64,000 nt of DNA from Chloroflexota bacterium. GTDB lineage: Bacteria; Chloroflexota; Anaerolineae; J102. Position numbers and translations under genes: made by a program. Location: positions 1 through 64,000 of the forward strand of contig JAKOVD010000147.1 in assembly GCA_029782215.1 (NCBI GenBank), read 5' to 3'. The notes under the pieces are model-generated. The model saw only the letters and a list, made by a program, of their open reading frames with translations. It did not search any database and had not been told where the DNA came from. This document shows, piece after piece, positions 1 through 64,000 of this stretch (position 1 is its first letter; every line of letters begins with the position of its first letter).

Positions 1-88
1 CTCCCTCTGAACCGTCTGGCAGCATCCGGCCCAGCATCGCCGAGACGTCGCCGGCGTCAAGGGCTGCGCAAGCCGCCTCCGGCGGCCC

Positions 89-736
89 TTGACCCCGGCG
101 CCTTGCCTCGGCGCTGCTCAAAACCAGACGCTGCCAGACTCGAAACACTGGTTTCTCCTTACTCTGCTCTCACCCATTTACACACTCTTCTTGACAGATC
201 CCAGCCAGGCCGCTGTGGGCGCCGCCATCGCCGCCTGTCGCTCCCGGCTGCCTTACCCCCTTCTGGGTCTTGACTCCGACAACGGTGGTGAGTTCATCAA
301 CGATAACCTCAAGCGCTACTGCGAGCGCAAGCACATCACCTTCACCCGCTGCCGACCCTACCACAAGAACGACCAGGCGTACGTCGAACAGAAGAACTGG
401 ACCGCCGTCCGCCTGACCGTTGGCTATGACCGCTACGAGGGCCAGGCTGCCTGTGAGGCCCTCGCTGCCCTTTATCAACCCCTCTGCCTCTATCTCAACT
501 TCTTCCAGCCCGTCATGACCCTCGTCGCCAAATACCGGGATGGCGCCAAAGTCCACAAGTGTTACGATACTGCCCAGACCCCCTTTCAGCGGGTCCTCAA
601 TGCCCCTGAGGTCGCCGATCAAAGCAAAGAACTACTCCGCCAACTCTACCTCACTCTCAACCCCCTCGCTCTCCTCCGTCAAATCGAGTCTTGTCAACGG
701 GCGCTCCGGCCACTGGCATCCCGTCTCCCCCCATGA
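89..736 (+). pseudogene. Truncated integrase-core transposase
   Basis: LGLDSDNGGEFINDNLKRYC...RPYHKNDQAYVEQKNW...VGYDRYEG matches an rve integrase core; the N-terminal part with the first catalytic Asp is not recognisable in this frame. Confidence 0.7.
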
Positions 737-765
737 CCTTCTCCCTTCTCAACTCCGGCAGCGAA

Positions 766-787
766 GCGGGGAACCCAGGTTCCCCGC
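766..787. repeat. Perfect 10-bp inverted repeat GCGGGGAACC-ca-GGTTCCCCGC
   Basis: Read directly downstream of the transposase fragment. Confidence 0.8.
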
Positions 788-873
788 ACCCCTCCTGTCA
801 GACATCCATAGTCATATTCCCATATGAGGCAACGATACCCCTAAAGTAAGATCTTTAGATGAGGCAATACGAA

Positions 874-985
874 TGCGTGATAACGTGATGATTTGCAGGA
901 TTCTTCACGTATTACGTGTTGCGCAGTACGCATGACGTGTCACTCCGTGACCGTCCTCTGCCTTCCGTCCTCCGTCTCCCGCCGT
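874..985. repeat. Heptanucleotide-register tract T1 (16 x 7 nt)
   Basis: tgcgtga|taacgtg|atgattt|gcaggat|tcttcac|gtattac|gtgttgc|gcagtac|gcatgac|gtgtcac|tccgtga|ccgtcct|ctgcctt|ccgtcct|ccgtctc|ccgccgt. Confidence 0.7.
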
Positions 986-1052
986 TGACATCAGCGCGAA
1001 GCGGGGGCTACAATCGACCCCAGACCTTCACCCCACGGACCAGGAGAACCCC

Positions 1053-1520
1053 ATGTCCCAGCTTGCCCGCTCGCGCGGCCTTTACTTCGAGGAATTCCAG
1101 ACCGGCGAAAGCGTCGAAAGCGTTGGCCGCACCATCACCGAGGCCGACATCGTCCAGTTCGCCATGCTTTCGGGCGACTGGAACCAGATCCACACCGACG
1201 CCGAGTACAGCAAGAGCCAGATGACGGGCGAGCGCATCGCCCACGGGCTGCTGGTGCTCTCGGTGGCCACGGGCCTTGCCACCCGGCTCGGCTTCATGGA
1301 GGACACGGTCATGGCCTTCATGGGCCTGGAATGGGAGTTCCGCGGCGCGGTCAAGATCGGGGACACCGTGCACCTGCGCGCCACGATCGCCGAGAAGAAG
1401 GACATGCCGCGGCTGGGCGGCGGCTATGTCACCCTTAAGGTCGAGGTGCTGAACCAGGCTAACGCCAAGGTGCAGCGGGGAACGTGGACGGTGCTGGTCA
1501 AGCACCAGCCGGACGCATAG
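1053..1520 (+). CDS. MaoC-like (R)-hydratase domain protein
   Basis: FQTGESVESVGRTITEADIVQFAMLSGDWNQIHTDAEYSK: hot-dog MaoC signature. Confidence 0.9.
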   Translation: MSQLARSRGLYFEEFQTGESVESVGRTITEADIVQFAMLSGDWNQIHTDAEYSKSQMTGERIAHGLLVLSVATGLATRLGFMEDTVMAFMGLEWEFRGAVKIGDTVHLRATIAEKKDMPRLGGGYVTLKVEVLNQANAKVQRGTWTVLVKHQPDA

Positions 1521-1526
1521 TCTTGT

Positions 1527-1582
1527 TACGCATTACGGAGTACGCAGTACGCATCACGTACTTCGTACTGCGTAATGCGTAA
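1527..1582. repeat. Heptanucleotide-register tract T2 (8 x 7 nt), also near-palindromic
   Basis: TACGCAT TACGGAG TACGCAG TACGCAT CACGTAC TTCGTAC TGCGTAA TGCGTAA. Confidence 0.9.
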
Positions 1583-1585
1583 AGG

Positions 1586-2572
1586 TTGGCTTTGATGATA
1601 GAGGTTTGCCCTGGCATCTACCAGATCACGATGCCGACGTCGTTTGCGGTCGGCGACGTACACGCCTACCTGCTGCGCGGCGAGCCGCTGACGCTGGTCG
1701 ACACTGGGCTGCACTATCCGCCCAGCCAACGGGCGCTGGCGGCGGGGCTGGCCGAGGCGGGCGTCGCCCCTTCCGACCTGGAACAGATCGTGGTGACGCA
1801 CAGCCACCTCGACCACATGGGGCAGGCGCGCTGGCTGCAGGAGGCCAGCGGGGCCACAGTGCTGGCGCATCCCATCGCCTGCGCCAAGGTCGCCAACCTG
1901 CCCGCCTTCGTCAACGATGCCATCGCCTGGGCCGGCGGGCTGATGGCCGCCGTCGGGCTGCCCGAAGACCAGCACACCGTGGTGAACACCTTCTACGGCA
2001 TCATCCCGCAGATGGCCCAGAACGTGACGGTCGAGCGCTGCCTGGACGAAGGCGACGTGCTGGAGGCAGGCGGGCGGCGGTGGCAGGTGCACTTCTATCC
2101 CGGCCATGCCGGTGATCTGATTGCGCTGTGGCAGCCTGAGGAGTGTCTGCTGCTCGGCAATGACCACCTGCTGGCCAAGATCAGCTCCAATGCCCTGCTG
2201 GAACCGCCGCGGCCCGGCGCTCCTGACCGCCGTCGCCCCCTGATCGAGTACTGGCACTCGCTGGACCGGCTTGACGCCCTGCCGGCCGCGACCATTCTGC
2301 CCGGCCACGGACCGATCATCGACGACCACCACAGTCTGTTGGCCGAACGCCGCGAACGCCGCGACCACCGGCTGGATCGCATCGCCTCTCTGGTGGCGGA
2401 AGCCCCGCGCACCGCCTGGCAGATCGCCGAGGTCCTCTTCCCCCGGCTGCATCGGTCCGACTACTTCCTGGGGATCAGCGAGGTCGTCGGCCACCTGGAC
2501 ATGCTGATCGCCGGTGGCCGGGTCAGGGAGTGGGCGGATGAGCAGCCGCTGCTATATGGGGCCAAGAGGTAA
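1586..2572 (+). CDS. MBL-fold metallo-hydrolase
   Basis: VVTHSHLDHMGQA (HxHxDH), ...FYPGHAGD..., PGHGPIIDD. Confidence 0.92.
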   Translation: MALMIEVCPGIYQITMPTSFAVGDVHAYLLRGEPLTLVDTGLHYPPSQRALAAGLAEAGVAPSDLEQIVVTHSHLDHMGQARWLQEASGATVLAHPIACAKVANLPAFVNDAIAWAGGLMAAVGLPEDQHTVVNTFYGIIPQMAQNVTVERCLDEGDVLEAGGRRWQVHFYPGHAGDLIALWQPEECLLLGNDHLLAKISSNALLEPPRPGAPDRRRPLIEYWHSLDRLDALPAATILPGHGPIIDDHHSLLAERRERRDHRLDRIASLVAEAPRTAWQIAEVLFPRLHRSDYFLGISEVVGHLDMLIAGGRVREWADEQPLLYGAKR

Positions 2573-2881
2573 ACTGCGAGACCGATTGAATGGGAAACCG
2601 GGTGAGAGCGCGGTTTGTGGATGTATCTGCCTGTCTGGCATGACCGTGGGCCGAACGCATGGCCGAGAGGACGCCAATGTCGCCTCCCAGGGCGTCATGT
2701 GGAAGCTGGGGATGACGATCGCTCACAATCCCCTCCCTGACCCGACCTGGCTGCGCAGGTCGTCGGCATCATTGCGAACGGTCGCGGAGCCAACTGAGCT
2801 CCTACCCTCAGCGACTTGCCCTTGCTCCCCTCCCTGACGGTCGTGGTACGGATTGGGCGGCCACGGGGGGACCGCCCCTAC

Positions 2882-2951
2882 TGCCACTTGCGACCTGCGA
2901 CTTGCCCTTGCCCCGCCACCCGCTACCCGTCTCCCGCTACCCTTTTCCCCC
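2882..2951. repeat. Heptanucleotide-register tract T3 (10 x 7 nt), contains the hutI stop codon
   Basis: TGCCACT TGCGACC TGCGACT TGCCCTT GCCCCGC CACCCGC TACCCGT CTCCCGC TACCCTT TTCCCCC. Confidence 0.75.
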
Positions 2952-4221
2952 GCTTATAGACCGCTGTGACGGGGTTGGTGCCGTAGCGATAGGCGAGATC
3001 GCGGTAGTCGGCGGCGTCCAGGATCAGGAAGTCGGCCTGGTAGCCAGGCGCCAGGGCGCCCACGCGGCGGCCCAGCCGCAGGGCGTGGGCGGCATTGAGC
3101 GTCGCCGCCGTCAGGGCCTCGGCCGGGGACAGATGCATGAAACGCGTGGCCAGGGCCATCATCATCGGCATCGATTCGCACCAGGTGGTGCCGGGATTGA
3201 GGTCGGTGGCCAGGGCGACGGCGCCCCCGCAGTCGATCAGGCGCCGCGCCGGGGCGAAGTGCGTGGAGCCCAGGCCGAAGGGCGTGCCGGGCAGGACCAC
3301 GCCCACCGTGGGTGAGGCCGCCAGCCGCTTGAGCTCGTCGTCTCCCGTGCGGACCAGGTGGTCCACCGACACCGCGCCCAGCTCCACCGCCAGGGTGGTA
3401 CCGCCCATGGGCTCAAACTCGTCGACGTGCAGCTTCAGGTCCAGGCCGTGGGCTTGCGCTGCCTCCAGGATGCGGCGGGTTTGGGCCACGTCGAACACGC
3501 CGCGCTCGCAGAAGACATCACAGAAGGCGACCGCACGCCGCTGGTACACGGGGCCGTCCTCCGGGGTCACCGTATACAACAGGTAGGCCAGCTCGGGCAG
3601 CATCTCCTCCACGATCAGATCGACGTAGGCATCGGTGCGGCCGCGGTACTCGGGTGGCACGGCATGGGCGCCCAGGAAGGTAGGCGCCAGGTCGATCGGC
3701 TGCTGCTCGTCGAGCACGGCGATGGCGTCAAGCATCTTGCGCTCGTCCTCCAGCGCCAGCCCGTAGCCGGTCTTGATCTCGGCCGTGGTGGTGCCGAATG
3801 CCAGCATGCGGTCCAGGCGGCGCCGGGTCTCGGCGACAAGCTGGTCCAGCGAAGCCGCCCGCGTGGCCCGCACCGTCGACACGATGCCGCCGCCTGCAGC
3901 CATGATCTCCATATAGGTGGCGCCGGCCAGACGCTGCTCGAACTCAGCGCAGCGGTCGCCTGCCCACACGGCGTGGGTGTGCGGGTCGATAAAGCCCGGC
4001 ACGACGGCGCGGCCGCCGCCATCCACGACCTCGACCGCCGCGTAGCGCGCTTCCAGATCATCCTGAGGTCCGGCGGCGACGATCTGCCCCTGCCGGACGG
4101 CCAGCGCGGCTTGTCTGACCAGGGTCAGCTCGCCCATGGCGGCGCCCTTGCGGGCCTGGCTGCTGGCGGGAGGCGTGGCGAGCTGGCCGATATGGGTCAG
4201 AAGCAGGTCGACGGTTTCCAT
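2923..4221 (-). CDS. hutI: Imidazolonepropionase
   Basis: PGFIDPHTHAVWAGDR, LHVDEFEPMGGTTLAVELGAVSVDHLV, DLNPGTTWCESMPMMMALATRFMHLSPAEALTAAT: HutI hallmarks. Confidence 0.95.
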   Translation of the reverse strand: METVDLLLTHIGQLATPPASSQARKGAAMGELTLVRQAALAVRQGQIVAAGPQDDLEARYAAVEVVDGGGRAVVPGFIDPHTHAVWAGDRCAEFEQRLAGATYMEIMAAGGGIVSTVRATRAASLDQLVAETRRRLDRMLAFGTTTAEIKTGYGLALEDERKMLDAIAVLDEQQPIDLAPTFLGAHAVPPEYRGRTDAYVDLIVEEMLPELAYLLYTVTPEDGPVYQRRAVAFCDVFCERGVFDVAQTRRILEAAQAHGLDLKLHVDEFEPMGGTTLAVELGAVSVDHLVRTGDDELKRLAASPTVGVVLPGTPFGLGSTHFAPARRLIDCGGAVALATDLNPGTTWCESMPMMMALATRFMHLSPAEALTAATLNAAHALRLGRRVGALAPGYQADFLILDAADYRDLAYRYGTNPVTAVYKRGKRVAGDG

Positions 4222-4236
4222 GGCCTTTAGCACTAT

Positions 4237-7161
4237 TCAGCGACAACTACGCGAAGGGACGTCCTGCACCGGCGCCAGGGTAAGCCCGCTGGCGCCGTGC
4301 GTCCAGATGTTGGGGTAGGTGGCGACGCCGTCCACGTCGGTCCAGAAATAGATGCGGTGGGCGGGGTCGTTGGCGGCGCTGACGTCGATGTCGTTGAAGT
4401 CATAGACCAGCCAGGACAGACCGTTCGCGCTGTAGGTGCGGGTGACACCCACGGGCGCCTGCGCCCGCCCGTCATCGACGCCGTTGTCGACGGCCGCGTG
4501 CAGCCGCGCCACCGGCTGCGGCCGCACCGTGGAAGCCAGCGCCCGCAGCGTGTCCTGGACGAACAGGTAGGTCGTGAGGTTGGCCTTCCTGGCCACCGTC
4601 ACCGGATCGCCGTTGTAGGGCCACAGGATCTCGATCCTGGCATCGATAGCCGAAGGGGCCGTGGTGGTCGTGCCCGTGGGGACATCCAGTTGGGGCGCCA
4701 GGGTGCGGGCATCCACGCCGTGCGTCCAGATGTTGCGCCGGGTCTCGACGCCGTCTACGGTGACGAAGAACTGCAAGCGGTTGGCCGGATTGCGGGCGGC
4801 GCTCACGTCGACGTCGTTGAAGTCCCAGACCGTGACCGTGCGGCCGCCAAGCACCGTCGCGCGCGGCTGACCCACGGCGACGGGTCGCGCGGGCTCGTTG
4901 TTGAGCGCCTTCCACAGGCGGACGACGCCGCTGTAGTTGCAGGTTACCGGCTCTAGAGCCGCGTTCTGGTAGAGATGCGCCGTGATGTTGGCCAGCCTGG
5001 CGTCACTCACCGCAGCGCCGCCATGCGGCCACACGATCTCGATCTTGGCGATGACAGGCGTCGGGACCGGTGTGGCGGTGGGGGTGCGCGTCGGCGTTGG
5101 CGACGAGGTTGGTGTGCGCGTCGGAACCGCCGTGGGGGTGGGGGTCGGGGTGTTGGTTGCCGTAGCCGTGGCCGTCGGTGTACGTGTGGGGGTGGAGGTC
5201 GCGGTCGGCGTCCAGGTGGGGGTGGCGGTTGGTGTGGAAGTGGGCGTGCGCGTGGGAGTCTGTGTGGCGGTCGCTGTGGGCGTGGGTGTGGCCGTGGCCG
5301 TCGGCGTCGCCGTCAGAAGCAGCATCGGCGTGGCGGAGGGGCTGGCAGCCGTGGTCGCGGTGGGCGTCACCATAGTTATCGCGGTGGGCGTGGACGTCGA
5401 CGTGGGTGTGGGCGTCGGCGTGGCAGTCGTCGTCGGGCTGGCGGTCGCCGTAGGCGTGGGCGTGAGGGTTGGCGTTGCCGTAGGTGTCGACGTCACCGAG
5501 GGCAGGGCGGTGGGGGTGCGGGTAGGCGTCCGTGTGGGTGTCGCCATCGGGCATTGGCCGGCGGCAAAGATGTCCAGGCTGCCGGCCTGGTAGGCTGAGA
5601 CGTAGATGCGCCCGTTCACCACCGCGATCCCCTGGCCGCCGTGTTCCACACCCTGCGCTGCCAGGGGCAGGGTGCTCACCAGGGTCCCGCTGGCGGCATC
5701 GACGATCATGAGTCGGCTGCCGGCGGCGTCGACGGCAAGCACCTGGCGCGCCAGGGAATTGTAGGCCAGCGCATAGGGCGGGGCCGGCAGCAGCAGACGC
5801 TGGAGCTGCACCCCGGTTGAGGCGTCGAGCACCAGGATGCTGCTGGCCGTGCGGCTGCCGACGTAGAGCCGGTTACGCGACGGGTCGTAGGCGATGCCGA
5901 ACGCGTCGCCCCCGGTCACGGGTCCAAAGGTGGCCTGCAGCGCGCCGTCGGCGCCCACCACGCTGACATACCCGTCGAGATGGGTCACGTAGGCCCGGTC
6001 GGGCAGAGCCAGAGCCAATGCCGGCAGCGGATGCACAGACACAGAGGTCAGGCGATACTCAGCCGTCAGGTCGAAGACGCTGACGCTGTTGTCTCCGTAG
6101 TTGGCCACGTAGAGGCGGTCGCCGTCAGCAGAGGCGCCCCAGGGCAGGCTGCCGGTGTTAAGCAAGGCGACCTGGCGCGCCGTCGCGGTGTCGATGACGG
6201 CGACGGAGCTGCTGTCGCGGTTGGCGAGGTAGGCAAGGCCCTGCCAATAGGCGACGCCGTTGGCGCCGCTGCCCGTGGTAGCCGCCACCTGCACGGTCCC
6301 ATCCGGCGCCGCTATGGCCAGCGCAGAATTGACCTGAAGGCCCACAAAGGCGGTGCCGGAGGCATCGGCAGCCACCCCACGGGCGCCTGCGCCCACCACA
6401 ACCCGACCGAGAGGTCGCGTCAGACAGCGATCCGGGGTGGGAGTGGCGGTGGGTGTGCGCGTGGGGGTCATGGTGGGGGTGGGTGTAGCCGTGGGCGTCA
6501 GGGTGGGCGTGAGCGTGGGCGTCGGAGGCGTGGCCAACACAGGGAGAAGCTCAGGTCTTATGTTGAGCAATTCGACGGCACTGGCGCGCAACCAGGCCGG
6601 CTGCGCCGCCACGCAGCACACTGCATACCACTGGCCATCGCTGTTCTTGCCCAGCACGGTGAACTGGCTGCCCTTGACGGCTGTGCTTACGCGAACATAG
6701 CCATCGCCCGGTCCACTCAATAGAGGCGTCTGGTTGGCCGTCACGCGCACCAGAGGCACCGGCGTCGCAGTGAGCGTAGGCGTCGGCGTACGAGTCGCCG
6801 TCGGGGTGGGCGTGGGGGTGAGCGTCGGCGTCGGCGTCAAGGTCGGGTACTGAATCATCATGTCCAGGTAGGGCCGCTCCAGGATAGGCGCCCCCTCGCT
6901 GCTGGTCATCGCCGCCGCCAGCACCCCGGTGCTTGTGTTGCGCAGCATCAGCCCGTAGTTGCGGGCAGGATTGGCCTGCCACTCCCGCACCACGTCCGTG
7001 ATATCGACGCGCATTTCCGCACCCGCCGGCAGCAGCCCCGAGCCCACCTGCAGTGAAGCGGCATCGTCTTCCCCCTGCGCTCCCGGCGCTCCCCAGGCCT
7101 CGGTGGCGTTCGCCATCAGGTAGGTGGCTGCCGCCGTCCAGGGTCGCAGCAGCTTGTGCAC
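4237..7161 (-). pseudogene. C-terminal part of an interrupted secreted protein: end of DNRLRE domain, SH3-like domain, beta-propeller, Thr/Pro linkers, two tandem C-terminal domains
   Basis: [24 protein letters not shown] (DNRLRE end); TPTPTAT linkers; YVTN-like propeller; same frame as ORF 7177..9384, separated by a single TAG. Confidence 0.7.
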
Positions 7162-7176
7162 GAATAGCGTGGGGGT

Positions 7177-9384
7177 CTACGGGCGGGTATCCGCGCGCTT
7201 GAGCACCAGGCTGGCGTTCTGCACGCGCGAGTCAGGAGGCAGCGCGCCCAGGTCGAAGCGGATGAGGGTCGAACGGATATTGTCGCGTTCGGCAAACAGC
7301 AACGGATCGGCGGCGAAGCTCAACCGCTGTTCGGCGGCGTAGCTGCTGAGCGTCGTGTCAAGCGCCCCCTGGTATCCTCCCACCCCCTGCTGGATTCGAA
7401 AAGGGGCCACGCTCCCCGGCGCCGCCGTTGCCGTGCCGGTGGGCGTCAACGTGGGCGTGGTGGATGGCGGTGGCGTGGGGCTCGGGCCAGGCCGGACAAC
7501 CACCATCTGGAAGATGTCGTCGATGCCATCGGCGCGGTCGAGCTGGAGGTCGAACCCGACCGCCCGGCTGTCCTTGCGCGCTTTGGGCAGGCCGTTGGCC
7601 AGGCGGGCATCGCTGAGCGAAAACACCTTTTCCTGCCAGGTATTTGTGCCGGTGAGCTTGACCGTGCCGGCCAGCTTCTTGCCGCCAAGGCTGTCGTACC
7701 AGAGCTTCCACTCACCACCGCCTGGGTGGTCGAAATAGGTCACGGCGACATCGACGCTGCGGCCCAAACGCGCGGCAACATCATCATTGAGGTCCAGGTT
7801 GAACGCGGGCCAATCGTCGGTGGTCTTGCGGGCAAAAGCCCCCCGCCAGTCCGACCGATCCGGGCCCACATCATAGACGGCCGTGGCGGCGTCGATGGCG
7901 TTCACGGCGTCCTGGGCCTTCCTCGTGTCGTAGGGCAGGGTCTCCAGCTCCGAGGTCAGATACCAGGAGTAGTCGTAGACATCGGGACACCAAAGGAGAA
8001 CCGGCTGTTCATCGGCGCCGCGCCACGGCCCCCGGAACGCAATCCAGGCATCGGGTGTGCTGGCCGATGAGCGCCCCACATAGCGGTTGAAGAACTCCCA
8101 GGGCGCCTTCCAGCGCACGTTGCCAACCTCGCCGCCCTGATCGGCGCTCCTGTCGTTGAAGGGCAACACGTAGTCAGCGCGCTTGTCCAGGGCGTTGAAC
8201 ATCGCCCACCAGGTGAAGATCTCCGTGGGCAGAGGCGGCACCCGGCCCGTTTTGTCGGAGCGGTTGTTGAATTCAAAGCCGATCGGCACCACGCCAGCGT
8301 TGACCGGCAGCGGCGCCCAATGCGTGATATAGGCCGCATCGGCGTTGGGCGAGGCATTGCTGAAGTCAGGCTGTGTGCTTAGTCCCCAGAAACAAACCCC
8401 GGCATCGCTGCCGCGATTGGAGCGGTAGTCGCTGGTCAGCGAGGTGACCACCAGCCCCACCCCGCGGCTCACCGCGTAACGGACCAAGTCGGCGCGTCTG
8501 CCTTCGGCAAAGGCGGCATTGATGAGGGTGGTCAGCGCCTGCTTGCCCCGGAAGGCGTCGGCATAGGCGGCCACGATGTCCTTGTGGTACGCCTCCCAAA
8601 GGGCATCGGTGTACCCCGCATCCATGTACGCCTTCTCCTGGGCGTCTTTGTCGCAGACGGTGGCCGTACCCGGCCAGGGCACAGGCTCGCCGGCGAAGCC
8701 GACGCCGATCTCGACGGCTGCGATGCGGTTGGAATCGCGATAGCGGTCGCCCAGGGCCTTGATCATGTCGACAAGGCCCTGCTTGACGCCCGGATCGAGG
8801 TAGTTCATGCGCTGGCGCCGCTCGTCGTCCGGGGTCGGACAGCGATCCGAAGGCGCGACCTGCACAGGATGGTACTGCGATGCCAGCGTCCACGACGGAG
8901 CGCAGGCATCCACGCCATCCTCACAGCGCAGCACCACGCGCACGATGGCCTTCTTGCCCGGCGCCAGGTTGTTTAGCGCCCCATCCAACAGACTCCAGTT
9001 GCGGCTGCCCCTGGTCTGATCCTCGATCTGCCGCCAGGGGATGAAGAGATGGCTCCCCTGGCTATAGGTGAAATCGTTGCCCGCCAGACGTTGCTGGTCA
9101 TAGCCCACGTACATGCCAGCCGTGAAAGAGGGGAGAACTGCTGCCTCGGTGACAGGAGTCTCCGCGGCCGGCGTCGGGGTTGCCGTGGGCCCAGGTGTCG
9201 CCGTGGCTGCTGCCGGCGGCTCCGTCGCTGCGACTGTAGGTGTCGCCGGAGGCGTGGCCGTCGGGGACGGCGCCGGCGGCGCCCACAGCAGCCGCCAGAT
9301 CAGCCAAAAGCCCGCAATGGCCACCAACAGCAACGCCACGAGGACCCAAATGTAGCGCCGCGACGGGTTCGAAGCACGCATCAA
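7177..9384 (-). CDS. Membrane-anchored secreted TIM-barrel-like (putative glycoside hydrolase) protein ending inside a DNRLRE domain
   Basis: N-terminal TM anchor plus Thr/Pro linker; DTTLSSYAAEQRLSFAADPLLFAERDNIRSTLIRFDLGALPPDSRVQNASLVLKRADTRP* is the start of a DNRLRE domain. Confidence 0.65.
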   Translation of the reverse strand: MMRASNPSRRYIWVLVALLLVAIAGFWLIWRLLWAPPAPSPTATPPATPTVAATEPPAAATATPGPTATPTPAAETPVTEAAVLPSFTAGMYVGYDQQRLAGNDFTYSQGSHLFIPWRQIEDQTRGSRNWSLLDGALNNLAPGKKAIVRVVLRCEDGVDACAPSWTLASQYHPVQVAPSDRCPTPDDERRQRMNYLDPGVKQGLVDMIKALGDRYRDSNRIAAVEIGVGFAGEPVPWPGTATVCDKDAQEKAYMDAGYTDALWEAYHKDIVAAYADAFRGKQALTTLINAAFAEGRRADLVRYAVSRGVGLVVTSLTSDYRSNRGSDAGVCFWGLSTQPDFSNASPNADAAYITHWAPLPVNAGVVPIGFEFNNRSDKTGRVPPLPTEIFTWWAMFNALDKRADYVLPFNDRSADQGGEVGNVRWKAPWEFFNRYVGRSSASTPDAWIAFRGPWRGADEQPVLLWCPDVYDYSWYLTSELETLPYDTRKAQDAVNAIDAATAVYDVGPDRSDWRGAFARKTTDDWPAFNLDLNDDVAARLGRSVDVAVTYFDHPGGGEWKLWYDSLGGKKLAGTVKLTGTNTWQEKVFSLSDARLANGLPKARKDSRAVGFDLQLDRADGIDDIFQMVVVRPGPSPTPPPSTTPTLTPTGTATAAPGSVAPFRIQQGVGGYQGALDTTLSSYAAEQRLSFAADPLLFAERDNIRSTLIRFDLGALPPDSRVQNASLVLKRADTRP

Positions 9385-9590
9385 GACTCCAAATCATGCA
9401 CCCTTGGGGGGCGAGTGCACGGTGCCAGGCAAAGGGGGGAAGCACACCCACGATAGCAGCCCGTTTGACGGACAGCGCACCGGGGGAAGGAAGGAAGGGG
9501 TTTCGGTGTGACGCCGCTTCAGGCGCACTGGAATGGATTATAGGCCAGCCGATGGCAACCCGTCCAGCCTGCGGCCTGCGGTGAAGGTTC

Positions 9591-10337
9591 CTACGGCCGC
9601 TCCAGGATACAGTAGATATTGAAGGTGAAGTACTTCGCCAACAGCGGAAGCCGCCCCACGGCGCCAAACACCTTGCCGCTGGGCTTGCTGGTGCGGTTGG
9701 TTGCGAACCACACGACCTTGAGCCCGGAATCGGCAAAGAGACGCTTATAGTCAGAAAGCGCCAACTGGTTGAGCCCGAGATCCTGGATCGAGCTTACCTT
9801 CTGGCGCCGCCGCCTGTTAACGCGGGCCAGGACGCGGCGATCGCCCAGCATGAGATGGACCCAAGGTACGGGAACCGGCGGGCGCACGGCGTCGTGATCG
9901 CCAAAAGGGCTGTGATAGAGAGGACCGAAGCCGGCATACACGCGGCCACCCGGCCGCAGGCGGCTGCGCATGGCGGCCAGCATCCCGCCCAGGTCGAGAA
10001 TGTGCTCGAAGCTATCCTTGGACACGATCAGGTCGAAGTTCCCGCCGTCGTAGTCCTCCAGGTCAACGCAGTGGAAGGCCACGCGGCCGCTCAGGTCCGG
10101 ACGGCGGCTGTTGACGTAGGTCGTGGCGAAGTCGATCAGTCGGGCATTGAGGTCGAGCCCCACCACGCGTTGGGCGCCGGCCGCCGCCATGTCCACCACC
10201 AGGCTCCCATGCCCACAGCCGACGTCAAGGATGGTCGCGCCCGCGAAGGCCGGCGCCTTGCCAAAACGAGCCCAGAAACGCGGGTTGGCCTCGATGCCGC
10301 GGTCAAAGTAGGCGACATCAGCAGGGTCTAGTGCCAT
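9591..10337 (-). CDS. Class I SAM-dependent methyltransferase
   Basis: ATILDVGCGHGSLVVDMAAAGAQRVVGLDLN motif I. Confidence 0.9.
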   Translation of the reverse strand: MALDPADVAYFDRGIEANPRFWARFGKAPAFAGATILDVGCGHGSLVVDMAAAGAQRVVGLDLNARLIDFATTYVNSRRPDLSGRVAFHCVDLEDYDGGNFDLIVSKDSFEHILDLGGMLAAMRSRLRPGGRVYAGFGPLYHSPFGDHDAVRPPVPVPWVHLMLGDRRVLARVNRRRRQKVSSIQDLGLNQLALSDYKRLFADSGLKVVWFATNRTSKPSGKVFGAVGRLPLLAKYFTFNIYCILERP

Positions 10338-10422
10338 CGGCGACCCTCCAACCCTTCACTCCCCGCCACACAGCCCCAGAGCCAAACGGCTGGGGCTGCA
10401 GCAAAAAGACACGATTCGGCGC

Positions 10423-11193
10423 TCAGCCCGTGTAGCGCATACCCGCCACAACAGGCAGGGTCCGGAACATGATGCCGAGGTCGACCCAGAACGAACGCTG
10501 CTCGATATACTGCAGGTCCCAGTGCACAATGTCGGGGAACGGAATGCTGCTGCGGCCGTTGATCTGGGCAAGCCCAGTCAGGCCCGGAAGAACGGACAGG
10601 CGGGGCAGGTACCAATCGAAATAGGCCTCGGCCTCGTAATCCATCGAGGGACGGGGGCCCACCAGGCTCATGGTGCCCGCAACCACGTTGAAGAGCTGCG
10701 GCAGTTCGTCGATGCTGGTCCGCCGCAGGATCTTGCCCACGCGCGTGATCACACGCCCATCCGCCGTCGGCTTCAACACGCCGCCATTGCTGTGCGGGCC
10801 CTTGGTGATCTCACCGCGAATCACCTTCTGGGCGAAGGCCTTGTGCGCGATGGTGTGGTCAACGCCCATCGTCATGGAACGGAACTTATAGAAAGTGAAC
10901 ACCCTACCCCCTAACCCCACGCGCCGCTGCCGGATCATGACCGGCCCCCCGTCTTCCAGCTTGATCGCCAGGAAGACGATGAAGAGAATGGGCGAGAGCA
11001 GGATCAGTGCTGTCAGGGAAATGACCAGGTCGAAGGTCCGTTTGGCAATCCGGTAACCGGGCGACATGGGAGCGGGTGGAACCACGGCAGTCACCTGCAG
11101 TGGCTGAGGTTCCGCGGCCGCCGGCGAGGGACGGAGCGCGGAGCCGATGATACTCGGCTTACTTGTGATCATGTCGGCTTCGTTCCTCATCAT
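10423..11193 (-). CDS. Undecaprenyl-phosphate sugar (priming) transferase
   Basis: [19 protein letters not shown]...KFRSM...[26 protein letters not shown]...[13 protein letters not shown]: bacterial sugar transferase. Confidence 0.95.
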
Positions 11194-11291
11194 GGCGGCA
11201 ATGGACGCCCTGGCGTTGGCAGATGATGGGACTAGCTGGGTGGCGAAGGCAGCGTCGGGATGGCACGGGGAGCCGACTGGATGACTTCGAT

Positions 11292-12590
11292 TCAGGGGGC
11301 CGGCGTCCAGTAACGAATCGTCAACTTCGGACGCGAGGCGGGGTTGTTATACTCGGCCGAGGCAAAGGCGTACTGCACCTTGGCTTCGGCTTGAGCTTTG
11401 AGGAGAAGACCGTGGTTGGTGGTGGAATCGAACAACCACGAGCGGACAAGAGACGTCACATCCCAGGATTGCCAGGCGCTGACATCGCCCACGACACGCT
11501 GGCTGATGGGCGAGCCATAGCGATCAGAAGGGACCGCGTTGGCGCCAGGCTGGCCCCAGGGTTTGCCCTGGGCGGCCTGCTGCCAGGTCACCTGGGATGG
11601 CGTCCAGTCGCGATTGAGCTGATAAAGATCGACAACAGCAGGATTGTCGTTGCTTTGAGTCAAAGCCCACAGGTTAAGGGTCGCCTCGACCACGTGGGCA
11701 TTGCCTGGCAGGCCCGCCAGCTCGAATCGCAAGATAGGAGACATGACGTCAGGCTGCCTGAGCATAAGTCGGTCTACATTAGCATAGTTTGTCGAAATCT
11801 CCCAAGCGTTGAGATAGCTGTCAACAAGACCACTGTACCCGCCATCGGTGGGCTGCAGAACCAGGGTCACCGGCTGCGGCGTGGGCTTGGGATAACCTCG
11901 CAGTTGGGAAGGCAAGTAGCCGTAAGAAACAAGGGGGACGTGCGTGGGGGTGATCGTCGGCGTAGGTGTGCGTGTCGGCGATACCGTGGCCGTGGGCGTA
12001 GGTGTGGGAGGAGGCGTGTCGGTCGGCGTGGGGGTGGCGAAAGGCTGCTGGTCGCAGGTGACCTGGAGCGTATAGGCCCCGGCGCTGCCGCCGTATCCGT
12101 CCACCACGATCAGATGATTGCCCGGGGGCAGGGAAGGAATACTGAGGCTGGAGTCGGCGCCATAACACTGCCCGAAATCGCTGTTGACGAACAGAAAGAC
12201 ATCGAGATCCAGGCTCTGGCCGGGCAAGGGCGCCTGGCTCAGCGTCAGCGTCAACGGCATCGTCGCGCTGGTCTGCAGTTGGTAAAAGTGTTCCGGACCG
12301 GTCTCCGGCCAGTCAGGCCGGCAGGGGTAGGTGTCGATCCGGTTCTCGCCTCCGGTGGTGTCGCCACGGTAAACGCCCTGGCAGAAGGCGGGCGTCACCG
12401 GGCCGACATCGAGGGCAGGCGTCGATGCCGGTCTACCGGCGCCCCCCGCAGGACCACCCAGGGCCGCGCTGCTGGATGCAGCATGGCTCTGGGTGGCGTA
12501 GAGGGCGCTCAGACTGGTCAGGCTGAGAAGGAAGACGGTAGCGAGGTAGAGAACGACGCGACGCCGCCGTGCTGACAGACGGAGACACAT
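11292..12590 (-). CDS. Secreted DNRLRE-domain protein with Thr/Pro linker
   Basis: Signal peptide; DSYLNAWEISTNYANVDRLMLRQPDVMSPILRFELAGLPGNAHVVEATLNLWAL...WDVTSLVRSWL. Confidence 0.75.
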   Translation of the reverse strand: MCLRLSARRRRVVLYLATVFLLSLTSLSALYATQSHAASSSAALGGPAGGAGRPASTPALDVGPVTPAFCQGVYRGDTTGGENRIDTYPCRPDWPETGPEHFYQLQTSATMPLTLTLSQAPLPGQSLDLDVFLFVNSDFGQCYGADSSLSIPSLPPGNHLIVVDGYGGSAGAYTLQVTCDQQPFATPTPTDTPPPTPTPTATVSPTRTPTPTITPTHVPLVSYGYLPSQLRGYPKPTPQPVTLVLQPTDGGYSGLVDSYLNAWEISTNYANVDRLMLRQPDVMSPILRFELAGLPGNAHVVEATLNLWALTQSNDNPAVVDLYQLNRDWTPSQVTWQQAAQGKPWGQPGANAVPSDRYGSPISQRVVGDVSAWQSWDVTSLVRSWLFDSTTNHGLLLKAQAEAKVQYAFASAEYNNPASRPKLTIRYWTPAP

Positions 12591-12653
12591 AGGGGAGGAG
12601 GCGCTGTGGACCTTGCTCCTTCACCTGGAGGGTTGCGGAAACAGCCGCAGCGC

Positions 12654-15326
12654 CTAGCGCATCATCATCGGCATGAAGAGGTGCTCCGTGTACTCGACAG
12701 TACTGGTGGGCGTGGCCGTCGCCGCCGCGGTGATGGTCGCGGTGGCCGTCGGCGTCGGCGTGGCCGTTGCCGTAGGTGTTGCCGTGACCGCCGTGGTGGG
12801 GGTCGCCGTGAGGGTGCCCAGAGGCTCGTGGCGGAAATGCCAGGTGAGCTGAATGCCGGCCTGCACGGGCAGCACCACGGAGCTGGCAGGCTTGCCTTCG
12901 CCGTAGCCAGGCGGCGCCGTTTCGCTCAGGAAGTAATTTCCCGGCGCGAGGTTGGCAAACGAATAGCTGCCGTCAGCGCCGCTGGTGGTCTGCTGGTTGG
13001 TGGGATTGCCAACGCCGGTGAGCGTCAGGACGGCGCCGCCCAACCCTTCGCCCGGATCCGGCTGGTTGTTGCCGTTGGCGTCACGATAGGCCATGCCGTT
13101 GATGACGCCGACGCTCGGCGTCGCCGTCGGAGTGGTCGTGGCGGTCGGCGTCACGGTCGGCGTCGCGGTGGTGGTGGGAGTGACGGTCGGGGTCGGGGTG
13201 TCAGTCGGCGTAGGTGTGGGCGTGGCTTCGACGATCTCCTGCACCTTGCGCACGTCGACATGATGGATGTACTCGTCGCCATCCGGCACACCCAGGTGGC
13301 TGCGACTGTCGATGTAGAAGTCAGCATAGCCGATCGGATTGTTCACCGTGGCGCCGATGCCATTGTTGAAGTTGCCGTCTTCGATCACGAAGACCGCCAC
13401 CTTCCACTTGCCAGTGTCCGTTTTCTTCACGTAGGTGACGTTGCCAGGCACCTTGCCTTCGTCGACCAGGACGCCGTCAATGGCCAGGCCACGGCGAACG
13501 GTCCAGTCGTTGATGCTGTAGAGCTGCGCCGCCTTGGGACCCTGCACCGAATCGTAGACCAGCAGCCACTCATCGGTGCCCTTGTCAAGGTAGGTCACGG
13601 TGACGTAGGCCTTGAAGGTGCTGTCTGCGGGAGGCTGCGACCGGGCAAAATAGCGGTCATCGGCATCGAAGTAGAAGTACCATTGCCCGGTCTTCTGGTC
13701 AGTGCGTCGCGCCACCCACCCCGGATCGACCGAAATCTGGACGCCGTTGGGGCCGTAGGTCCCGTAGAGACCGGCGTCACGCAGCTCCTGACTGTAAGGG
13801 CTCGTGTTGTAGTGCGAGATGGTCTTGTCCTCGGCGGGCGTCTCAGGGCGATTCCATCCCATCGTCGTGATCCGAACATCATCGGTCATGGGAATGGTCG
13901 CGCCTCTCTTGTCAGGCAAGTCCTTCTGATAGAGGTAGAACTCGTGATTGCCGATGGTCGGCCAGATATTGCCGGTGCTCAGATAGGCGTAGGGCAGGAT
14001 GACGGGCCAACGATGTTCGCGCATGGTCGACCAGATCGAGGGTGGCGTATCTTGCCCCAGCTTGAAACCGGCGCCGAGGAACTTGGACGCCCACTCGGTA
14101 ATGGTAAAGTTGTCGGCCGGACTCGGCTTGGTGGGATCCTTGCTCCAGAAGCTGGAGAGCCGGAAGTAGTCGGCCTTGAGACCCAGGGCGAACTGCGTCG
14201 CCCAGTAGAACTCATTTGGCGTCGACATCATGTAGCCGTAGCTTTCCAGCGCCGAAGCCGTAATGCCACTGTACGAGCGCACCTGGTCGTGAAACGCCGT
14301 GCAGTTGACGGAAGGATCCGCAGCTCGACACGCCTCCATGAAGTCGAAGTCGGAGGTCGTATTATTGACGGAAAGGCCCACACCGCGGGTCGCCGCGTAA
14401 GCGGCGATGTCGCGCCTCTCGTACGACTTCTGGTAGAAGGGCGCGTTCTGGATGAGCAACTGGATCTTGGGAGACCCTGGGGCCACGTAGAACGCAGCAA
14501 CATGGGTGTCGATCGCCCATCTGACAAAGTCGAGCCATGCGCTAATGGACAGGCCGTTGGCCATCAGACTGGGATCGTCCTCATCGTCGGCGGGCTTGTT
14601 CTCCCCGTCCTTGCCGGTGCCGATGGCGACCCAGGCGACCTTGTCCTTAAGCGGTGAGGACAGGAGATGCTGGGCCAGGGCATTGACGAAGGCGGCGTAC
14701 TGAGCCTTGTAGTAGGCATCCGTATACTTGGGCAGGTACCAGTCGATGTTGTCGGGCTGGCCGTCGCCGTTGCAGTCGCGGTAGTCGAGCTCCTGCGATT
14801 TGACGCGGGTGTCGTCGGCAGTGCCCAGGACGCCATCCGGCCCGGCCTGCACCCACTTCGGCGTCATGTCAATGCCGCCCAACGGGTTGGTAGGCGTACA
14901 GCCGACGTAGCGGCCAGTATAGGTGTACAGGGCGATGCCAACCTGTTTGTAACCCGCATTCACGCTGTTGGTGATGAAGGAATCGATACTGCTGAAGTCG
15001 TAGCCGCCCTTGGTCGAGTTGAGAGAAGCCCAGGTGAAGAAGGCGTAGGAGCCAACGGCGCTGTACTTGCTCGCCGGCTGCAGGATCTTGGCCTTGTCAG
15101 CATCACTTGACGGGTTCTCAACGTAATAGCCGGACTCGCCTGCCGGGGGTGGCGCATAATCGATGCTCGCGGGTTGAGCAGGCGCCTGGGCAGGGCTTGC
15201 GGGCGTCGGCGCGTCGGACGCATCATTGGCTGCACGCGTCGAGCCAGTGGCGACGACCACCGGGACGGCGACCGCAGCCAGCAGAACGAAGACGGTGCCG
15301 AGTAGAAGGAGGGCCTTCTTACTCAT
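12654..15326 (-). CDS. Secreted TIM-barrel-like protein with SdrD B-like domain, Thr/Pro linkers and C-terminal LFMPMMMR
   Basis: Signal peptide MSKKALLLLGTVFVLLAAVAVPV; GMAYRDANGNNQPDPGEGLGGAVLTLTG...TTSGADGSYSFANLAPGNYFLSETAPPGY (SdrD_B-like); TPT linkers. Confidence 0.7.
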   Translation of the reverse strand: MSKKALLLLGTVFVLLAAVAVPVVVATGSTRAANDASDAPTPASPAQAPAQPASIDYAPPPAGESGYYVENPSSDADKAKILQPASKYSAVGSYAFFTWASLNSTKGGYDFSSIDSFITNSVNAGYKQVGIALYTYTGRYVGCTPTNPLGGIDMTPKWVQAGPDGVLGTADDTRVKSQELDYRDCNGDGQPDNIDWYLPKYTDAYYKAQYAAFVNALAQHLLSSPLKDKVAWVAIGTGKDGENKPADDEDDPSLMANGLSISAWLDFVRWAIDTHVAAFYVAPGSPKIQLLIQNAPFYQKSYERRDIAAYAATRGVGLSVNNTTSDFDFMEACRAADPSVNCTAFHDQVRSYSGITASALESYGYMMSTPNEFYWATQFALGLKADYFRLSSFWSKDPTKPSPADNFTITEWASKFLGAGFKLGQDTPPSIWSTMREHRWPVILPYAYLSTGNIWPTIGNHEFYLYQKDLPDKRGATIPMTDDVRITTMGWNRPETPAEDKTISHYNTSPYSQELRDAGLYGTYGPNGVQISVDPGWVARRTDQKTGQWYFYFDADDRYFARSQPPADSTFKAYVTVTYLDKGTDEWLLVYDSVQGPKAAQLYSINDWTVRRGLAIDGVLVDEGKVPGNVTYVKKTDTGKWKVAVFVIEDGNFNNGIGATVNNPIGYADFYIDSRSHLGVPDGDEYIHHVDVRKVQEIVEATPTPTPTDTPTPTVTPTTTATPTVTPTATTTPTATPSVGVINGMAYRDANGNNQPDPGEGLGGAVLTLTGVGNPTNQQTTSGADGSYSFANLAPGNYFLSETAPPGYGEGKPASSVVLPVQAGIQLTWHFRHEPLGTLTATPTTAVTATPTATATPTPTATATITAAATATPTSTVEYTEHLFMPMMMR

Positions 15327-15632
15327 CATGGTGTTGAACCTCCGGGACATTGGGTGATCATTGGCCCATCGGGGTGGTCGTACTCGCCTAAGAGCTGGTA
15401 CGCCGGAAGGGCGCAACCGTACGACCACACAGCCGAGAGCTCCTACGGGCGCCAGGGGATTCGCCCATCATTCTAGTAGTGAGACTTGGAAATTCCATGA
15501 AAACGGGCGGGGTGGCAGATGAAAGATTTTTCACATGCACACGTCCTGGCGAAGCGGGAAGCTATCATACCATAGCGGATGAGGCCGACCAAAGGCATTT
15601 TGCCGCCGGGAGCCGCCCCCGCCATACTCGTG

Positions 15633-15680
15633 GTAACGACTTCAGTCGTCGCTTTGCGAAAGAGCGACTGAAGTCGTTAC
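15633..15680. repeat. Hairpin repeat GTAACGACTTCAGTCG...CGACTGAAGTCGTTAC
   Basis: 16-bp perfect arms; overlaps the first base of the downstream gene's stop codon. Confidence 0.9.
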
Positions 15681-16990
15681 TACATGAGGCCACGCCGCTG
15701 TTGCAGGCGATCCCACAGCCACAAAAAGACAACCAGCATGACCAAAGGCTGAAAAGGCAGAGCATAGCGACCGTTTTCGCCATACTCCATCATGGCCTGC
15801 AGGACAGAGGCCGCCAACACAAGAAGGACCAGGAACAGGTCAAGCGCCTTGTCAAAGCGCCTGCCCACGGCGAGAGCGTACAGGTAGCCCGCAGCGATGA
15901 TGAGAAAGAGAAGATTGACGCCCACGAGCAGCAGCCGTTCGCCAAACCACACCACCCCCAGAATGCTTTCCACTGCGGCTGGATGAAGCCTGTCGGGGAC
16001 CCAGTAGATGGGCGCGCGCCAGTAGCTCACCCAGGCCTTGGCCACACTTTGCGCGTACAGAAGAGGATGAGCGACGAAAAGACCTACCGACATCCGGGTC
16101 AGTTTCTGCGACAGGGCGCCGTACGAGAGACCCGTCGCCCGCATCATCTCGGGATAGGCCCGCCAGATCGTCATCGTCTGCCACCCACTCTCCGCCAGCC
16201 TTTCCTCCCGGTAGCGCAGATAGATATCCCTAATCGTCCCATACTCTGCCGGCGCTCGCTCGATGAAGCCGCCGCTGTGCTGGGTGAGGTTGTAGCCGGT
16301 ATTCGTGGTCAGGCCGAAATAGCCCACGGTGGCCCGGTTGAACAGGCCCCAACCCACGATAAGAACCGCGGCCGGGATGATGACGGCAGCCAGGCCGGCC
16401 ACACGATCCGCCCGCCGCGCACTCGTGAGGCGCCATTGATAAAGGAAGTAGAGCAAATACACCGGCAGCAGAAAGAGCAGCAGGGGTCGTGTCAGCGCCG
16501 CCCATCCCAAGACCACGCCCAACCCCAGCTCATAGAGGAGCCGCCCTGAGGGGCCGGCGTCCTGCGCCTGCACCACCAGCCACACGGACAGGACCACCAG
16601 GAAGGTGCTCAATGCCTCCGAGAGGATGCTCGCCTCGAAGAAGAGCAGGTTCATGGTGAGGGCGTAGGCCAAACCCATCACGAAGGAGGCCCGCACACTC
16701 CTGGTGCGCCGGTAGGCAAGTTGGAACAGCATCAACGAGATGCCAATGCCCATCAGCGATTGGATCAGCCAGACGGCCCTGTAGCTTCCCCCCGCGGCAA
16801 ACAGCAGCAGGGGAAAGCCGGGGGACCGCGCCCCATTGTAGCCGGTAAAATCCAGCGTGCGGAGCTGCAGCGCCAGGCTTTCGTAGCCCGGTGAATCGGG
16901 AAAGACGATGGGTTCATAGACGAGCCAGAAGGCCGCCCGCAGCAGCACACCCACCACCCCCAACAAGACCAACGCCCTGGTCTTGCTCAT
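15680..16990 (-). CDS. Multi-pass membrane glycosyltransferase (GT39/ArnT-like)
   Basis: Many TM helices, YEPIVFPDSPGYESLALQLRTLDFTGYNGARSPGFPLLL. Confidence 0.7.
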   Translation of the reverse strand: MSKTRALVLLGVVGVLLRAAFWLVYEPIVFPDSPGYESLALQLRTLDFTGYNGARSPGFPLLLFAAGGSYRAVWLIQSLMGIGISLMLFQLAYRRTRSVRASFVMGLAYALTMNLLFFEASILSEALSTFLVVLSVWLVVQAQDAGPSGRLLYELGLGVVLGWAALTRPLLLFLLPVYLLYFLYQWRLTSARRADRVAGLAAVIIPAAVLIVGWGLFNRATVGYFGLTTNTGYNLTQHSGGFIERAPAEYGTIRDIYLRYREERLAESGWQTMTIWRAYPEMMRATGLSYGALSQKLTRMSVGLFVAHPLLYAQSVAKAWVSYWRAPIYWVPDRLHPAAVESILGVVWFGERLLLVGVNLLFLIIAAGYLYALAVGRRFDKALDLFLVLLVLAASVLQAMMEYGENGRYALPFQPLVMLVVFLWLWDRLQQRRGLM

Positions 16991-17051
16991 CCCGGACTGC
17001 TTCGTGGTTCCGTTCATCATTCGGCAGGCGGGACGGCAGCCGCTTGCGTCT

Positions 17052-17507
17052 TCATCGACTGCGCCCTGCCAGGAACGCCTTGATGTCCAGGTGCAGCGTC
17101 GTCTCCGGCGGCTCATAGCGCCGGAAGGGCATGACGCGGGCGTGCCGGATGGCCTGAGGCAGGTCGACGAGATCGAAGCAGGCCAGCAGATAGCCGTCGG
17201 CGGCGAAACGACGCAGGATCTGCTCCTGGTGGCGGTCGTAGCGATCGGGATTGGGCACCCCCACCAGACGGGCGCCGAGGGTCAAGGCCTCGATGACGGT
17301 GCCAAAGCCGCCGTGTGCAATGACCAGGGAGGCCTGCGCCAGCAGGTCCGTGATCGACGGGCGCAGCCGGAACCATTCGCCGTGCTTCGGCTCATAGGCA
17401 CCCTCGCCGATCTGGAAGAGGATCGGTTCTCCTAGCGAGGGCGCCAGGTCGTCGACGGCCCGCACCAGGGGATCGAAGTCGGTCGTACCGACCGTGCAGA
17501 AGATCAT
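17052..17507 (-). CDS. PssE/Alg13-like glycosyltransferase subunit
   Basis: MIFCTVGTTDFDPLVRAVD...ASLVIAHGGFGTVIEALTLGARLVGVPN. Confidence 0.9.
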   Translation of the reverse strand: MIFCTVGTTDFDPLVRAVDDLAPSLGEPILFQIGEGAYEPKHGEWFRLRPSITDLLAQASLVIAHGGFGTVIEALTLGARLVGVPNPDRYDRHQEQILRRFAADGYLLACFDLVDLPQAIRHARVMPFRRYEPPETTLHLDIKAFLAGRSR

Positions 17508-17525
17508 AGGTCGAAGCTGCCGGCG

Positions 17526-18020
17526 CTAGAGAAGGCGGCCGGCATAGCGGGCGCGCGGATAATCGGCCAGGTAGTGCTCCCACTGCACGTAGAAGCGATC
17601 GGCCAGGTGGAAGCGATAGATCAGCCGCGCCGTCGACGTCAGAGTCTCGACCTTGGACGCCGTTTCCACGTAGATAACGGGAATCCGCCGCGTTTTGGCG
17701 GCAATGGCCAGGGGAATCTGCAGGCTGGGTCCGGCGCCAATGAGGGCGTCGGGCCGGGCCTCGGCCAGGATGCGGCGCGCCTGCACCAGCGCCCGCGGCA
17801 TCTTGCGCAGCACCGTCCAAACGCCCTCCGTCGCGCCCATCCGCTTCTCGCGCGGCTGCGTCATCCGGTAGACCGGACCCTGGGCAGCGATTTTGTGCTC
17901 AGAGACCGTGTCGTAGTCGGCGACGACGTAACAGTAGTCGAAGTCCGGGCCCAGCAGGTCCACCAGGCGGAGCATCTGCTTGGTGTGGCCGCCGGCGCCC
18001 AGAACGATGAGAAGGCGCAT
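17526..18020 (-). CDS. PssD/Alg14-like glycosyltransferase subunit
   Basis: MRLLIVLGAGGHTKQMLRL...DALIGAGPSLQIPLAIAAKTRRIPVIYVET. Confidence 0.9.
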   Translation of the reverse strand: MRLLIVLGAGGHTKQMLRLVDLLGPDFDYCYVVADYDTVSEHKIAAQGPVYRMTQPREKRMGATEGVWTVLRKMPRALVQARRILAEARPDALIGAGPSLQIPLAIAAKTRRIPVIYVETASKVETLTSTARLIYRFHLADRFYVQWEHYLADYPRARYAGRLL

Positions 18021-18030
18021 GGGTGAAAGG

Positions 18031-18177
18031 AAGTGGGAAATGCGAATTGCGAAGTGCGAAGGTCGTGGTGCGTGATGCGTGATACGTGAGAAGACGTGTC
18101 CTCGGTCCTCCGTTCTCTGTCTTCAGTTCTCCGTCCTCTGCCGTCTGACGACTGGCGACTGACGACTGACGACTGTC
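18031..18177. repeat. Heptanucleotide-register tract T4 (21 x 7 nt)
   Basis: aagtggg|aaatgcg|aattgcg|aagtgcg|aaggtcg|tggtgcg|tgatgcg|tgatacg|tgagaag|acgtgtc|ctcggtc|ctccgtt|ctctgtc|ttcagtt|ctccgtc|ctctgcc|gtctgac|gactggc|gactgac|gactgac|gactgtc. Confidence 0.9.
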
Positions 18178-19100
18178 TCAAAGACCCACGTCCGCAGGTC
18201 GATGGTCGGGGCGAAACCAAGATAGCGGCGGATACGGCTGAGGTCGGCGTACTGCGACGGCCGGGCTTCGCTGTTGGCGGCGGTGTCGACCCGCGGCGCT
18301 GAAGCGATGCCGGATGCGGCGAGGCACCAGTCCGCCAGTTCTTGCAGGCTTGTCAGCTTGCCACTCCCGACGTTGAGCGTCAAGCCGGACGGCAGGTCTG
18401 TGGCCAGGGCGAGCGTGAAAGCCCGCAGCACATCCTCCACGTGGACGAAGTCGAACGCCGTGGCAGGATTGCCGTGGATGGTGGGGGGAACACCCCCAAG
18501 CACGGCGGTCAGAAACCGGCCTTCGACGGTGATGCGCAGGTCACCGGCGGAACTATGCCCGAACACCTGGAAGATGCGCAGAATGGTCGTGTGCAGGCCG
18601 AAGGCGCGGCTGTACATGCCGCAGTAGGCTTCGGCTGCGCCTTTGCTCACGCCGTAGGCGCTGACCGGCGCCAGGGGCGTGTCTTCGTCCAGGCAGCCCG
18701 CGGCCGCACCGTAGACGGCGCTCGTGGATGCGAGCAGAAAGCGACGGACCCCGGCCGCTTTGGCGGCTCGCAACGCCTGCAAGGCGCCCTGGGCGTTGAC
18801 CTGAAGATCAAACACGGGGTCCTGTTCGCTACGGTACTGAGGCTGCACCGCCAGGTGGACGACGGCGTCGCAACGCGCGGACGCCTCCGTGAGGGCATCC
18901 AGGTCGCGCACATCTCCCACGCACCAAGCCGCCAGCCCCAGGTCAGTATGCTCATGACGACCGAAGCCGATCACCTCGTGGCCCAGGTCCCGCAAGCGGG
19001 GCGCCAACCAGGAACCCAGGTAACCGCCAGCCCCGGTCACAAGGATGCGCACTTGCCGTTCCTCCGCAGACGCTGCCGGGCCTAGCCCTGCAGGTACCAC
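18123..19100 (-). CDS. NAD-dependent epimerase/dehydratase
   Basis: ILVTGAGGYLGSWLAPRL; YGVSKGAAE; C-terminus runs into tract T4. Confidence 0.9.
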   Translation of the reverse strand: MVPAGLGPAASAEERQVRILVTGAGGYLGSWLAPRLRDLGHEVIGFGRHEHTDLGLAAWCVGDVRDLDALTEASARCDAVVHLAVQPQYRSEQDPVFDLQVNAQGALQALRAAKAAGVRRFLLASTSAVYGAAAGCLDEDTPLAPVSAYGVSKGAAEAYCGMYSRAFGLHTTILRIFQVFGHSSAGDLRITVEGRFLTAVLGGVPPTIHGNPATAFDFVHVEDVLRAFTLALATDLPSGLTLNVGSGKLTSLQELADWCLAASGIASAPRVDTAANSEARPSQYADLSRIRRYLGFAPTIDLRTWVFETVVSRQSPVVRRQRTEN

Positions 19101-20038
19101 GCCACCGTGCGCTCGAGTCCGGTTTCCAGCTCCGTCTGCGGGCGGTAGTCGATCAGACGTTGAGCGCGGGCGATGCCTGCCAGGTGCCGGCGCACATCGC
19201 CGGGACGATCCGGGGCGTATTCGATCGGCCCATCGTAGTCCAGCGCCGCCGCCAGTCCCCGCACCAGCCGGTTGACCGTGATCTCCTCGCCGCTGGCAAG
19301 GTTCAGGACGCCCCCGCGCGCGGCATCGTTGGCCGCCACCCGCACCATCCCATCCGCCACATCGGTGACGAAGCTGTAGTCACGGGTCTGCTCTCCGTCG
19401 CCGAAGATGACCGGCACCTGCCCGGCCCTGATGCGCCGGATCACGATGGGAATGATGCCCGCATAATTGGCGTCGTTCTGGCGCGGGCCATAGTTGTTGA
19501 AGGGGCGCACGATCGTCGCGTCCAGCCCAAAAGTATGCTGGTAACTCTGAACGAGCAGGTCTGCCGCCGCCTTGGCAGCCGCATAGGGCGTGCGCGCCAG
19601 CAATGGGTGTTCCTCGTCCATCGGCACATAGGTTGCCGTGCCGTAAACCTCTGATGATGAACAGTGGACCAGCGTTTGGTAGTAGCCCTGGCGGCCCAGC
19701 TCACACACGGTCAGCGCCATCTCGTAGATCTTGCGCGCCGACCACTTCGGGCGCACCAGCGATGCCGGCAGCGGGATCGTGGCCAGATCGAAGACGATGT
19801 CCACTTCCTCGGCCCGCAGGATATCGCGCAGAGCGCGCACGTTGGTGATGTCGGTCCGGTAGAACTTCAGCCCAGGAAAGGCCGCGAAGGCGGCGTCAAG
19901 ATTGGACAGCCGCCCCAGCCACAGATTATCGACTACCACCAGATTCCCCGGCCGCTCGCGAATGAGGCGATCGGTCAGGTGGCTGCCGATGAACCCCGCT
20001 CCTCCCGTGACCAGCAGCGACTTACCGCCCAGTTCCAT
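19082..20038 (-). CDS. NAD-dependent epimerase/dehydratase (extended SDR)
   Basis: LLVTGGAGFIGSHLTDRLI; YAAAKAAADLLVQSYQHTFG; FNNYGPRQ. Confidence 0.93.
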   Translation of the reverse strand: MELGGKSLLVTGGAGFIGSHLTDRLIRERPGNLVVVDNLWLGRLSNLDAAFAAFPGLKFYRTDITNVRALRDILRAEEVDIVFDLATIPLPASLVRPKWSARKIYEMALTVCELGRQGYYQTLVHCSSSEVYGTATYVPMDEEHPLLARTPYAAAKAAADLLVQSYQHTFGLDATIVRPFNNYGPRQNDANYAGIIPIVIRRIRAGQVPVIFGDGEQTRDYSFVTDVADGMVRVAANDAARGGVLNLASGEEITVNRLVRGLAAALDYDGPIEYAPDRPGDVRRHLAGIARAQRLIDYRPQTELETGLERTVAWYLQG

Positions 20039-21080
20039 CGTAGTCTTTGTGCAGGGCAGGGATGGGTGTGTAGGGAGGTAGATCGATGACGCGGCGCTCG
20101 CTGCTGGCGCGCAGAAGCTGCTCGGCCAGGTAGACCGCGCGCAGCCCCTCTTCGCCGTTCACCAGACCGTTGTAGCCGTGCAGGACCGCATCGACGAACG
20201 CATCGAGCTCGGCGCGCAGGGGCTCGACACGCTCCAACTCATATTTGATGACGGCGCCTTCGCTGACACCCGCCGTGGCGAGTCCCTCCCACTTGTCGAC
20301 GGCCGACCGGTTCTCATAGAACCAGAGTTCCTGGGTGAGGTAGTTGACCAGGAACAGGCCCTTCTCGCCCAGGATGGAAAGCTGGCGGATCTTCGTCGGC
20401 GTCAGCCAGTTGATGTCGAGGACGCCGACGATGTCGTTGTCGAAACGCACAATCCCTGAAACCAGGTCTTCATGGGCATTCTGCAGGGTCCGTCTGACCT
20501 CGGCGGCAATCGAGTGGATGCCGGCATTGGCCAGGTACTCCATCACGTTCAGTTCATGGGTCGCCAGGTCGAAGACCACGCCGACATCTTGGACGCGCGG
20601 CGGAAACGGTCCAATGCGCCGGGCGTGGATCTGGTAGATCTTGCCAAGCTGGCCCGTCTCCAGGTGCTGCTTGAGGGCGATGACCGCCGGGTTGTAACGC
20701 TCGATGTGGCCAACCGCCAGCACGACCTCCTCACGGTGGCTGCTGTCGATCATGATGCGGCTGTTGGCGATCGAATCGGCAAGCGGCTTCTCCACAAAGG
20801 TGTGGATGCCGGCCGCCATGGTGTCCAGCGCCACCTGACAGTGAAGGTGAGTGGGCACGGCGATGGTGACCACATCCACCTTTTCACGCTCAAGCATCTC
20901 CCGATAGTCGCTGTAGGCCGTCGCCTTGTAGGTTCGGGCGACACGCTCGCACACCTCAGGGTCGATATCGGCGATGGCAACCAGATTGGTGGCGGCCATC
21001 CTGGCGTAGACGCGAGCGTGATTGGCGCCCATCGAGCCTACGCCGATGACCGCAGCATTGAGTGTTTCGGGCACGAGCAA
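20022..21080 (-). CDS. Gfo/Idh/MocA-family oxidoreductase
   Basis: AAVIGVGSMGANHARVY; VEKPLADSIANS; GHIERYNPAV. Confidence 0.93.
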   Translation of the reverse strand: MLVPETLNAAVIGVGSMGANHARVYARMAATNLVAIADIDPEVCERVARTYKATAYSDYREMLEREKVDVVTIAVPTHLHCQVALDTMAAGIHTFVEKPLADSIANSRIMIDSSHREEVVLAVGHIERYNPAVIALKQHLETGQLGKIYQIHARRIGPFPPRVQDVGVVFDLATHELNVMEYLANAGIHSIAAEVRRTLQNAHEDLVSGIVRFDNDIVGVLDINWLTPTKIRQLSILGEKGLFLVNYLTQELWFYENRSAVDKWEGLATAGVSEGAVIKYELERVEPLRAELDAFVDAVLHGYNGLVNGEEGLRAVYLAEQLLRASSERRVIDLPPYTPIPALHKDYDGTGR

Positions 21081-21284
21081 CCTCAGGTGGCAGACAGAAG
21101 TCCCCGTATTCTCGCCGTTTTTGGAACTCGGGTCAAAACGGACTGTTCAACTGAGCGGGACTGCACTCCTGCAAGTAAGCATAGCACGGCGAGATGAACG
21201 GCGCTTGAACGCGCCGCTGCCTGATCATGACAACCCTGCAAGGCAGGGCACCCTGCAAGGCAGCGCTCTCCTGCATGGCCGATT

Positions 21285-21908
21285 CTACTTGCGCGGTCCA
21301 AAGATAGCTTCGTTCGGCTCGCGCAGGCGCTCAGGGAGGGGATGGGCACGCGCGGGGACGCCGGTCGCCAGATGCCAGGCCGGCACATCCCTGGTGACCA
21401 CCGCGCCCGCCGCCACCATGGCGCCCTCGCCGATGCTCACGCCGGGCAGAATCGTGGCATTGGCGCCGATGCTGACATGGTCGGCGATCTGCGGTCCCAG
21501 GGGTTGGTACGCAGCTCGTTGCCGCAGCGGGTATTTGTCATTCGTAAGCACCACGCACGGGCCGATGAAGACGTAGTCCCCAATGACGGTGTGCGTGGGA
21601 ATGTAGACGCGGCTTTGAATGCTGACGTAGCTGCCGATGCTCACCTGGCCATCGATGATCGTCCCCGTGCCCACGAGGACATAGTCGCCGATGGTGGTAT
21701 GCTCCCGGATCAGGGCATGGTGGCCGGTGCGAAAGCCGCGACCGGTGACGACGTCGCCGTAGATGACGGTATAGGCGCGGACAATGCTGTCGTCGCCGAG
21801 CCGGGCCGGGCCGCAGCCAGAACGGTACGCAAGCCCGACGTAGGCCAGCGGCTGGATCGTGCAGTTCTCGCCGAGGACGGCGAGGTCAAGGGTAGGAGTA
21901 GGGTTCAT
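21285..21908 (-). CDS. Left-handed beta-helix acyltransferase (WbpD/WlbB-like)
   Basis: Hexapeptide repeats [46 protein letters not shown]. Confidence 0.9.
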
Positions 21909-21957
21909 AGCAGAAACAATGGAAGGAGATGGCGCCGGTGCTCAGCACCCGGCGGGT

Positions 21958-23019
21958 TCAGATGAGACCGTAAGCCTGCGCCAGCAGCGGCGCCACCTGC
22001 GGCCAGGAAAAACGCGCCGCATTGCCGCGGGCCGCCTGCGACAGACGGGCCGTAAGCTCCTGGTCGGCCAGCAGGCGCAGGACATGTCCGGCAAGCGCGG
22101 CCGTGTCGCCCACTGGACTCAGCAGGCCGTTCTCGCCATCAGTGATGAGATCAGGAATGGCGCCGGCTGTGGTGGAAACCACGGGAAGGCCGGCAGCGCT
22201 GGCTTCGATCAGCGTCAAGGGCAGGTTGTCGATGGCCGAGGTGTTCAGAAAGACGCCGGCCGCGTCGTAGGCGCGCAGCACTTCACCGGGCGAAAGCTGG
22301 CCGGTCAGATCCACGCCGCGCAGCCCGCGCTGCGCGCTCTCGGCCGCCAGGCTCGCAGCCAACGAGCCGCCGCCGGCCATCGTGAGCGTCGCTTGGGGAT
22401 GCTCGACCTGCACGCGTGCCAACACCTCCAGGGCATCGGCTGGACGGTAGCGCGGCTCCAACTGGCGCAGCCAAAGCAGGTGGGGCTGGATGCGTTCCCG
22501 CAGGCGAAAGGGAATGTCGTCGACGGCCACGATGTTCGGCGTCACCTGCGCCGGCAGTCCGCACCCCCGGAAGAGCCGGGCCTGGGTCGGTGTGAGCGCC
22601 AGCAGGGCGTCGTAGCGCCGCAGCACCGCCTGCGCCAGGGCGCCCCAACGATCGAGAAAGGCCGCCGCCTCACCACCGTGATAGCTGATCACCAGGCGTT
22701 TGCCCCGGCCGCGGCCCTGCAGGCCCACCATCGCCGGCATAAAGCCCCACCACGACGCGGCATGGACGTGCAGCACCTGCCAGGATGGGCGCGTCTGCCT
22801 GAGCTGCCGCGTCAGGCTCGCCACCTGCCCAAGGGGCAGCGCCAACCGGCCGGCCCTCGCAGCGCGCAGCCGCGGCACATCGGTATTGAGGCGTGTGACC
22901 CTGGCGCCGGATCCAGCCAGGAGATCGGCAAGAACACCGCACTGCACGGACACGCCGCCAGGGCGGGGCGGGAAAGGTCCCATCACGGCGATGCCAACCC
23001 CGGCGAACCCTTCACTCAC
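21958..23019 (-). CDS. Glycosyltransferase family 4
   Basis: GPFPPRPGGVSVQ; LNTSAIDNLPLTLIEASAAGLPVVSTTAGAIPDLI. Confidence 0.92.
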   Translation of the reverse strand: MSEGFAGVGIAVMGPFPPRPGGVSVQCGVLADLLAGSGARVTRLNTDVPRLRAARAGRLALPLGQVASLTRQLRQTRPSWQVLHVHAASWWGFMPAMVGLQGRGRGKRLVISYHGGEAAAFLDRWGALAQAVLRRYDALLALTPTQARLFRGCGLPAQVTPNIVAVDDIPFRLRERIQPHLLWLRQLEPRYRPADALEVLARVQVEHPQATLTMAGGGSLAASLAAESAQRGLRGVDLTGQLSPGEVLRAYDAAGVFLNTSAIDNLPLTLIEASAAGLPVVSTTAGAIPDLITDGENGLLSPVGDTAALAGHVLRLLADQELTARLSQAARGNAARFSWPQVAPLLAQAYGLI

Positions 23020-24404
23020 GGCTGCTCTGGCTGTCCCGCCTGGCGCTCATGCTCGATGGCCTGGGAGATGAAGAACCGCCGCTTGCCCGAGGGTGTGGTC
23101 GGGATGTCATCGACGAACTCAAGCTCAAGGCGGGTGCCCGACCCCAGGTAGCGATGGAAGGTCTCCAGGATCATCTGCCGGTCCTCGTCCGTGAAGGCGT
23201 CGTTGACGACGAGCTTGATCAGGACGTCGTCGGATTGGCGCTGGATGACCTGGAAGGCGTTGACGGAAGGCATGTGGCCAAAGAGCCCCGTGAAGTGGTG
23301 CACGCTGATCCAGTGCCCATCCTGTGTGACGAAGAGATCGGTCAGCCTACCTTCCAGGTGAGTCAGGCGCGGCAGGCCGCGACCGCATCCGCAAGGCTCA
23401 TGGGTCAGAATGCCGACGTCATGGATGTTGTAGCGGATGAACGGCACAGCCGTCGCTTCCAGGTTCGTGAAGACCAGCTCGCCCAGTTCACCGTCAGGCA
23501 CGCGCTGGCCATCGCGAACGACCTCCAGGAAACTCGTCTCAGCGTTCAGGTGGTAGCCTTGGTGATGGTCACATTCCCCGGCAAACTGCATGCCGTCGCC
23601 CCCATACTCGACGAACACCCTTCCCGGCGCAAAGGCTTGCTCGATCACCTCGCGCATGTACGGGCTCAGCGTCTCACCGGTGGTGATGACGGCCGGAATC
23701 GGAACGTTGGCGCCGTGGCGCACCATCCACAGGGCAAGGTAGTAGGCCGTAGAGGCGTAGGAGCGCAGCATCACCGGACGGAAAGCGTCCAACTTGCGGG
23801 CGTAAGTCTCCAGGTTTGCGTCCGTGATCTCGATCATCGGCATCCAGAGATGCCGAAGCAGGCCCCATTCCAGCCGCAGCAGCAGCGGCGAGTTCCGCAG
23901 CCCCCGGTTCGCCGAGACGGTGAACGTGGCGTAGCGATCGCCGAAGTGGTAGCCCGCCATCTCCCAGAAACGGAACAAGCCCGCCCACTTCTTCGCCTTC
24001 TGCGACTTGGTCGTCCAGTAGAGCAGGCGCTCGCCGGTAGACCCGCTGGAGCCGGCGGCAATCAGCTCCGACTGGGAAATGGACTGGTCGCGGATGTGGT
24101 CGGGGTAGTTGCCGGTGAGGACATGCTTGTCCACGATCGGCAGCTTCACCAGGTCGTCCGTGGTCTGGATGTCAGCCGGCCGCAGCCCTGAGGCCTGCAT
24201 CAGCTCGCGGTAGTACGGCACGTGCTCGTAGACGTGCATGATCAGGCGCTGGAGCTTGCGATTCTGCAGATCGCGCAGTTGTTCCGCCGTCCACCACTGC
24301 GAAGCTTCGAGCCCCTGCAGATAGGGAAGCACCTCACGATAACCCGCCGCATACGCGCCCACGGGCAGCGCAGCCGAACGCAAAAGACGATTGTAAAGTC
24401 CCAT
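23016..24404 (-). CDS. Phenylacetate-CoA ligase/CapK-like adenylate-forming protein
   Basis: AAGSSGSTGERLLYWTT; GELVFTNLEATAVPFIRYNIHDVG. Confidence 0.88.
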   Translation of the reverse strand: MGLYNRLLRSAALPVGAYAAGYREVLPYLQGLEASQWWTAEQLRDLQNRKLQRLIMHVYEHVPYYRELMQASGLRPADIQTTDDLVKLPIVDKHVLTGNYPDHIRDQSISQSELIAAGSSGSTGERLLYWTTKSQKAKKWAGLFRFWEMAGYHFGDRYATFTVSANRGLRNSPLLLRLEWGLLRHLWMPMIEITDANLETYARKLDAFRPVMLRSYASTAYYLALWMVRHGANVPIPAVITTGETLSPYMREVIEQAFAPGRVFVEYGGDGMQFAGECDHHQGYHLNAETSFLEVVRDGQRVPDGELGELVFTNLEATAVPFIRYNIHDVGILTHEPCGCGRGLPRLTHLEGRLTDLFVTQDGHWISVHHFTGLFGHMPSVNAFQVIQRQSDDVLIKLVVNDAFTDEDRQMILETFHRYLGSGTRLELEFVDDIPTTPSGKRRFFISQAIEHERQAGQPEQP

Positions 24405-24413
24405 GATCGAGGT

Positions 24414-25877
24414 CTAGCTCCGGGCCGGCCCTTCGGCGCTGACGGCGGGCGTCTTGTCGCCGCCTGCCAGGCCGGCAATGGCCACGCCCACGGTCGCGCC
24501 CAACAAGCTCCAAAAGACAATGTTCGTGTAGATGGCGAAGTTGTTGTCAAAGGCAATCGCCGGCGCCGCATAGGCGGCCAATGCAGCCCAGGCGGCCAGC
24601 ACATAAGGGGGGATGGCCCCAAGGCGCCGGAACCCTGCACTCAGGCGCCAAAGAACGGCGATCACCGCCCCCAGCAGCAGAAGGTAAGTCCCCAACAGCA
24701 GGACTCCGCCCGCCACCAGGAAGTTAAGATACGTGTTATGGGTGGATGGCAGGACGTGGACGTTCGCCCCCAGGCTGAATCCGCTGCTGGCAGCCGTGCG
24801 GCCGAAATTGCCCCAGCCGATGCCGACGAGGGGCTGCTGCTGGAACACGTCTATGCCCGCTTGCAGCGCCGCCAGGCGATAGTCCACCGGGCTCTGCGCC
24901 GTGAAACGCTCGGCTGCAGCCGTATCCTGGAGGTTGCCCCAGGCCAGGAAGGCGGCGACGCTGGCGACGACCAGCATGGGCAGTGCCAGGCGCCGGAACG
25001 GGTGATAGCTCACCGCCATGATCACCAGCGCCAGGGCCCCTGCCAGCCAACCCGAGCGGTTGTAGGTCAGGAAGATGCCGACCAGGAAGACCCCCACCAG
25101 GGCGGCGTCAAGCCACCGGCGCCAAGAGCCATCCTCAAACAGGCGGACGATGGCCAGGGGCAGCACGATGGCCACCGTGACGGCAATATAGGCCGGGTTG
25201 CCCAACAACGCCCCGACTTTGCGGATGTCGGCCGCATAGACAAGGCTTGTGCTGGCAGTGCGGAAAGGCGAAAAGCCGGTCAACTGCTCGACAAGGGCAG
25301 AAACGGCGATGATCGCGCCGACAAACAGCAGCGTGTTGGCCAGCGCCCGGTAGGCGCGCTTGTCCTGGACGAGCTGGCGGGCGAAGAAATAGGCCAGCAG
25401 CGGCACGAAATAGCTGTCAAGAACAGACTGGGTTGCCCAGACCACGCCGTTGCGCGACCGCACCGCCGCCGCCAGCAGCATAAGGGCAAAGATCGGGATG
25501 GCGGCATCGATGGCGGTGAGGGGGGGCAAGCGCCGTTTGCCGCGGGCAACCTGCGCCAGCAGCGACAGGACCATCAGGCCCGCCACCACACGCGTGAAGC
25601 TCAGATCCGGCACCCCCGCGGGCATGGCAATGTCGAAGGGAAGGAACGGCGCAAACAACGACACCACAAGCCAGACCAAGAAACCGGCGAGCGGCGCCAC
25701 GAACACCAGGACCCCGTTGAACCCGATGACGAGCAGGGCCGTCGCCTGCCGCGCCATCCCCGGTTCGCTGACAGCCAGCCAGCCAAAGCCGATCGCCAGA
25801 ACCACGCTCACCAACAGGGCGAGTGTCGTGAGCAGATAGAAAAGAGCAGGAGAGGAAACCGGACGGGAATTCTGCAT
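24414..25877 (-). CDS. O-antigen ligase family protein
   Basis: Polytopic; LTYNRSGWLAGALALVIM; PLVGIGWGNFG...HNTYLNFLVAGG. Confidence 0.9.
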   Translation of the reverse strand: MQNSRPVSSPALFYLLTTLALLVSVVLAIGFGWLAVSEPGMARQATALLVIGFNGVLVFVAPLAGFLVWLVVSLFAPFLPFDIAMPAGVPDLSFTRVVAGLMVLSLLAQVARGKRRLPPLTAIDAAIPIFALMLLAAAVRSRNGVVWATQSVLDSYFVPLLAYFFARQLVQDKRAYRALANTLLFVGAIIAVSALVEQLTGFSPFRTASTSLVYAADIRKVGALLGNPAYIAVTVAIVLPLAIVRLFEDGSWRRWLDAALVGVFLVGIFLTYNRSGWLAGALALVIMAVSYHPFRRLALPMLVVASVAAFLAWGNLQDTAAAERFTAQSPVDYRLAALQAGIDVFQQQPLVGIGWGNFGRTAASSGFSLGANVHVLPSTHNTYLNFLVAGGVLLLGTYLLLLGAVIAVLWRLSAGFRRLGAIPPYVLAAWAALAAYAAPAIAFDNNFAIYTNIVFWSLLGATVGVAIAGLAGGDKTPAVSAEGPARS

Positions 25878-25945
25878 AAGCTGCTACGGCGGTTACAGCG
25901 GCAAAACGGCCTATGATACCATGCCCGGCAAGGGGTCAGCCAAGC

Positions 25946-25990
25946 AGGGTGCCCCGAATCAGGGTGCCCCGATTCGGGGTGCCCCGATGG
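25946..25990. repeat. Three tandem 15-nt units RGGGTGCCCCGAWTC with internal hairpin
   Basis: AGGGTGCCCCGAATC AGGGTGCCCCGATTC GGGGTGCCCCGATGG; CCCCGAATC/GATTCGGGG arms at 25952-25979. Confidence 0.85.
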
Positions 25991-26094
25991 CCATCCAGAC
26001 AAGTGCCCTGGGATGATGGCGCTTCACAGACACGCAGCGCGACTTGGGCTACACTTGGGATAGGGCAAGACGCCTCGGTTCACTCTGGATGCCC

Positions 26095-29000
26095 ATGCCA
26101 GCTCAACTTCATGTGAACTTGCTCGGCACAGCTAAGGTGTTCTGGCAGGATCGACCTGTGGCGATCCCGCGCAGGCAGACGCGCGCCCTGCTCTACTGCC
26201 TGGCTGCCACGATGTGCGCAGTTCCGCGCGAACGCCTTTGCTTTTTGTTTTGGGCGGATTCGCCTGAGGCGCTGGCACATCGCCAATTGACGCGTCTGCT
26301 GACGCACTTGCGTCGGGCGTTGCCCATGCCCGACGCCGTGATAGTTGAGGGCGATTGCGTCGCCTTGGATGCTGAGAAAGTGTGGGCAGACACCGCGGCT
26401 TTTACCGAGCTATGCAGTGTGGGAATTGCAGAAGCGGGCATCGAGACCTTACGGGCGGCCCTGCGCATCTACAGGGGTCCGCTGCTGTGCGACTTCTCAC
26501 TGCCGGACTGCCCCGAGTTTGAAGCCTGGTGCACCCAAGAGCGCGCGGTGCTGGAACGGCGCTACCTGAACACGCTTGAGACGCTGTGGGAGCGCCTTGC
26601 CGCTCGAGGCGCTTACGCAGAAGCGATCGCCTGTGCCCAGCGCTATCTTGTCGAGGATGAACTGGCCGAGCGTGTGCACGCACGTCTGATCCAGCTATAC
26701 GCGGCCAACGGCGACAGAGCCGCCGCCATGCGCCAGTACGAGCACTGCTTGACCATCCTGGAGCGCGAGCTGGGCGTGCCACCGCTGCCAGAAACCCGGG
26801 CAGCTTACATTTCCGTACTGCAAGATCAAGCCGTGGCGACGCCAGTCGTCACCTGGACAACGCTGCCGAGTCTGAGCACTCCGTTGATCGGACGGGATGA
26901 TGCGCTGGGCCAACTACTCCGTGCATTCGCCAGAGCACGAGAGGGAAGAGGTGGCTTTGTTTTCGTGACCGGCGAACCCGGCATAGGCAAGTCCCGGCTG
27001 CTGCAGACGTTCGCCGAAAAGGTCCAGGCCAGAGCCTTGGTTGCCGTCGGTGCTGGTCACGAGGTCGAGCAAGATGTACCCTACGGCCCCCTTGTTGAGG
27101 CAATGCGTTCCATGGGGCCTGCTGTCGTTGATGCGCTCGCCGATCTTGGGGGAACGTACAAGGACTTGATCGCGCGCCTCATGCCGGACATGTGCGCACG
27201 CGAGAAGACAGGCGACTACAGACCGTTGGAGCCCCAACCCCAGCCGGGCCTGCTTTTCGAAGCGCTGGTTCGCTGGCTTCAGCGTCTGGCCTTGCGGCAC
27301 ACCCTGGTACTGTGTCTGGACGATCTGCAATGGTGTGATCGAACGACCTTGGCCTGGTTAGGATACCTGTCACGCCATATTCGCACCCTTCCGGTTCTAG
27401 TCGCCAGCGCCTATCGCAGCACCGAGAGCGATGCTGTTACTTCATTGCGCACACAGCTGGGCCGTGCTGGGATCGCCGTCGACATTCCATTGGAGCGGCT
27501 GACCGAACAGGAGGTTCAACAAATCCTGCGACATGTCGGTCCAGGCAACGCACACAGAGCGCGGCTCAGCCAACGTCTGCACCGCTTCACCGGTGGCAAT
27601 CCCTTCTTCTTGCTGGAAACCCTGCGGGCGATGTATGAGACGGGTCAGCTCAGACAGAGCTGCGAAAGCGCTCAGAAGTGCCATGAGGATGGATGGGAGC
27701 GAGAACGATTTCCGCTCCCTGATTCCGTCAACCACACCATTCACGAACGCCTCGATCGGCTTGAGCCGCAAACCCGTCAGGTGCTTGAAGCGGGCGCTGT
27801 GCTTGGCTACGCCTTCGATTTCGACCTCGTCGTACGTACAAGCGGCCGCAGCGAAGAGGCAGTTCTGCAGGCGCTGGAGACATTGGCTGCACGCCAACTG
27901 TTGATGAACCGCGGTGGAAGGTTTGGCTTTCAGCACGATCTGATCAGATCTGTGTCCTATCAGGGCCTCAGCTATGGCCGCCGCCGGCTGTTGCATCGCA
28001 GGGCCGCAGAAGCCCTTACACAGCTTCGGCCGCAGGAGCTTGCCAGCCTTGTACGGCATTGTCTGCGCGGGGACCGGCCGCGCCAGGCCGCCGAATTTGC
28101 CTTGCAGGCCTGCCAACACGCTCGGGCTATCTTTGCCTATGCCGAGGCGCGAACCTTCTGCGAGCAGGCGCTGGCAGCTCTGGCGCGCGAGGCTGCCGAG
28201 TTGCACGATCCGGGGGCGCTCAACGCCAATGGGCGTCTGCGCATGCAGGCCCTTGATGAGCGCGGGTGGGTACTGCGTTTGCTCGGTGAAATGGACGCCT
28301 ACACTCGCGACACTCAGGAAGTCGGCGAACTCGCAAGGCGCTTGGGCGAGCCGCATTTGCTGGGCCACCAACGTCTGCGGGAGGCCAGCGGTTACCGCTG
28401 GTTCTGCCGCTACGCGGAAGCTATGTCGGCAGCAGAAGCAGGACTCGCGCTGAGCCAGGAAGCCGGTGACATGCCAACCCAAGCCCAGTGCTGGCGCGAG
28501 GTCGGATTGGCGGCGCGTGAGATGGGGCTCTATGAGCGAGCACATCAGGCGCTCGAACAGTCACTGGAACTCTTCGCAGCGCTTGCAGACGCCACATACG
28601 AAATCCATGTGCTCAGTCACCTGTCGACGCTGGCCTGCTGCCGCAACGAGCCCTCCCAAGCCATGCTCCTGGCGCGGCAGAGTCTGGATCGCTGCGTCGA
28701 CGCCGGCCTGCCATTGGAGCGTCGCCTGCCCCTTGGCGACATGGCGGCCGCAGCACTGGCGCTGGGTGAGCTCGATCAGGCCGAGACCTGGCTGCAGGAG
28801 AGCTATGCCATCGCCGCCAGCATCGCCGATCGCACCCAGGAGATCCTCTGCTTGGGCCACCTGGGTTGGCTGCACCTGCGTCGCCACGATCCAAACAGGG
28901 CACTGGTCAACTTGCAGGTGGCCCTGGAACTGGCCGAACGCATCGGATCGCTGGCAGAGCAGCCCTGGCTTCACGCCGGCCTGGCCGAAGCCTGCTGCCT

Positions 29001-29157
29001 GGCAGCAGATGTCGATCAGGCCAGCAGGCATGCTCGTCGCGCCTTGGAACTTGCTACGGGACAGCAGCATGCGTTTCATACTGCGCTGGCGCGGCGAGCA
29101 GCCGCCCATTGCGCTGAGATCTCGGGTGCAGAAAGCGGCTTTGTAGGCATTTTGTAG
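26095..29157 (+). CDS. BTAD-domain transcriptional activator with AAA/STAND ATPase and TPR repeats
   Basis: LHVNLLGTAKVFWQDRPVAIPRRQTRALLYCL (OmpR-type wHTH) plus BTAD; VTGEPGIGKSRLLQTF (Walker A); LCLDDLQW (Walker B). Confidence 0.92.
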   Translation: MPAQLHVNLLGTAKVFWQDRPVAIPRRQTRALLYCLAATMCAVPRERLCFLFWADSPEALAHRQLTRLLTHLRRALPMPDAVIVEGDCVALDAEKVWADTAAFTELCSVGIAEAGIETLRAALRIYRGPLLCDFSLPDCPEFEAWCTQERAVLERRYLNTLETLWERLAARGAYAEAIACAQRYLVEDELAERVHARLIQLYAANGDRAAAMRQYEHCLTILERELGVPPLPETRAAYISVLQDQAVATPVVTWTTLPSLSTPLIGRDDALGQLLRAFARAREGRGGFVFVTGEPGIGKSRLLQTFAEKVQARALVAVGAGHEVEQDVPYGPLVEAMRSMGPAVVDALADLGGTYKDLIARLMPDMCAREKTGDYRPLEPQPQPGLLFEALVRWLQRLALRHTLVLCLDDLQWCDRTTLAWLGYLSRHIRTLPVLVASAYRSTESDAVTSLRTQLGRAGIAVDIPLERLTEQEVQQILRHVGPGNAHRARLSQRLHRFTGGNPFFLLETLRAMYETGQLRQSCESAQKCHEDGWERERFPLPDSVNHTIHERLDRLEPQTRQVLEAGAVLGYAFDFDLVVRTSGRSEEAVLQALETLAARQLLMNRGGRFGFQHDLIRSVSYQGLSYGRRRLLHRRAAEALTQLRPQELASLVRHCLRGDRPRQAAEFALQACQHARAIFAYAEARTFCEQALAALAREAAELHDPGALNANGRLRMQALDERGWVLRLLGEMDAYTRDTQEVGELARRLGEPHLLGHQRLREASGYRWFCRYAEAMSAAEAGLALSQEAGDMPTQAQCWREVGLAAREMGLYERAHQALEQSLELFAALADATYEIHVLSHLSTLACCRNEPSQAMLLARQSLDRCVDAGLPLERRLPLGDMAAAALALGELDQAETWLQESYAIAASIADRTQEILCLGHLGWLHLRRHDPNRALVNLQVALELAERIGSLAEQPWLHAGLAEACCLAADVDQASRHARRALELATGQQHAFHTALARRAAAHCAEISGAESGFVGIL

Positions 29158-29239
29158 ACACCGTTGTGCCAGGGTAGAGACAATAAGAGCCGTGGGGCAG
29201 AGGGTCAGCGGAAGCAGACCGGCGACGCCTCCGGCACGG

Positions 29240-29491
29240 ATGCATACGATGTCAGCCCACTACCTCTCATTGCTCGTCCGCGTTTGGTGCGAACCGGCCA
29301 CAGGTTCACCACAACCGTCCTGGCAATGGAGGGGCCAGATCGAACACATCCAGGACGGCCAGATGTGGGCATTCACCGACCCGGAAAACATGTTGGCGTT
29401 TCTGCGCCAGCAGATCGGAACCGTTGCAGACGCTCGCATCCAAGCCGGACTCGAGGATTCACCTACCAAACCAACCGTTTTCACGCCTTAG
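29240..29491 (+). CDS. Small conserved-looking protein
   Basis: MHTMSAHYLSLLVRVWCEPATGSPQPSWQWRGQIEHIQDGQMWAFTDPENMLAFLRQQIG; co-directional, between regulator and adhesin-like gene. Confidence 0.6.
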   Translation: MHTMSAHYLSLLVRVWCEPATGSPQPSWQWRGQIEHIQDGQMWAFTDPENMLAFLRQQIGTVADARIQAGLEDSPTKPTVFTP

Positions 29492-29500
29492 GAGGCCATC

Positions 29501-31912
29501 ATGACCACAAATCGTCTTCTCAGCATCGCCGCCGTGCTCATGCTTGCCCTACTTCTTCCGGCCGCCGTCTGCCAGGCCCAGGGAAGTGAAGGCGGAAACA
29601 CGCCCGGCGCCAGCCAGACGCCACCCGAACCGGTTCAGACTGAGTCTGCCCTCGGCACAGCCTTCAGCTACCAGGGCCAACTGCAGCAGAACGGCGTCCC
29701 CGTTACCGGCGCCTGCGACTTCCGGTTCGACCTCTGGGATGCAGCCACGGGCGGCGCTCATATCGGCGGCGCCCAGACAAAGACCAATGTTGCCGTGAAC
29801 AATGGCGTCTTCACCATCCCCGACCTCGATTTCGGCCTTGCCGCCTTCAACGGCGACGCCCGCTGGCTGGAACTTGCCGTGGGCTGCCCTTCCGGCAACG
29901 GCAGCTACACCACGCTTGGCCCGCGCCAGGCGCTCACCGCCACGCCCTATGCCCTGTACAGCAAAACCAGCCCCTGGTCCGGCTTGCTCGGACTGCCCAG
30001 CGGCTTCGCCGACAACGTCGACAACGATGCCCTGGGCAACCTCACCTGCAACACGGGACTGGTCGTCAAGTCGAATGGCTCGGGCTGGACCTGCGCTCCC
30101 GACAATGGCGCCAGCTATACCGCAGGCGCTGGTCTGCTACTCAACGGCACCCAGTTCAGCGTGGACAACACCACCATCCAGACCCGCGTCACCGGCTCCT
30201 GCGCCAGCGGCAGCGCCATCCGCATCATCAACGCCGACGGCTCCGTCGTCTGTGACACCGACAGCCGCCCCACAGGCGACATCACCGCCGTCAACGCCGG
30301 TCCCGGCCTCACCGGCGGAGGCGCCAGCGGCGACGTCACCCTCTCCGCCAGCTTCGGCGGCAACGGCAGCGCCACCACCGTCGCCCGCAGCGACCACAAC
30401 CACGATGCCGCTTATGTCAACGAAAGCCAGGCCAACTCCGTTACCTCGGCCATGATCACCAACGGCACGATCAAGTTCGAGGACATCGGCGCTAATAGCT
30501 GTACTGCCTCGCAGATCATGAAGTGGAACGGCTCGACCTGGGCCTGCGCCGCCGACCTCACCGGCGGCAGCGGCTCCGCCTGGAGCCTGACCGGCAACGC
30601 CGGCACGACCACGGCCAACTTCCTCGGCACCACCGACAGCCAGGCCCTCGATCTGCGCGTCAACAACAGCCGCGCTCTGCGCCTGGAACCGGGGACCTCC
30701 AGCCCCAACCTCGTGGGCGGGCACCCCTCGAATGCTACCGGCCCCAACGTGCAGGGCGCCAGCATCGGCGGCGGCGGCGCCGCAACGGGCTGCGGTTACA
30801 CGGGTACTTCAAGCTGCCCCAACTACGTGTCAGGTAGTTACGCCACCATCGGCGGCGGCTTGGGCAACAAGGCCACCGGTGCCACCTCGACCGTTGGCGG
30901 TGGGCACTCCAACGAAGCAAGCGGCCAATTCGCCACCATCGCTGGCGGCGGCGCCAGAGGATCGTTGTTGGCTTCGGGCGACAACCCCAACATAGCCAGC
31001 GGCAACTGGTCGGCCATCGGCGGTGGTTCCTCGAACAACGCCGCTGGCCGCTACGCTGTGATTGCCGGCGGCGCTCGCGGCAGTGCTGCCAAGGACTATG
31101 GCGCTGTTGGCGGAGGCCAGAACAACGTCGCCAACGGCATCGCCGCAACCGTCAGCGGCGGCTACAAGAATACCGCCTCCGCCGACTTCGCCACCGTCAG
31201 CGGCGGCGGCGGTTATGTAGCGGATGAGCTTGGCAATGTCACCTACACCGGCAACACCGCCAGCGGTCAGTTCGCAACGGTGGGCGGCGGTATAGGCAAT
31301 GTTGCCGAAGGCACAGGCTCTACGATAGCAGGGGGTGGTTCCTACCTATGCAAGTGGATTGACAACGGTGTTCCGTGCCACCCGATTATCGTCTATCCCA
31401 ATCGCGCTGTAGCAGAAGCCTCGACGATCAGCGGCGGCGCCAACAACATGGCGCTGGGCGAGAACTCGACAATCCCCGGCGGTTTTGGCGCGAAAGCAGA
31501 ATGGGCTGGACAGATGGCCTATGCCAACGGTTCGTTCGACGAAGCCGGAGACGCCCAGACATCGACCCTGGTGTTCCACAACCTGACTAATGAGCCCTAC
31601 CCGGAAGTGCTGCTGGGTACAGTTCCTCTCACCTCCAACCGTACAATGACCTTCGACATCCTGGTGGCTGCATCCAGTGAAGCCTTGCCGGACGCTGGCT
31701 ACCAGATCCGCGGCGTCATCAGCAACAGTAACGGAGACGTCAGCTTCGTCGGTACGCCCCGAGTCGATACCTTGGGTGAGGATCGGAGTGAGTGGAACGC
31801 CTGGGTGGAAGTGAACCATGAGCAGGGCGCCCTGTCGATAATGGTCAAGGGCAGTGACGACCTCGCAGTCAGGTGGGTGGCAGCAGTTCGGACGGTGGAG
31901 GTTGCCTGGTAG
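29501..31912 (+). CDS. Secreted protein with YadA-head-like GGG-N-A-G repeats
   Basis: Signal peptide; YQGQLQQNGVPVTGACDFRFDLWDA; YATIGGGLGNKATGATSTVGGGHSNEASGQFATIAGG... repeats. Confidence 0.8.
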   Translation: MTTNRLLSIAAVLMLALLLPAAVCQAQGSEGGNTPGASQTPPEPVQTESALGTAFSYQGQLQQNGVPVTGACDFRFDLWDAATGGAHIGGAQTKTNVAVNNGVFTIPDLDFGLAAFNGDARWLELAVGCPSGNGSYTTLGPRQALTATPYALYSKTSPWSGLLGLPSGFADNVDNDALGNLTCNTGLVVKSNGSGWTCAPDNGASYTAGAGLLLNGTQFSVDNTTIQTRVTGSCASGSAIRIINADGSVVCDTDSRPTGDITAVNAGPGLTGGGASGDVTLSASFGGNGSATTVARSDHNHDAAYVNESQANSVTSAMITNGTIKFEDIGANSCTASQIMKWNGSTWACAADLTGGSGSAWSLTGNAGTTTANFLGTTDSQALDLRVNNSRALRLEPGTSSPNLVGGHPSNATGPNVQGASIGGGGAATGCGYTGTSSCPNYVSGSYATIGGGLGNKATGATSTVGGGHSNEASGQFATIAGGGARGSLLASGDNPNIASGNWSAIGGGSSNNAAGRYAVIAGGARGSAAKDYGAVGGGQNNVANGIAATVSGGYKNTASADFATVSGGGGYVADELGNVTYTGNTASGQFATVGGGIGNVAEGTGSTIAGGGSYLCKWIDNGVPCHPIIVYPNRAVAEASTISGGANNMALGENSTIPGGFGAKAEWAGQMAYANGSFDEAGDAQTSTLVFHNLTNEPYPEVLLGTVPLTSNRTMTFDILVAASSEALPDAGYQIRGVISNSNGDVSFVGTPRVDTLGEDRSEWNAWVEVNHEQGALSIMVKGSDDLAVRWVAAVRTVEVAW

Positions 31913-31972
31913 CGAACGCCAAGCGCGACCTATACCCGCTGCCCCAGCGCCCAGAACCAGAGTGAGGTAGAC

Positions 31973-32251
31973 ATGAAACCCATCACGCCCTTCATCATCC
32001 TTGCCATCGCCCTCCTCCTTTCCGGCGTCGTCCTGGCGGCAGGAACGGACTATGACGTGAACCGGGGAACCGCAGCCGGAGGAGGCGGCACCAGCAGCGG
32101 CGGCGCCTACGCTTTGACAGGGACTACCGGCCAGGCAGCCGCTGGCGCCCTGGCGGGCGGGGACTTCGCCCTCGGCAGCGGCCTGTGGAGCCAGGTTTCG
32201 CCTGTGCGTGAACGTATCTACCTGCCGCGGCTCGTGCGTCCGTCTCTGTGA
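31973..32251 (+). CDS. Small secreted protein with Gly-rich core and C-terminal RIYLPRLVRPSL
   Basis: Signal peptide MKPITPFIILAIALLLSGVVLAA; ends RERIYLPRLVRPSL. Confidence 0.65.
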   Translation: MKPITPFIILAIALLLSGVVLAAGTDYDVNRGTAAGGGGTSSGGAYALTGTTGQAAAGALAGGDFALGSGLWSQVSPVRERIYLPRLVRPSL

Positions 32252-32653
32252 AGCCCGCAATCGTCCGCCGGGCCGTTCCCATGGCCACCTGAGCGATCGG
32301 AGACCGAAGCGCTCCCCGGAATCGCTGTCCCAACAGCAGCGCCGGTGTGACCGCGACAGATGTAGAGATCGACAGACGATACAGAAGCGAGAGACCGGAG
32401 CCATAAGGGTTCCGGTCTTTTCGTTTTCCAGGGCCAATACGGGTAGCGAGGCTGGGGGTAGTCGCGGCGCGTCCCGCCCGATCGCAAGCACGATCACTGC
32501 CTCCAGTGGTGATATGACGCAAAATGTCAGCTTCGGCGTCGGCGCTGGCGGCCTTGGGTGCTATGGCCAGGCGGCGATGCTTCGGGGATGTCTCACCTGC
32601 AACCATCACTCACCACCGCAGCCGCTCCACCACACCCTGCAAGAGTCCTTCCC

Positions 32654-34633
32654 ATGCGAAAACGAATCCTGAGCTTGATCGTGCTTGTCCTTGTGATCGC
32701 CGGCCTGGTGCCTTTAGCGGCGGCGGCCGAACCCACTGCGCCTGGCGCCACCTTCCTCGTAAACTCCAACTCCGACCCTGGCAATGGTGTGTGCAACGCC
32801 GCCGAGTGCACCTTGCGCGAGGCGATCATCGCCGCCAACGCCAACGGCGCCTCCCAGGATACCATTCAGTTCAACATCCCCGGCGCCGGCCCCCACATCA
32901 TCACCCTGGCGGCAGCCCTGCAGGCCATCTCGCAGCCCCTCATCATCGATGGTCTCACCCAACCAGGCGCAAGTTGCGGCGCCACGGCTCCCCACACCCT
33001 CAGGATCGTGCTCAACGGCAGCGGATTGGGCGGCGGCAACACCGGGCTGGTGATCACGGCCGGCAGTTCACGGGTCCAGGGGCTGGTGGTGCAGCGTTTC
33101 TCCTCGCACGGCATCGTCGTTCAGAGCAGCAACAATACCATCACCTGCAACTACATCGGCACGAACTCGGCGGGCAGCCTTGACCTCGGGAACGGCGGCA
33201 TCGGCGTCTACGTGCATAACGGCGCCAATAACACCATTTCGCGCAACCTGATTTCCGGCAACAACAGCTTCGGCATCTACCTGGGCGGAGCGTCCGCCAG
33301 CGGCAACATCGTGCGCCAGAATCGCATCGGCACCGATGCCTCGGGATCCTCCGCCCTTCCCAACGGCGAAGAGGGGATCATGGTCGAGGGCGCTCCCAAC
33401 ACCACGATCGGGGGCTCCACCTCCGAGGGCAATGTCATCTCCGGCAACAACGGGCACGGCGTCGCCATCAACACCGGGGCCACTGGCACACAGGTTGCAG
33501 GCAACATCATCGGACTGAACGCCGCCGGCACCGCCAAGCTGGGTAACAAGAATGCCGGGGTGAGCGTGACAGGGGTGAACGGCATCACCATTGGCGGCGG
33601 CAATGTCAACCGCAGAAATGTGATCTCCGGCAACAACGGCCCCGGCGTTCTCCTGCAGAATGGCGCCGGTTCGACCGAGATTCAAAACAACATGATCGGC
33701 CTCAACGCCACCGGCGCCGCCAAGCTGGGCAACAGCAGCCAGGGCATCTACATCAACGGCACAGCGAACAACAAGATCGGCTACTGGAACACGCCCAACT
33801 TCATCAGCGGCAACGGGAGTGAGGGCATCTTCATCCTGAACGGAACCGGCAACGCCATTTACGGGAACCATATCGGTGACAACTTGTTCGGCGCCAACGC
33901 CGGCAATGGCTTCTTCGGCATCCACATCAACGGTGGCGCCAACAACCTCGTCGGCGGCGCTGGGGGCGACAACACCATCGCTTTCAACAGCGCCGATGGC
34001 ATCTACATCTTTGGGACCACCTCCGGCAATGCCATCACCGGCAACCACATTCACAGCAACGGCGGGCTGGGCATCGACCTGGGAACGGACGATGTGACGC
34101 CAAACGACCCCGGCGACCCCGACAGCGGCCCGAACGGCCTGCAGAACTTCCCCGTGCTGACCTCGGCGGCGACCAACTCCGTAGGCACGACACAGACCGT
34201 CGTCCAGGGGACGTTGAACAGCCTGCCTGGCCAGCAGTATCGCGTCAACTTCTACACCAGCCCCTCCTGCGATGCCTCGGGTTATGGTGAGGGCCTGACG
34301 AGTCTCGGCAGTCTCAACGTCACCACAGCAGCCAATGGCAATGCCAGCTTTAGCCACTCCTGGCCCTTTGCCGTGGGCTTGGGCGACTACATGGTGGCCA
34401 CGGCGACACAGGTCAGTACGAACAACACCTCGGAGTTCTCGCAGTGCGTTGTCATCCAGCAGTTGGCGGTGAGCCCAACGGCCACCCCAACGGCCACCCC
34501 AACGGCCACACCGACGTCCACGCCCACACAGCCGTCGCCCGCCACCTCGACGCCCACCCCCACACCCACCGCCACACCAGGAGGTCAGAACCCGACGATC
34601 TACCTGCCGCTGGTAGTCGAGTCGGGAACATGA
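32654..34633 (+). CDS. CSLREA-domain right-handed beta-helix surface protein
   Basis: FLVNSNSDPGNGVCNAAECTLREAIIAANANG; many NxIxGN beta-helix repeats; Thr/Pro linker; C-term TIYLPLVVESGT. Confidence 0.88.
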   Translation: MRKRILSLIVLVLVIAGLVPLAAAAEPTAPGATFLVNSNSDPGNGVCNAAECTLREAIIAANANGASQDTIQFNIPGAGPHIITLAAALQAISQPLIIDGLTQPGASCGATAPHTLRIVLNGSGLGGGNTGLVITAGSSRVQGLVVQRFSSHGIVVQSSNNTITCNYIGTNSAGSLDLGNGGIGVYVHNGANNTISRNLISGNNSFGIYLGGASASGNIVRQNRIGTDASGSSALPNGEEGIMVEGAPNTTIGGSTSEGNVISGNNGHGVAINTGATGTQVAGNIIGLNAAGTAKLGNKNAGVSVTGVNGITIGGGNVNRRNVISGNNGPGVLLQNGAGSTEIQNNMIGLNATGAAKLGNSSQGIYINGTANNKIGYWNTPNFISGNGSEGIFILNGTGNAIYGNHIGDNLFGANAGNGFFGIHINGGANNLVGGAGGDNTIAFNSADGIYIFGTTSGNAITGNHIHSNGGLGIDLGTDDVTPNDPGDPDSGPNGLQNFPVLTSAATNSVGTTQTVVQGTLNSLPGQQYRVNFYTSPSCDASGYGEGLTSLGSLNVTTAANGNASFSHSWPFAVGLGDYMVATATQVSTNNTSEFSQCVVIQQLAVSPTATPTATPTATPTSTPTQPSPATSTPTPTPTATPGGQNPTIYLPLVVESGT

Positions 34634-34994
34634 TGTTCCAGCGTGAGGGAGTGCACCGTGCGCAATTTGGCTGCACCCTCATAAACGGGCCGCCGCACTG
34701 AAACCATCGGCGCCGTGGGGAAAGAGGCTTGTGCAGACATGCACCGGCCTCTTTCTTTTGGATTGCCTATCCACAAAGTCAGGTGGGCGACCTCGCTGAG
34801 CGGTCGTGCAGACCAGGATAGCAATCGGCATTACTTTGTATGGGGTCGTCATACCTTAGAATGAGAGCCAAATTACGCGATGTTCTGGCTCGTAGGATGC
34901 TTTGGGCACGCCGTCGTGCCGTGGGGAAGCTCACTCTGCGCCACTCATCAGCATTGAAGACGTCACATCGTCACATTTTGGGAGGGTCCATCTT

Positions 34995-37016
34995 ATGTCC
35001 AGCCGAACCCTGTTCCAGATACCGATTGTCTTCCTGGCTGCTCTCATGCTTCCCGTGGCGGCGGCTGCCGGCCCTGGTGCTCCCGGCGCCGTCTTCACCG
35101 TCAATTCGACCGCCGATCCGGGTGTCCTGCCGGGTTGCACCGTTGTTGAGTGCACCTTGCACGAAGCCATTGAGGACGCCAACGCTAACGGTCCCGCCCA
35201 AGACCTCATCCAGTTCGGCATCCCGGGCGCTGGTCCGCATGTCATTAATCTGACGACGCCATTGCCTGACATCAACCGTCCTGTGATCATCGATGGCTTG
35301 CTGCAAAGCGGCGCAAGCTGCGGCAACACGCCGCCCTACACGCTCAAGATTGTCGTCAACGGCAACGGCCTGGGCGGCGGCGCTACGGGGCTGACAATCA
35401 ACGGCAGCAACACGCGCATCCAGGGACTGGTCATCCAACGTTTCCCTTCGCACGGTGTCAGGGTCAACGGCACCGGCAACATCATTAACTGCAACTACAT
35501 CGGCACCAATTCGGGCGGAACCTCGGACTTCGGCAACGGCGACACCGGCGTCATGATTTATGGCAACTCCAATATCATCTCGCGCAACCTGGTTTCAGGT
35601 AATAACTCTGTAGGCATCTACCTGGGCGCCCCCGGAAGCGGCAACATCGTCCAGCGAAACTTCGTGGGCACCAACTCAAGCGGATCCTCAGCCATCCCCA
35701 ACGGTAATGCCGGTGTGGGAGTCGTGGGCGCGCCCAACACCACGATTGGGGGCGTCACCACCGAGGGCAATGTCATTTCAGGCAATGGCCTTCACGGGGT
35801 AAGCGTCAGCGGGGGAGCCGGTACGCAGGTGTCGGGCAACATCCTTGGGCTGAATGCCGCTGGCTCGGCGAAGCTTGCCAATCATGGCGCCGGAGTGAGC
35901 GTAGCGGGGGTGGCCGGCATCCTCATCGGCGGCGCCACCGCCAACCTGAGGAATGTCATCTCGGGCAACGATGGCGCTGGCATCATGTTGCTGAACGCAA
36001 ATGCCGCAGAGATCTACGGCAACCTCATCGGTCTGAACGCCGCCGGCACGGCCAAGCTGGGTAACGGCGGCTCGGGCATTGCGGCCAGCGGCGTGGCAAA
36101 CAACCTGATCGGGCTTGCGAGCGCCCCCAACGTCATCGGCGGGAATGACGAAAGTGGTATTGCCATCTCAAGCGGCACAGGCAGCACCATCCAGGGAAAC
36201 AGCATCGGTGCCACCGCGGCCGGCGGCAACGCCGGCAATGGAATCTACGGCATCCACATTGCCTACGCCGACAACAATACCGTAGGAGGCGCCGGGGGCG
36301 GCAATACCATCGCCTTCAACAGCTCCGATGGTATCTTCATCAACGGCGATTCGACCGGAAACACCATTGCCGGCAACGCCATCTACAACAATGGTGTCCT
36401 GGGCATCGACCTGGACCCAGGCGGTGTGACCCTCAACGACGCCGGGGATGGAGATTCCGGCCCAAACGGGCTGCAAAACTTCCCGGTGCTCACCTCAGCC
36501 AAAAGCGGCATAGATGGTCTGCCGCGAACCACCGTCCAGGGGACACTGAACAGCCAGCCTGGCCAGCAGTACCGGATCGAATTCTTCTCCAGCACCTCGT
36601 GCGACTCTTCGGGGTATGGCGAGGGACAACGACCCCGGGCCGTTCTGGACGTCACGACTGATGGCAGCGGCAATGCCAGCTTCAGCCACATCTGGGCCTT
36701 TCTCGTCAACCCTGGCCACTTTATGACAGCTACGGCGACACGAATCACCACCGGCAACACCTCGGAGTTCTCGGAATGCATCGCGGTCGAGCCACTGGTG
36801 CAGATCCCAACATCAACACCCACCCCGACCCTGACCCCAACGCCGACTTCCACACGTATGCCGACCGCCACGCCGACTTCCACCCTCACGCCGACGCGCA
36901 CACCCACACCAACCCAGGGGCCGCTTGCCACCTCCACGCCCACCCCGACGCCCACAAACGAGGGACAAAGCCCCCTGATCTATATGCCGCTCATCGTAGC
37001 AGCAGGGGCGCAATAG
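34995..37016 (+). CDS. CSLREA-like right-handed beta-helix surface protein (paralog of previous)
   Basis: FTVNSTADPGVLPGCTVVECTLHEAIEDANANG; same architecture; C-term LIYMPLIVAAGAQ. Confidence 0.88.
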   Translation: MSSRTLFQIPIVFLAALMLPVAAAAGPGAPGAVFTVNSTADPGVLPGCTVVECTLHEAIEDANANGPAQDLIQFGIPGAGPHVINLTTPLPDINRPVIIDGLLQSGASCGNTPPYTLKIVVNGNGLGGGATGLTINGSNTRIQGLVIQRFPSHGVRVNGTGNIINCNYIGTNSGGTSDFGNGDTGVMIYGNSNIISRNLVSGNNSVGIYLGAPGSGNIVQRNFVGTNSSGSSAIPNGNAGVGVVGAPNTTIGGVTTEGNVISGNGLHGVSVSGGAGTQVSGNILGLNAAGSAKLANHGAGVSVAGVAGILIGGATANLRNVISGNDGAGIMLLNANAAEIYGNLIGLNAAGTAKLGNGGSGIAASGVANNLIGLASAPNVIGGNDESGIAISSGTGSTIQGNSIGATAAGGNAGNGIYGIHIAYADNNTVGGAGGGNTIAFNSSDGIFINGDSTGNTIAGNAIYNNGVLGIDLDPGGVTLNDAGDGDSGPNGLQNFPVLTSAKSGIDGLPRTTVQGTLNSQPGQQYRIEFFSSTSCDSSGYGEGQRPRAVLDVTTDGSGNASFSHIWAFLVNPGHFMTATATRITTGNTSEFSECIAVEPLVQIPTSTPTPTLTPTPTSTRMPTATPTSTLTPTRTPTPTQGPLATSTPTPTPTNEGQSPLIYMPLIVAAGAQ

Positions 37017-37122
37017 CCAACCGAGAGCCGGAGCGCTCCCCCCACACGCCCTCGACCGGCTGCCATAGTCAATCGCCTCAATTCACGGCTCCCGCGCAGG
37101 CGCCGCGGGTTCCCGGTTCCCT

Positions 37123-37581
37123 TTACCCGCCGATCAGCGCCGCCAACTCATCGATCACAGGCTGCAAAGGCGCTGGAATGGCCCCGTCCACGGCGACGAC
37201 CGTGTGGCCGCCGTAGGTGATCGTGTAGACAAACTGGTCGGCGCCTGGCGTTTCGAAGCGATGGTCGGCCTCGAAAAGCCCGCTGGCGGCGAGGACGGCC
37301 GCCAGGCCAGCCAGCCGGGCCGGCGCCAGGCGGCCGGTTGTCTGCGCCTGGCCGCGCCGGTTGGCCGTGTACGAGCCATCAGCGGCAATCGTCACACGAT
37401 CGTCGAACCCGGCAAAACCGCCCGTCCGGCTGAAGAGGACGGGAGTGGCGAGCGCGCCTGGAGCTGGCGGCGGGGACGTGGGCGGCGGGGACGCCAGCGG
37501 GGTTGCCGGTGGTCGTATTGGAGCACAGGCGGCTGCCAGGAGCAGCACACCGGCAAGAATAAGCAAAGGCAAGTGCTTCAT
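37123..37581 (-). CDS. Hypothetical lipoprotein
   Basis: MKHLPLLILAGVLLLAAACAPIRPP: lipobox LAAAC. Confidence 0.75.
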   Translation of the reverse strand: MKHLPLLILAGVLLLAAACAPIRPPATPLASPPPTSPPPAPGALATPVLFSRTGGFAGFDDRVTIAADGSYTANRRGQAQTTGRLAPARLAGLAAVLAASGLFEADHRFETPGADQFVYTITYGGHTVVAVDGAIPAPLQPVIDELAALIGG

Positions 37582-37588
37582 GGACCTG

Positions 37589-38212
37589 TTACAACTCCGG
37601 TTTCGGGGGCTTCGGGCTGGCAAGATATGAGCTGGCCTTGAACACGGTCGCCGCCAGCAACTTCTCTATTCTCGGGTCCCGCGCGTTCAGACTGCGGCGA
37701 TCATCCAGGTAGGCGGCGATGCTCTCCGCCAGGTAGGCGGTCTCATCCGTCCGCGCCTTGTCACTGAGTCCATAGCCTGGGCGAAAGCTGTCTTGCACAC
37801 CGAGCGTGAAGTCCTCCCACGCCTTGAGGATGGGCGCCCGGGAGGCCGGCCCCCCGACAGGCCAACCCAGCAGACAGGCGATGAGATAGCCCAGCGGCGA
37901 CAGGTAGGCCAGACGGTCCTGCGGGTAAAGGGCAAGACGAAGCCAGGCGACATCCTCGAGGGTGCGGTCGCCGTAGGTGCTCTCACCGCGCGTAAAGCCG
38001 TGACGCTCCGCATTGAGAACAACGTGCCCACCCGGAATCGCCAGCCAGTGCGCAAGCAGCGGGTCGGGCAGCCCCTGGAGCCAGGGCACCAGGCTGTTCA
38101 GCGCCGCTGCTGGGGTTGGAAAGTGCTCGACAATATGGCCGGGTGAGGCGGCCAGACTGCCCGCCACGATGTGGGTCCGTGCCTGCAGGACGCGCTGCCA
38201 TGCGGACGCCAC
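37589..38212 (-). CDS. Hypothetical protein
   Basis: Long ORF in the expected strand context; no family recognised. Confidence 0.55.
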   Translation of the reverse strand: MASAWQRVLQARTHIVAGSLAASPGHIVEHFPTPAAALNSLVPWLQGLPDPLLAHWLAIPGGHVVLNAERHGFTRGESTYGDRTLEDVAWLRLALYPQDRLAYLSPLGYLIACLLGWPVGGPASRAPILKAWEDFTLGVQDSFRPGYGLSDKARTDETAYLAESIAAYLDDRRSLNARDPRIEKLLAATVFKASSYLASPKPPKPEL

Positions 38213-38224
38213 AGCCGGCGCGCC

Positions 38225-39199
38225 TCAATTGTGGTCGGGGAACATCGCACCCACGCTGATGCCGTGGTGGATGCGCCTGATGGTTTCCCCGAGCAGTGGG
38301 GCGACGCTGAGTGACACCAGCTTGTCCCCCAGGCGCTGCCGCCTGTCATCCGAAATGGCGAGCGTGTTCGTCACGACAACGCGGTCGATGGGCGACGCGG
38401 CCAGGATGTCACAGGCAGGCTCCGACAGCACGGCGTGCGTGGCGCAGGCATAGACCGCTTCGGCGCCGTGCTCCTTCAGGTAGCTGGCAGCCAGGCACAT
38501 GGTGCCCGCCGTATCGATCTCATCATCGACCAGGAGGCACTGCCGGCCTTCGACGTCACCGATGACGTTGAAGATGTCGGCCTGGGCGTTCTCCGGGTCG
38601 CGGCGCTTCTCGATGATAGCCAGCGGGATATTCAGCGACTCAGCGAAGTTCCGCGCCCGCCGCACGCCGCCGATATCAGGCGAGACGATGATGGCGTTGC
38701 GATCCAGGCCATGGTCCCGGATATAGTCCACGAGCAGATAGCGGGCGGTCAGCTCGTCCGTGGGAATCGTGAAGAACCCCTGGATCTGGCCGGCGTGGAG
38801 GTCGAACGTGAGGACGCGTTCAGCGCCTGCCACCGAGATGAGGTCCGCCAGCAGCCGCGCCGTGATCGGCACGCGCGGCTGGTCCTTCTTGTCGGTGCGG
38901 CCATAGGCGTAGTACGGAATCACGGCTGTGATACGGCCGGCGCTGTCCCGGCGCACGGCGTCAAGCATGATCAGCAGCTCCATCACCATGTCGTTGACCG
39001 GGCGGCCAAACGGCTGGATGATGAACACGTCTTTGGCGCGCACGCTCTGCTGCAGACGGACGAAGATGTTCTCGTTGGGGAATTTCTTGATCGTGGCAGG
39101 CGTGGGGTTGATGCGCAGGTACCCGCACACCTCGGCCGTAAGCTCCGGGTTACAGGTGCCGCCGACAACTGCCAGGTCACCGTAAAGTCCTGCTGACAA
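38225..39199 (-). CDS. prs: Ribose-phosphate pyrophosphokinase (probable TTG start)
   Basis: FPNENIFVRLQQSVRAKDVFIIQPFGRPVNDMVMELLIMLDAVRR; YGRTDKKDQPRVPITARLLADLI; LLVDDEIDTAGTM. Confidence 0.95.
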   Translation of the reverse strand: MSAGLYGDLAVVGGTCNPELTAEVCGYLRINPTPATIKKFPNENIFVRLQQSVRAKDVFIIQPFGRPVNDMVMELLIMLDAVRRDSAGRITAVIPYYAYGRTDKKDQPRVPITARLLADLISVAGAERVLTFDLHAGQIQGFFTIPTDELTARYLLVDYIRDHGLDRNAIIVSPDIGGVRRARNFAESLNIPLAIIEKRRDPENAQADIFNVIGDVEGRQCLLVDDEIDTAGTMCLAASYLKEHGAEAVYACATHAVLSEPACDILAASPIDRVVVTNTLAISDDRRQRLGDKLVSLSVAPLLGETIRRIHHGISVGAMFPDHN

Positions 39200-39233
39200 A
39201 GCTGCCTCCGCAATGGGCGAGAGAGGAGAGTGG

Positions 39234-40256
39234 TTAAGGGATAAGGAGCAGTTGGCGGGCGGCCGAATACGGATCCAATTGGCGCTCGGCCACCGCGGCC
39301 ACCATGGCATCCAGACTGGCCGTGGGCGTCTGGTCCAGCACGCGGCGCAGCAGCACATCGCGCAAGATCATGCGCAACTCGGTGGCTGCGCGCAGGCGGT
39401 CGCGCAGCTCCCTTGTGCCGCTTTGCTCCAGGTAGAAACGATGCTGCTCGACGGCCGCGACCAGCTCGGCGACGCCCTGGTTCTGTGTCGCCACCGTCTT
39501 GAGGATGGGTGGCATCCAGGCGCTGGGATCGGGGTCGTGCGGGGGCAGCGTGATGGGCAGCATGCGGCCGTGGTGCATGACCTGGTGCTTATCAGGCACG
39601 CCCAGGCTCAACATCATCTTCAGGGCGGTGACGGTGCGGTCGGCGCCCTCACGGTCGGCCTTGTTGACGGCAAACACGTCGGCGATCTCCAGGATCCCAG
39701 CCTTGATCGCCTGCACCTCATCGCCCAGGCCGGGCGCTTCCACCACCACGGTGGTGTGGGCGGTGCTGGCGATCTCCACCTCGCTCTGGCCGACCCCCAC
39801 GGTCTCGATCAGGATACGGTCGAAGCCGGCAGCGTCGAGTACGAGGACGGTATCAGCAGTCGCCTGCGCCAGGCCCCCCAGGCTGCCGCGGGTAGCCATG
39901 GAGCGGATGAAGATGCCCGGGTCGCCCGCCAGGTCGCGCATGCGCACCCGGTCGCCCAAGAGGGCGCCGCCGCTGAAGGGGCTGGTTGGATCGACAGCGA
40001 CGATGCCAACCTGGCAGCCGGCCTGGCGATAGGCCAGCGCCATAGCGTTGACCAGGGTCGATTTGCCCGTCCCCGGAGCGCCGGTGACGCCGATGATGTG
40101 AGCGCGGCCACCCGCCGGATAAAGCGCCATCAGCAGCGGCTGCGCAAAGGCGCTGCCGTTCTCGATGTGGGTGATGATGCGCGCCAAGGCCCGGCGATTG
40201 CCGCCGTGGAGGGCGGTCACCAGGCCGGCAACCGATTGCAGATCGTCGGTGGGCAC
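39234..40256 (-). CDS. meaB: Methylmalonyl-CoA mutase-associated GTPase MeaB (ArgK-like)
   Basis: IIGVTGAPGTGKSTLVNAM; VAVDPTSPFSGGALLGDRVRM; VETVGVGQSEVEIA. Confidence 0.95.
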   Translation of the reverse strand: MPTDDLQSVAGLVTALHGGNRRALARIITHIENGSAFAQPLLMALYPAGGRAHIIGVTGAPGTGKSTLVNAMALAYRQAGCQVGIVAVDPTSPFSGGALLGDRVRMRDLAGDPGIFIRSMATRGSLGGLAQATADTVLVLDAAGFDRILIETVGVGQSEVEIASTAHTTVVVEAPGLGDEVQAIKAGILEIADVFAVNKADREGADRTVTALKMMLSLGVPDKHQVMHHGRMLPITLPPHDPDPSAWMPPILKTVATQNQGVAELVAAVEQHRFYLEQSGTRELRDRLRAATELRMILRDVLLRRVLDQTPTASLDAMVAAVAERQLDPYSAARQLLLIP

Positions 40257-40270
40257 TTGCGCCTGCTGCG

Positions 40271-40672
40271 TTAGGCCGGCTGTGCCAGCTCGCTCTGGAT
40301 GAAATTCACGATCTGCTGTGTGGGTGTGCCGGGACCAAAAACGCCTTTGACGCCCATGGCGTGGAGCGCCGGAAGATCCTCGTCGGGGATAATGCCGCCC
40401 AACAGCAAGATCACATCCCCCATCCCCGCCCTGTCCAGGGCTTCCTTGACCTTGGGCAACAGGGCCATGTGCGCGCCCGACAGAATGGACAGGCCCACGA
40501 CGTCCACATCTTCCTGCAGCGCTGCCTCGGCGATCATGTCGGGCGTCTGCCGGATGCCTGTGTAGATGACCTCGAAGCCCGCATCGCGCAGGGCGCGGGC
40601 AACTACCTTCGCCCCGCGATCATGGCCATCGAGTCCGGGTTTGGCGACAAGCACGCGGATTTTGCGGTCCAT
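40271..40672 (-). CDS. Cobalamin-binding small subunit of acyl-CoA mutase
   Basis: [40 protein letters not shown]12-binding DxHxxG. Confidence 0.95.
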
Positions 40673-40754
40673 TCTCAGCTCCTCAATGGGATGCATTGCC
40701 CGGTACGCGCCAAACGACAACAATTCGTCGCCGACATCGGGCGAGTTGACTATA

Positions 40755-42440
40755 TCAGAAAAAGACGGGTTCGTGGTAAACGCCGAACACCTCGCGCAGA
40801 ACATCACAAATCTCGCCCAGGGTGGCGTAGACCTCCACGGCGGCAATGATCGGCGGCATAAGGTTGTCGCGACCGCGGGCGCAGTCGGCCAGCGCCGCCA
40901 GTGCCTTATGGACGGCGGCGTGGTTGCGCTCCGCGCGCAGACGCTGCAGGCGACCCACCTGGCGCTCGTATCCCGCCGGGTCCATTGCCAGGATAGGAAT
41001 CGCCATCGACTCATCCACGACATAGTCGTTGACGCCGACGATGATGCGCTCGCGGGTGTCGATCTCCATCTGGTAGCGGTAGGCCGCCTCGGCGATCTCG
41101 CTCTGGAAGAAACCCGCTTCGATGGCCGGAAGCACCCCACCCAGGGCCTCGATGCGCCGGAAGTAGTCGTTGGCCTGTTCCTCCATCTGGTCGGTCAGGT
41201 GTTCCACAAAGAAAGAACCGGCCAGCGGGTCGATGGTGTTGGCCACACCCGATTCATGGGCAATGATCTGCTGCGTGCGCAGGGCCACGGTGACGGCCTT
41301 GGCGCTGGGCAGGGCCAGCGCCTCATCCATGCTGTTGGTGTGCAGGCTCTGCGTGCCGCCCAAGACAGCCGCCAACGCCTGCAGGGTGACGCGAGCGACA
41401 TTGTTCTCCGGCTGCTGCGCCGTCAGAGAGACGCCCGCTGTCTGCGCATGCGTGCGCAGCAGCCAGGAACGGGGATCCTGGGCATGGTACTTCTCACGCA
41501 GGACCCGGGCCCAGATGCGGCGGGCCGCCCGGAACTTGGCGACCTCTTCAAACAGGTCGTTGTGAGCGTTGAAGAAGAAGGAAAGCCTCGGCGCGAAGTC
41601 GTCCACTGCCAGCCCGCGCGCCAGCGCCGCTTCCACATAGGCAAAGCCATCCGCCAGGGTAAAGGCCAGTTCCTGCACGGCCGTGCTGCCCGCCTCGCGG
41701 ATGTGATAGCCGCTGATACTGATCGTGTTCCATTGCGGCAGCTCTTTCATCCCGAACTCGACGGTGTCCGTCACCAGGCGCATCGAGGGCTGCGGCGGGA
41801 ACAGGAATTCCTTCTGGGCGATGTATTCCTTGAGGATGTCGTTCTGGATCGTTCCGCGCAGGTGCCGCCTGTCGGCGCCCTGCTTTTCGGCGGCGACGAT
41901 GTACATGGCCCAGAGCACAGCAGCGGGCGAATTGATCGTCATGCTGGTGCTGACGTCGCCCATGGGAATGCCGTCGAAGAGGACCTCCATGTCGGCCAGC
42001 GAGGAGATGGCGACGCCACACTTGCCGAACTCGCCCAGCGCCTCGGGGGCGTCCGTGTCGTAGCCGTAGAGGGTGGGCATGTCGAAGGCAACCGACAGGC
42101 CCATGTTGCCGTGGGCAAGCAGATACTTGTAGCGCTCGTTGGTTTCTTCGGCTGTGCCAAAGCCGGAGAACATGCGCATCGTCCACAGCTTGCCCCGGTA
42201 CATCGTGCTGTGCACCCCGCGCGTATAGGGGTACTCCCCCGGCAGCCCCAAGTCGCGGCCGTAGTCAAGATCGGCGACGTCAAGCGGCGTGTAGAGGCGC
42301 TTAACCGGCGTGGACGAAGTGGTAATGAACTCAGGCCGCCGCTCCGGCTGGCGCTTGAGCGCGTCTCCCAGGGTTGTTCGCTCCCAACGCTCTACGGCCT
42401 GGCCAATCTCCTGCATGTGTTCGTCGTCGAACAGGGACAT
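40755..42440 (-). CDS. Acyl-CoA mutase large subunit (methylmalonyl-CoA mutase family)
   Basis: [85 protein letters not shown]. Confidence 0.93.
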
Positions 42441-42517
42441 GGACGCCTCCACTTGCGTAACGACATCGTGCAACCCGCACGCTGGCCCCATTCTACACCA
42501 GACCCGGCAGCACTGGA

Positions 42518-42565
42518 GTAACGACTTGAGTCGTTCTCCCGCGCCGCAACGACTCAAGTCGCTAC
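42518..42565. repeat. Hairpin repeat GTAACGACTTGAGTCGTT...AACGACTCAAGTCGCTAC
   Basis: 18-nt arms with one mismatch; same family as 15633-15680. Confidence 0.88.
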
Positions 42566-42646
42566 TTCGGATTCCGTCTCATCACGAAAACAGGGGCCGG
42601 CCGCCGTGCGACCAACCCCTGTTGGTTTCGCCTGTAACGCGTCGTG

Positions 42647-43432
42647 TTACTGGCCGGCGGCTTCCTTCGCCTGGAACGTCACCGTGACGGTGACGGGGTT
42701 GCTGACCTTGAGGAGGCCGCCCATCTCCGGGGGATTGAAACCAAAATCCGTCATGCCGAAGTTCGTCTGGGCGGTGCCGCTGAGGGTGTCGCCCTGCAGG
42801 GTAGCCTTAACATCGAAGGTCAACGGCTTGGTGGTATCACGGATGGTCATATCGCCGGCCAGCTTGAAGTTCACCGGTTGGCCCTCGGCGAAGCCGGCCG
42901 GAAACGCATCGATCGAGGTGGCTTTGAAGGTGGCGTTGGGGAACTTCGACGACTCCAGCCAGCGCCGGCGAATCTGATTGTCGCGGCGGGTATCATCGCT
43001 CTTCAACGTGCTGATGTCCACCGTGAACTGGCCCGCCTGGAGCTGCGGCGGCGTGCCGGGCACGACCGCGAACTCGCCACTGACGGCGTTCGTACTGCCG
43101 ACGGGATTGAAGAGGCCGAGCTTCTTGCCCAACTGGCCGACGGCTCCTGCCAGGAACTCCTCCTGCACTTCGTAGCTGGCCTGTGAGGCCTCAGACACGA
43201 TACGGAAGGTGCGCGCAGCACCGCTCGTGTTGTTCGCCGCCGGCGCAGAGGTGGCGGCAGGCGCTTCCGTCGACACTGCCTTCGGGGTCGCCGCCGGTGC
43301 GGACGTGGCGGGCGCCTGTGTGGCGGCGGCAGGCTGTGTCGCCGCTGGGGCTGACGCCGGTGCGGCCGCAGGCGCGCAGGCGGCCAACAAGAGGACAGCA
43401 GCACTTACAATGAGAAGCACGCGTGGGGACAT
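42647..43432 (-). CDS. YceI-family lipoprotein
   Basis: Lipobox LLAACAP; TFRIVSEASQASYEVQE...TLKSDDTRRDNQIRRRWLESSKFPNATFKATSI. Confidence 0.92.
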   Translation of the reverse strand: MSPRVLLIVSAAVLLLAACAPAAAPASAPAATQPAAATQAPATSAPAATPKAVSTEAPAATSAPAANNTSGAARTFRIVSEASQASYEVQEEFLAGAVGQLGKKLGLFNPVGSTNAVSGEFAVVPGTPPQLQAGQFTVDISTLKSDDTRRDNQIRRRWLESSKFPNATFKATSIDAFPAGFAEGQPVNFKLAGDMTIRDTTKPLTFDVKATLQGDTLSGTAQTNFGMTDFGFNPPEMGGLLKVSNPVTVTVTFQAKEAAGQ

Positions 43433-43543
43433 AGGGAAGGCTCCATAGTGTGTGTGACGGCTCGTTACTGCACCCTTACAGCAGCCTTGTCCGGCTGCTG
43501 TTTGCTGTTTGACGCCGGATCGACGCTGATCCTTACGCCTGTG

Positions 43544-45130
43544 TCAGGGTTCGCGGCGCAGCCGGACGAGCGTATTCCCGTCAAATGGGCTGCGGCCGAC
43601 ACGCAATGCGTCAATCCAGGGCTGCCTCGTCGCGGCATAGCGCTCAAAGGCAGCGGAATCACGCGACCTCAAGACGTCCAGGAAGCGGCTGAAATCGCTG
43701 GCAGCCTCCATGTGGCGCCCGAGCAGCGCGTTGGTCAGGCCCCTGCTGTCGAGACTCATCCCGCTGTCATCCCTGGCCACGGCGGTGTCGCAGAACGGCA
43801 TGGCCTCGGCAGCCTTACCCGCAAGGCTGAGATTCCAACACAGCGCGTTGTTTGGACCCGGTTCGTCCGGCGCAAGGTCGTGTGCGGCCCGGAAGCTGGC
43901 CAATGCGGGCGCAAGATCGTCCGGGTTGGCTTTTGCCAGGGCGAGACCGAGGTTGAAATGCCCGGTGACATTGCCGGGGGCCATAGCCACCACTTGCCGA
44001 AAGTCCGCTGCCGCCTTCACCACATCGCCTGGGGCGTTGCGATTGAGGTAGGCCGCGCCCCGGTTGTTCCAGGCTGATACGATCTCTGGCCGGCGGTCGA
44101 TGGCATCTGAATAGAGGGCAATGACCTCGCTCCAGTCCGGGTTGGGCCGGCGGCCGGCAATCGCCGCCAGGTAGAACTGGATGACGGCCAGGGCGCGGGG
44201 TTCAACCGGGGGTTTGGCCAAGGCCCGACGAAACACGGTCTCAGCATCGGCATCGCGTCCTACCTGAAAATGGACCTGTCCCAAGACATAGAGCGCCAGC
44301 CAACGGATTTCCTCAGGCAGACCGGCGTTGATGGTGGCGCTGAGCTCGCCGGGGTTGGCCACCAGGCGGCGAACCTCAGGCGAGGCAGGTCCGTCGCCGC
44401 CTGGCAGACCCGACACGTAAGCAAGGACCCGGCCGCTGTCATACTCACCCCACACGACCAATGCGGCGCCCAGGTCGCTGCCCACACGCTCAGCCGTCTG
44501 CGGGTCGGAAACCACATCCTTCAGGGTCTCGACACGCGTCTGTGACAGCCCTGCTCCTGCCAGCTCGGACTGCAGCGCCTCCTGCAGGCGGCCAGCCACG
44601 TTGTAGCCCATTTGGCTGCCGCCGTAGTTGGCGAACTGCCCAATAAGGATAAGGGTCTCCCCCGTTGCCGCCGGCGCCACACCAGGATCGGTCACCGTCC
44701 CCGGCAATCGCTTCGTGGAGACCAGCCACCAGAGAAGTGCCCCCGACAACACCGCGACCAGAATCAGCACGGTGGCGACGATGCGCCAGGGTCGCCGGGA
44801 AGCGGCTGCCGTCAATTCCGGCTCATCCTGGTGACCCGCGATCGGCTCCACCGTGGTCGACCTGGCTGACGTCGTCACCTGCTCGCCCGGCGGAAGCGGC
44901 GTTACCGGGGCAAAACCGGCGGCCAGCAGGAGCGCATCACGTTCATCAGTCGACAAACGCAGCTTGGCCGCCAAATGCATCACGTCGTCGCGGCTGCGCG
45001 GGCGCTGGGTCTCGCCCTCACGCCAGCGGAAGATCGTCTGGCGACTCACCCCCAGCGTGCGCGCCAACTCTGCGTCCGGCACGCCTGTACGCTCGATGTA
45101 CTGTGAGAGGAGCTCGCCAAACGTCTGCAT
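43544..45130 (-). CDS. HTH (XRE-like) protein with TM segment and TPR repeats
   Basis: MQTFGELLSQYIERTGVPDAELARTLGVSRQTIFRWREGETQRPRSRDDVMHLAAKL; TM; TPR C-terminus. Confidence 0.82.
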   Translation of the reverse strand: MQTFGELLSQYIERTGVPDAELARTLGVSRQTIFRWREGETQRPRSRDDVMHLAAKLRLSTDERDALLLAAGFAPVTPLPPGEQVTTSARSTTVEPIAGHQDEPELTAAASRRPWRIVATVLILVAVLSGALLWWLVSTKRLPGTVTDPGVAPAATGETLILIGQFANYGGSQMGYNVAGRLQEALQSELAGAGLSQTRVETLKDVVSDPQTAERVGSDLGAALVVWGEYDSGRVLAYVSGLPGGDGPASPEVRRLVANPGELSATINAGLPEEIRWLALYVLGQVHFQVGRDADAETVFRRALAKPPVEPRALAVIQFYLAAIAGRRPNPDWSEVIALYSDAIDRRPEIVSAWNNRGAAYLNRNAPGDVVKAAADFRQVVAMAPGNVTGHFNLGLALAKANPDDLAPALASFRAAHDLAPDEPGPNNALCWNLSLAGKAAEAMPFCDTAVARDDSGMSLDSRGLTNALLGRHMEAASDFSRFLDVLRSRDSAAFERYAATRQPWIDALRVGRSPFDGNTLVRLRREP

Positions 45131-45356
45131 GGTAGGCCGCGGTGCCGGGTGAGGCGCCTGAATCCTTACGGGGACCGGGTGAGAGCGGTGTTGCACCCGC
45201 TGTTGCACGAAATGTGACAGAACTGGCGCTTGAAATGAACGCACAGTCTGCCAGGATAGGGTCAACAACGAGGTCCACTGCGCCTGGATCGCCGGTTCCA
45301 TTATAGCGCAACGCTTCACCGGCAATCCCCCCCAAATCCACCTAACGGAGAGTTCC

Positions 45357-46847
45357 ATGTTCACCCGCCCCTTCGCCATTCTGGCAGCTATCTTGTTCCT
45401 CGCCGTCTTCTTGGGCGCCTGTGGAGGCGCCCAACCTGACGCCTCCAAATCCTACAGCCGTGCCGTTATCAACCGCGGCGCCATCGTTCCCGCTGAGAAC
45501 ATCCGTGTCAACGAGTATCTGAATTACTACGAACAGCGCTTCCCCGAGCCCACCGATGCGCCACTCGGCCTTGATCTCCGCCTGGGAAACACCAAGGTGC
45601 CGGCCACGGGCGGCGACATCTGGCTGCAGATCGGGTTGCAAGCAGGCAAAGACGCTGAATCCCGGCGCACACCCCTCAACCTGGCGCTGGTGCTCGACAC
45701 AAGTGGGTCGATGAAGAGCAGCGACAAGCTGCCAGCCCTCAGGCAGTCACTGCGGGTGTTCCTGGACAGCCTGCAGCCTGACGACATCGTCAGCATCGTG
45801 GCCTATAGCGATGAGGCCCGTGTCCTGCGCTCTGCAGGACCGGTCGCGGACGGCCGCTGGATTCGCGAGACGGTCGATGGCCTGCAGCCCAGCGGCTATA
45901 CCAATCTGCACGCGGGTATGATAGCCGGATTCCAGGAGGTCGAGCGGAACTTCGACATCCGACGCAACAACCGCGTCCTCTTGCTCACGGATGGGGTGGC
46001 CAACCGCGGCGAAATCCGCCCGGACAAGGTCGCCACCGACGCCAGGTCCTACAACGATCGCGGCATCTACCTCTCCACGATCGGTCTGGGACTGGATCTC
46101 AACGACCAACTGCTCAGCACCCTGGCCTCGCAGGGCAAAGGCGCCTATCATTTCATCGACTCCGCAGGGGAGATGGATAAAGTCTTCCGCCAGGAGGTTA
46201 GTGGCCTGGTGGAAAAGGTCGCCGAGGATGTGGTCGTCAGCATCGTCCCCGAGCGCGCCAGCTTGACGTGGGTCAGCGGCTACGATGGCGCACCCCCTGC
46301 CGGAGGCGCGCAGGTCAGGATGCCCGATATCGGCGCTGGCGACAGCCAAGTGCTCATGGCCCGCTTCAGTGCCGCTTCCTGGCCGTCCGAAGCGCCGGTG
46401 GCGACAGTGACCGTTTCCTACACCGATCTCTTTGGCCAACGCCAGCGCCAGCTCCTGGGGGAAGTTCGGGCCACCACAGGTAGCGCCGGCGCCGATCCCC
46501 TGGCGGATGTCGAGGTGCGGCGCAATGCCACGGTCGCCCAGTCGGCCCAGGCTCTGATCGACATCGATCACCTGTTCGAAGCCGACCGTTATGAGCAGGC
46601 ATGGCGGCTGGCGCGACAAATGGAGCAACAGCTTCGGGAACTAGCAGCCTTGTCTGCAGACGAACGCATGGTGCAGGATGCCGACCTGTTTCGCCGATAT
46701 CAGCTCACCCTGGCGCAGGCTCTCGGCTATGAGCCCGACGAGTCACGGGATGCCACCACGCCTGATGGCGGCCAGCCGGAGCGCTGGGGACCCGGTCTGA
46801 GAACACCCTTGCCCACCCCGGACCTCCCGGCGATCGAGGTCAGGTAA
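45357..46847 (+). CDS. VWA-domain lipoprotein (YfbK-like)
   Basis: Lipobox [39 protein letters not shown] (MIDAS). Confidence 0.9.
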
Positions 46848-47001
46848 AGATGAGCCGGTCTGGCGGCAGACCCGGGCCCGCGGGCTTCCGAGCGAGGAAA
46901 GATCAACCTGGATGATCGCATCTGAGGAGTGCTACGAGGCAGGTACAAGATGCTTACCGCACTCTGAGCGATTCCCACACTCGTTCCCGTGGAGAACACC
47001 A

Positions 47002-47403
47002 ATGACCACCGAGAGAGTACACAAGACCGACGCCGAGTGGCAGGCCGAGCTGACCCCGCAGCAGTATCACGTGACCCGGCAGAAGGGCACCGAACGCGCC
47101 TTCACCGGCGCCTACTGGATGACCAAGGACCACGGCGTCTACCGCTGCGTCTGCTGCGGCGCTCCCCTGTTCGCCTCCGAGACCAAGTACGACTCCGGCT
47201 CAGGCTGGCCCAGCTTCTGGGAGCCCATCGCCGCCGAAAACGTCGAGGTCGAGGAAGACCGCAGCTTGTTCATGGTCCGCACGGAGGTGAAGTGCGCCTC
47301 CTGTGAGGCCCACCTGGGCCACGTCTTTGAAGACGGTCCCCGCCCCACCGGCCTGCGCTACTGCATCAACTCCGCGGCGCTGAAGCTGGACAAGGCCGAG
47401 TAG
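47002..47403 (+). CDS. msrB: Peptide-methionine (R)-S-oxide reductase
   Basis: [52 protein letters not shown]. Confidence 0.97.
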
Positions 47404-47405
47404 CC

Positions 47406-47443
47406 AAGTGCGACGCACCTGCGAGGTGCGTCGCACTTTTCTT
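47406..47443 (+). terminator. Intrinsic terminator hairpin
   Basis: AAGTGCGACGCACCT-gc-g-AGGTGCGTCGCACTT followed by a T-rich tail, 3 nt after the msrB stop. Confidence 0.85.
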
Positions 47444-48701
47444 ACCGCCACTTCCCCGTGATCGCTGCCTCCAGGCACTGCTCCATGTCGCCGAAACGCA
47501 TGTCGACGCCGCTGTGCATGGGCGCATAACAGGCCATCTTGCCGGCGTTGGTCGCCATGCGCTTCACGTTCAGTGCCCGCATCGGCGCCACTACGGCGCA
47601 CGTATCCGCCACCACCTCGCCCCCGGCCGCCTCGATGATCTGCACCCAGCCATCCTGAGCCGCCCGCTCGCGGGTGATCCGTGAGGTGGTCACCCACAGC
47701 CGCGTCGTCAGGTTGTGGCCCTGCAGGCGCTCGGCCACCTGCTGCAGCTCAGTGTAGGAAGCGTGGGGGCAGCCGATGGTCACCAGATCGATGGCAGTCG
47801 TCTCGGGATTGGCATCCATCACCGCATAGGCAGGCGCCAGCGAGTCGATGACGATGCGCTGTGCATCGGGCCGGAGCAGACGCTCGCCCTGGTCGCGGGC
47901 CTCGGGTGTGTAGCCGGCGATGTGATATAGCGCCACGGCGCCGTAAGCGGCGACTCCTGCCCCCAGGGTCTTGAGGCGGTCGCCTGCCTCGCCGCCCAGG
48001 GTCAAGTCCTCGGGCAAGGGCGGCAGCCAGGCGCCCAGATCGGGGAAGTAGGGCACACCGTTGCCCACTGCCTTGCCCACGAGGTAGCTCAGGGCGCCAA
48101 AGTCGGCAATATCGGGCACCGGGCACGTGACCTCGACGACATGGGTGGCCCGGCGCTCCTCCTCCAGGTGATAGCCGTAGCGGGCGGTGCGCCCGACCAG
48201 GGCGGCAGCCAGGGCGCTGGGGCCGCCTTCCCGGTTGCTGAAGGCGCCCACCACCGAGTTGGCCCAGGCCACGGCGCTGGACTCGGCCCAGGCCAGGTGG
48301 TCGCCGCGCTTGGGGGCAAAGCCAGGCATCAGGTAGGGCGTGCAAGACATGGTGGGCGTGACGCCCATGCGCACAAAGGCGCCAATGGCCGTGAGCTGGG
48401 GCCGGGCAAAGCCGGGACTGATGCCCATCGCCTCCCAGCGATCGAGCTCCATCCCCGCCGGGTTCAGCGTCGTGGGCACGACGGTCTTGGCCCCCTGCTC
48501 CGCCCACTCGTTCAGGAAGTCGACCCCGGCGTCGCCCAGGTTCTTGTAGCTGACGCCGGAGATCTGCACGTGGCTGACGGGCACGAGATCGGGCGCGCCG
48601 TAGATGCGGCCCAGGGCGACGACGATCTCCATCGCCCTCTTGACGCCGGGACCGGCAGCGCCATCCAGCAGGGATTGTTCTTCAGGGGTAAGGTAGAGCA
48701 T
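47442..48701 (-). CDS. Aconitase X catalytic domain protein (DUF521)
   Basis: MLYLTPEEQSLLDGAAGPGVKRAMEIVVALG; VSHVQISGVSYKNLGDAG; TVVPTTLNPAGMD-like motif. Confidence 0.92.
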   Translation of the reverse strand: MLYLTPEEQSLLDGAAGPGVKRAMEIVVALGRIYGAPDLVPVSHVQISGVSYKNLGDAGVDFLNEWAEQGAKTVVPTTLNPAGMELDRWEAMGISPGFARPQLTAIGAFVRMGVTPTMSCTPYLMPGFAPKRGDHLAWAESSAVAWANSVVGAFSNREGGPSALAAALVGRTARYGYHLEEERRATHVVEVTCPVPDIADFGALSYLVGKAVGNGVPYFPDLGAWLPPLPEDLTLGGEAGDRLKTLGAGVAAYGAVALYHIAGYTPEARDQGERLLRPDAQRIVIDSLAPAYAVMDANPETTAIDLVTIGCPHASYTELQQVAERLQGHNLTTRLWVTTSRITRERAAQDGWVQIIEAAGGEVVADTCAVVAPMRALNVKRMATNAGKMACYAPMHSGVDMRFGDMEQCLEAAITGKWR

Positions 48702-48702
48702 G

Positions 48703-48758
48703 GTTGAAGGTTGCAGGTTGCAGATTGAAGGTTGAACGTTCAACGCCTAACGTTCAGC
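48703..48758. repeat. Heptanucleotide-register tract T5 (8 x 7 nt)
   Basis: GTTGAAG GTTGCAG GTTGCAG ATTGAAG GTTGAAC GTTCAAC GCCTAAC GTTCAGC; fills the gap between the acnX start codon and the next gene's stop. Confidence 0.92.
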
Positions 48759-48953
48759 TCAAGAGCCGCCGCGGTCGTGGTTGATCAGGTAGTCGAGGCC
48801 CAGGAACAAGACCACGGCGACGACGGCGAAGATCAGAATAAGCTGCCAAAAGCTGGCATGGACGAAGACGACGATGTTCAACTTCGACCAAAGCAGCCAG
48901 AAAGCAATAAGGACGGCGATGGTGACAAGAAGAGGGCGCGCTCGTGGTCTCAT
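48759..48953 (-). CDS. Small membrane protein, LapA-like topology
   Basis: 64 aa with two hydrophobic segments. Confidence 0.6.
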   Translation of the reverse strand: MRPRARPLLVTIAVLIAFWLLWSKLNIVVFVHASFWQLILIFAVVAVVLFLGLDYLINHDRGGS

Positions 48954-48973
48954 GGCGGCGATTGTACCATGAC

Positions 48974-49050
48974 GACCGCAGACGGCCGACCGCTGACCGC
49001 GGAGTTCGGGAGAATCCGTCGGCGGTCGTCCGTCGGTGGTCGGCGGTCGT
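48974..49050. repeat. Heptanucleotide-register tract T6 (11 x 7 nt)
   Basis: GACCGCA GACGGCC GACCGCT GACCGCG GAGTTCG GGAGAAT CCGTCGG CGGTCGT CCGTCGG TGGTCGG CGGTCGT. Confidence 0.85.
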
Positions 49051-49090
49051 TCCCTTTGCGCAATGACCGCTGTGCCCTTACACTGCCGCC

Positions 49091-49765
49091 ATGGAAGCCC
49101 TCCAGCGGCAAAGTATCCCGTCGATCCAAGTCAAGATCTGCGGACTGACCAACCTGGCCGATGCGCAGGCGGCGGTAGCGGCAGGGGCCGATTTGCTCGG
49201 CTTCATCTGCTACCCCAAGTCGCCGCGCTACGTCACCACCGAACAGATCGGCGCCATCCTGGCCGGCCTGGCGCCCGGGCCGAAGGCATGGCGCAGCGTC
49301 GGCGTCTTCGTCGATGCGCCCCTCGCGACGGTCTGTGAGGTGCTCGACCGCACCGGTCTTGATTTGGCGCAGCTTCACGGCGGCGAGCCGCCCGCTTTGC
49401 TCGAGCAGCTCGAAGGCCGCGGTTTCAAGGCCCTGCGCCCGGCCAGCCTGGCCGAGGCCGAAGCCGACGCCGAGTGGTACACCGGCTTGGGACCGGCCGA
49501 TGGCCCCGACCTGCTGATCGACGCCTATCACCCCATCGTCTACGGCGGCACCGGCCTGCGCGCCGACTGGCTGATCGCCGCCGCCATCGCCCGCAGTCAC
49601 CGCCTGCTGTTGGCAGGCGGCCTCACCTCTGCCAACGTCACCGCCGCCGTCGCGGCCGTCCGGCCCTGGGGCGTGGATGCCAGCAGCGGCGTCGAGACCC
49701 GCCCCGGCCAGAAAGATCACGATGCCGTGGCTGCGTTCATCGCTGCGGCAAGACAAGAGACCTAG
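49091..49765 (+). CDS. trpF: Phosphoribosylanthranilate isomerase
   Basis: [63 protein letters not shown]. Confidence 0.97.
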
Positions 49766-49769
49766 AGCC

Positions 49770-50966
49770 ATGCTTCACGCCAACGTCCCCGATGCCCACG
49801 GCCGCTTTGGTCCTTACGGTGGCCAATTCGTGCCCGAAACCCTGATGCCGGCGCTGGCCGAGCTGGAAGCGGCGTACGCGGCCGCCAAACAGGACCCGGA
49901 GTTCTGGAGCGAGTTCAACGGTTACCTGCGCCACTACGTCGGCCGGCCCACGCCCATCTCCTTCGCCCGCCGCCTGACTGAGCACCTGGGCGGCGCCCAG
50001 ATCTACCTCAAACGCGAGGACCTGGCCCACTCCGGCGCCCACAAGATCAACAACGCCCTCGGCCAGGCCCTGCTGGTCAAGCGCATGGGCAAACAGCGCG
50101 TGGTAGCGGAGACCGGGGCCGGACAGCATGGCGTCGCCACGGCCACCGCATCGGCGCTCCTGGGCATCGACTGTGTGGTCTACATGGGCACCGTCGACAT
50201 GGCCCGGCAGGCCCCGAATGTCTTCCGCATGAAACTGCTCGGCGCCGAGGTGCGCGGGGTGGACAGCGGCAGCAAGACCCTCAAGGACGCCATCAACGAA
50301 GCGATCCGTGACTGGGTGACCAACGTCGACGGCACCCACTATCTGCTCGGCTCGGCCCTGGGCCCCCACCCGTATCCCCTCATCGTGCGGGATTTCCAGC
50401 GGGTGATCGGCGACGAGTCCCGCCGGCAGATGCAGGAACAGGCGGGCCGGCTGCCGGACACAGTGGTTGCCTGCGTGGGCGGCGGCTCCAACTCCATCGG
50501 CATCTTCTACGCCTTTCTCGACGACCCCAACGTGCGCCTGGTCGGGGTGGAGGCCGGGGGCCGGGGCATCGCCAGCGGCGAGCACGCCGCCCGCTTCGCC
50601 GACCCCAAGCTAGCGCGGCTGGGCGTGCTGCACGGCACCCGCTCCTTTGTGATGATGGACGCCGACGGCCAGATCGCACTCACGCACTCCATCAGCGCAG
50701 GCCTCGACTATGCGTCCGTGGGACCCGAGCACGCCTATCTGCGCGACTTGGGCCGCACCGAGTACACCTACTGCACCGACGACCAGGCCCTGGCCGGCTT
50801 CCGCGCCCTGTGCCGCTTCGAAGGCATCATCCCCGCCCTGGAAAGCGCCCACGCCATCGGCCACGTCCTCGACCTGGCGCCAACCCTGCCCGAGGACCAC
50901 ATCATCCTCGTCAACGTCTCCGGCCGCGGCGACAAAGACCTGGATACGGTGATGCGTGAGGCGTGA
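49770..50966 (+). CDS. trpB: Tryptophan synthase beta chain
   Basis: [59 protein letters not shown]. Confidence 0.98.
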
Positions 50967-51043
50967 TTACGCATCACGTTATCACACCTCACGCATCACC
51001 AATTCACAATTCACAATCCGCAATCCGCAATCCGCAATTCCCC
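50946..51043. repeat. Heptanucleotide-register tract T7 (14 x 7 nt)
   Basis: ACGGTGA TGCGTGA GGCGTGA TTACGCA TCACGTT ATCACAC CTCACGC ATCACCA ATTCACA ATTCACA ATCCGCA ATCCGCA ATCCGCA ATTCCCC. Confidence 0.95.
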
Positions 51044-51045
51044 TC

Positions 51046-51849
51046 ATGTCCGGCATCTCCCACATCCAATCCGTGTTCGCCCGTCTGAAGGCCGAGGGCA
51101 AGGCGGCTTTCATGCCTTTCCTGCCCGCGGGTTATCCCGACCTGGCCACCAGCCTTGACCTGTTCAAGGCGCTGGCCGAGGCGGGCGCCGACCTGATCGA
51201 GGTGGGCGTTCCCTTCTCCGACCCCCTGGCCGACGGTCCCACGATCCAGGCGGCGACGCAGCAGGCCCTGGCCCAGGGCGTCACCTCCGCCGACTGCCTG
51301 GCCACGGTGGCCCGGCTGCGCGAGGCGGGGGTCACGGCGCCGCTGCTGCTGATGGGCTACGTCAACCCGATCCTGGCCTACGGCATCGCGAGGTACGTGA
51401 GCGAGGCGGCTGCTGCAGGGGCCGACGGCCTGATCGTGCCCGACCTGCCCCCCGACGAGGCGGCGGAGCTGGAGGCGGCCTGCCGTCAACACGGCCTGGC
51501 GATGGTCTACCTGGCCGCGCCCACCAGCACGCCCGAACGCCTGGCGTTGATCGCCAGCCACTGTACCGGCTTCCTCTACCTGGTCAGCGTCACGGGCATC
51601 ACCGGCGCCCGCGCAGACCTGCCGCCCCACCTGGCGGAGTTCGTGGCCCGCGTCCGCCGGCACACCGACCTGCCCCTGGCCGTAGGCTTCGGCATCGGTA
51701 CGCCCGCGCAGGCGGCCGCCGTGGCCGGTCTGGCCGACGGCGTGGTGGTCGGCAGTGCCCTGGTCCGGCTGGCAGGCGGCGGGCAGCCCCGCGCCGCGGT
51801 CGGGGAGCTGGCGCTGGCGCTGGCGGACGCGGTACACCAACCCTCCTGA
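51046..51849 (+). CDS. trpA: Tryptophan synthase alpha chain
   Basis: [49 protein letters not shown]. Confidence 0.97.
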
Positions 51850-51855
51850 GGCGTC

Positions 51856-52671
51856 ATGGCCGATGCCGGTGAGATGACCGCCGCGGCTCTCCGGCCACCC
51901 TTGAAGTGGGCGGGAGGGAAGCGCTGGCTGGCGCCGCACCTGGCGGCGATCTGGGCGCCCTACCGCGGGCGGCGGCTGGTGGAGCCGCTGTGCGGGGGAC
52001 TGGCGGTGTCGCTCAGCCTGGCGCCGGAACGGGCGTTGCTCAACGACATCAACCCGCACGTCATCAATTTCTACCACTGGCTGCAGGCCGGGCTGGCGAC
52101 GACGCTGCCGATGCGCAATGAGGCCGAGCTCTATTACCAGCACCGGCAGCAGTTCAACCGCCTGATCCACGAAGGCCGGGCAGCCACGGCCACAGCCGCG
52201 GAGCTCTTCTACTACCTCAACCGCACCGGCTACAACGGCCTCTGCCGCTTCAACCGCAGCGGCGAGTACAACGTTCCCTTCGGCCGCCACAAGACCCTCC
52301 ACTATCTCACCGACTTCTCGGACTACCGGGCCGCGTTCGCCGGCTGGCAGTTCACCAGCAAGGACTTCGAGGCGCTTGTCCTGGACCCGGACGATTTCGT
52401 CTACGCCGATCCGCCCTACGACGTCCAGTTCACGCAGTACGCCCAGGGCGGCTTCGGCTGGGACGACCAGGTCCGCTTCGCCGCCTGGCTGGCCGGCCAC
52501 CCCGGCCCGGTCGTGCTCTCCAACCAGGCCACTAGCCGCATCATCGACCTCTACCAGCAGTTGGGCTTCACCCTGACCTTCCTCCAGGCCCCGCGCCAGA
52601 TTGCCTGCAACGGCGACCGCACCCCCGCGCGGGAAGTGCTGGCGATGAGGAACGTGAAGCGTGATGCGTGA
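51856..52671 (+). CDS. DNA adenine methylase (Dam-like)
   Basis: PPLKWAGGKRWLAPHL; FVYADPPYDVQFTQYAQGGFGWDDQVRFA (DPPY). Confidence 0.93.
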   Translation: MADAGEMTAAALRPPLKWAGGKRWLAPHLAAIWAPYRGRRLVEPLCGGLAVSLSLAPERALLNDINPHVINFYHWLQAGLATTLPMRNEAELYYQHRQQFNRLIHEGRAATATAAELFYYLNRTGYNGLCRFNRSGEYNVPFGRHKTLHYLTDFSDYRAAFAGWQFTSKDFEALVLDPDDFVYADPPYDVQFTQYAQGGFGWDDQVRFAAWLAGHPGPVVLSNQATSRIIDLYQQLGFTLTFLQAPRQIACNGDRTPAREVLAMRNVKRDA

Positions 52672-52797
52672 GGACGTGATACGTGTTGCGTACGCCGTAC
52701 TCCGTAACGAGTAAGGCCTGTTCCTGAAGCCGTCGGTCCTCTGTCTTCCGTCCTCCGCCCTCGGCCACCTTCCACCTGCTACCGGCTACCTGCTACT
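52651..52797. repeat. Heptanucleotide-register tract T8 (21 x 7 nt)
   Basis: AACGTGA AGCGTGA TGCGTGA GGACGTG ATACGTG TTGCGTA CGCCGTA CTCCGTA ACGAGTA AGGCCTG TTCCTGA AGCCGTC GGTCCTC TGTCTTC CGTCCTC CGCCCTC GGCCACC TTCCACC TGCTACC GGCTACC TGCTACT. Confidence 0.92.
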
Positions 52798-52798
52798 C

Positions 52799-53017
52799 AT
52801 GTCCGTCACCGTCCGCGTTGCCGGCGCGCTCAAGGAGCGCGTGGCTCCCGATCTCACACTTGAGGGTGTGTCCACCGTCGGCGAGGCGGTGACGCGGCTT
52901 GACCTGCCGGCGGACATGGGCCTGGTGATCATGGTGAACGGCAAGCTGGCGCACTGGCAGACAACGCTGGCAGACGGCGATGTGCTACACCTCACACCGG
53001 TGATCGGGGGAGGCTAA
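52799..53017 (+). CDS. MoaD/ThiS-like sulfur carrier
   Basis: 72 aa beta-grasp, ends ...DGDVLHLTPVIGGG (C-terminal GG). Confidence 0.9.
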   Translation: MSVTVRVAGALKERVAPDLTLEGVSTVGEAVTRLDLPADMGLVIMVNGKLAHWQTTLADGDVLHLTPVIGGG

Positions 53018-53075
53018 ACGTTTAGGCGTCGGCACCCCGTCGGGGTCGGGCGAGGGATGTTGTAGAATAACCCTA

Positions 53076-53154
53076 TGTCATTGTGAGGCCCTATCGGGCC
53101 GAAGCAATCTCCAACTGGCAACTCGGAGACTGCTTCACTTCGTTCGCAGTGACA
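53076..53154. repeat. Nested palindrome copy 1
   Basis: tgtcattgtgaggccctatcgggccgaagcaatctccaactggcaactcggagactgcttcacttcgttcgcagtgaca. Confidence 0.92.
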
Positions 53155-53165
53155 AATCCCTGATC

Positions 53166-53206
53166 TGTCATTGCGAGGCCCGCCAGGGCCGAAGCAATCG
53201 CCAACC
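53166..53206. repeat. Nested palindrome copy 2, left half only
   Basis: tgtcattgcgaggcccgccagggccgaagcaatcgccaacc with no clear right arm. Confidence 0.8.
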
Positions 53207-53282
53207 TGCTTGAGGTCGCGGGCCTGTTTAGAGACTACCTTTCGTTGTAGGCTTGCCCAGACCCAGAAACACTCGCAGCGCC

Positions 53283-53570
53283 GTGACAAGTTACTTCGTC
53301 TACATCATGACAAACAAGTACAACAACGTCCTCTATACTGGAGTGACAAACGACTTGCTGCGTCGTGTTGCAGAGCACAGGACCGGTGCAACACCTGGTT
53401 TCACAAGCAAGTACAACGTGACGAAACTCGTCTATTTCGAGGAACACGGAGACATTAGTCTTGCCATTGCCCGTGAGAAGCAGATCAAAGCTGGCTCCAG
53501 GCAGAAGAAGCTGGACCTGGTCAATGGCCTCAACCCCGAGTGGCGTGACATTTTCGAAGACCTTGTCTGA
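53283..53570 (+). CDS. GIY-YIG endonuclease superfamily protein (GTG start here; TTG at 53253 possible)
   Basis: SYFVYIMTNKYNNVLYTGVTNDLLRRVAEHRTGATPGFTSKYNVTKLVYFEEHGDISLAIAREKQIK. Confidence 0.95.
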   Translation: MTSYFVYIMTNKYNNVLYTGVTNDLLRRVAEHRTGATPGFTSKYNVTKLVYFEEHGDISLAIAREKQIKAGSRQKKLDLVNGLNPEWRDIFEDLV

Positions 53571-53585
53571 CGCCAACCACTATCC

Positions 53586-53661
53586 TGTCATTGCGAAGCC
53601 CGATAGGGCCGAGGCGATCGCCAACCCGATTGGGGATTGCCTCACTGCGTTCGCAATGACA
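53586..53661. repeat. Nested palindrome copy 3
   Basis: 76 nt; perfect 12-bp terminal arms TGTCATTGCGAA / TTCGCAATGACA. Confidence 0.95.
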
Positions 53662-53672
53662 TACCCTCGTCC

Positions 53673-53748
53673 TGTCGTTGCGAAGCCCGATAGGGCCGAG
53701 GCAATCGCCAACCCGATTGGGGATTGCTTCACTGCGTTCGCAATGACA
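53673..53748. repeat. Nested palindrome copy 4
   Basis: 76 nt, nearly identical to copy 3, 11 nt away. Confidence 0.95.
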
Positions 53749-53773
53749 AGATTAACTTTAGGAGCCGAGAGCG

Positions 53774-55684
53774 ATGTCTGTTGGCGGTACATGGGGCAAG
53801 TTCCTGCACGTTGACCTGAGCAGCGGGAGGCAGTGGCTGGAAACGCCCCCCGACGAGGTCTACCTCAAGCTAGTCGGCGGCCGCGCCCTGGTCGCCTACC
53901 TGCTCCTGCGCGACCTGCCCACCGGCTGCGACCCCCTGGGGCCTGACAACCTCCTCATCTTCGCCCCCGGCATCCTGCAGGGGTCGAACCTGCCGGGCAG
54001 CGGCCGTCACGGCGTCGGCGCCCGCAGCCCCCTCACCGGCGCCATTGCCAGCGCCGAGGTCGGCGGCTGGTGGGGACACGAGTTCAAGCGCACGGGCTTC
54101 GACGCCCTCATCGTCCACGGCCAGAGCGCCGAGCCCGTCTACCTGTGGATTCACGACGGCCAGGCCGAGCTGCGTCCGGCCGGCCAGCTCTGGGGCCGCG
54201 ACACCGCCGACGTGCAGGAGGCAATCCAGGAGGAGCTGGACGACAGGCGCATCCGCGTGGCTCAGTGCGGTGCAGCGGGTGAGAACCTCGTGCTCTACGC
54301 CAGCATCATGCACGACGTCAACCGGGCGGCAGGCCGCGGCGGCTTGGGCGCGGTCATGGGCAGCAAACGGCTGCGGGCCGTGGCCGTCCGCGGGACGATG
54401 AACCCACCCATCGCCACCCGTAAACGCGTCGGCGCCGTCTCCAAATGGCTGGGGGAGAACTATGAGACGCTGACCGCCTGGGCCGTCAAGATCGGGACTG
54501 TGCAGGGCGTGCGCAACTGGGGGCGGGTGGGCGCACTGCCCACGCTCAACTTCCGCGAGCCGATGTTCGAGGGCCGCGAGAGCATCACCGGCCAGCTCAT
54601 GCACGAGACCCTCCTGCCCCATCGCGATACCTGCCAGGTCTGCCCGATCAACTGCAAGCAGGTGGCGGAGTACGACGGCGAGAAGGAATTTCCCGACAGC
54701 CCCTACCTGCGCTCGGATTTCTTCCACAAGATCAAGGTGGATAAGGCCTACGGCGGGCCGGAATACGAGACCCTGGCCGGCTTCGGCAGCGTCTGCGGCA
54801 TCGACGACCTGCTCGCCATCGCCAAGGCCAACGAAGGCTGCTCCCGCTGGGGCATGGACACCATCAGCCTGAGCATGACCATCGCCTTTGTAATGGAATG
54901 CGTGGAGAAGGGGCTGCTCACCGCCGCCGACACCGGGGGTTTCCTGCCGCGCTGGGGCGACGCCCACGCCATGCTGGAGGCGGTCGAGATGGTGGCGCAC
55001 GCGCGGGGGTACGGCGCTCAAATGGGCCAGGGCAGCAAGCGGCTGGCGCAGCAGATCGGCCGGGGCGCCGAGGCCTTCACGGTCGAGGTCAAGGGACAGG
55101 AGCTGCCGATGCACGAGCCGCGGCTCAAGCAGGCGCTGGGCATCGGCTACGCCACGGCCCCGGTCGGCGCCGACCACATGATGAACATGCACGACACGGC
55201 CTACACCCGGCCCAACGCCGAGTTGGAACGCGTGGCCGAGGTGCAGACCTTCGAGCCCATGGCCGTCAACGACCTCGGACCGCAGAAGATGGAGCTCTTC
55301 TACCACGAGGTCAACTGGCGGCACGCCCTCGACTGCGCCGTCATCTGCCACTTCTACCCCTACCGCTACAGCCACGTCGCCGAGGCGCTCAGCGGCGTCA
55401 CCGGCCACGAGTACTCGGTCCGCGACTTCCTGGCCGTGGGCGAGCGGGCGCAGACCCTGAGCCGGCTGTTCAACCTGCGCGAGGGGTTCAGCGCGGAGGA
55501 TGACCGCTTGCCTAAGCGGGTGATGCAGGCCTTCCAGGAAGGCCCCCTGGCGGGCGTCGAGATCACGCCCGAGGCCTTCCTGGCCGCCCGGACCTACTGG
55601 TACGGCCTCATGGGCTGGACGGCGGACGGCGTCCCCACGCCGGAACGGATCGCCCAGCTCGGCCTCAGCACTCTTCTGCCCTGA
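53774..55684 (+). CDS. Aldehyde:ferredoxin oxidoreductase family (tungstopterin) protein
   Basis: GGTWGKFLHVDLSSG; GPDNLLIFAPGILQGSNLPGSGRHGVGARSPLTGAI; DTCQVCPINCK (CxxCxxxC); DCAVICHF. Confidence 0.95.
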   Translation: MSVGGTWGKFLHVDLSSGRQWLETPPDEVYLKLVGGRALVAYLLLRDLPTGCDPLGPDNLLIFAPGILQGSNLPGSGRHGVGARSPLTGAIASAEVGGWWGHEFKRTGFDALIVHGQSAEPVYLWIHDGQAELRPAGQLWGRDTADVQEAIQEELDDRRIRVAQCGAAGENLVLYASIMHDVNRAAGRGGLGAVMGSKRLRAVAVRGTMNPPIATRKRVGAVSKWLGENYETLTAWAVKIGTVQGVRNWGRVGALPTLNFREPMFEGRESITGQLMHETLLPHRDTCQVCPINCKQVAEYDGEKEFPDSPYLRSDFFHKIKVDKAYGGPEYETLAGFGSVCGIDDLLAIAKANEGCSRWGMDTISLSMTIAFVMECVEKGLLTAADTGGFLPRWGDAHAMLEAVEMVAHARGYGAQMGQGSKRLAQQIGRGAEAFTVEVKGQELPMHEPRLKQALGIGYATAPVGADHMMNMHDTAYTRPNAELERVAEVQTFEPMAVNDLGPQKMELFYHEVNWRHALDCAVICHFYPYRYSHVAEALSGVTGHEYSVRDFLAVGERAQTLSRLFNLREGFSAEDDRLPKRVMQAFQEGPLAGVEITPEAFLAARTYWYGLMGWTADGVPTPERIAQLGLSTLLP

Positions 55685-55782
55685 CCGGCGCCACGCCTGG
55701 AAGCCGCATGTCGGCTCGCAGCGAATTGGGGCACGACCACCTTGACAGATGATATCACCCGCAGTACTATAAAGACAGGCTG

Positions 55783-56043
55783 ATGAGCAAGTTCGACAAG
55801 CTGCTCAACCGCATCCGCCACAACCCGCAGAGCGTGACCTTTGAGGACCTGGACAAGCTCCTCATCGCCTACGGGTTTGTGCGGCGCCAGCCACAGAGTG
55901 GTTCGGCTCACTTTACCTATTCGCTGCGCACCCACCGCATCACCGTCCCCTACAGGCGACCTGTCCTCAAAGCCGTCTACGTCAAGCAGGTTCTGCTGAT
56001 CCTGGATGAGCTGGACGCTCCCGAAGGCGGGGACGAGGATTGA
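55783..56043 (+). CDS. HicA-like toxin
   Basis: MSKFDKLLNRIRHNPQSVTFEDLDKLLIAYGFVRRQPQSGSAHFTYSLRTHRITVPYRRP. Confidence 0.85.
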   Translation: MSKFDKLLNRIRHNPQSVTFEDLDKLLIAYGFVRRQPQSGSAHFTYSLRTHRITVPYRRPVLKAVYVKQVLLILDELDAPEGGDED

Positions 56044-56531
56044 CCAAAGTGAAGGACACCGACTACTATCTCTCGCTCCCCTATACCATTGAGCTGCAGC
56101 GCGAGGACGAAACCACATGGTTCGCACGCGTGCGCGAACTGCCGGGCTGCATGACTGAGGGTGATAGCCTCGCCGAGGCGGCAGAGATGCTCCAGGATGC
56201 AATGGCCGCCTGGATCGACACGGCGCTGGAGGATGGTAAGCCGGTGCCTGAACCTCGTCCGGATGCAGACTACAGCGGCAAGTTCGTCGTGCGCGTGTCC
56301 CGGTCGCTGCATCGCGACTTGGTGGACGCGGCGGATCGTGAAGGGGTAAGCCTGAATCAGTTCATCGCCACGGAGCTGGCGAGGGCCGTGGGGCGACCGT
56401 CCACCGTGGTACGCGCGGCGCCGCCTGCTGCCGACTGGCCCGGACTGCAGGAAGGCATGAAGGCGACGCTCGTGGGGACGGGCTTCCGCGAAGACGCAGC
56501 AACGTTGGACGAGCACCGGTCAGCAGAGTGA
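56040..56531 (+). CDS. HicB-like antitoxin with C-terminal RHH domain
   Basis: YYLSLPYTIELQREDETTWFARVRELPGCMTEGDSLAEAAEMLQDAMAAWI plus VSRSLHRDLVDAADREGVSLNQFIATELA; overlaps hicA by 4 nt. Confidence 0.9.
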   Translation: MTKVKDTDYYLSLPYTIELQREDETTWFARVRELPGCMTEGDSLAEAAEMLQDAMAAWIDTALEDGKPVPEPRPDADYSGKFVVRVSRSLHRDLVDAADREGVSLNQFIATELARAVGRPSTVVRAAPPAADWPGLQEGMKATLVGTGFREDAATLDEHRSAE

Positions 56532-56585
56532 CCGTCCCTGTTCTCACAACCATTGTCCAGATGCCCGGCCTTACCGATCTCCTGC

Positions 56586-56620
56586 CGTTGAACGTTCAAC
56601 GTTGAACGTTTAGCGTTCAA
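56586..56620. repeat. Heptanucleotide-register tract T9 (5 x 7 nt)
   Basis: CGTTGAA CGTTCAA CGTTGAA CGTTTAG CGTTCAA. Confidence 0.9.
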
Positions 56621-56633
56621 ACCCGTATCTGCC

Positions 56634-56873
56634 ATGTTACGAAATACCCTGTATTACGGCGACAACCTTCCCATCCTGCGCCAGTACATCGCCAGCGAGA
56701 GCGTGGACCTGGTGTACCTGGATCCGCCCTTCAACTCCAACCGCTCCTATATCACCATTGCCGACCTTTTCAACGGCCAGGAGGTCAAAATGCCCATGAC
56801 CGCCACCACCTTCAAACAGGCCGGCCGGGAACAGGGGGCCGGGGGCGAGGAGCAGGGATCGCTGTTCAGCTAA
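56634..56873 (+). pseudogene. Internally deleted DNA methyltransferase remnant
   Basis: MLRNTLYYGDNLPILRQYIASESVDLVYLDPPFNSNRSY (N-term, DPPF) directly joined to ITIADLFNGQEVKMPMTATTFKQA...EEQGSLFS (C-term-like). Confidence 0.7.
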
Positions 56874-56901
56874 ACGTTGAACGTTCAACGTTGAACGTTC
56901 A
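56874..56901. repeat. Heptanucleotide-register tract T10 (4 x 7 nt)
   Basis: ACGTTGA ACGTTCA ACGTTGA ACGTTCA. Confidence 0.9.
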
Positions 56902-56912
56902 ACCGACACCCA

Positions 56913-57428
56913 TCAGCAGTCGAAGACCGACCAGCAGATGTCGTTTCGCAAGCGCTGATCGTCCAGGACAAGGTCGCGAATCGCATCCGGCAGTTGGTCG
57001 CGCTGCCATCGGCACTCGATCCGGCCTGCACGCTCGCCCTCGCCTTCAGGCGCAGCCGCGCGTGCGGCCTTGATTGCGTAGGCTGCGGCGCCAAGCTCGT
57101 GGGCGGCGACGTGCGCGACCGCCGCTGCTTGCCCGGCAGCATAGGCGGCGTGGCGCGCCGCTCCGCTCAGATCCCTGGCCGCCGCATTCGCCGCACCGGC
57201 CGCCGCGCGGGCCTGGGACATCGTGATCTCGCCGCGCACCCATGCCCGAGCCTGCTCAATCGCCTGACGCGGCCGCGCGTCCCCAGGCTTCACCGCCTCG
57301 AAGAGAGGCAGGACGTGCTCGGCGCACGCGGCCGCCCACAAGGCGAGAAGGCGGTGGTCCGCATCCGTGAGCGTCCCCCCGCGGCGGATGGTGATAAAGC
57401 GAGCGTCGCGTACTTTAGGCAGAATCAT
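56913..57428 (-). CDS. Putative immunity protein (Imm-5-like)
   Basis: LPKVRDARFITIRRGGTLTDADHRLLALWAAACAEHVLPLFEAVKPGDARPRQAIEQARAWVRGEI...ARHAAYAAGQAAAVAHVAAHELGAAAYAIKA. Confidence 0.82.
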   Translation of the reverse strand: MILPKVRDARFITIRRGGTLTDADHRLLALWAAACAEHVLPLFEAVKPGDARPRQAIEQARAWVRGEITMSQARAAAGAANAAARDLSGAARHAAYAAGQAAAVAHVAAHELGAAAYAIKAARAAAPEGEGERAGRIECRWQRDQLPDAIRDLVLDDQRLRNDICWSVFDC

Positions 57429-57433
57429 GCTGC

Positions 57434-57461
57434 ACCTTTCAACCTTTAACCTTCAACCTCT
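57434..57461. repeat. Heptanucleotide-register tract T11 (4 x 7 nt)
   Basis: ACCTTTC AACCTTT AACCTTC AACCTCT; ends exactly where the next stop codon begins. Confidence 0.88.
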
Positions 57462-58457
57462 CTACTGCACCACCCGCACCCACCGCAGCGGCAGCCAGCC
57501 GTCGATGGTGGGGTCGCCCTCGGCCGGGAAGACGACATGGACCCAGGGGTCGCGGCGCTCCAGGATGCGGACGGTGCTGCCCACGATCAGGGCCTGGTTG
57601 GTCAGGCCGGTGTTGGGGTCGGGCGCCGTGCGGATGTAGACGTTGCCCAGCATCTGCCCCAGCAGCGGCGGCGGGGTCACCGTGGGCGTGGAGGTGGGCG
57701 TCGACGTGGGGGTGAAGGTCGGCTCCGGCGTGGGCGTGGCGGTGGGCGTGGGCACAGGCGTGTTCGTGGGGACAGGCGTCGGCGTGGGGGTCGGCGGGGG
57801 CACGGGTGTGTCCGTGGGGATGGCGATGTAGACGACGGCTGTCGGCGCCAGGTGGGCCAGAAGGCGGGGGCTGGCGGCGTAGGCCAGCCAGCCGCAGCCG
57901 CAGACCAGGGCCAGCAGCGCCAGCACGATCACGGCCAGGCCGGCGATCGGGCGCTTCGCCGCCGCGCCCGCCGCGTCCGCAGGAGAGCGCCCCCCCAGCC
58001 GGAGCTCCACCCCCTCCGCCCGCGCCCAGAGGCCGTCGCTCAGCGCCCGGCGCAGGGCCGGGCCGACGAAGGGCGCCAGCAGGGCGGCGGCCGCCTCGCG
58101 GTCGGCCGGCGTCCACCCGCCCAAGGGGCCACGCTCCAACAGCGCCTTGTCCCCAGGCTCACCATCGCCCCCGCCCGCGGCGCCGGGCTCCACGATCTCG
58201 CCGTCTGCGGGCCCATCGCCTTCCAGCAGCGGCTGTATCAACGCCAGTATTTGTTCGGTGCCATCCGGGCGCTGCGCCAGCAGTGCCAATTCGGCCCGCA
58301 GCGCTTCGAGGCGCTGGCGGTCCTGGGTGCGCAGGATGGCCAGAAGGGTGTCGAGATCGGGGGGGGAATTTTCCACGGGAACGCCTGACTGTGGCTCGAT
58401 CGATCCGGTCTCTGGCGGGTCATTCAATTGACGTTCCGCAGTCGCCTGCGGTTCCAT
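57462..58457 (-). CDS. Single-TM protein with Thr/Pro linker and SH3-like domain
   Basis: TM IAGLAVIVLALLALVCGCGW; TPTPTPVPTNTPVPT linker; NVYIRTAPDPNTGLTNQALIVGSTVRILERRDPWVHV. Confidence 0.75.
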   Translation of the reverse strand: MEPQATAERQLNDPPETGSIEPQSGVPVENSPPDLDTLLAILRTQDRQRLEALRAELALLAQRPDGTEQILALIQPLLEGDGPADGEIVEPGAAGGGDGEPGDKALLERGPLGGWTPADREAAAALLAPFVGPALRRALSDGLWARAEGVELRLGGRSPADAAGAAAKRPIAGLAVIVLALLALVCGCGWLAYAASPRLLAHLAPTAVVYIAIPTDTPVPPPTPTPTPVPTNTPVPTPTATPTPEPTFTPTSTPTSTPTVTPPPLLGQMLGNVYIRTAPDPNTGLTNQALIVGSTVRILERRDPWVHVVFPAEGDPTIDGWLPLRWVRVVQ

Positions 58458-58785
58458 CAGTATACACCAGGACCTGGCGACTCGTAGTTGTCCTGTCACG
58501 TTGAGCGGGTCGCCCGGCCAACCCTGACTTCACCGCCACGACAGCGAAACATCTCTGACCCTCCCTATGCTCACAGCACGCCTTTCAACAACCGCCTCTC
58601 CACCCTCCACCCGGAGAGGTTTCGTCGCTCCGCTCCTCCACAGGACAGATACGCCTCTCGCACGGACGTGAGCCTCCCGGAGGTCCTGTGAGCGCCTGTG
58701 CTATACTTGGCCCGATTGTGAAGGGCCGGTCCGCACGCGGGGCCTCATGGCGCCGCCGGACGGTCCCTGGACGGTCGTAGGCGTT

Positions 58786-59199
58786 ATGTCGATTCGTACC
58801 CGCGTCGTTCTCGTCGTCATCGGCCTGCTGGTGTTGGGCGTGGTCATCAACCTGCTGCGCACCCGCCGCCTCAAGGAAGAGTACGCCCTGCTCTGGCTCG
58901 TGGCGGCGCTCTCACTGGTCGTGGGGCCGCTGCTCATCGACCCGCTGGACGCCATCGCCTATTTCCTGGGCGTCGATTACCCGCCCGCCGTCTACCTGGG
59001 GGTGGGCATCATCGGGCTGCTGCTCATCCTGTTCCAGCTTTCGCTCAACATCTCGCGCTTCAGCGACGCCATCCGCGTGCTGACGCAGGAGAACGCCATC
59101 CTCGGCCAGCGCGTCCAGGCTTTGGAACAGCACCTGGAGCTTCCTCCTGAGGAGTCGCGCCCGGCACCCGCCCAGGAGCACGATGCCGAGCAAGCTTAA
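58786..59199 (+). CDS. DUF2304 domain protein
   Basis: LLRTRRLKEEYALLWLVAALSLVVGPLLIDPLDAIAYFLGVDYPPAVYLG. Confidence 0.88.
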   Translation: MSIRTRVVLVVIGLLVLGVVINLLRTRRLKEEYALLWLVAALSLVVGPLLIDPLDAIAYFLGVDYPPAVYLGVGIIGLLLILFQLSLNISRFSDAIRVLTQENAILGQRVQALEQHLELPPEESRPAPAQEHDAEQA

Positions 59200-60835
59200 G
59201 CCCTACCTGGCCCCAGCCTTCCTGGCTCTGGTGGGCTTTGTCGTGCGCTGGCGCTACAGCTCGTTCGAGCGCACCGTCTGGGGCGACGAGCCCTTCTACC
59301 TGTGGCTGGGGCGCAACTGGTTCCACGGCCAGGGCTACGCCTTCCAGTTCACCGGGCACCTCGACTACCACCACACGCCCGGCTACCCCTTCATCACCGC
59401 CGTCCTGACCGCGGTCACCGGCGACATGAAGCGGGCCAGCGAGTGGAGCTATATCCTGTTCGGCGTGGTTTTCGTCCTCGCCGTCTACGCCCTGGCCCAC
59501 CGCATCTACGGTCCCCGCACCGCCTTTGCCGCCGGCGGACTGATTGCCCTGGCGCCAGTGACCTCGCTCATGCCCCTGTTCTGGGGGACCATGACCGAGC
59601 CGCCCTACTGGGCCTTCTGCTTCCTGGGCCTGCTCTTCGCCCACCGAGCTTACACCCGTTTCCGCGTCGCCGACATCCTCCTGGCCGGGCTGTTCTTCGC
59701 CCTGGGCTACTACGTGCGGCCGGAGGCCATCGTCTACGTGGGGGCGATGGGCCTGGTGCTGGGGCTGCGCGCCCTCAGCGCCGCGCCCCGCCTGCGCCGG
59801 CTCGCCTACCCGGCCCTGCTCGGCGTCACTTTTCTCATAGTCATTTTTCCCTACCTGGTCTACGTGCGCCAACAGGCAGGCGTCTGGACGATCAGCCAGA
59901 AGGTGGGGGCGAACTTCGCCACGGCCGAAGGCCTGGCCAGCGGCGACTTCGTGCGCTTCGACCAGGAAACCTGGGGGCTGGACAGCAAGGGCGAGAACGT
60001 GCGCTTCTTCAGCCGCGAGACCGCCGGCGCCTCGGCCTCGGCGTACATCCTCGCCAACCCCATCGGCTATGTGCGCACCGTCTACGGCAACGTCCTCGAC
60101 CTTCTGGCGACGATCCTCTCGCCCCGCCTGGTGCCCAGCTTCTTCCTGATCTTCATCGGCCTCGGCCTGTTCGCCGCCGGCTGGACCCGGCGCCGCGCCT
60201 GGGATGAGCTGTTCCTGGTCGCCACCCTGCTGCCAGGGCTGAGCTTCGTGCTCTTCTTCGTCCAGGAGCGCTACCTGGCCCCCCTCCCGCCCACGCTGTT
60301 CATCTGGACGGCGCACGGGCTGGCCGTTGCCGGCGACTGGCTGGCAGCGACCTGGGCCAGCCTCCGCCGCCATGAGCCTGCGGCAGGCGCTGCGGCAGGC
60401 AACGCTGCCCGCTGGTTGGTGTGGGTCCCCACGGCGGTCATGCTGCTTTTCATGCTCTTCTACACACCGCGCCAGGTGGCGGCAGCCACCAACCCCGGCT
60501 CGTCCCGCCCGGCCCACGACCTGGCGGCCCTGGCGCTCAAGCCCTACGTCCAGCCCGGCGACGTGGTCATGACCCGCTACCCCGCCATACCCTTCGAGGC
60601 CGGGGCAGAGTGGGCACCTACGCCCGCCGCCGACATCCCGGCTGTCCTCGCCTACGCCCGGCTCAAGCACGCCCGCTTCTGGGCCATCGATGCCGTCGAG
60701 GTCGCCAAGCTGCGTCCCCAGTTCGCCCCCCTGCTCGAGCACCCCGACCAGGCCCCGCCCGGCCTTGAGTTCGTGGCCCAGGTCACGGACAAGGACGGCC
60801 CGGTGGTGATCTATCGGTTGGGCGGAGGGCAGTAA
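59183..60835 (+). CDS. GT39/ArnT-like membrane glycosyltransferase
   Basis: WGDEPFYLWLGRNWFHGQGYAFQFTGHLDYHHTPGYPFITA. Confidence 0.85.
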   Translation: MPSKLKPYLAPAFLALVGFVVRWRYSSFERTVWGDEPFYLWLGRNWFHGQGYAFQFTGHLDYHHTPGYPFITAVLTAVTGDMKRASEWSYILFGVVFVLAVYALAHRIYGPRTAFAAGGLIALAPVTSLMPLFWGTMTEPPYWAFCFLGLLFAHRAYTRFRVADILLAGLFFALGYYVRPEAIVYVGAMGLVLGLRALSAAPRLRRLAYPALLGVTFLIVIFPYLVYVRQQAGVWTISQKVGANFATAEGLASGDFVRFDQETWGLDSKGENVRFFSRETAGASASAYILANPIGYVRTVYGNVLDLLATILSPRLVPSFFLIFIGLGLFAAGWTRRRAWDELFLVATLLPGLSFVLFFVQERYLAPLPPTLFIWTAHGLAVAGDWLAATWASLRRHEPAAGAAAGNAARWLVWVPTAVMLLFMLFYTPRQVAAATNPGSSRPAHDLAALALKPYVQPGDVVMTRYPAIPFEAGAEWAPTPAADIPAVLAYARLKHARFWAIDAVEVAKLRPQFAPLLEHPDQAPPGLEFVAQVTDKDGPVVIYRLGGGQ

Positions 60836-60873
60836 ACCGGACCCCTTCCTAACGGTCGGGGCTCTCAATGCGC

Positions 60874-60901
60874 CGCTATCTGCTATCTGCCACCTGCCAC
60901 C
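60874..60901. repeat. Heptanucleotide-register tract T12 (4 x 7 nt)
   Basis: CGCTATC TGCTATC TGCCACC TGCCACC, then TC-ATG. Confidence 0.9.
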
Positions 60902-60903
60902 TC

Positions 60904-62175
60904 ATGCTCCTCCTCAACCCACCCTCCCCACCTGAAAGCGTCGCCAACCGCGAGGGCACGGCCAGCTTCGGCGCCTTCTCCCCCGGGTTTGCCTATCCGC
61001 CACACACGCTGGCGACCATCGCCGCCGTCTGCCGGCAGGAGGGCCGCACGGCGACGGTGATCGATGCCGTGGGGGAGAAGCTGGACATCGAAGCGTGCAT
61101 CGCCAGGGTGGCGGCAGCCCAACCCGACCTGGTGGCCGTGTACTGCAGTTGGGGCACGCTCGACGCCGACCGCGGGAGCCTGGCGGCCCTGCGGGCGGCC
61201 TTCCCCGACCTGCCACTCGTGGCGATCGGGGCCAGCGCCCGCTTCGGCGCCGACGAGCTGCTGGTAGCGGGCGCTTCGCATGTGCTCCTGGGCGACCCGG
61301 AGCTGGCGACGGCCAGGCTGCAGGAGCCCCTACCGCCGGTGGGCATGGTGCGCGTGCGCGACCTGGACCCCGAGCACCACAACCATGCCGGGCTGCTGCG
61401 CCACCCGGAGGCGTTGCCGCGACCGGCCTGGGACGCCGTGCCCTGGGGCGCCTACGGCTTTCTCACCGTGTTCGGCGCCCGCGGCTGCGACGACGGCTGC
61501 AAGTTCTGCGCCTATGCCACCGTCCAGGGCCGCGCCTACCGCCCGCGGCCGGCGGAAGAGGTGGCGGACGAGATGGTCTGGCTGGAGCGCACCTTCCGGC
61601 CCCGGCGCCTGCTGGTGCGGGACCTGGTGTTTGGCGCCAGCCGCGTGCGGGCCATGGCCATCGCCCGCCGGCTTCAGGCCGCCGATTTCCATACCCCCTG
61701 GGAGTGCGAGTCGCGGCCCGAGCACTTCGACGCCAGCCTGCTCAGGGAGATGGCCAGGGCGGGCTGCAGCGTGATCAAGATCGGCCTGGAGACCACCGAC
61801 CCCGACCTGCTGGTCAAGCTCGACCGCGTTTCAGCCCCGCACGAGGCCGCCCACTACCTGGCCTACACCCGGCAGGTCATTGCCGACGCCCGGCGCTACG
61901 GCATCATCACCCGCGTCTGGGTCATGGTGGGGCTGCCCGGCCAGACCCTCGACCACGTGCGCCAGACCGCCGACTTCCTGCACGAGGCGGCCCCGACGTT
62001 TGTCCACCCGCGACCCTACGAGCACTATCCGCAGGTGCCTGCGGGCGAGGCGCAGACGCCCGCCCAGATCGCCGCCCTGCTGTTGCCCCTGCAGGTGGTC
62101 GCGGGCGAGCGCGCCGCCGCCGCCCGCCGCCGGCCCTCGTATTGGAACCGGTTCCGGCGACGATTGCGGCGGTAG
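60904..62175 (+). CDS. B12-binding-domain radical SAM protein
   Basis: FGAFSPGFAYPPHTLATIAAVCR; FGARGCDDGCKFCAYATVQG (radical SAM Cys cluster). Confidence 0.92.
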   Translation: MLLLNPPSPPESVANREGTASFGAFSPGFAYPPHTLATIAAVCRQEGRTATVIDAVGEKLDIEACIARVAAAQPDLVAVYCSWGTLDADRGSLAALRAAFPDLPLVAIGASARFGADELLVAGASHVLLGDPELATARLQEPLPPVGMVRVRDLDPEHHNHAGLLRHPEALPRPAWDAVPWGAYGFLTVFGARGCDDGCKFCAYATVQGRAYRPRPAEEVADEMVWLERTFRPRRLLVRDLVFGASRVRAMAIARRLQAADFHTPWECESRPEHFDASLLREMARAGCSVIKIGLETTDPDLLVKLDRVSAPHEAAHYLAYTRQVIADARRYGIITRVWVMVGLPGQTLDHVRQTADFLHEAAPTFVHPRPYEHYPQVPAGEAQTPAQIAALLLPLQVVAGERAAAARRRPSYWNRFRRRLRR

Positions 62176-62181
62176 GGGCAA

Positions 62182-62220
62182 CTCAGAAGTTCGACTTCTT
62201 GGAGAAGTCGAACTTCTGAG
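62182..62220. repeat. Perfect 18-bp hairpin CTCAGAAGTTCGACTTCT-tgg-AGAAGTCGAACTTCTGAG
   Basis: Read directly, 6 nt after the radical SAM stop codon. Confidence 0.95.
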
Positions 62221-62226
62221 CTTTGA

Positions 62227-63537
62227 GTGAGCCCGACGGAGACGGAAATGGAGCCTGACCATTCATTGGCGACGATTGCCAAGGGCTTGCGCAGCGGCAG
62301 GATCGATCTGCTGCGCTATCTCGACCATCTCTGCGACCACATCGATAGGGTGGAGCCGGGGGTGCTGGCGCTGCTGCCAGAGGCTGAACGGCGGGGAAGG
62401 CTGCGGGACGAAGCCGCCGCGCTGCTGGCCGCCTACCCCAACCCGGCGGGACGCCCGCCCCTCTTCGGCGTGCCGGTGGGCGTCAAGGACATCTTCCATG
62501 TGATCGGCTTTGCCACCCACGGCGGTTCGGCGCTGCCGGCGGCGGAGCTGGCAGGCCCGGAAGGCGAGGCCGTGGCCAGGCTGCGCCGGGCCGGCGCCCT
62601 GATCCTGGGCAAGACCGTCACGACGGAATTCGCCTACTACGAGCCCGGCCCCACGCGCAACCCTAGGAACCCCGCGCACACACCCGGCGGCTCCAGCAGC
62701 GGTTCGGCGGCGGCGGTGGCCGCCGGACTGGCCCCGTTCGCCATTGGCACCCAGACCGTGGGCTCGGTCATCCGACCGGCGGCGTTCTGCGGCGTGGTCG
62801 GCTTCAAGCCCAGCTACGGCCGCATCCCCACCTCGGGCCTGCTCTACTTCGCGCCGAGCGTCGACCACGCCGGCCTGTTCACCCGTGACGTCTCCGGCAT
62901 GGCGCTGGCAGCATCGGTGCTGTGCGACGGCTGGCAGCCCGCCCCTGCGGGCAGGCGCCCGCTGCTCGGCATCCCCGAAGGACCCTACCTGGCGCAGGCT
63001 TCGGGAGAGGCGTTGGCCGCGCTTGCGGGCCAGGTCGAACGCCTGACCGCGGCCGGCTACATCGTGGTGCGAACACCTCTGTTCCCCGACATCACGGCCA
63101 TCAACCAGAGGCACCGCCGCCTGATCGCTCACGAATTCGCTCAGCAGCAGGCGGCTCTCTTCGCCCGTCACGAAGGGCTGTACCGCCCGCGCACGGCGGC
63201 GCTGATCCGCGAGGGGCAGGAAATCTCCTCGGCCGAGGCGGCAGACATCCGGGCTGGCATCGTCGCCCTGCGCCAGGAAGTGGCGCTGACAATGGCGGCG
63301 GCAGGCATCGACCTCTGGCTGTGCCCGCCCGCCCTGGGCCCCGCCCCCGCCGGCCTGGAATCTACCGGCGACCCGGTGATGAACCTGCCGTGGACGCACC
63401 TGGGGTTCCCGGCGCTCACCCTCCCCACCGGTCAGGCGGCCAACGGGCTGCCGTTGGGCCTGCAAGTGGTGGGCAGGTGGATGGAGGATGAACGGCTGCT
63501 GGCCTGGGCGCCTGCCATCGAAGAGGTGCTCCGGTAG
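62227..63537 (+). CDS. Amidase-signature family protein
   Basis: GVPVGVKDIF; PGGSSSGSAAAVAAGLAPFAIGTQTVGSVIRPAAFCGVVGFKPSYGRIP. Confidence 0.95.
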   Translation: MSPTETEMEPDHSLATIAKGLRSGRIDLLRYLDHLCDHIDRVEPGVLALLPEAERRGRLRDEAAALLAAYPNPAGRPPLFGVPVGVKDIFHVIGFATHGGSALPAAELAGPEGEAVARLRRAGALILGKTVTTEFAYYEPGPTRNPRNPAHTPGGSSSGSAAAVAAGLAPFAIGTQTVGSVIRPAAFCGVVGFKPSYGRIPTSGLLYFAPSVDHAGLFTRDVSGMALAASVLCDGWQPAPAGRRPLLGIPEGPYLAQASGEALAALAGQVERLTAAGYIVVRTPLFPDITAINQRHRRLIAHEFAQQQAALFARHEGLYRPRTAALIREGQEISSAEAADIRAGIVALRQEVALTMAAAGIDLWLCPPALGPAPAGLESTGDPVMNLPWTHLGFPALTLPTGQAANGLPLGLQVVGRWMEDERLLAWAPAIEEVLR

Positions 63538-63547
63538 ATTCTGCTGA

Positions 63548-63623
63548 TGTCATTGCGAAGCCCGACAGGGCTGAGGCAATCCCCAAGATAGTTGGAGACT
63601 GCTTCACTTCGTTCGCAGTGACA
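63548..63623. repeat. Nested palindrome copy 5
   Basis: tgtcattgcgaagcccgacagggctgaggcaatccccaagatagttggagactgcttcacttcgttcgcagtgaca. Confidence 0.95.
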
Positions 63624-63875
63624 TTACCGAGTGACCAGAATCCCCACGCGGGGGACGCGGGCGAAGACGGCGGCGGTGTGCGGCGCCTTGCGCAGCGACC
63701 GGGTCAGGTCCAGGCCTGGGTAGTGCATTTCCCGGTGCATGCCGCCGCGCCAGGAGGGCGCATCGGTGACGTCATAGACCACGCCCTCACAGGCAATGTA
63801 GGCGCGGCGGCCCTTGCGGCCGTCGTACTGGCGCAGCTCCGTCTCGGTGAACGTTCGCTCATGGGAATCGCTCAT
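63624..63875 (-). CDS. Cytochrome b5-like heme/steroid-binding protein
   Basis: FTETELRQYDGRKGRRAYIACEGVVYDVTDAPSWRGGMHREMHYPGLDLT. Confidence 0.9.
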   Translation of the reverse strand: MSDSHERTFTETELRQYDGRKGRRAYIACEGVVYDVTDAPSWRGGMHREMHYPGLDLTRSLRKAPHTAAVFARVPRVGILVTR

Positions 63876-64000
63876 GAGCGTTTGTCCCCTGCCACCCGCT
63901 GGCGCCAGGCCGCGAGCTGCGCTCCCAGCGCCGCCTCCTGCTGCGCCAGCCCTGCCAGCACGTCGAAGGGCGAAAGCTCACGCTCGCCCACCCTCACCCT
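63872..64000 (-). CDS. Partial CDS running off the window
   Basis: Reverse strand reads ...RVRVGERELSPFDVLAGLAQQEAALGAQLAAWRQRVAGDKRS*, overlapping the cyt b5 start by ATGA. Confidence 0.6.
   Translation of the reverse strand, partial: RVRVGERELSPFDVLAGLAQQEAALGAQLAAWRQRVAGDKRS

Follow-up and report, generated by a model that had tools for sequence, protein, structure and literature searches.

Tandem heptanucleotide repeats are an established class of bacterial intergenic sequence, represented by the STRRs of cyanobacteria, the TAACTGA repeats of the Beggiatoaceae and the GGGAATC repeats of Xanthomonas (PMC4679880, PMC4692102). In the survey of Mrazek (2007), as cited in PMC4679880, they are the most abundant long simple sequence repeats in most bacterial genomes, and polymerase slippage with a 7-nt contact has been published as their proposed cause (Mrazek et al. 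2007, as related in PMC4679880 and PMC4692102). TAACTGA repeats are found in marine Beggiatoaceae, some cyanobacteria and Bacteroidetes, mixed heptamers have been reported in Microcystis, and Cyanothece strains differ by indels in 7-nt increments (PMC4679880).

The window, that is, the whole stretch of 64,000 nt analysed here, belongs to a host that groups with Chloroflexota by its TrpB and contains twelve heptad tracts, listed below with their lag-7 values.

T1, 874-985, no strand assigned: composite of TGCGTGA, GTATTAC and GTCCTCC words with register slips, ending 67 nt before the MaoC-like gene 1053-1520 (43/105).
T2, 1527-1582, no strand assigned: TACGCAT...ATGCGTA, almost a perfect palindrome, which takes up a tandem gap, 6 nt after gene 1053-1520 and 12 nt before gene 1595-2572 (38/49).
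T3, 2882-2951, no strand assigned: C-rich heptads, the final 29 nt lying within the 3' end of minus-strand gene 2923-4221, so that the tract is G-rich outward from that stop (39/63).
T4, 18031-18177, minus strand: 21 heptads which, read in the direction of the minus-strand genes, change from GTCAGTC to GGAGGAC past the stop of 18123-19052, then from TCACGCA to TTCGCAA as far as the start of 17526-18020 (97/140, z=12).
T5, 48703-48758, minus strand: heptads ending in sense with CTTCAAC CTTCAAC C, 0-1 nt from the ATG of minus-strand gene 47442-48701 (36/49).
T6, 48974-49050, no strand assigned: GACCGCA...CGGTCGT, a partial palindrome that precedes the PRAI (trpF-like) gene 49091-49765 (41/70).
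T7, 50946-51043, plus strand: trpB-trpA gap (TIGR00263 and PF00290 matches, respectively), the first 21 nt overlapping the 3' end of trpB and the tract ending 2 nt short of the trpA ATG (58/91).
T8, 52651-52797, plus strand: follows the Dam-family methylase gene 51856-52671 (TIGR00571), overlapping its last 21 nt, and ends 1-2 nt before the next predicted start (86/140).
T9, 56586-56620, plus strand: GTTSAAC heptads, 13 nt before the short ORF 56634-56873 (22/28).
T10, 56874-56901, no strand assigned: alternating GTTGAAC and GTTCAAC in a convergent gap, beginning directly at a stop codon (18/21; lag 14, 14/14).
T11, 57434-57461, minus strand: ACCTTTC and AACCTTC heptads in a tandem minus-strand gap (15/21).
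T12, 60874-60901, plus strand: CGCTATC and TGCCACC heptads, separated by 2 nt from a following in-frame ATG at 60904 (18/21).

Each tract lies at the coordinates given by the sequence-only reading, with a lag-7 peak that exceeded base-shuffled copies in 12/12 cases (p=0.0003, the floor, in eleven, and p=0.001 in T1, the weakest), but the heptamer phase is not perfectly strict. T11 has some lag-8 signal besides lag 7. Over the whole window lags 7, 14 and 21 stand out, and the remaining strong lags are multiples of 3, which derive from coding sequence. The proposed autocorrelation scan against shuffled gaps, carried out on 464 kb of the same genome, found 28 lag-7 segments in gaps and none in dinucleotide-type shuffles; at lags 2-6 and 8-13 the same gaps contained none. 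In stretches totalling 864 kb, which constitute the genome-wide scan, the gaps contained 46 segments at lag 7, two at lag 8, one at lag 10 and none at all other lags from 3 to 13. These 46 intergenic lag-7 segments compare with 11 in coding sequence, gaps making up 9% of the DNA, and the 7-nt enrichment is thus genome-wide and intergenic, as had been anticipated. The congener carries 75 lag-7 segments in 400 kb, occupying about 10% of its intergenic DNA. At lags 4, 5, 8, 10, 11 and 13 there were 0, 0, 5, 1, 0 and 0 segments in 80 named loci (1.26 Mb), compared with 41 at lag 7, and 2, 0, 11, 3, 0 and 0 in 18 same-family genomes, compared with 48. No residual lag-7 signal was found in gaps after the tracts had been masked, and decayed intermediates are therefore scarcer than simple birth and decay predicts.

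The tracts share with the bacterial heptanucleotide repeat class a 7-nt unit enriched over other lengths and a location mostly outside coding sequence, and they are probably intergenic simple-sequence repeats of the kind found in cyanobacteria, Xanthomonas and Beggiatoaceae, but with a diversity that is unusual. The suggestion that this kind of repeat was undescribed did not survive, and the 7-nt period is not new because such repeats are already known in bacteria. As far as the 2007 survey of Mrazek is represented in later papers, the tracts resemble its long simple sequence repeats in being intergenic and tandem and in the over-representation of 7-nt units above all others; unlike in those surveys, which by the same accounts counted near-perfect repeats, here the units drift, the words change within a tract and polarity at gene edges was measured. 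They resemble the GGGNATC and GGGGAYT heptads of Xanthomonas and Nostoc in unit length, intergenic location, closeness to the ORF on their 5' side as read on the G-rich strand, scarcity in divergent gaps and variability between relatives, and those of Xanthomonas in forming inverted pairs (PMC4692102). However, the Xanthomonas and Nostoc repeats consist of one G-run motif able to form G-quadruplexes, whereas each genome here has 23-31 consensus word classes, many without G-runs, so that quadruplex formation is not the common cause of the polarity described below. Compared with the cyanobacterial STRRs by their published descriptions, the tracts are not STRRs in the strict sense, their words being diverse and GGGGATT-like units rare. 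GGGGAYT heptads are the STRR1 of cyanobacteria.

With the TAACTGA repeats the tracts share 7-nt units that abut start codons in a fixed orientation, the Shine-Dalgarno sequence being mostly missing (PMC4679880). Those repeats have a single dominant word, whereas here there are many words per genome, and tracts also occur after stops and in convergent gaps. TAACTGA is absent from the twelve tracts of the window, and in relatives TAACTGA or one-off words (AGTTATC, its reverse strand, in G017; TTACTGA-type in G001) are among many others without dominance. New here are the sharing of words combined with their turnover, the gene-edge polarity, the recurrence in the trpB-trpA gap, the avoidance of divergent gaps and the starts usually lacking a Shine-Dalgarno sequence.

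The view that the period is kept while the sequence drifts was borne out: unit identity falls from 0.79 between neighbours to about 0.52 seven units apart, and the tracts are indeed composite, with more than one word per tract. Drift inside a tract is real, but of T4, T7 and T8, in which drift with conserved phase had been proposed, T7 and T8 do not keep an unbroken phase. Single 8-nt steps, representing one-base slips, lie inside T1, T7 and T8; TCAC occurs at residues 1, 2, 2, 2, 3 and 3 mod 7 in T7, and CGTGA moves from residue 3 to 4 mod 7 in T8. Tracts of 8-nt units are rare and occur in relatives. In the congener, multi-unit repeats at lags 14, 21 and 28 are frequent, and one of its tracts has a 21-nt superunit in six copies. 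A triplet structure inside the words (3+3+1) was rejected, as the cyclic lag-3 z was below 1.8 in all sets.

An unconstrained sequence was not supported, since the same words turn up in separate tracts much more often than permuted heptads do: pairs of one word class numbered 70 versus 2.1 after permutation in this genome and 125 versus 6.1 in the congener. Words are common to tracts within a genome and between congeners, and most copies of each non-palindromic word share one orientation. A universal word code across phyla was not supported, as the words of G000 showed no excess sharing with non-Chloroflexota words and a weak excess was seen for G001 only. In the same gap of two congeners the words themselves differ, not only their copy number, and after the stop even the unit length differs, at 7 nt in one and 8 nt in the other. 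Words are thus shared within a genome but turn over fast at orthologous gaps, the whole-contig comparison of which is limited by poor synteny with the congener. In Anaerolineales, Nitrospira, Aquidulcis, Granulicella and this genome, thus across Chloroflexota, Nitrospira and Acidobacteria, the trpB-trpA gap holds tracts whose words differ, while in the same-family genome G008 the gap is 14 nt between matches and has no tract. Tracts in one and the same gap of different phyla are of separate origins.

A dispersed or mobile composite element, carrying its words in a set order and copied from gap to gap, could also produce the commonality of words within a genome. G-rich words tend to be gene-proximal and TGCGTGA-type words central in the same half-gap (39:9; family loci p=0.008, exploratory), which would favour such an element, but this order was first noticed in part of its own test data, and a simpler order of CGT/ACG words fails in G001 (p=0.66). 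Given in addition that the listed tracts have no common boundaries or target-site pattern and that orthologous gaps carry different words, a mobile element is highly improbable.

The tracts had been described as intergenic; they are enriched in gaps, but T3, T4, T7, T8 and T12 run into a gene end or a predicted start, and the tracts are therefore not purely intergenic. Tracts can mislead start-codon calls, as in T12, whose ORF probably begins downstream of the called start at 60868. Their density is highest in tandem gaps, at 1.22 per kb, against 0.87 in convergent gaps and 0.27 in divergent gaps, the last being avoided. Beside start codons, the strand running out of the gene is G-rich at a ratio of 65:4 (combined sets, several phyla), and beside stop codons at 74:27, a weaker bias also seen in several phyla (94% and 73%, respectively). 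Read along the top strand, the left half of a gap is rich in G and the right half in C, and adjacent pairs of opposite skew stand in G-then-C order in ratios of 10:2, 21:0 and 9:1. Start-adjacent tracts end 0-25 nt before the ATG, and a Shine-Dalgarno sequence was found at 0/22 and 5/25 of these starts, compared with 37-40% of other starts. A stop-codon fail-safe role was rejected: outward words contained a stop at frequencies of 0.33 versus 0.45 permuted beside starts and 0.43 versus 0.40 beside stops.

The position of the start-side tracts, their C-rich sense strand and the replacement of the Shine-Dalgarno sequence are what would be expected if the tracts were functional arrays in the leaders and tails of mRNAs, the heptad being the footprint of an RNA-binding protein (cold-shock or S1-like, one per 7 nt) and the C-rich, G-poor start tracts driving or controlling Shine-Dalgarno-independent initiation. 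Such a role has been proposed for the TAACTGA repeats at the same position, with reference to CspB binding heptamer repeats (PMC4679880). However, the words turn over at orthologous gaps and differ between genes, much of the tract set lies after stop codons or in convergent gaps, and the adjoining genes are of mixed function. Tract-free starts are also C-rich on the sense strand (58-72%), so that the start-side bias is partly background, and a dedicated leader array is on balance unlikely.

The G-then-C order would also allow G-rich sequence behind a stop to base-pair with C-rich sequence ahead of the next start, forming RNA hairpins or terminators, and near-perfect palindromes are found among the tracts (T2; locus L007, 17660-17717). 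Fold z values of tract and tract-free gaps are close (-2.31 versus -1.64 and -1.53 versus -1.69), and arms of the same gap are only slightly more complementary than arms from different gaps. With no Rfam family match in the window and terminator-like sites at shuffle level in 47-62 kb, selection for hairpins or membership of a known structured RNA family was rejected, and pairing is a very improbable basis for the tracts.

The polarity follows gene edges rather than transcription, which would be consistent with synthesis on DNA ends, whereby a break in the gap is followed by the outward extension of each 3' end with G-rich heptads, in a telomere-like manner or by a slipping polymerase, and the joining of the ends leaves inverted outward tracts. 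The left-right asymmetry of the gaps and the order of opposite-skew neighbours point the same way, and the heptads of Xanthomonas and Nostoc lie close to the ORF on their 5' side regardless of how that ORF is oriented, those of Xanthomonas often forming convergent pairs (PMC4692102). However, Ku (PF02735) is present in 0/20 family genomes, which argues against Ku-dependent end-joining scars, and the RVT_1 reverse transcriptase has no match in the tract-bearing genome of the window (98.6% complete), which argues against telomerase-like arrays. A gradient of unit age from the gene edge to the gap centre was not seen, and the bias beside stops falls short of that beside starts; such an origin is very doubtful.

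The best explanation, to which we assign a probability of about 0.6, is slippage-type duplication in 7-nt steps, in which units drift, words spread through the genome and selection filters the outcome. A short gene-edge sequence would be duplicated in tandem during DNA synthesis, in the observed steps of 7 nt or, less often, 8, and copies would be gained and lost as whole units. Units diverge by point mutation while new copies are templated on their neighbours, as the decay of unit identity with separation shows, and the sequence drifts while the register stays. The shared words probably reached many gaps through exchange between tracts, by ectopic copying or by microhomology-mediated repair. 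Selection may disfavour tracts in promoter-bearing divergent gaps, in keeping with their distribution, and beside starts would allow almost only G-poor, C-rich sense strands to persist, often replacing the Shine-Dalgarno sequence. Most likely the tracts are not dedicated elements but are tolerated, even though a gene that they touch takes its 5' leader or 3' flank from them. Against this explanation, ordinary slippage gives no reason for a 7-nt step whatever the sequence, and it explains neither the G-rich-outward bias after stops nor words held mostly in one orientation. The scarcity of decayed intermediates also counts against it. A general bacterial process of DNA synthesis with an intrinsic 7-nt step at gene edges, laying G-rich units outward whatever the gene direction, would be a single mechanism for the heptads of Chloroflexota, Xanthomonas, Nostoc, Nitrospira, Acidobacteria and Beggiatoaceae; we regard it as improbable. 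If true, the heptads across those phyla would be products of one mechanism and not separate repeat families.

Why bacterial tandem repeats prefer 7 nt is a question remarked on since the 2007 survey. In these genomes the step is independent of the word, recurs in the same gap across phyla and has a direction relative to genes, and because step, direction and recurrence are seen together the question becomes testable. A mechanism must cover step, direction and turnover together, which neither a quadruplex nor one special motif can do. Since the tracts fill many gene leaders and displace the Shine-Dalgarno sequence, they also bear on translation initiation in these lineages.

The twelve heptad tracts of the window (T1 to T12) were confirmed in place, lag 7 being the top single lag in 12/12 when each was compared with its base-shuffled copies (p=0.0003, the floor of this test, for eleven tracts and p=0.001 for T1). 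The sequence-only reading had described the 7-nt phase as strict and the tracts as intergenic; lag 7 does dominate in all twelve and segments were counted in gaps, but one-base slips occur in T1, T7 and T8, and several tracts overlap gene ends. T12 (60874-60901) lies inside a called ORF and ends 2 nt upstream of an in-frame ATG, so the called start of that ORF is probably misplaced. This radical-SAM-like ORF (60868-62175) probably starts at 60904, immediately 3' of T12, and not at 60868.

A scan of the entire window gave autocorrelation peaks at 7, 14 and 21, and at multiples of 3 as expected for coding sequence. Gaps were separated from coding regions by gene calls from a simple hexamer model. 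The expected lag-7 peak was found in sampled stretches of the window's own genome (G000; 6.33 Mb, 214 contigs, 98.6% complete, placed by TrpB near Caldilineaceae/Anaerolineae): lag 7 yielded 28 segments in the gaps of 464 kb, lags 2-6 and 8-13 yielded no segments, and neither did shuffled sequence. In the gaps of 864 kb, lag 7 accounted for 46 segments and every other lag between 3 and 13 for 0-2. The window also carries repeats within genes:

5058-5475, 6434-6523, 13111-13208, 34474-34578, 36833-36955 and 57681-57820: coding repeats with periods of 6, 12, 18, 24 and 30, GTGGGCGTCGGC-like

These periods are multiples of 3, in contrast to the intergenic heptads, and the repeats probably encode proline/threonine/valine-rich stalk segments of surface proteins. 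At 53583-53748 there are two tandem copies, 96% alike, of an 87-bp hairpin-type element (TCATTGCGA...GCAATGACA); a similar element occurs in another G000 gap (L141).

In 400 kb of a congener, G001 (~80% nucleotide identity to G000 in aligned genes), 75 lag-7 tracts, comprising 10% of the intergenic DNA, and ten lag-8 tracts were identified. Heptad tracts per 100 kb in this sample (L109-L128) are ~3.5 times as frequent as in G000. A dispersed REP-like element (GAGCTTGTCCTGAGTGAAACGAAGGATCGC) lies within or between heptad tracts of G001 (L022, L024 and L117), interrupting AAGTGGC/GGTGGCA arrays. Segments in the 18 further family genomes number 48 for lag 7, 11 for lag 8 and 0-3 for each of lags 4, 5, 10, 11 and 13, with densities, from small samples, of none to ~30 tracts per 100 kb; several members of the family are almost without them. 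A set of 80 named loci covering several phyla (1.26 Mb) contained 41 lag-7 segments, and 0, 0, 5, 1, 0 and 0 at lags 4, 5, 8, 10, 11 and 13. Heptad tracts are therefore a general phenomenon that is pronounced in the family of G000.

The proposed sequence drift inside tracts is borne out in G000, where unit identity falls from 0.79 for neighbours to ~0.52 seven units apart; G001 units, by contrast, remain near 0.8 identity with increasing distance, and multi-unit repeats occur there at 14, 21 and 28 nt. With rotation and strand disregarded, 46 G000 tracts form 23 consensus classes. Pairs of identical class number 70 in G000 (2.1 for permuted heptads), 125 in G001 (6.1) and 24 between the two (3.1), and 23% of distinct word classes are common to both congeners, versus 3%. 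Compared with non-Chloroflexota loci, G000 words showed no excess sharing and G001 words a weak excess. The vocabulary is thus that of a lineage, inherited and spread inside it, rather than a universal one.

Turnover is evident in orthologous gaps. Among 22 G000/G001 orthologue pairs from sampled stretches, only one carries a tract at the start flank in both, with different words. Both genomes have one repeat there 3' of the upstream stop (7-nt TAGCCAG-type in G000, 8-nt TAGACAAG-type in G001) and another before the next start (GAATTGC versus GGTGGCA). The 8-nt TAGACAAG tracts begin at stop codons in G001 (L109, L113), and the orthologous G000 gap (L141) has 7-nt TAGCCAG. The trpB-trpA gap, examined in 36 loci of several phyla, is mostly 14-50 nt between hits; it bears tracts of differing words in an Anaerolineales MAG, Nitrospira, Aquidulcis (CAGTGTT tracts as an inverted pair) and Granulicella, as well as T7, and is 14 nt with no tract in G008, of the same family. 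The first heptad of T7, ACGGTGA, is conserved trpB coding sequence, present in G008 too, and the two units after it, TGCGTGA and GGCGTGA, are similar, suggesting in this one example that T7 was seeded from the gene edge.

Tandem gaps carry 1.22 tracts per kb, convergent gaps 0.87 and divergent gaps 0.27, indicating that promoter-bearing gaps are avoided. Tract-bearing tandem gaps are longer in G001 (median 197 nt, versus 115 nt without tracts) and not longer in G000. Within 40 nt of start codons, the G-rich strand points out of the gene, placing a C-rich sense strand upstream of ATG, in 48:1 (G000 and G001), 9:0 (family) and 8:3 (named loci) cases, 65:4 in total. The stop-side counts are 43:19, 12:5 and 19:3 (74:27). 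Since tract-free gaps show the same bias at 58-72% of starts and 47-56% of stops, the start effect is far above background and the stop effect moderate. Each non-palindromic word has one prevailing orientation (54/64 in G001, 32/40 in G000), and adjacent tracts of opposite skew follow a G-then-C order in 40/43 pairs. Extension of broken DNA ends would account for this polarity; however, Ku is absent from all 20 family genomes, G000 has no RVT_1 reverse transcriptase, and no age gradient was seen. Shine-Dalgarno-like motifs are depleted at tract-adjacent starts (0/22 in G001 and 5/25 in G000, against 37% and 40% at other starts; combined p=4e-5). A role of the tracts in mRNA leaders is possible, while RNA structure as their common cause is not supported.

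The repeat class itself is already known. G-rich heptads of Xanthomonas and Nostoc have the same placement, and interest in them is tied to quadruplexes (PMC4692102); unlike these, many words here have no G-runs, which rules out quadruplex formation as the shared cause of polarity. Repeats of TAACTGA are oriented towards start codons, with single cases of reversed sets close to upstream ORFs, and two Cyanothece strains differ by 7-nt indels (PMC4679880). Judging by the open-access literature searched, what seems to be newly described here is the composite, drifting form of the tracts, how dense they are, a polarity that holds for many unrelated words and phyla, and their recurrence in a single orthologous gap.

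The 7-nt step, the drift, the sharing and turnover of words, and the placement and polarity of tracts are all observed. Most of these findings would be accounted for by duplication in 7-nt steps, presumably through slippage, followed by drift of the units, local spread of words by a route that we infer, and selective filtering of tracts, probably acting at start codons.
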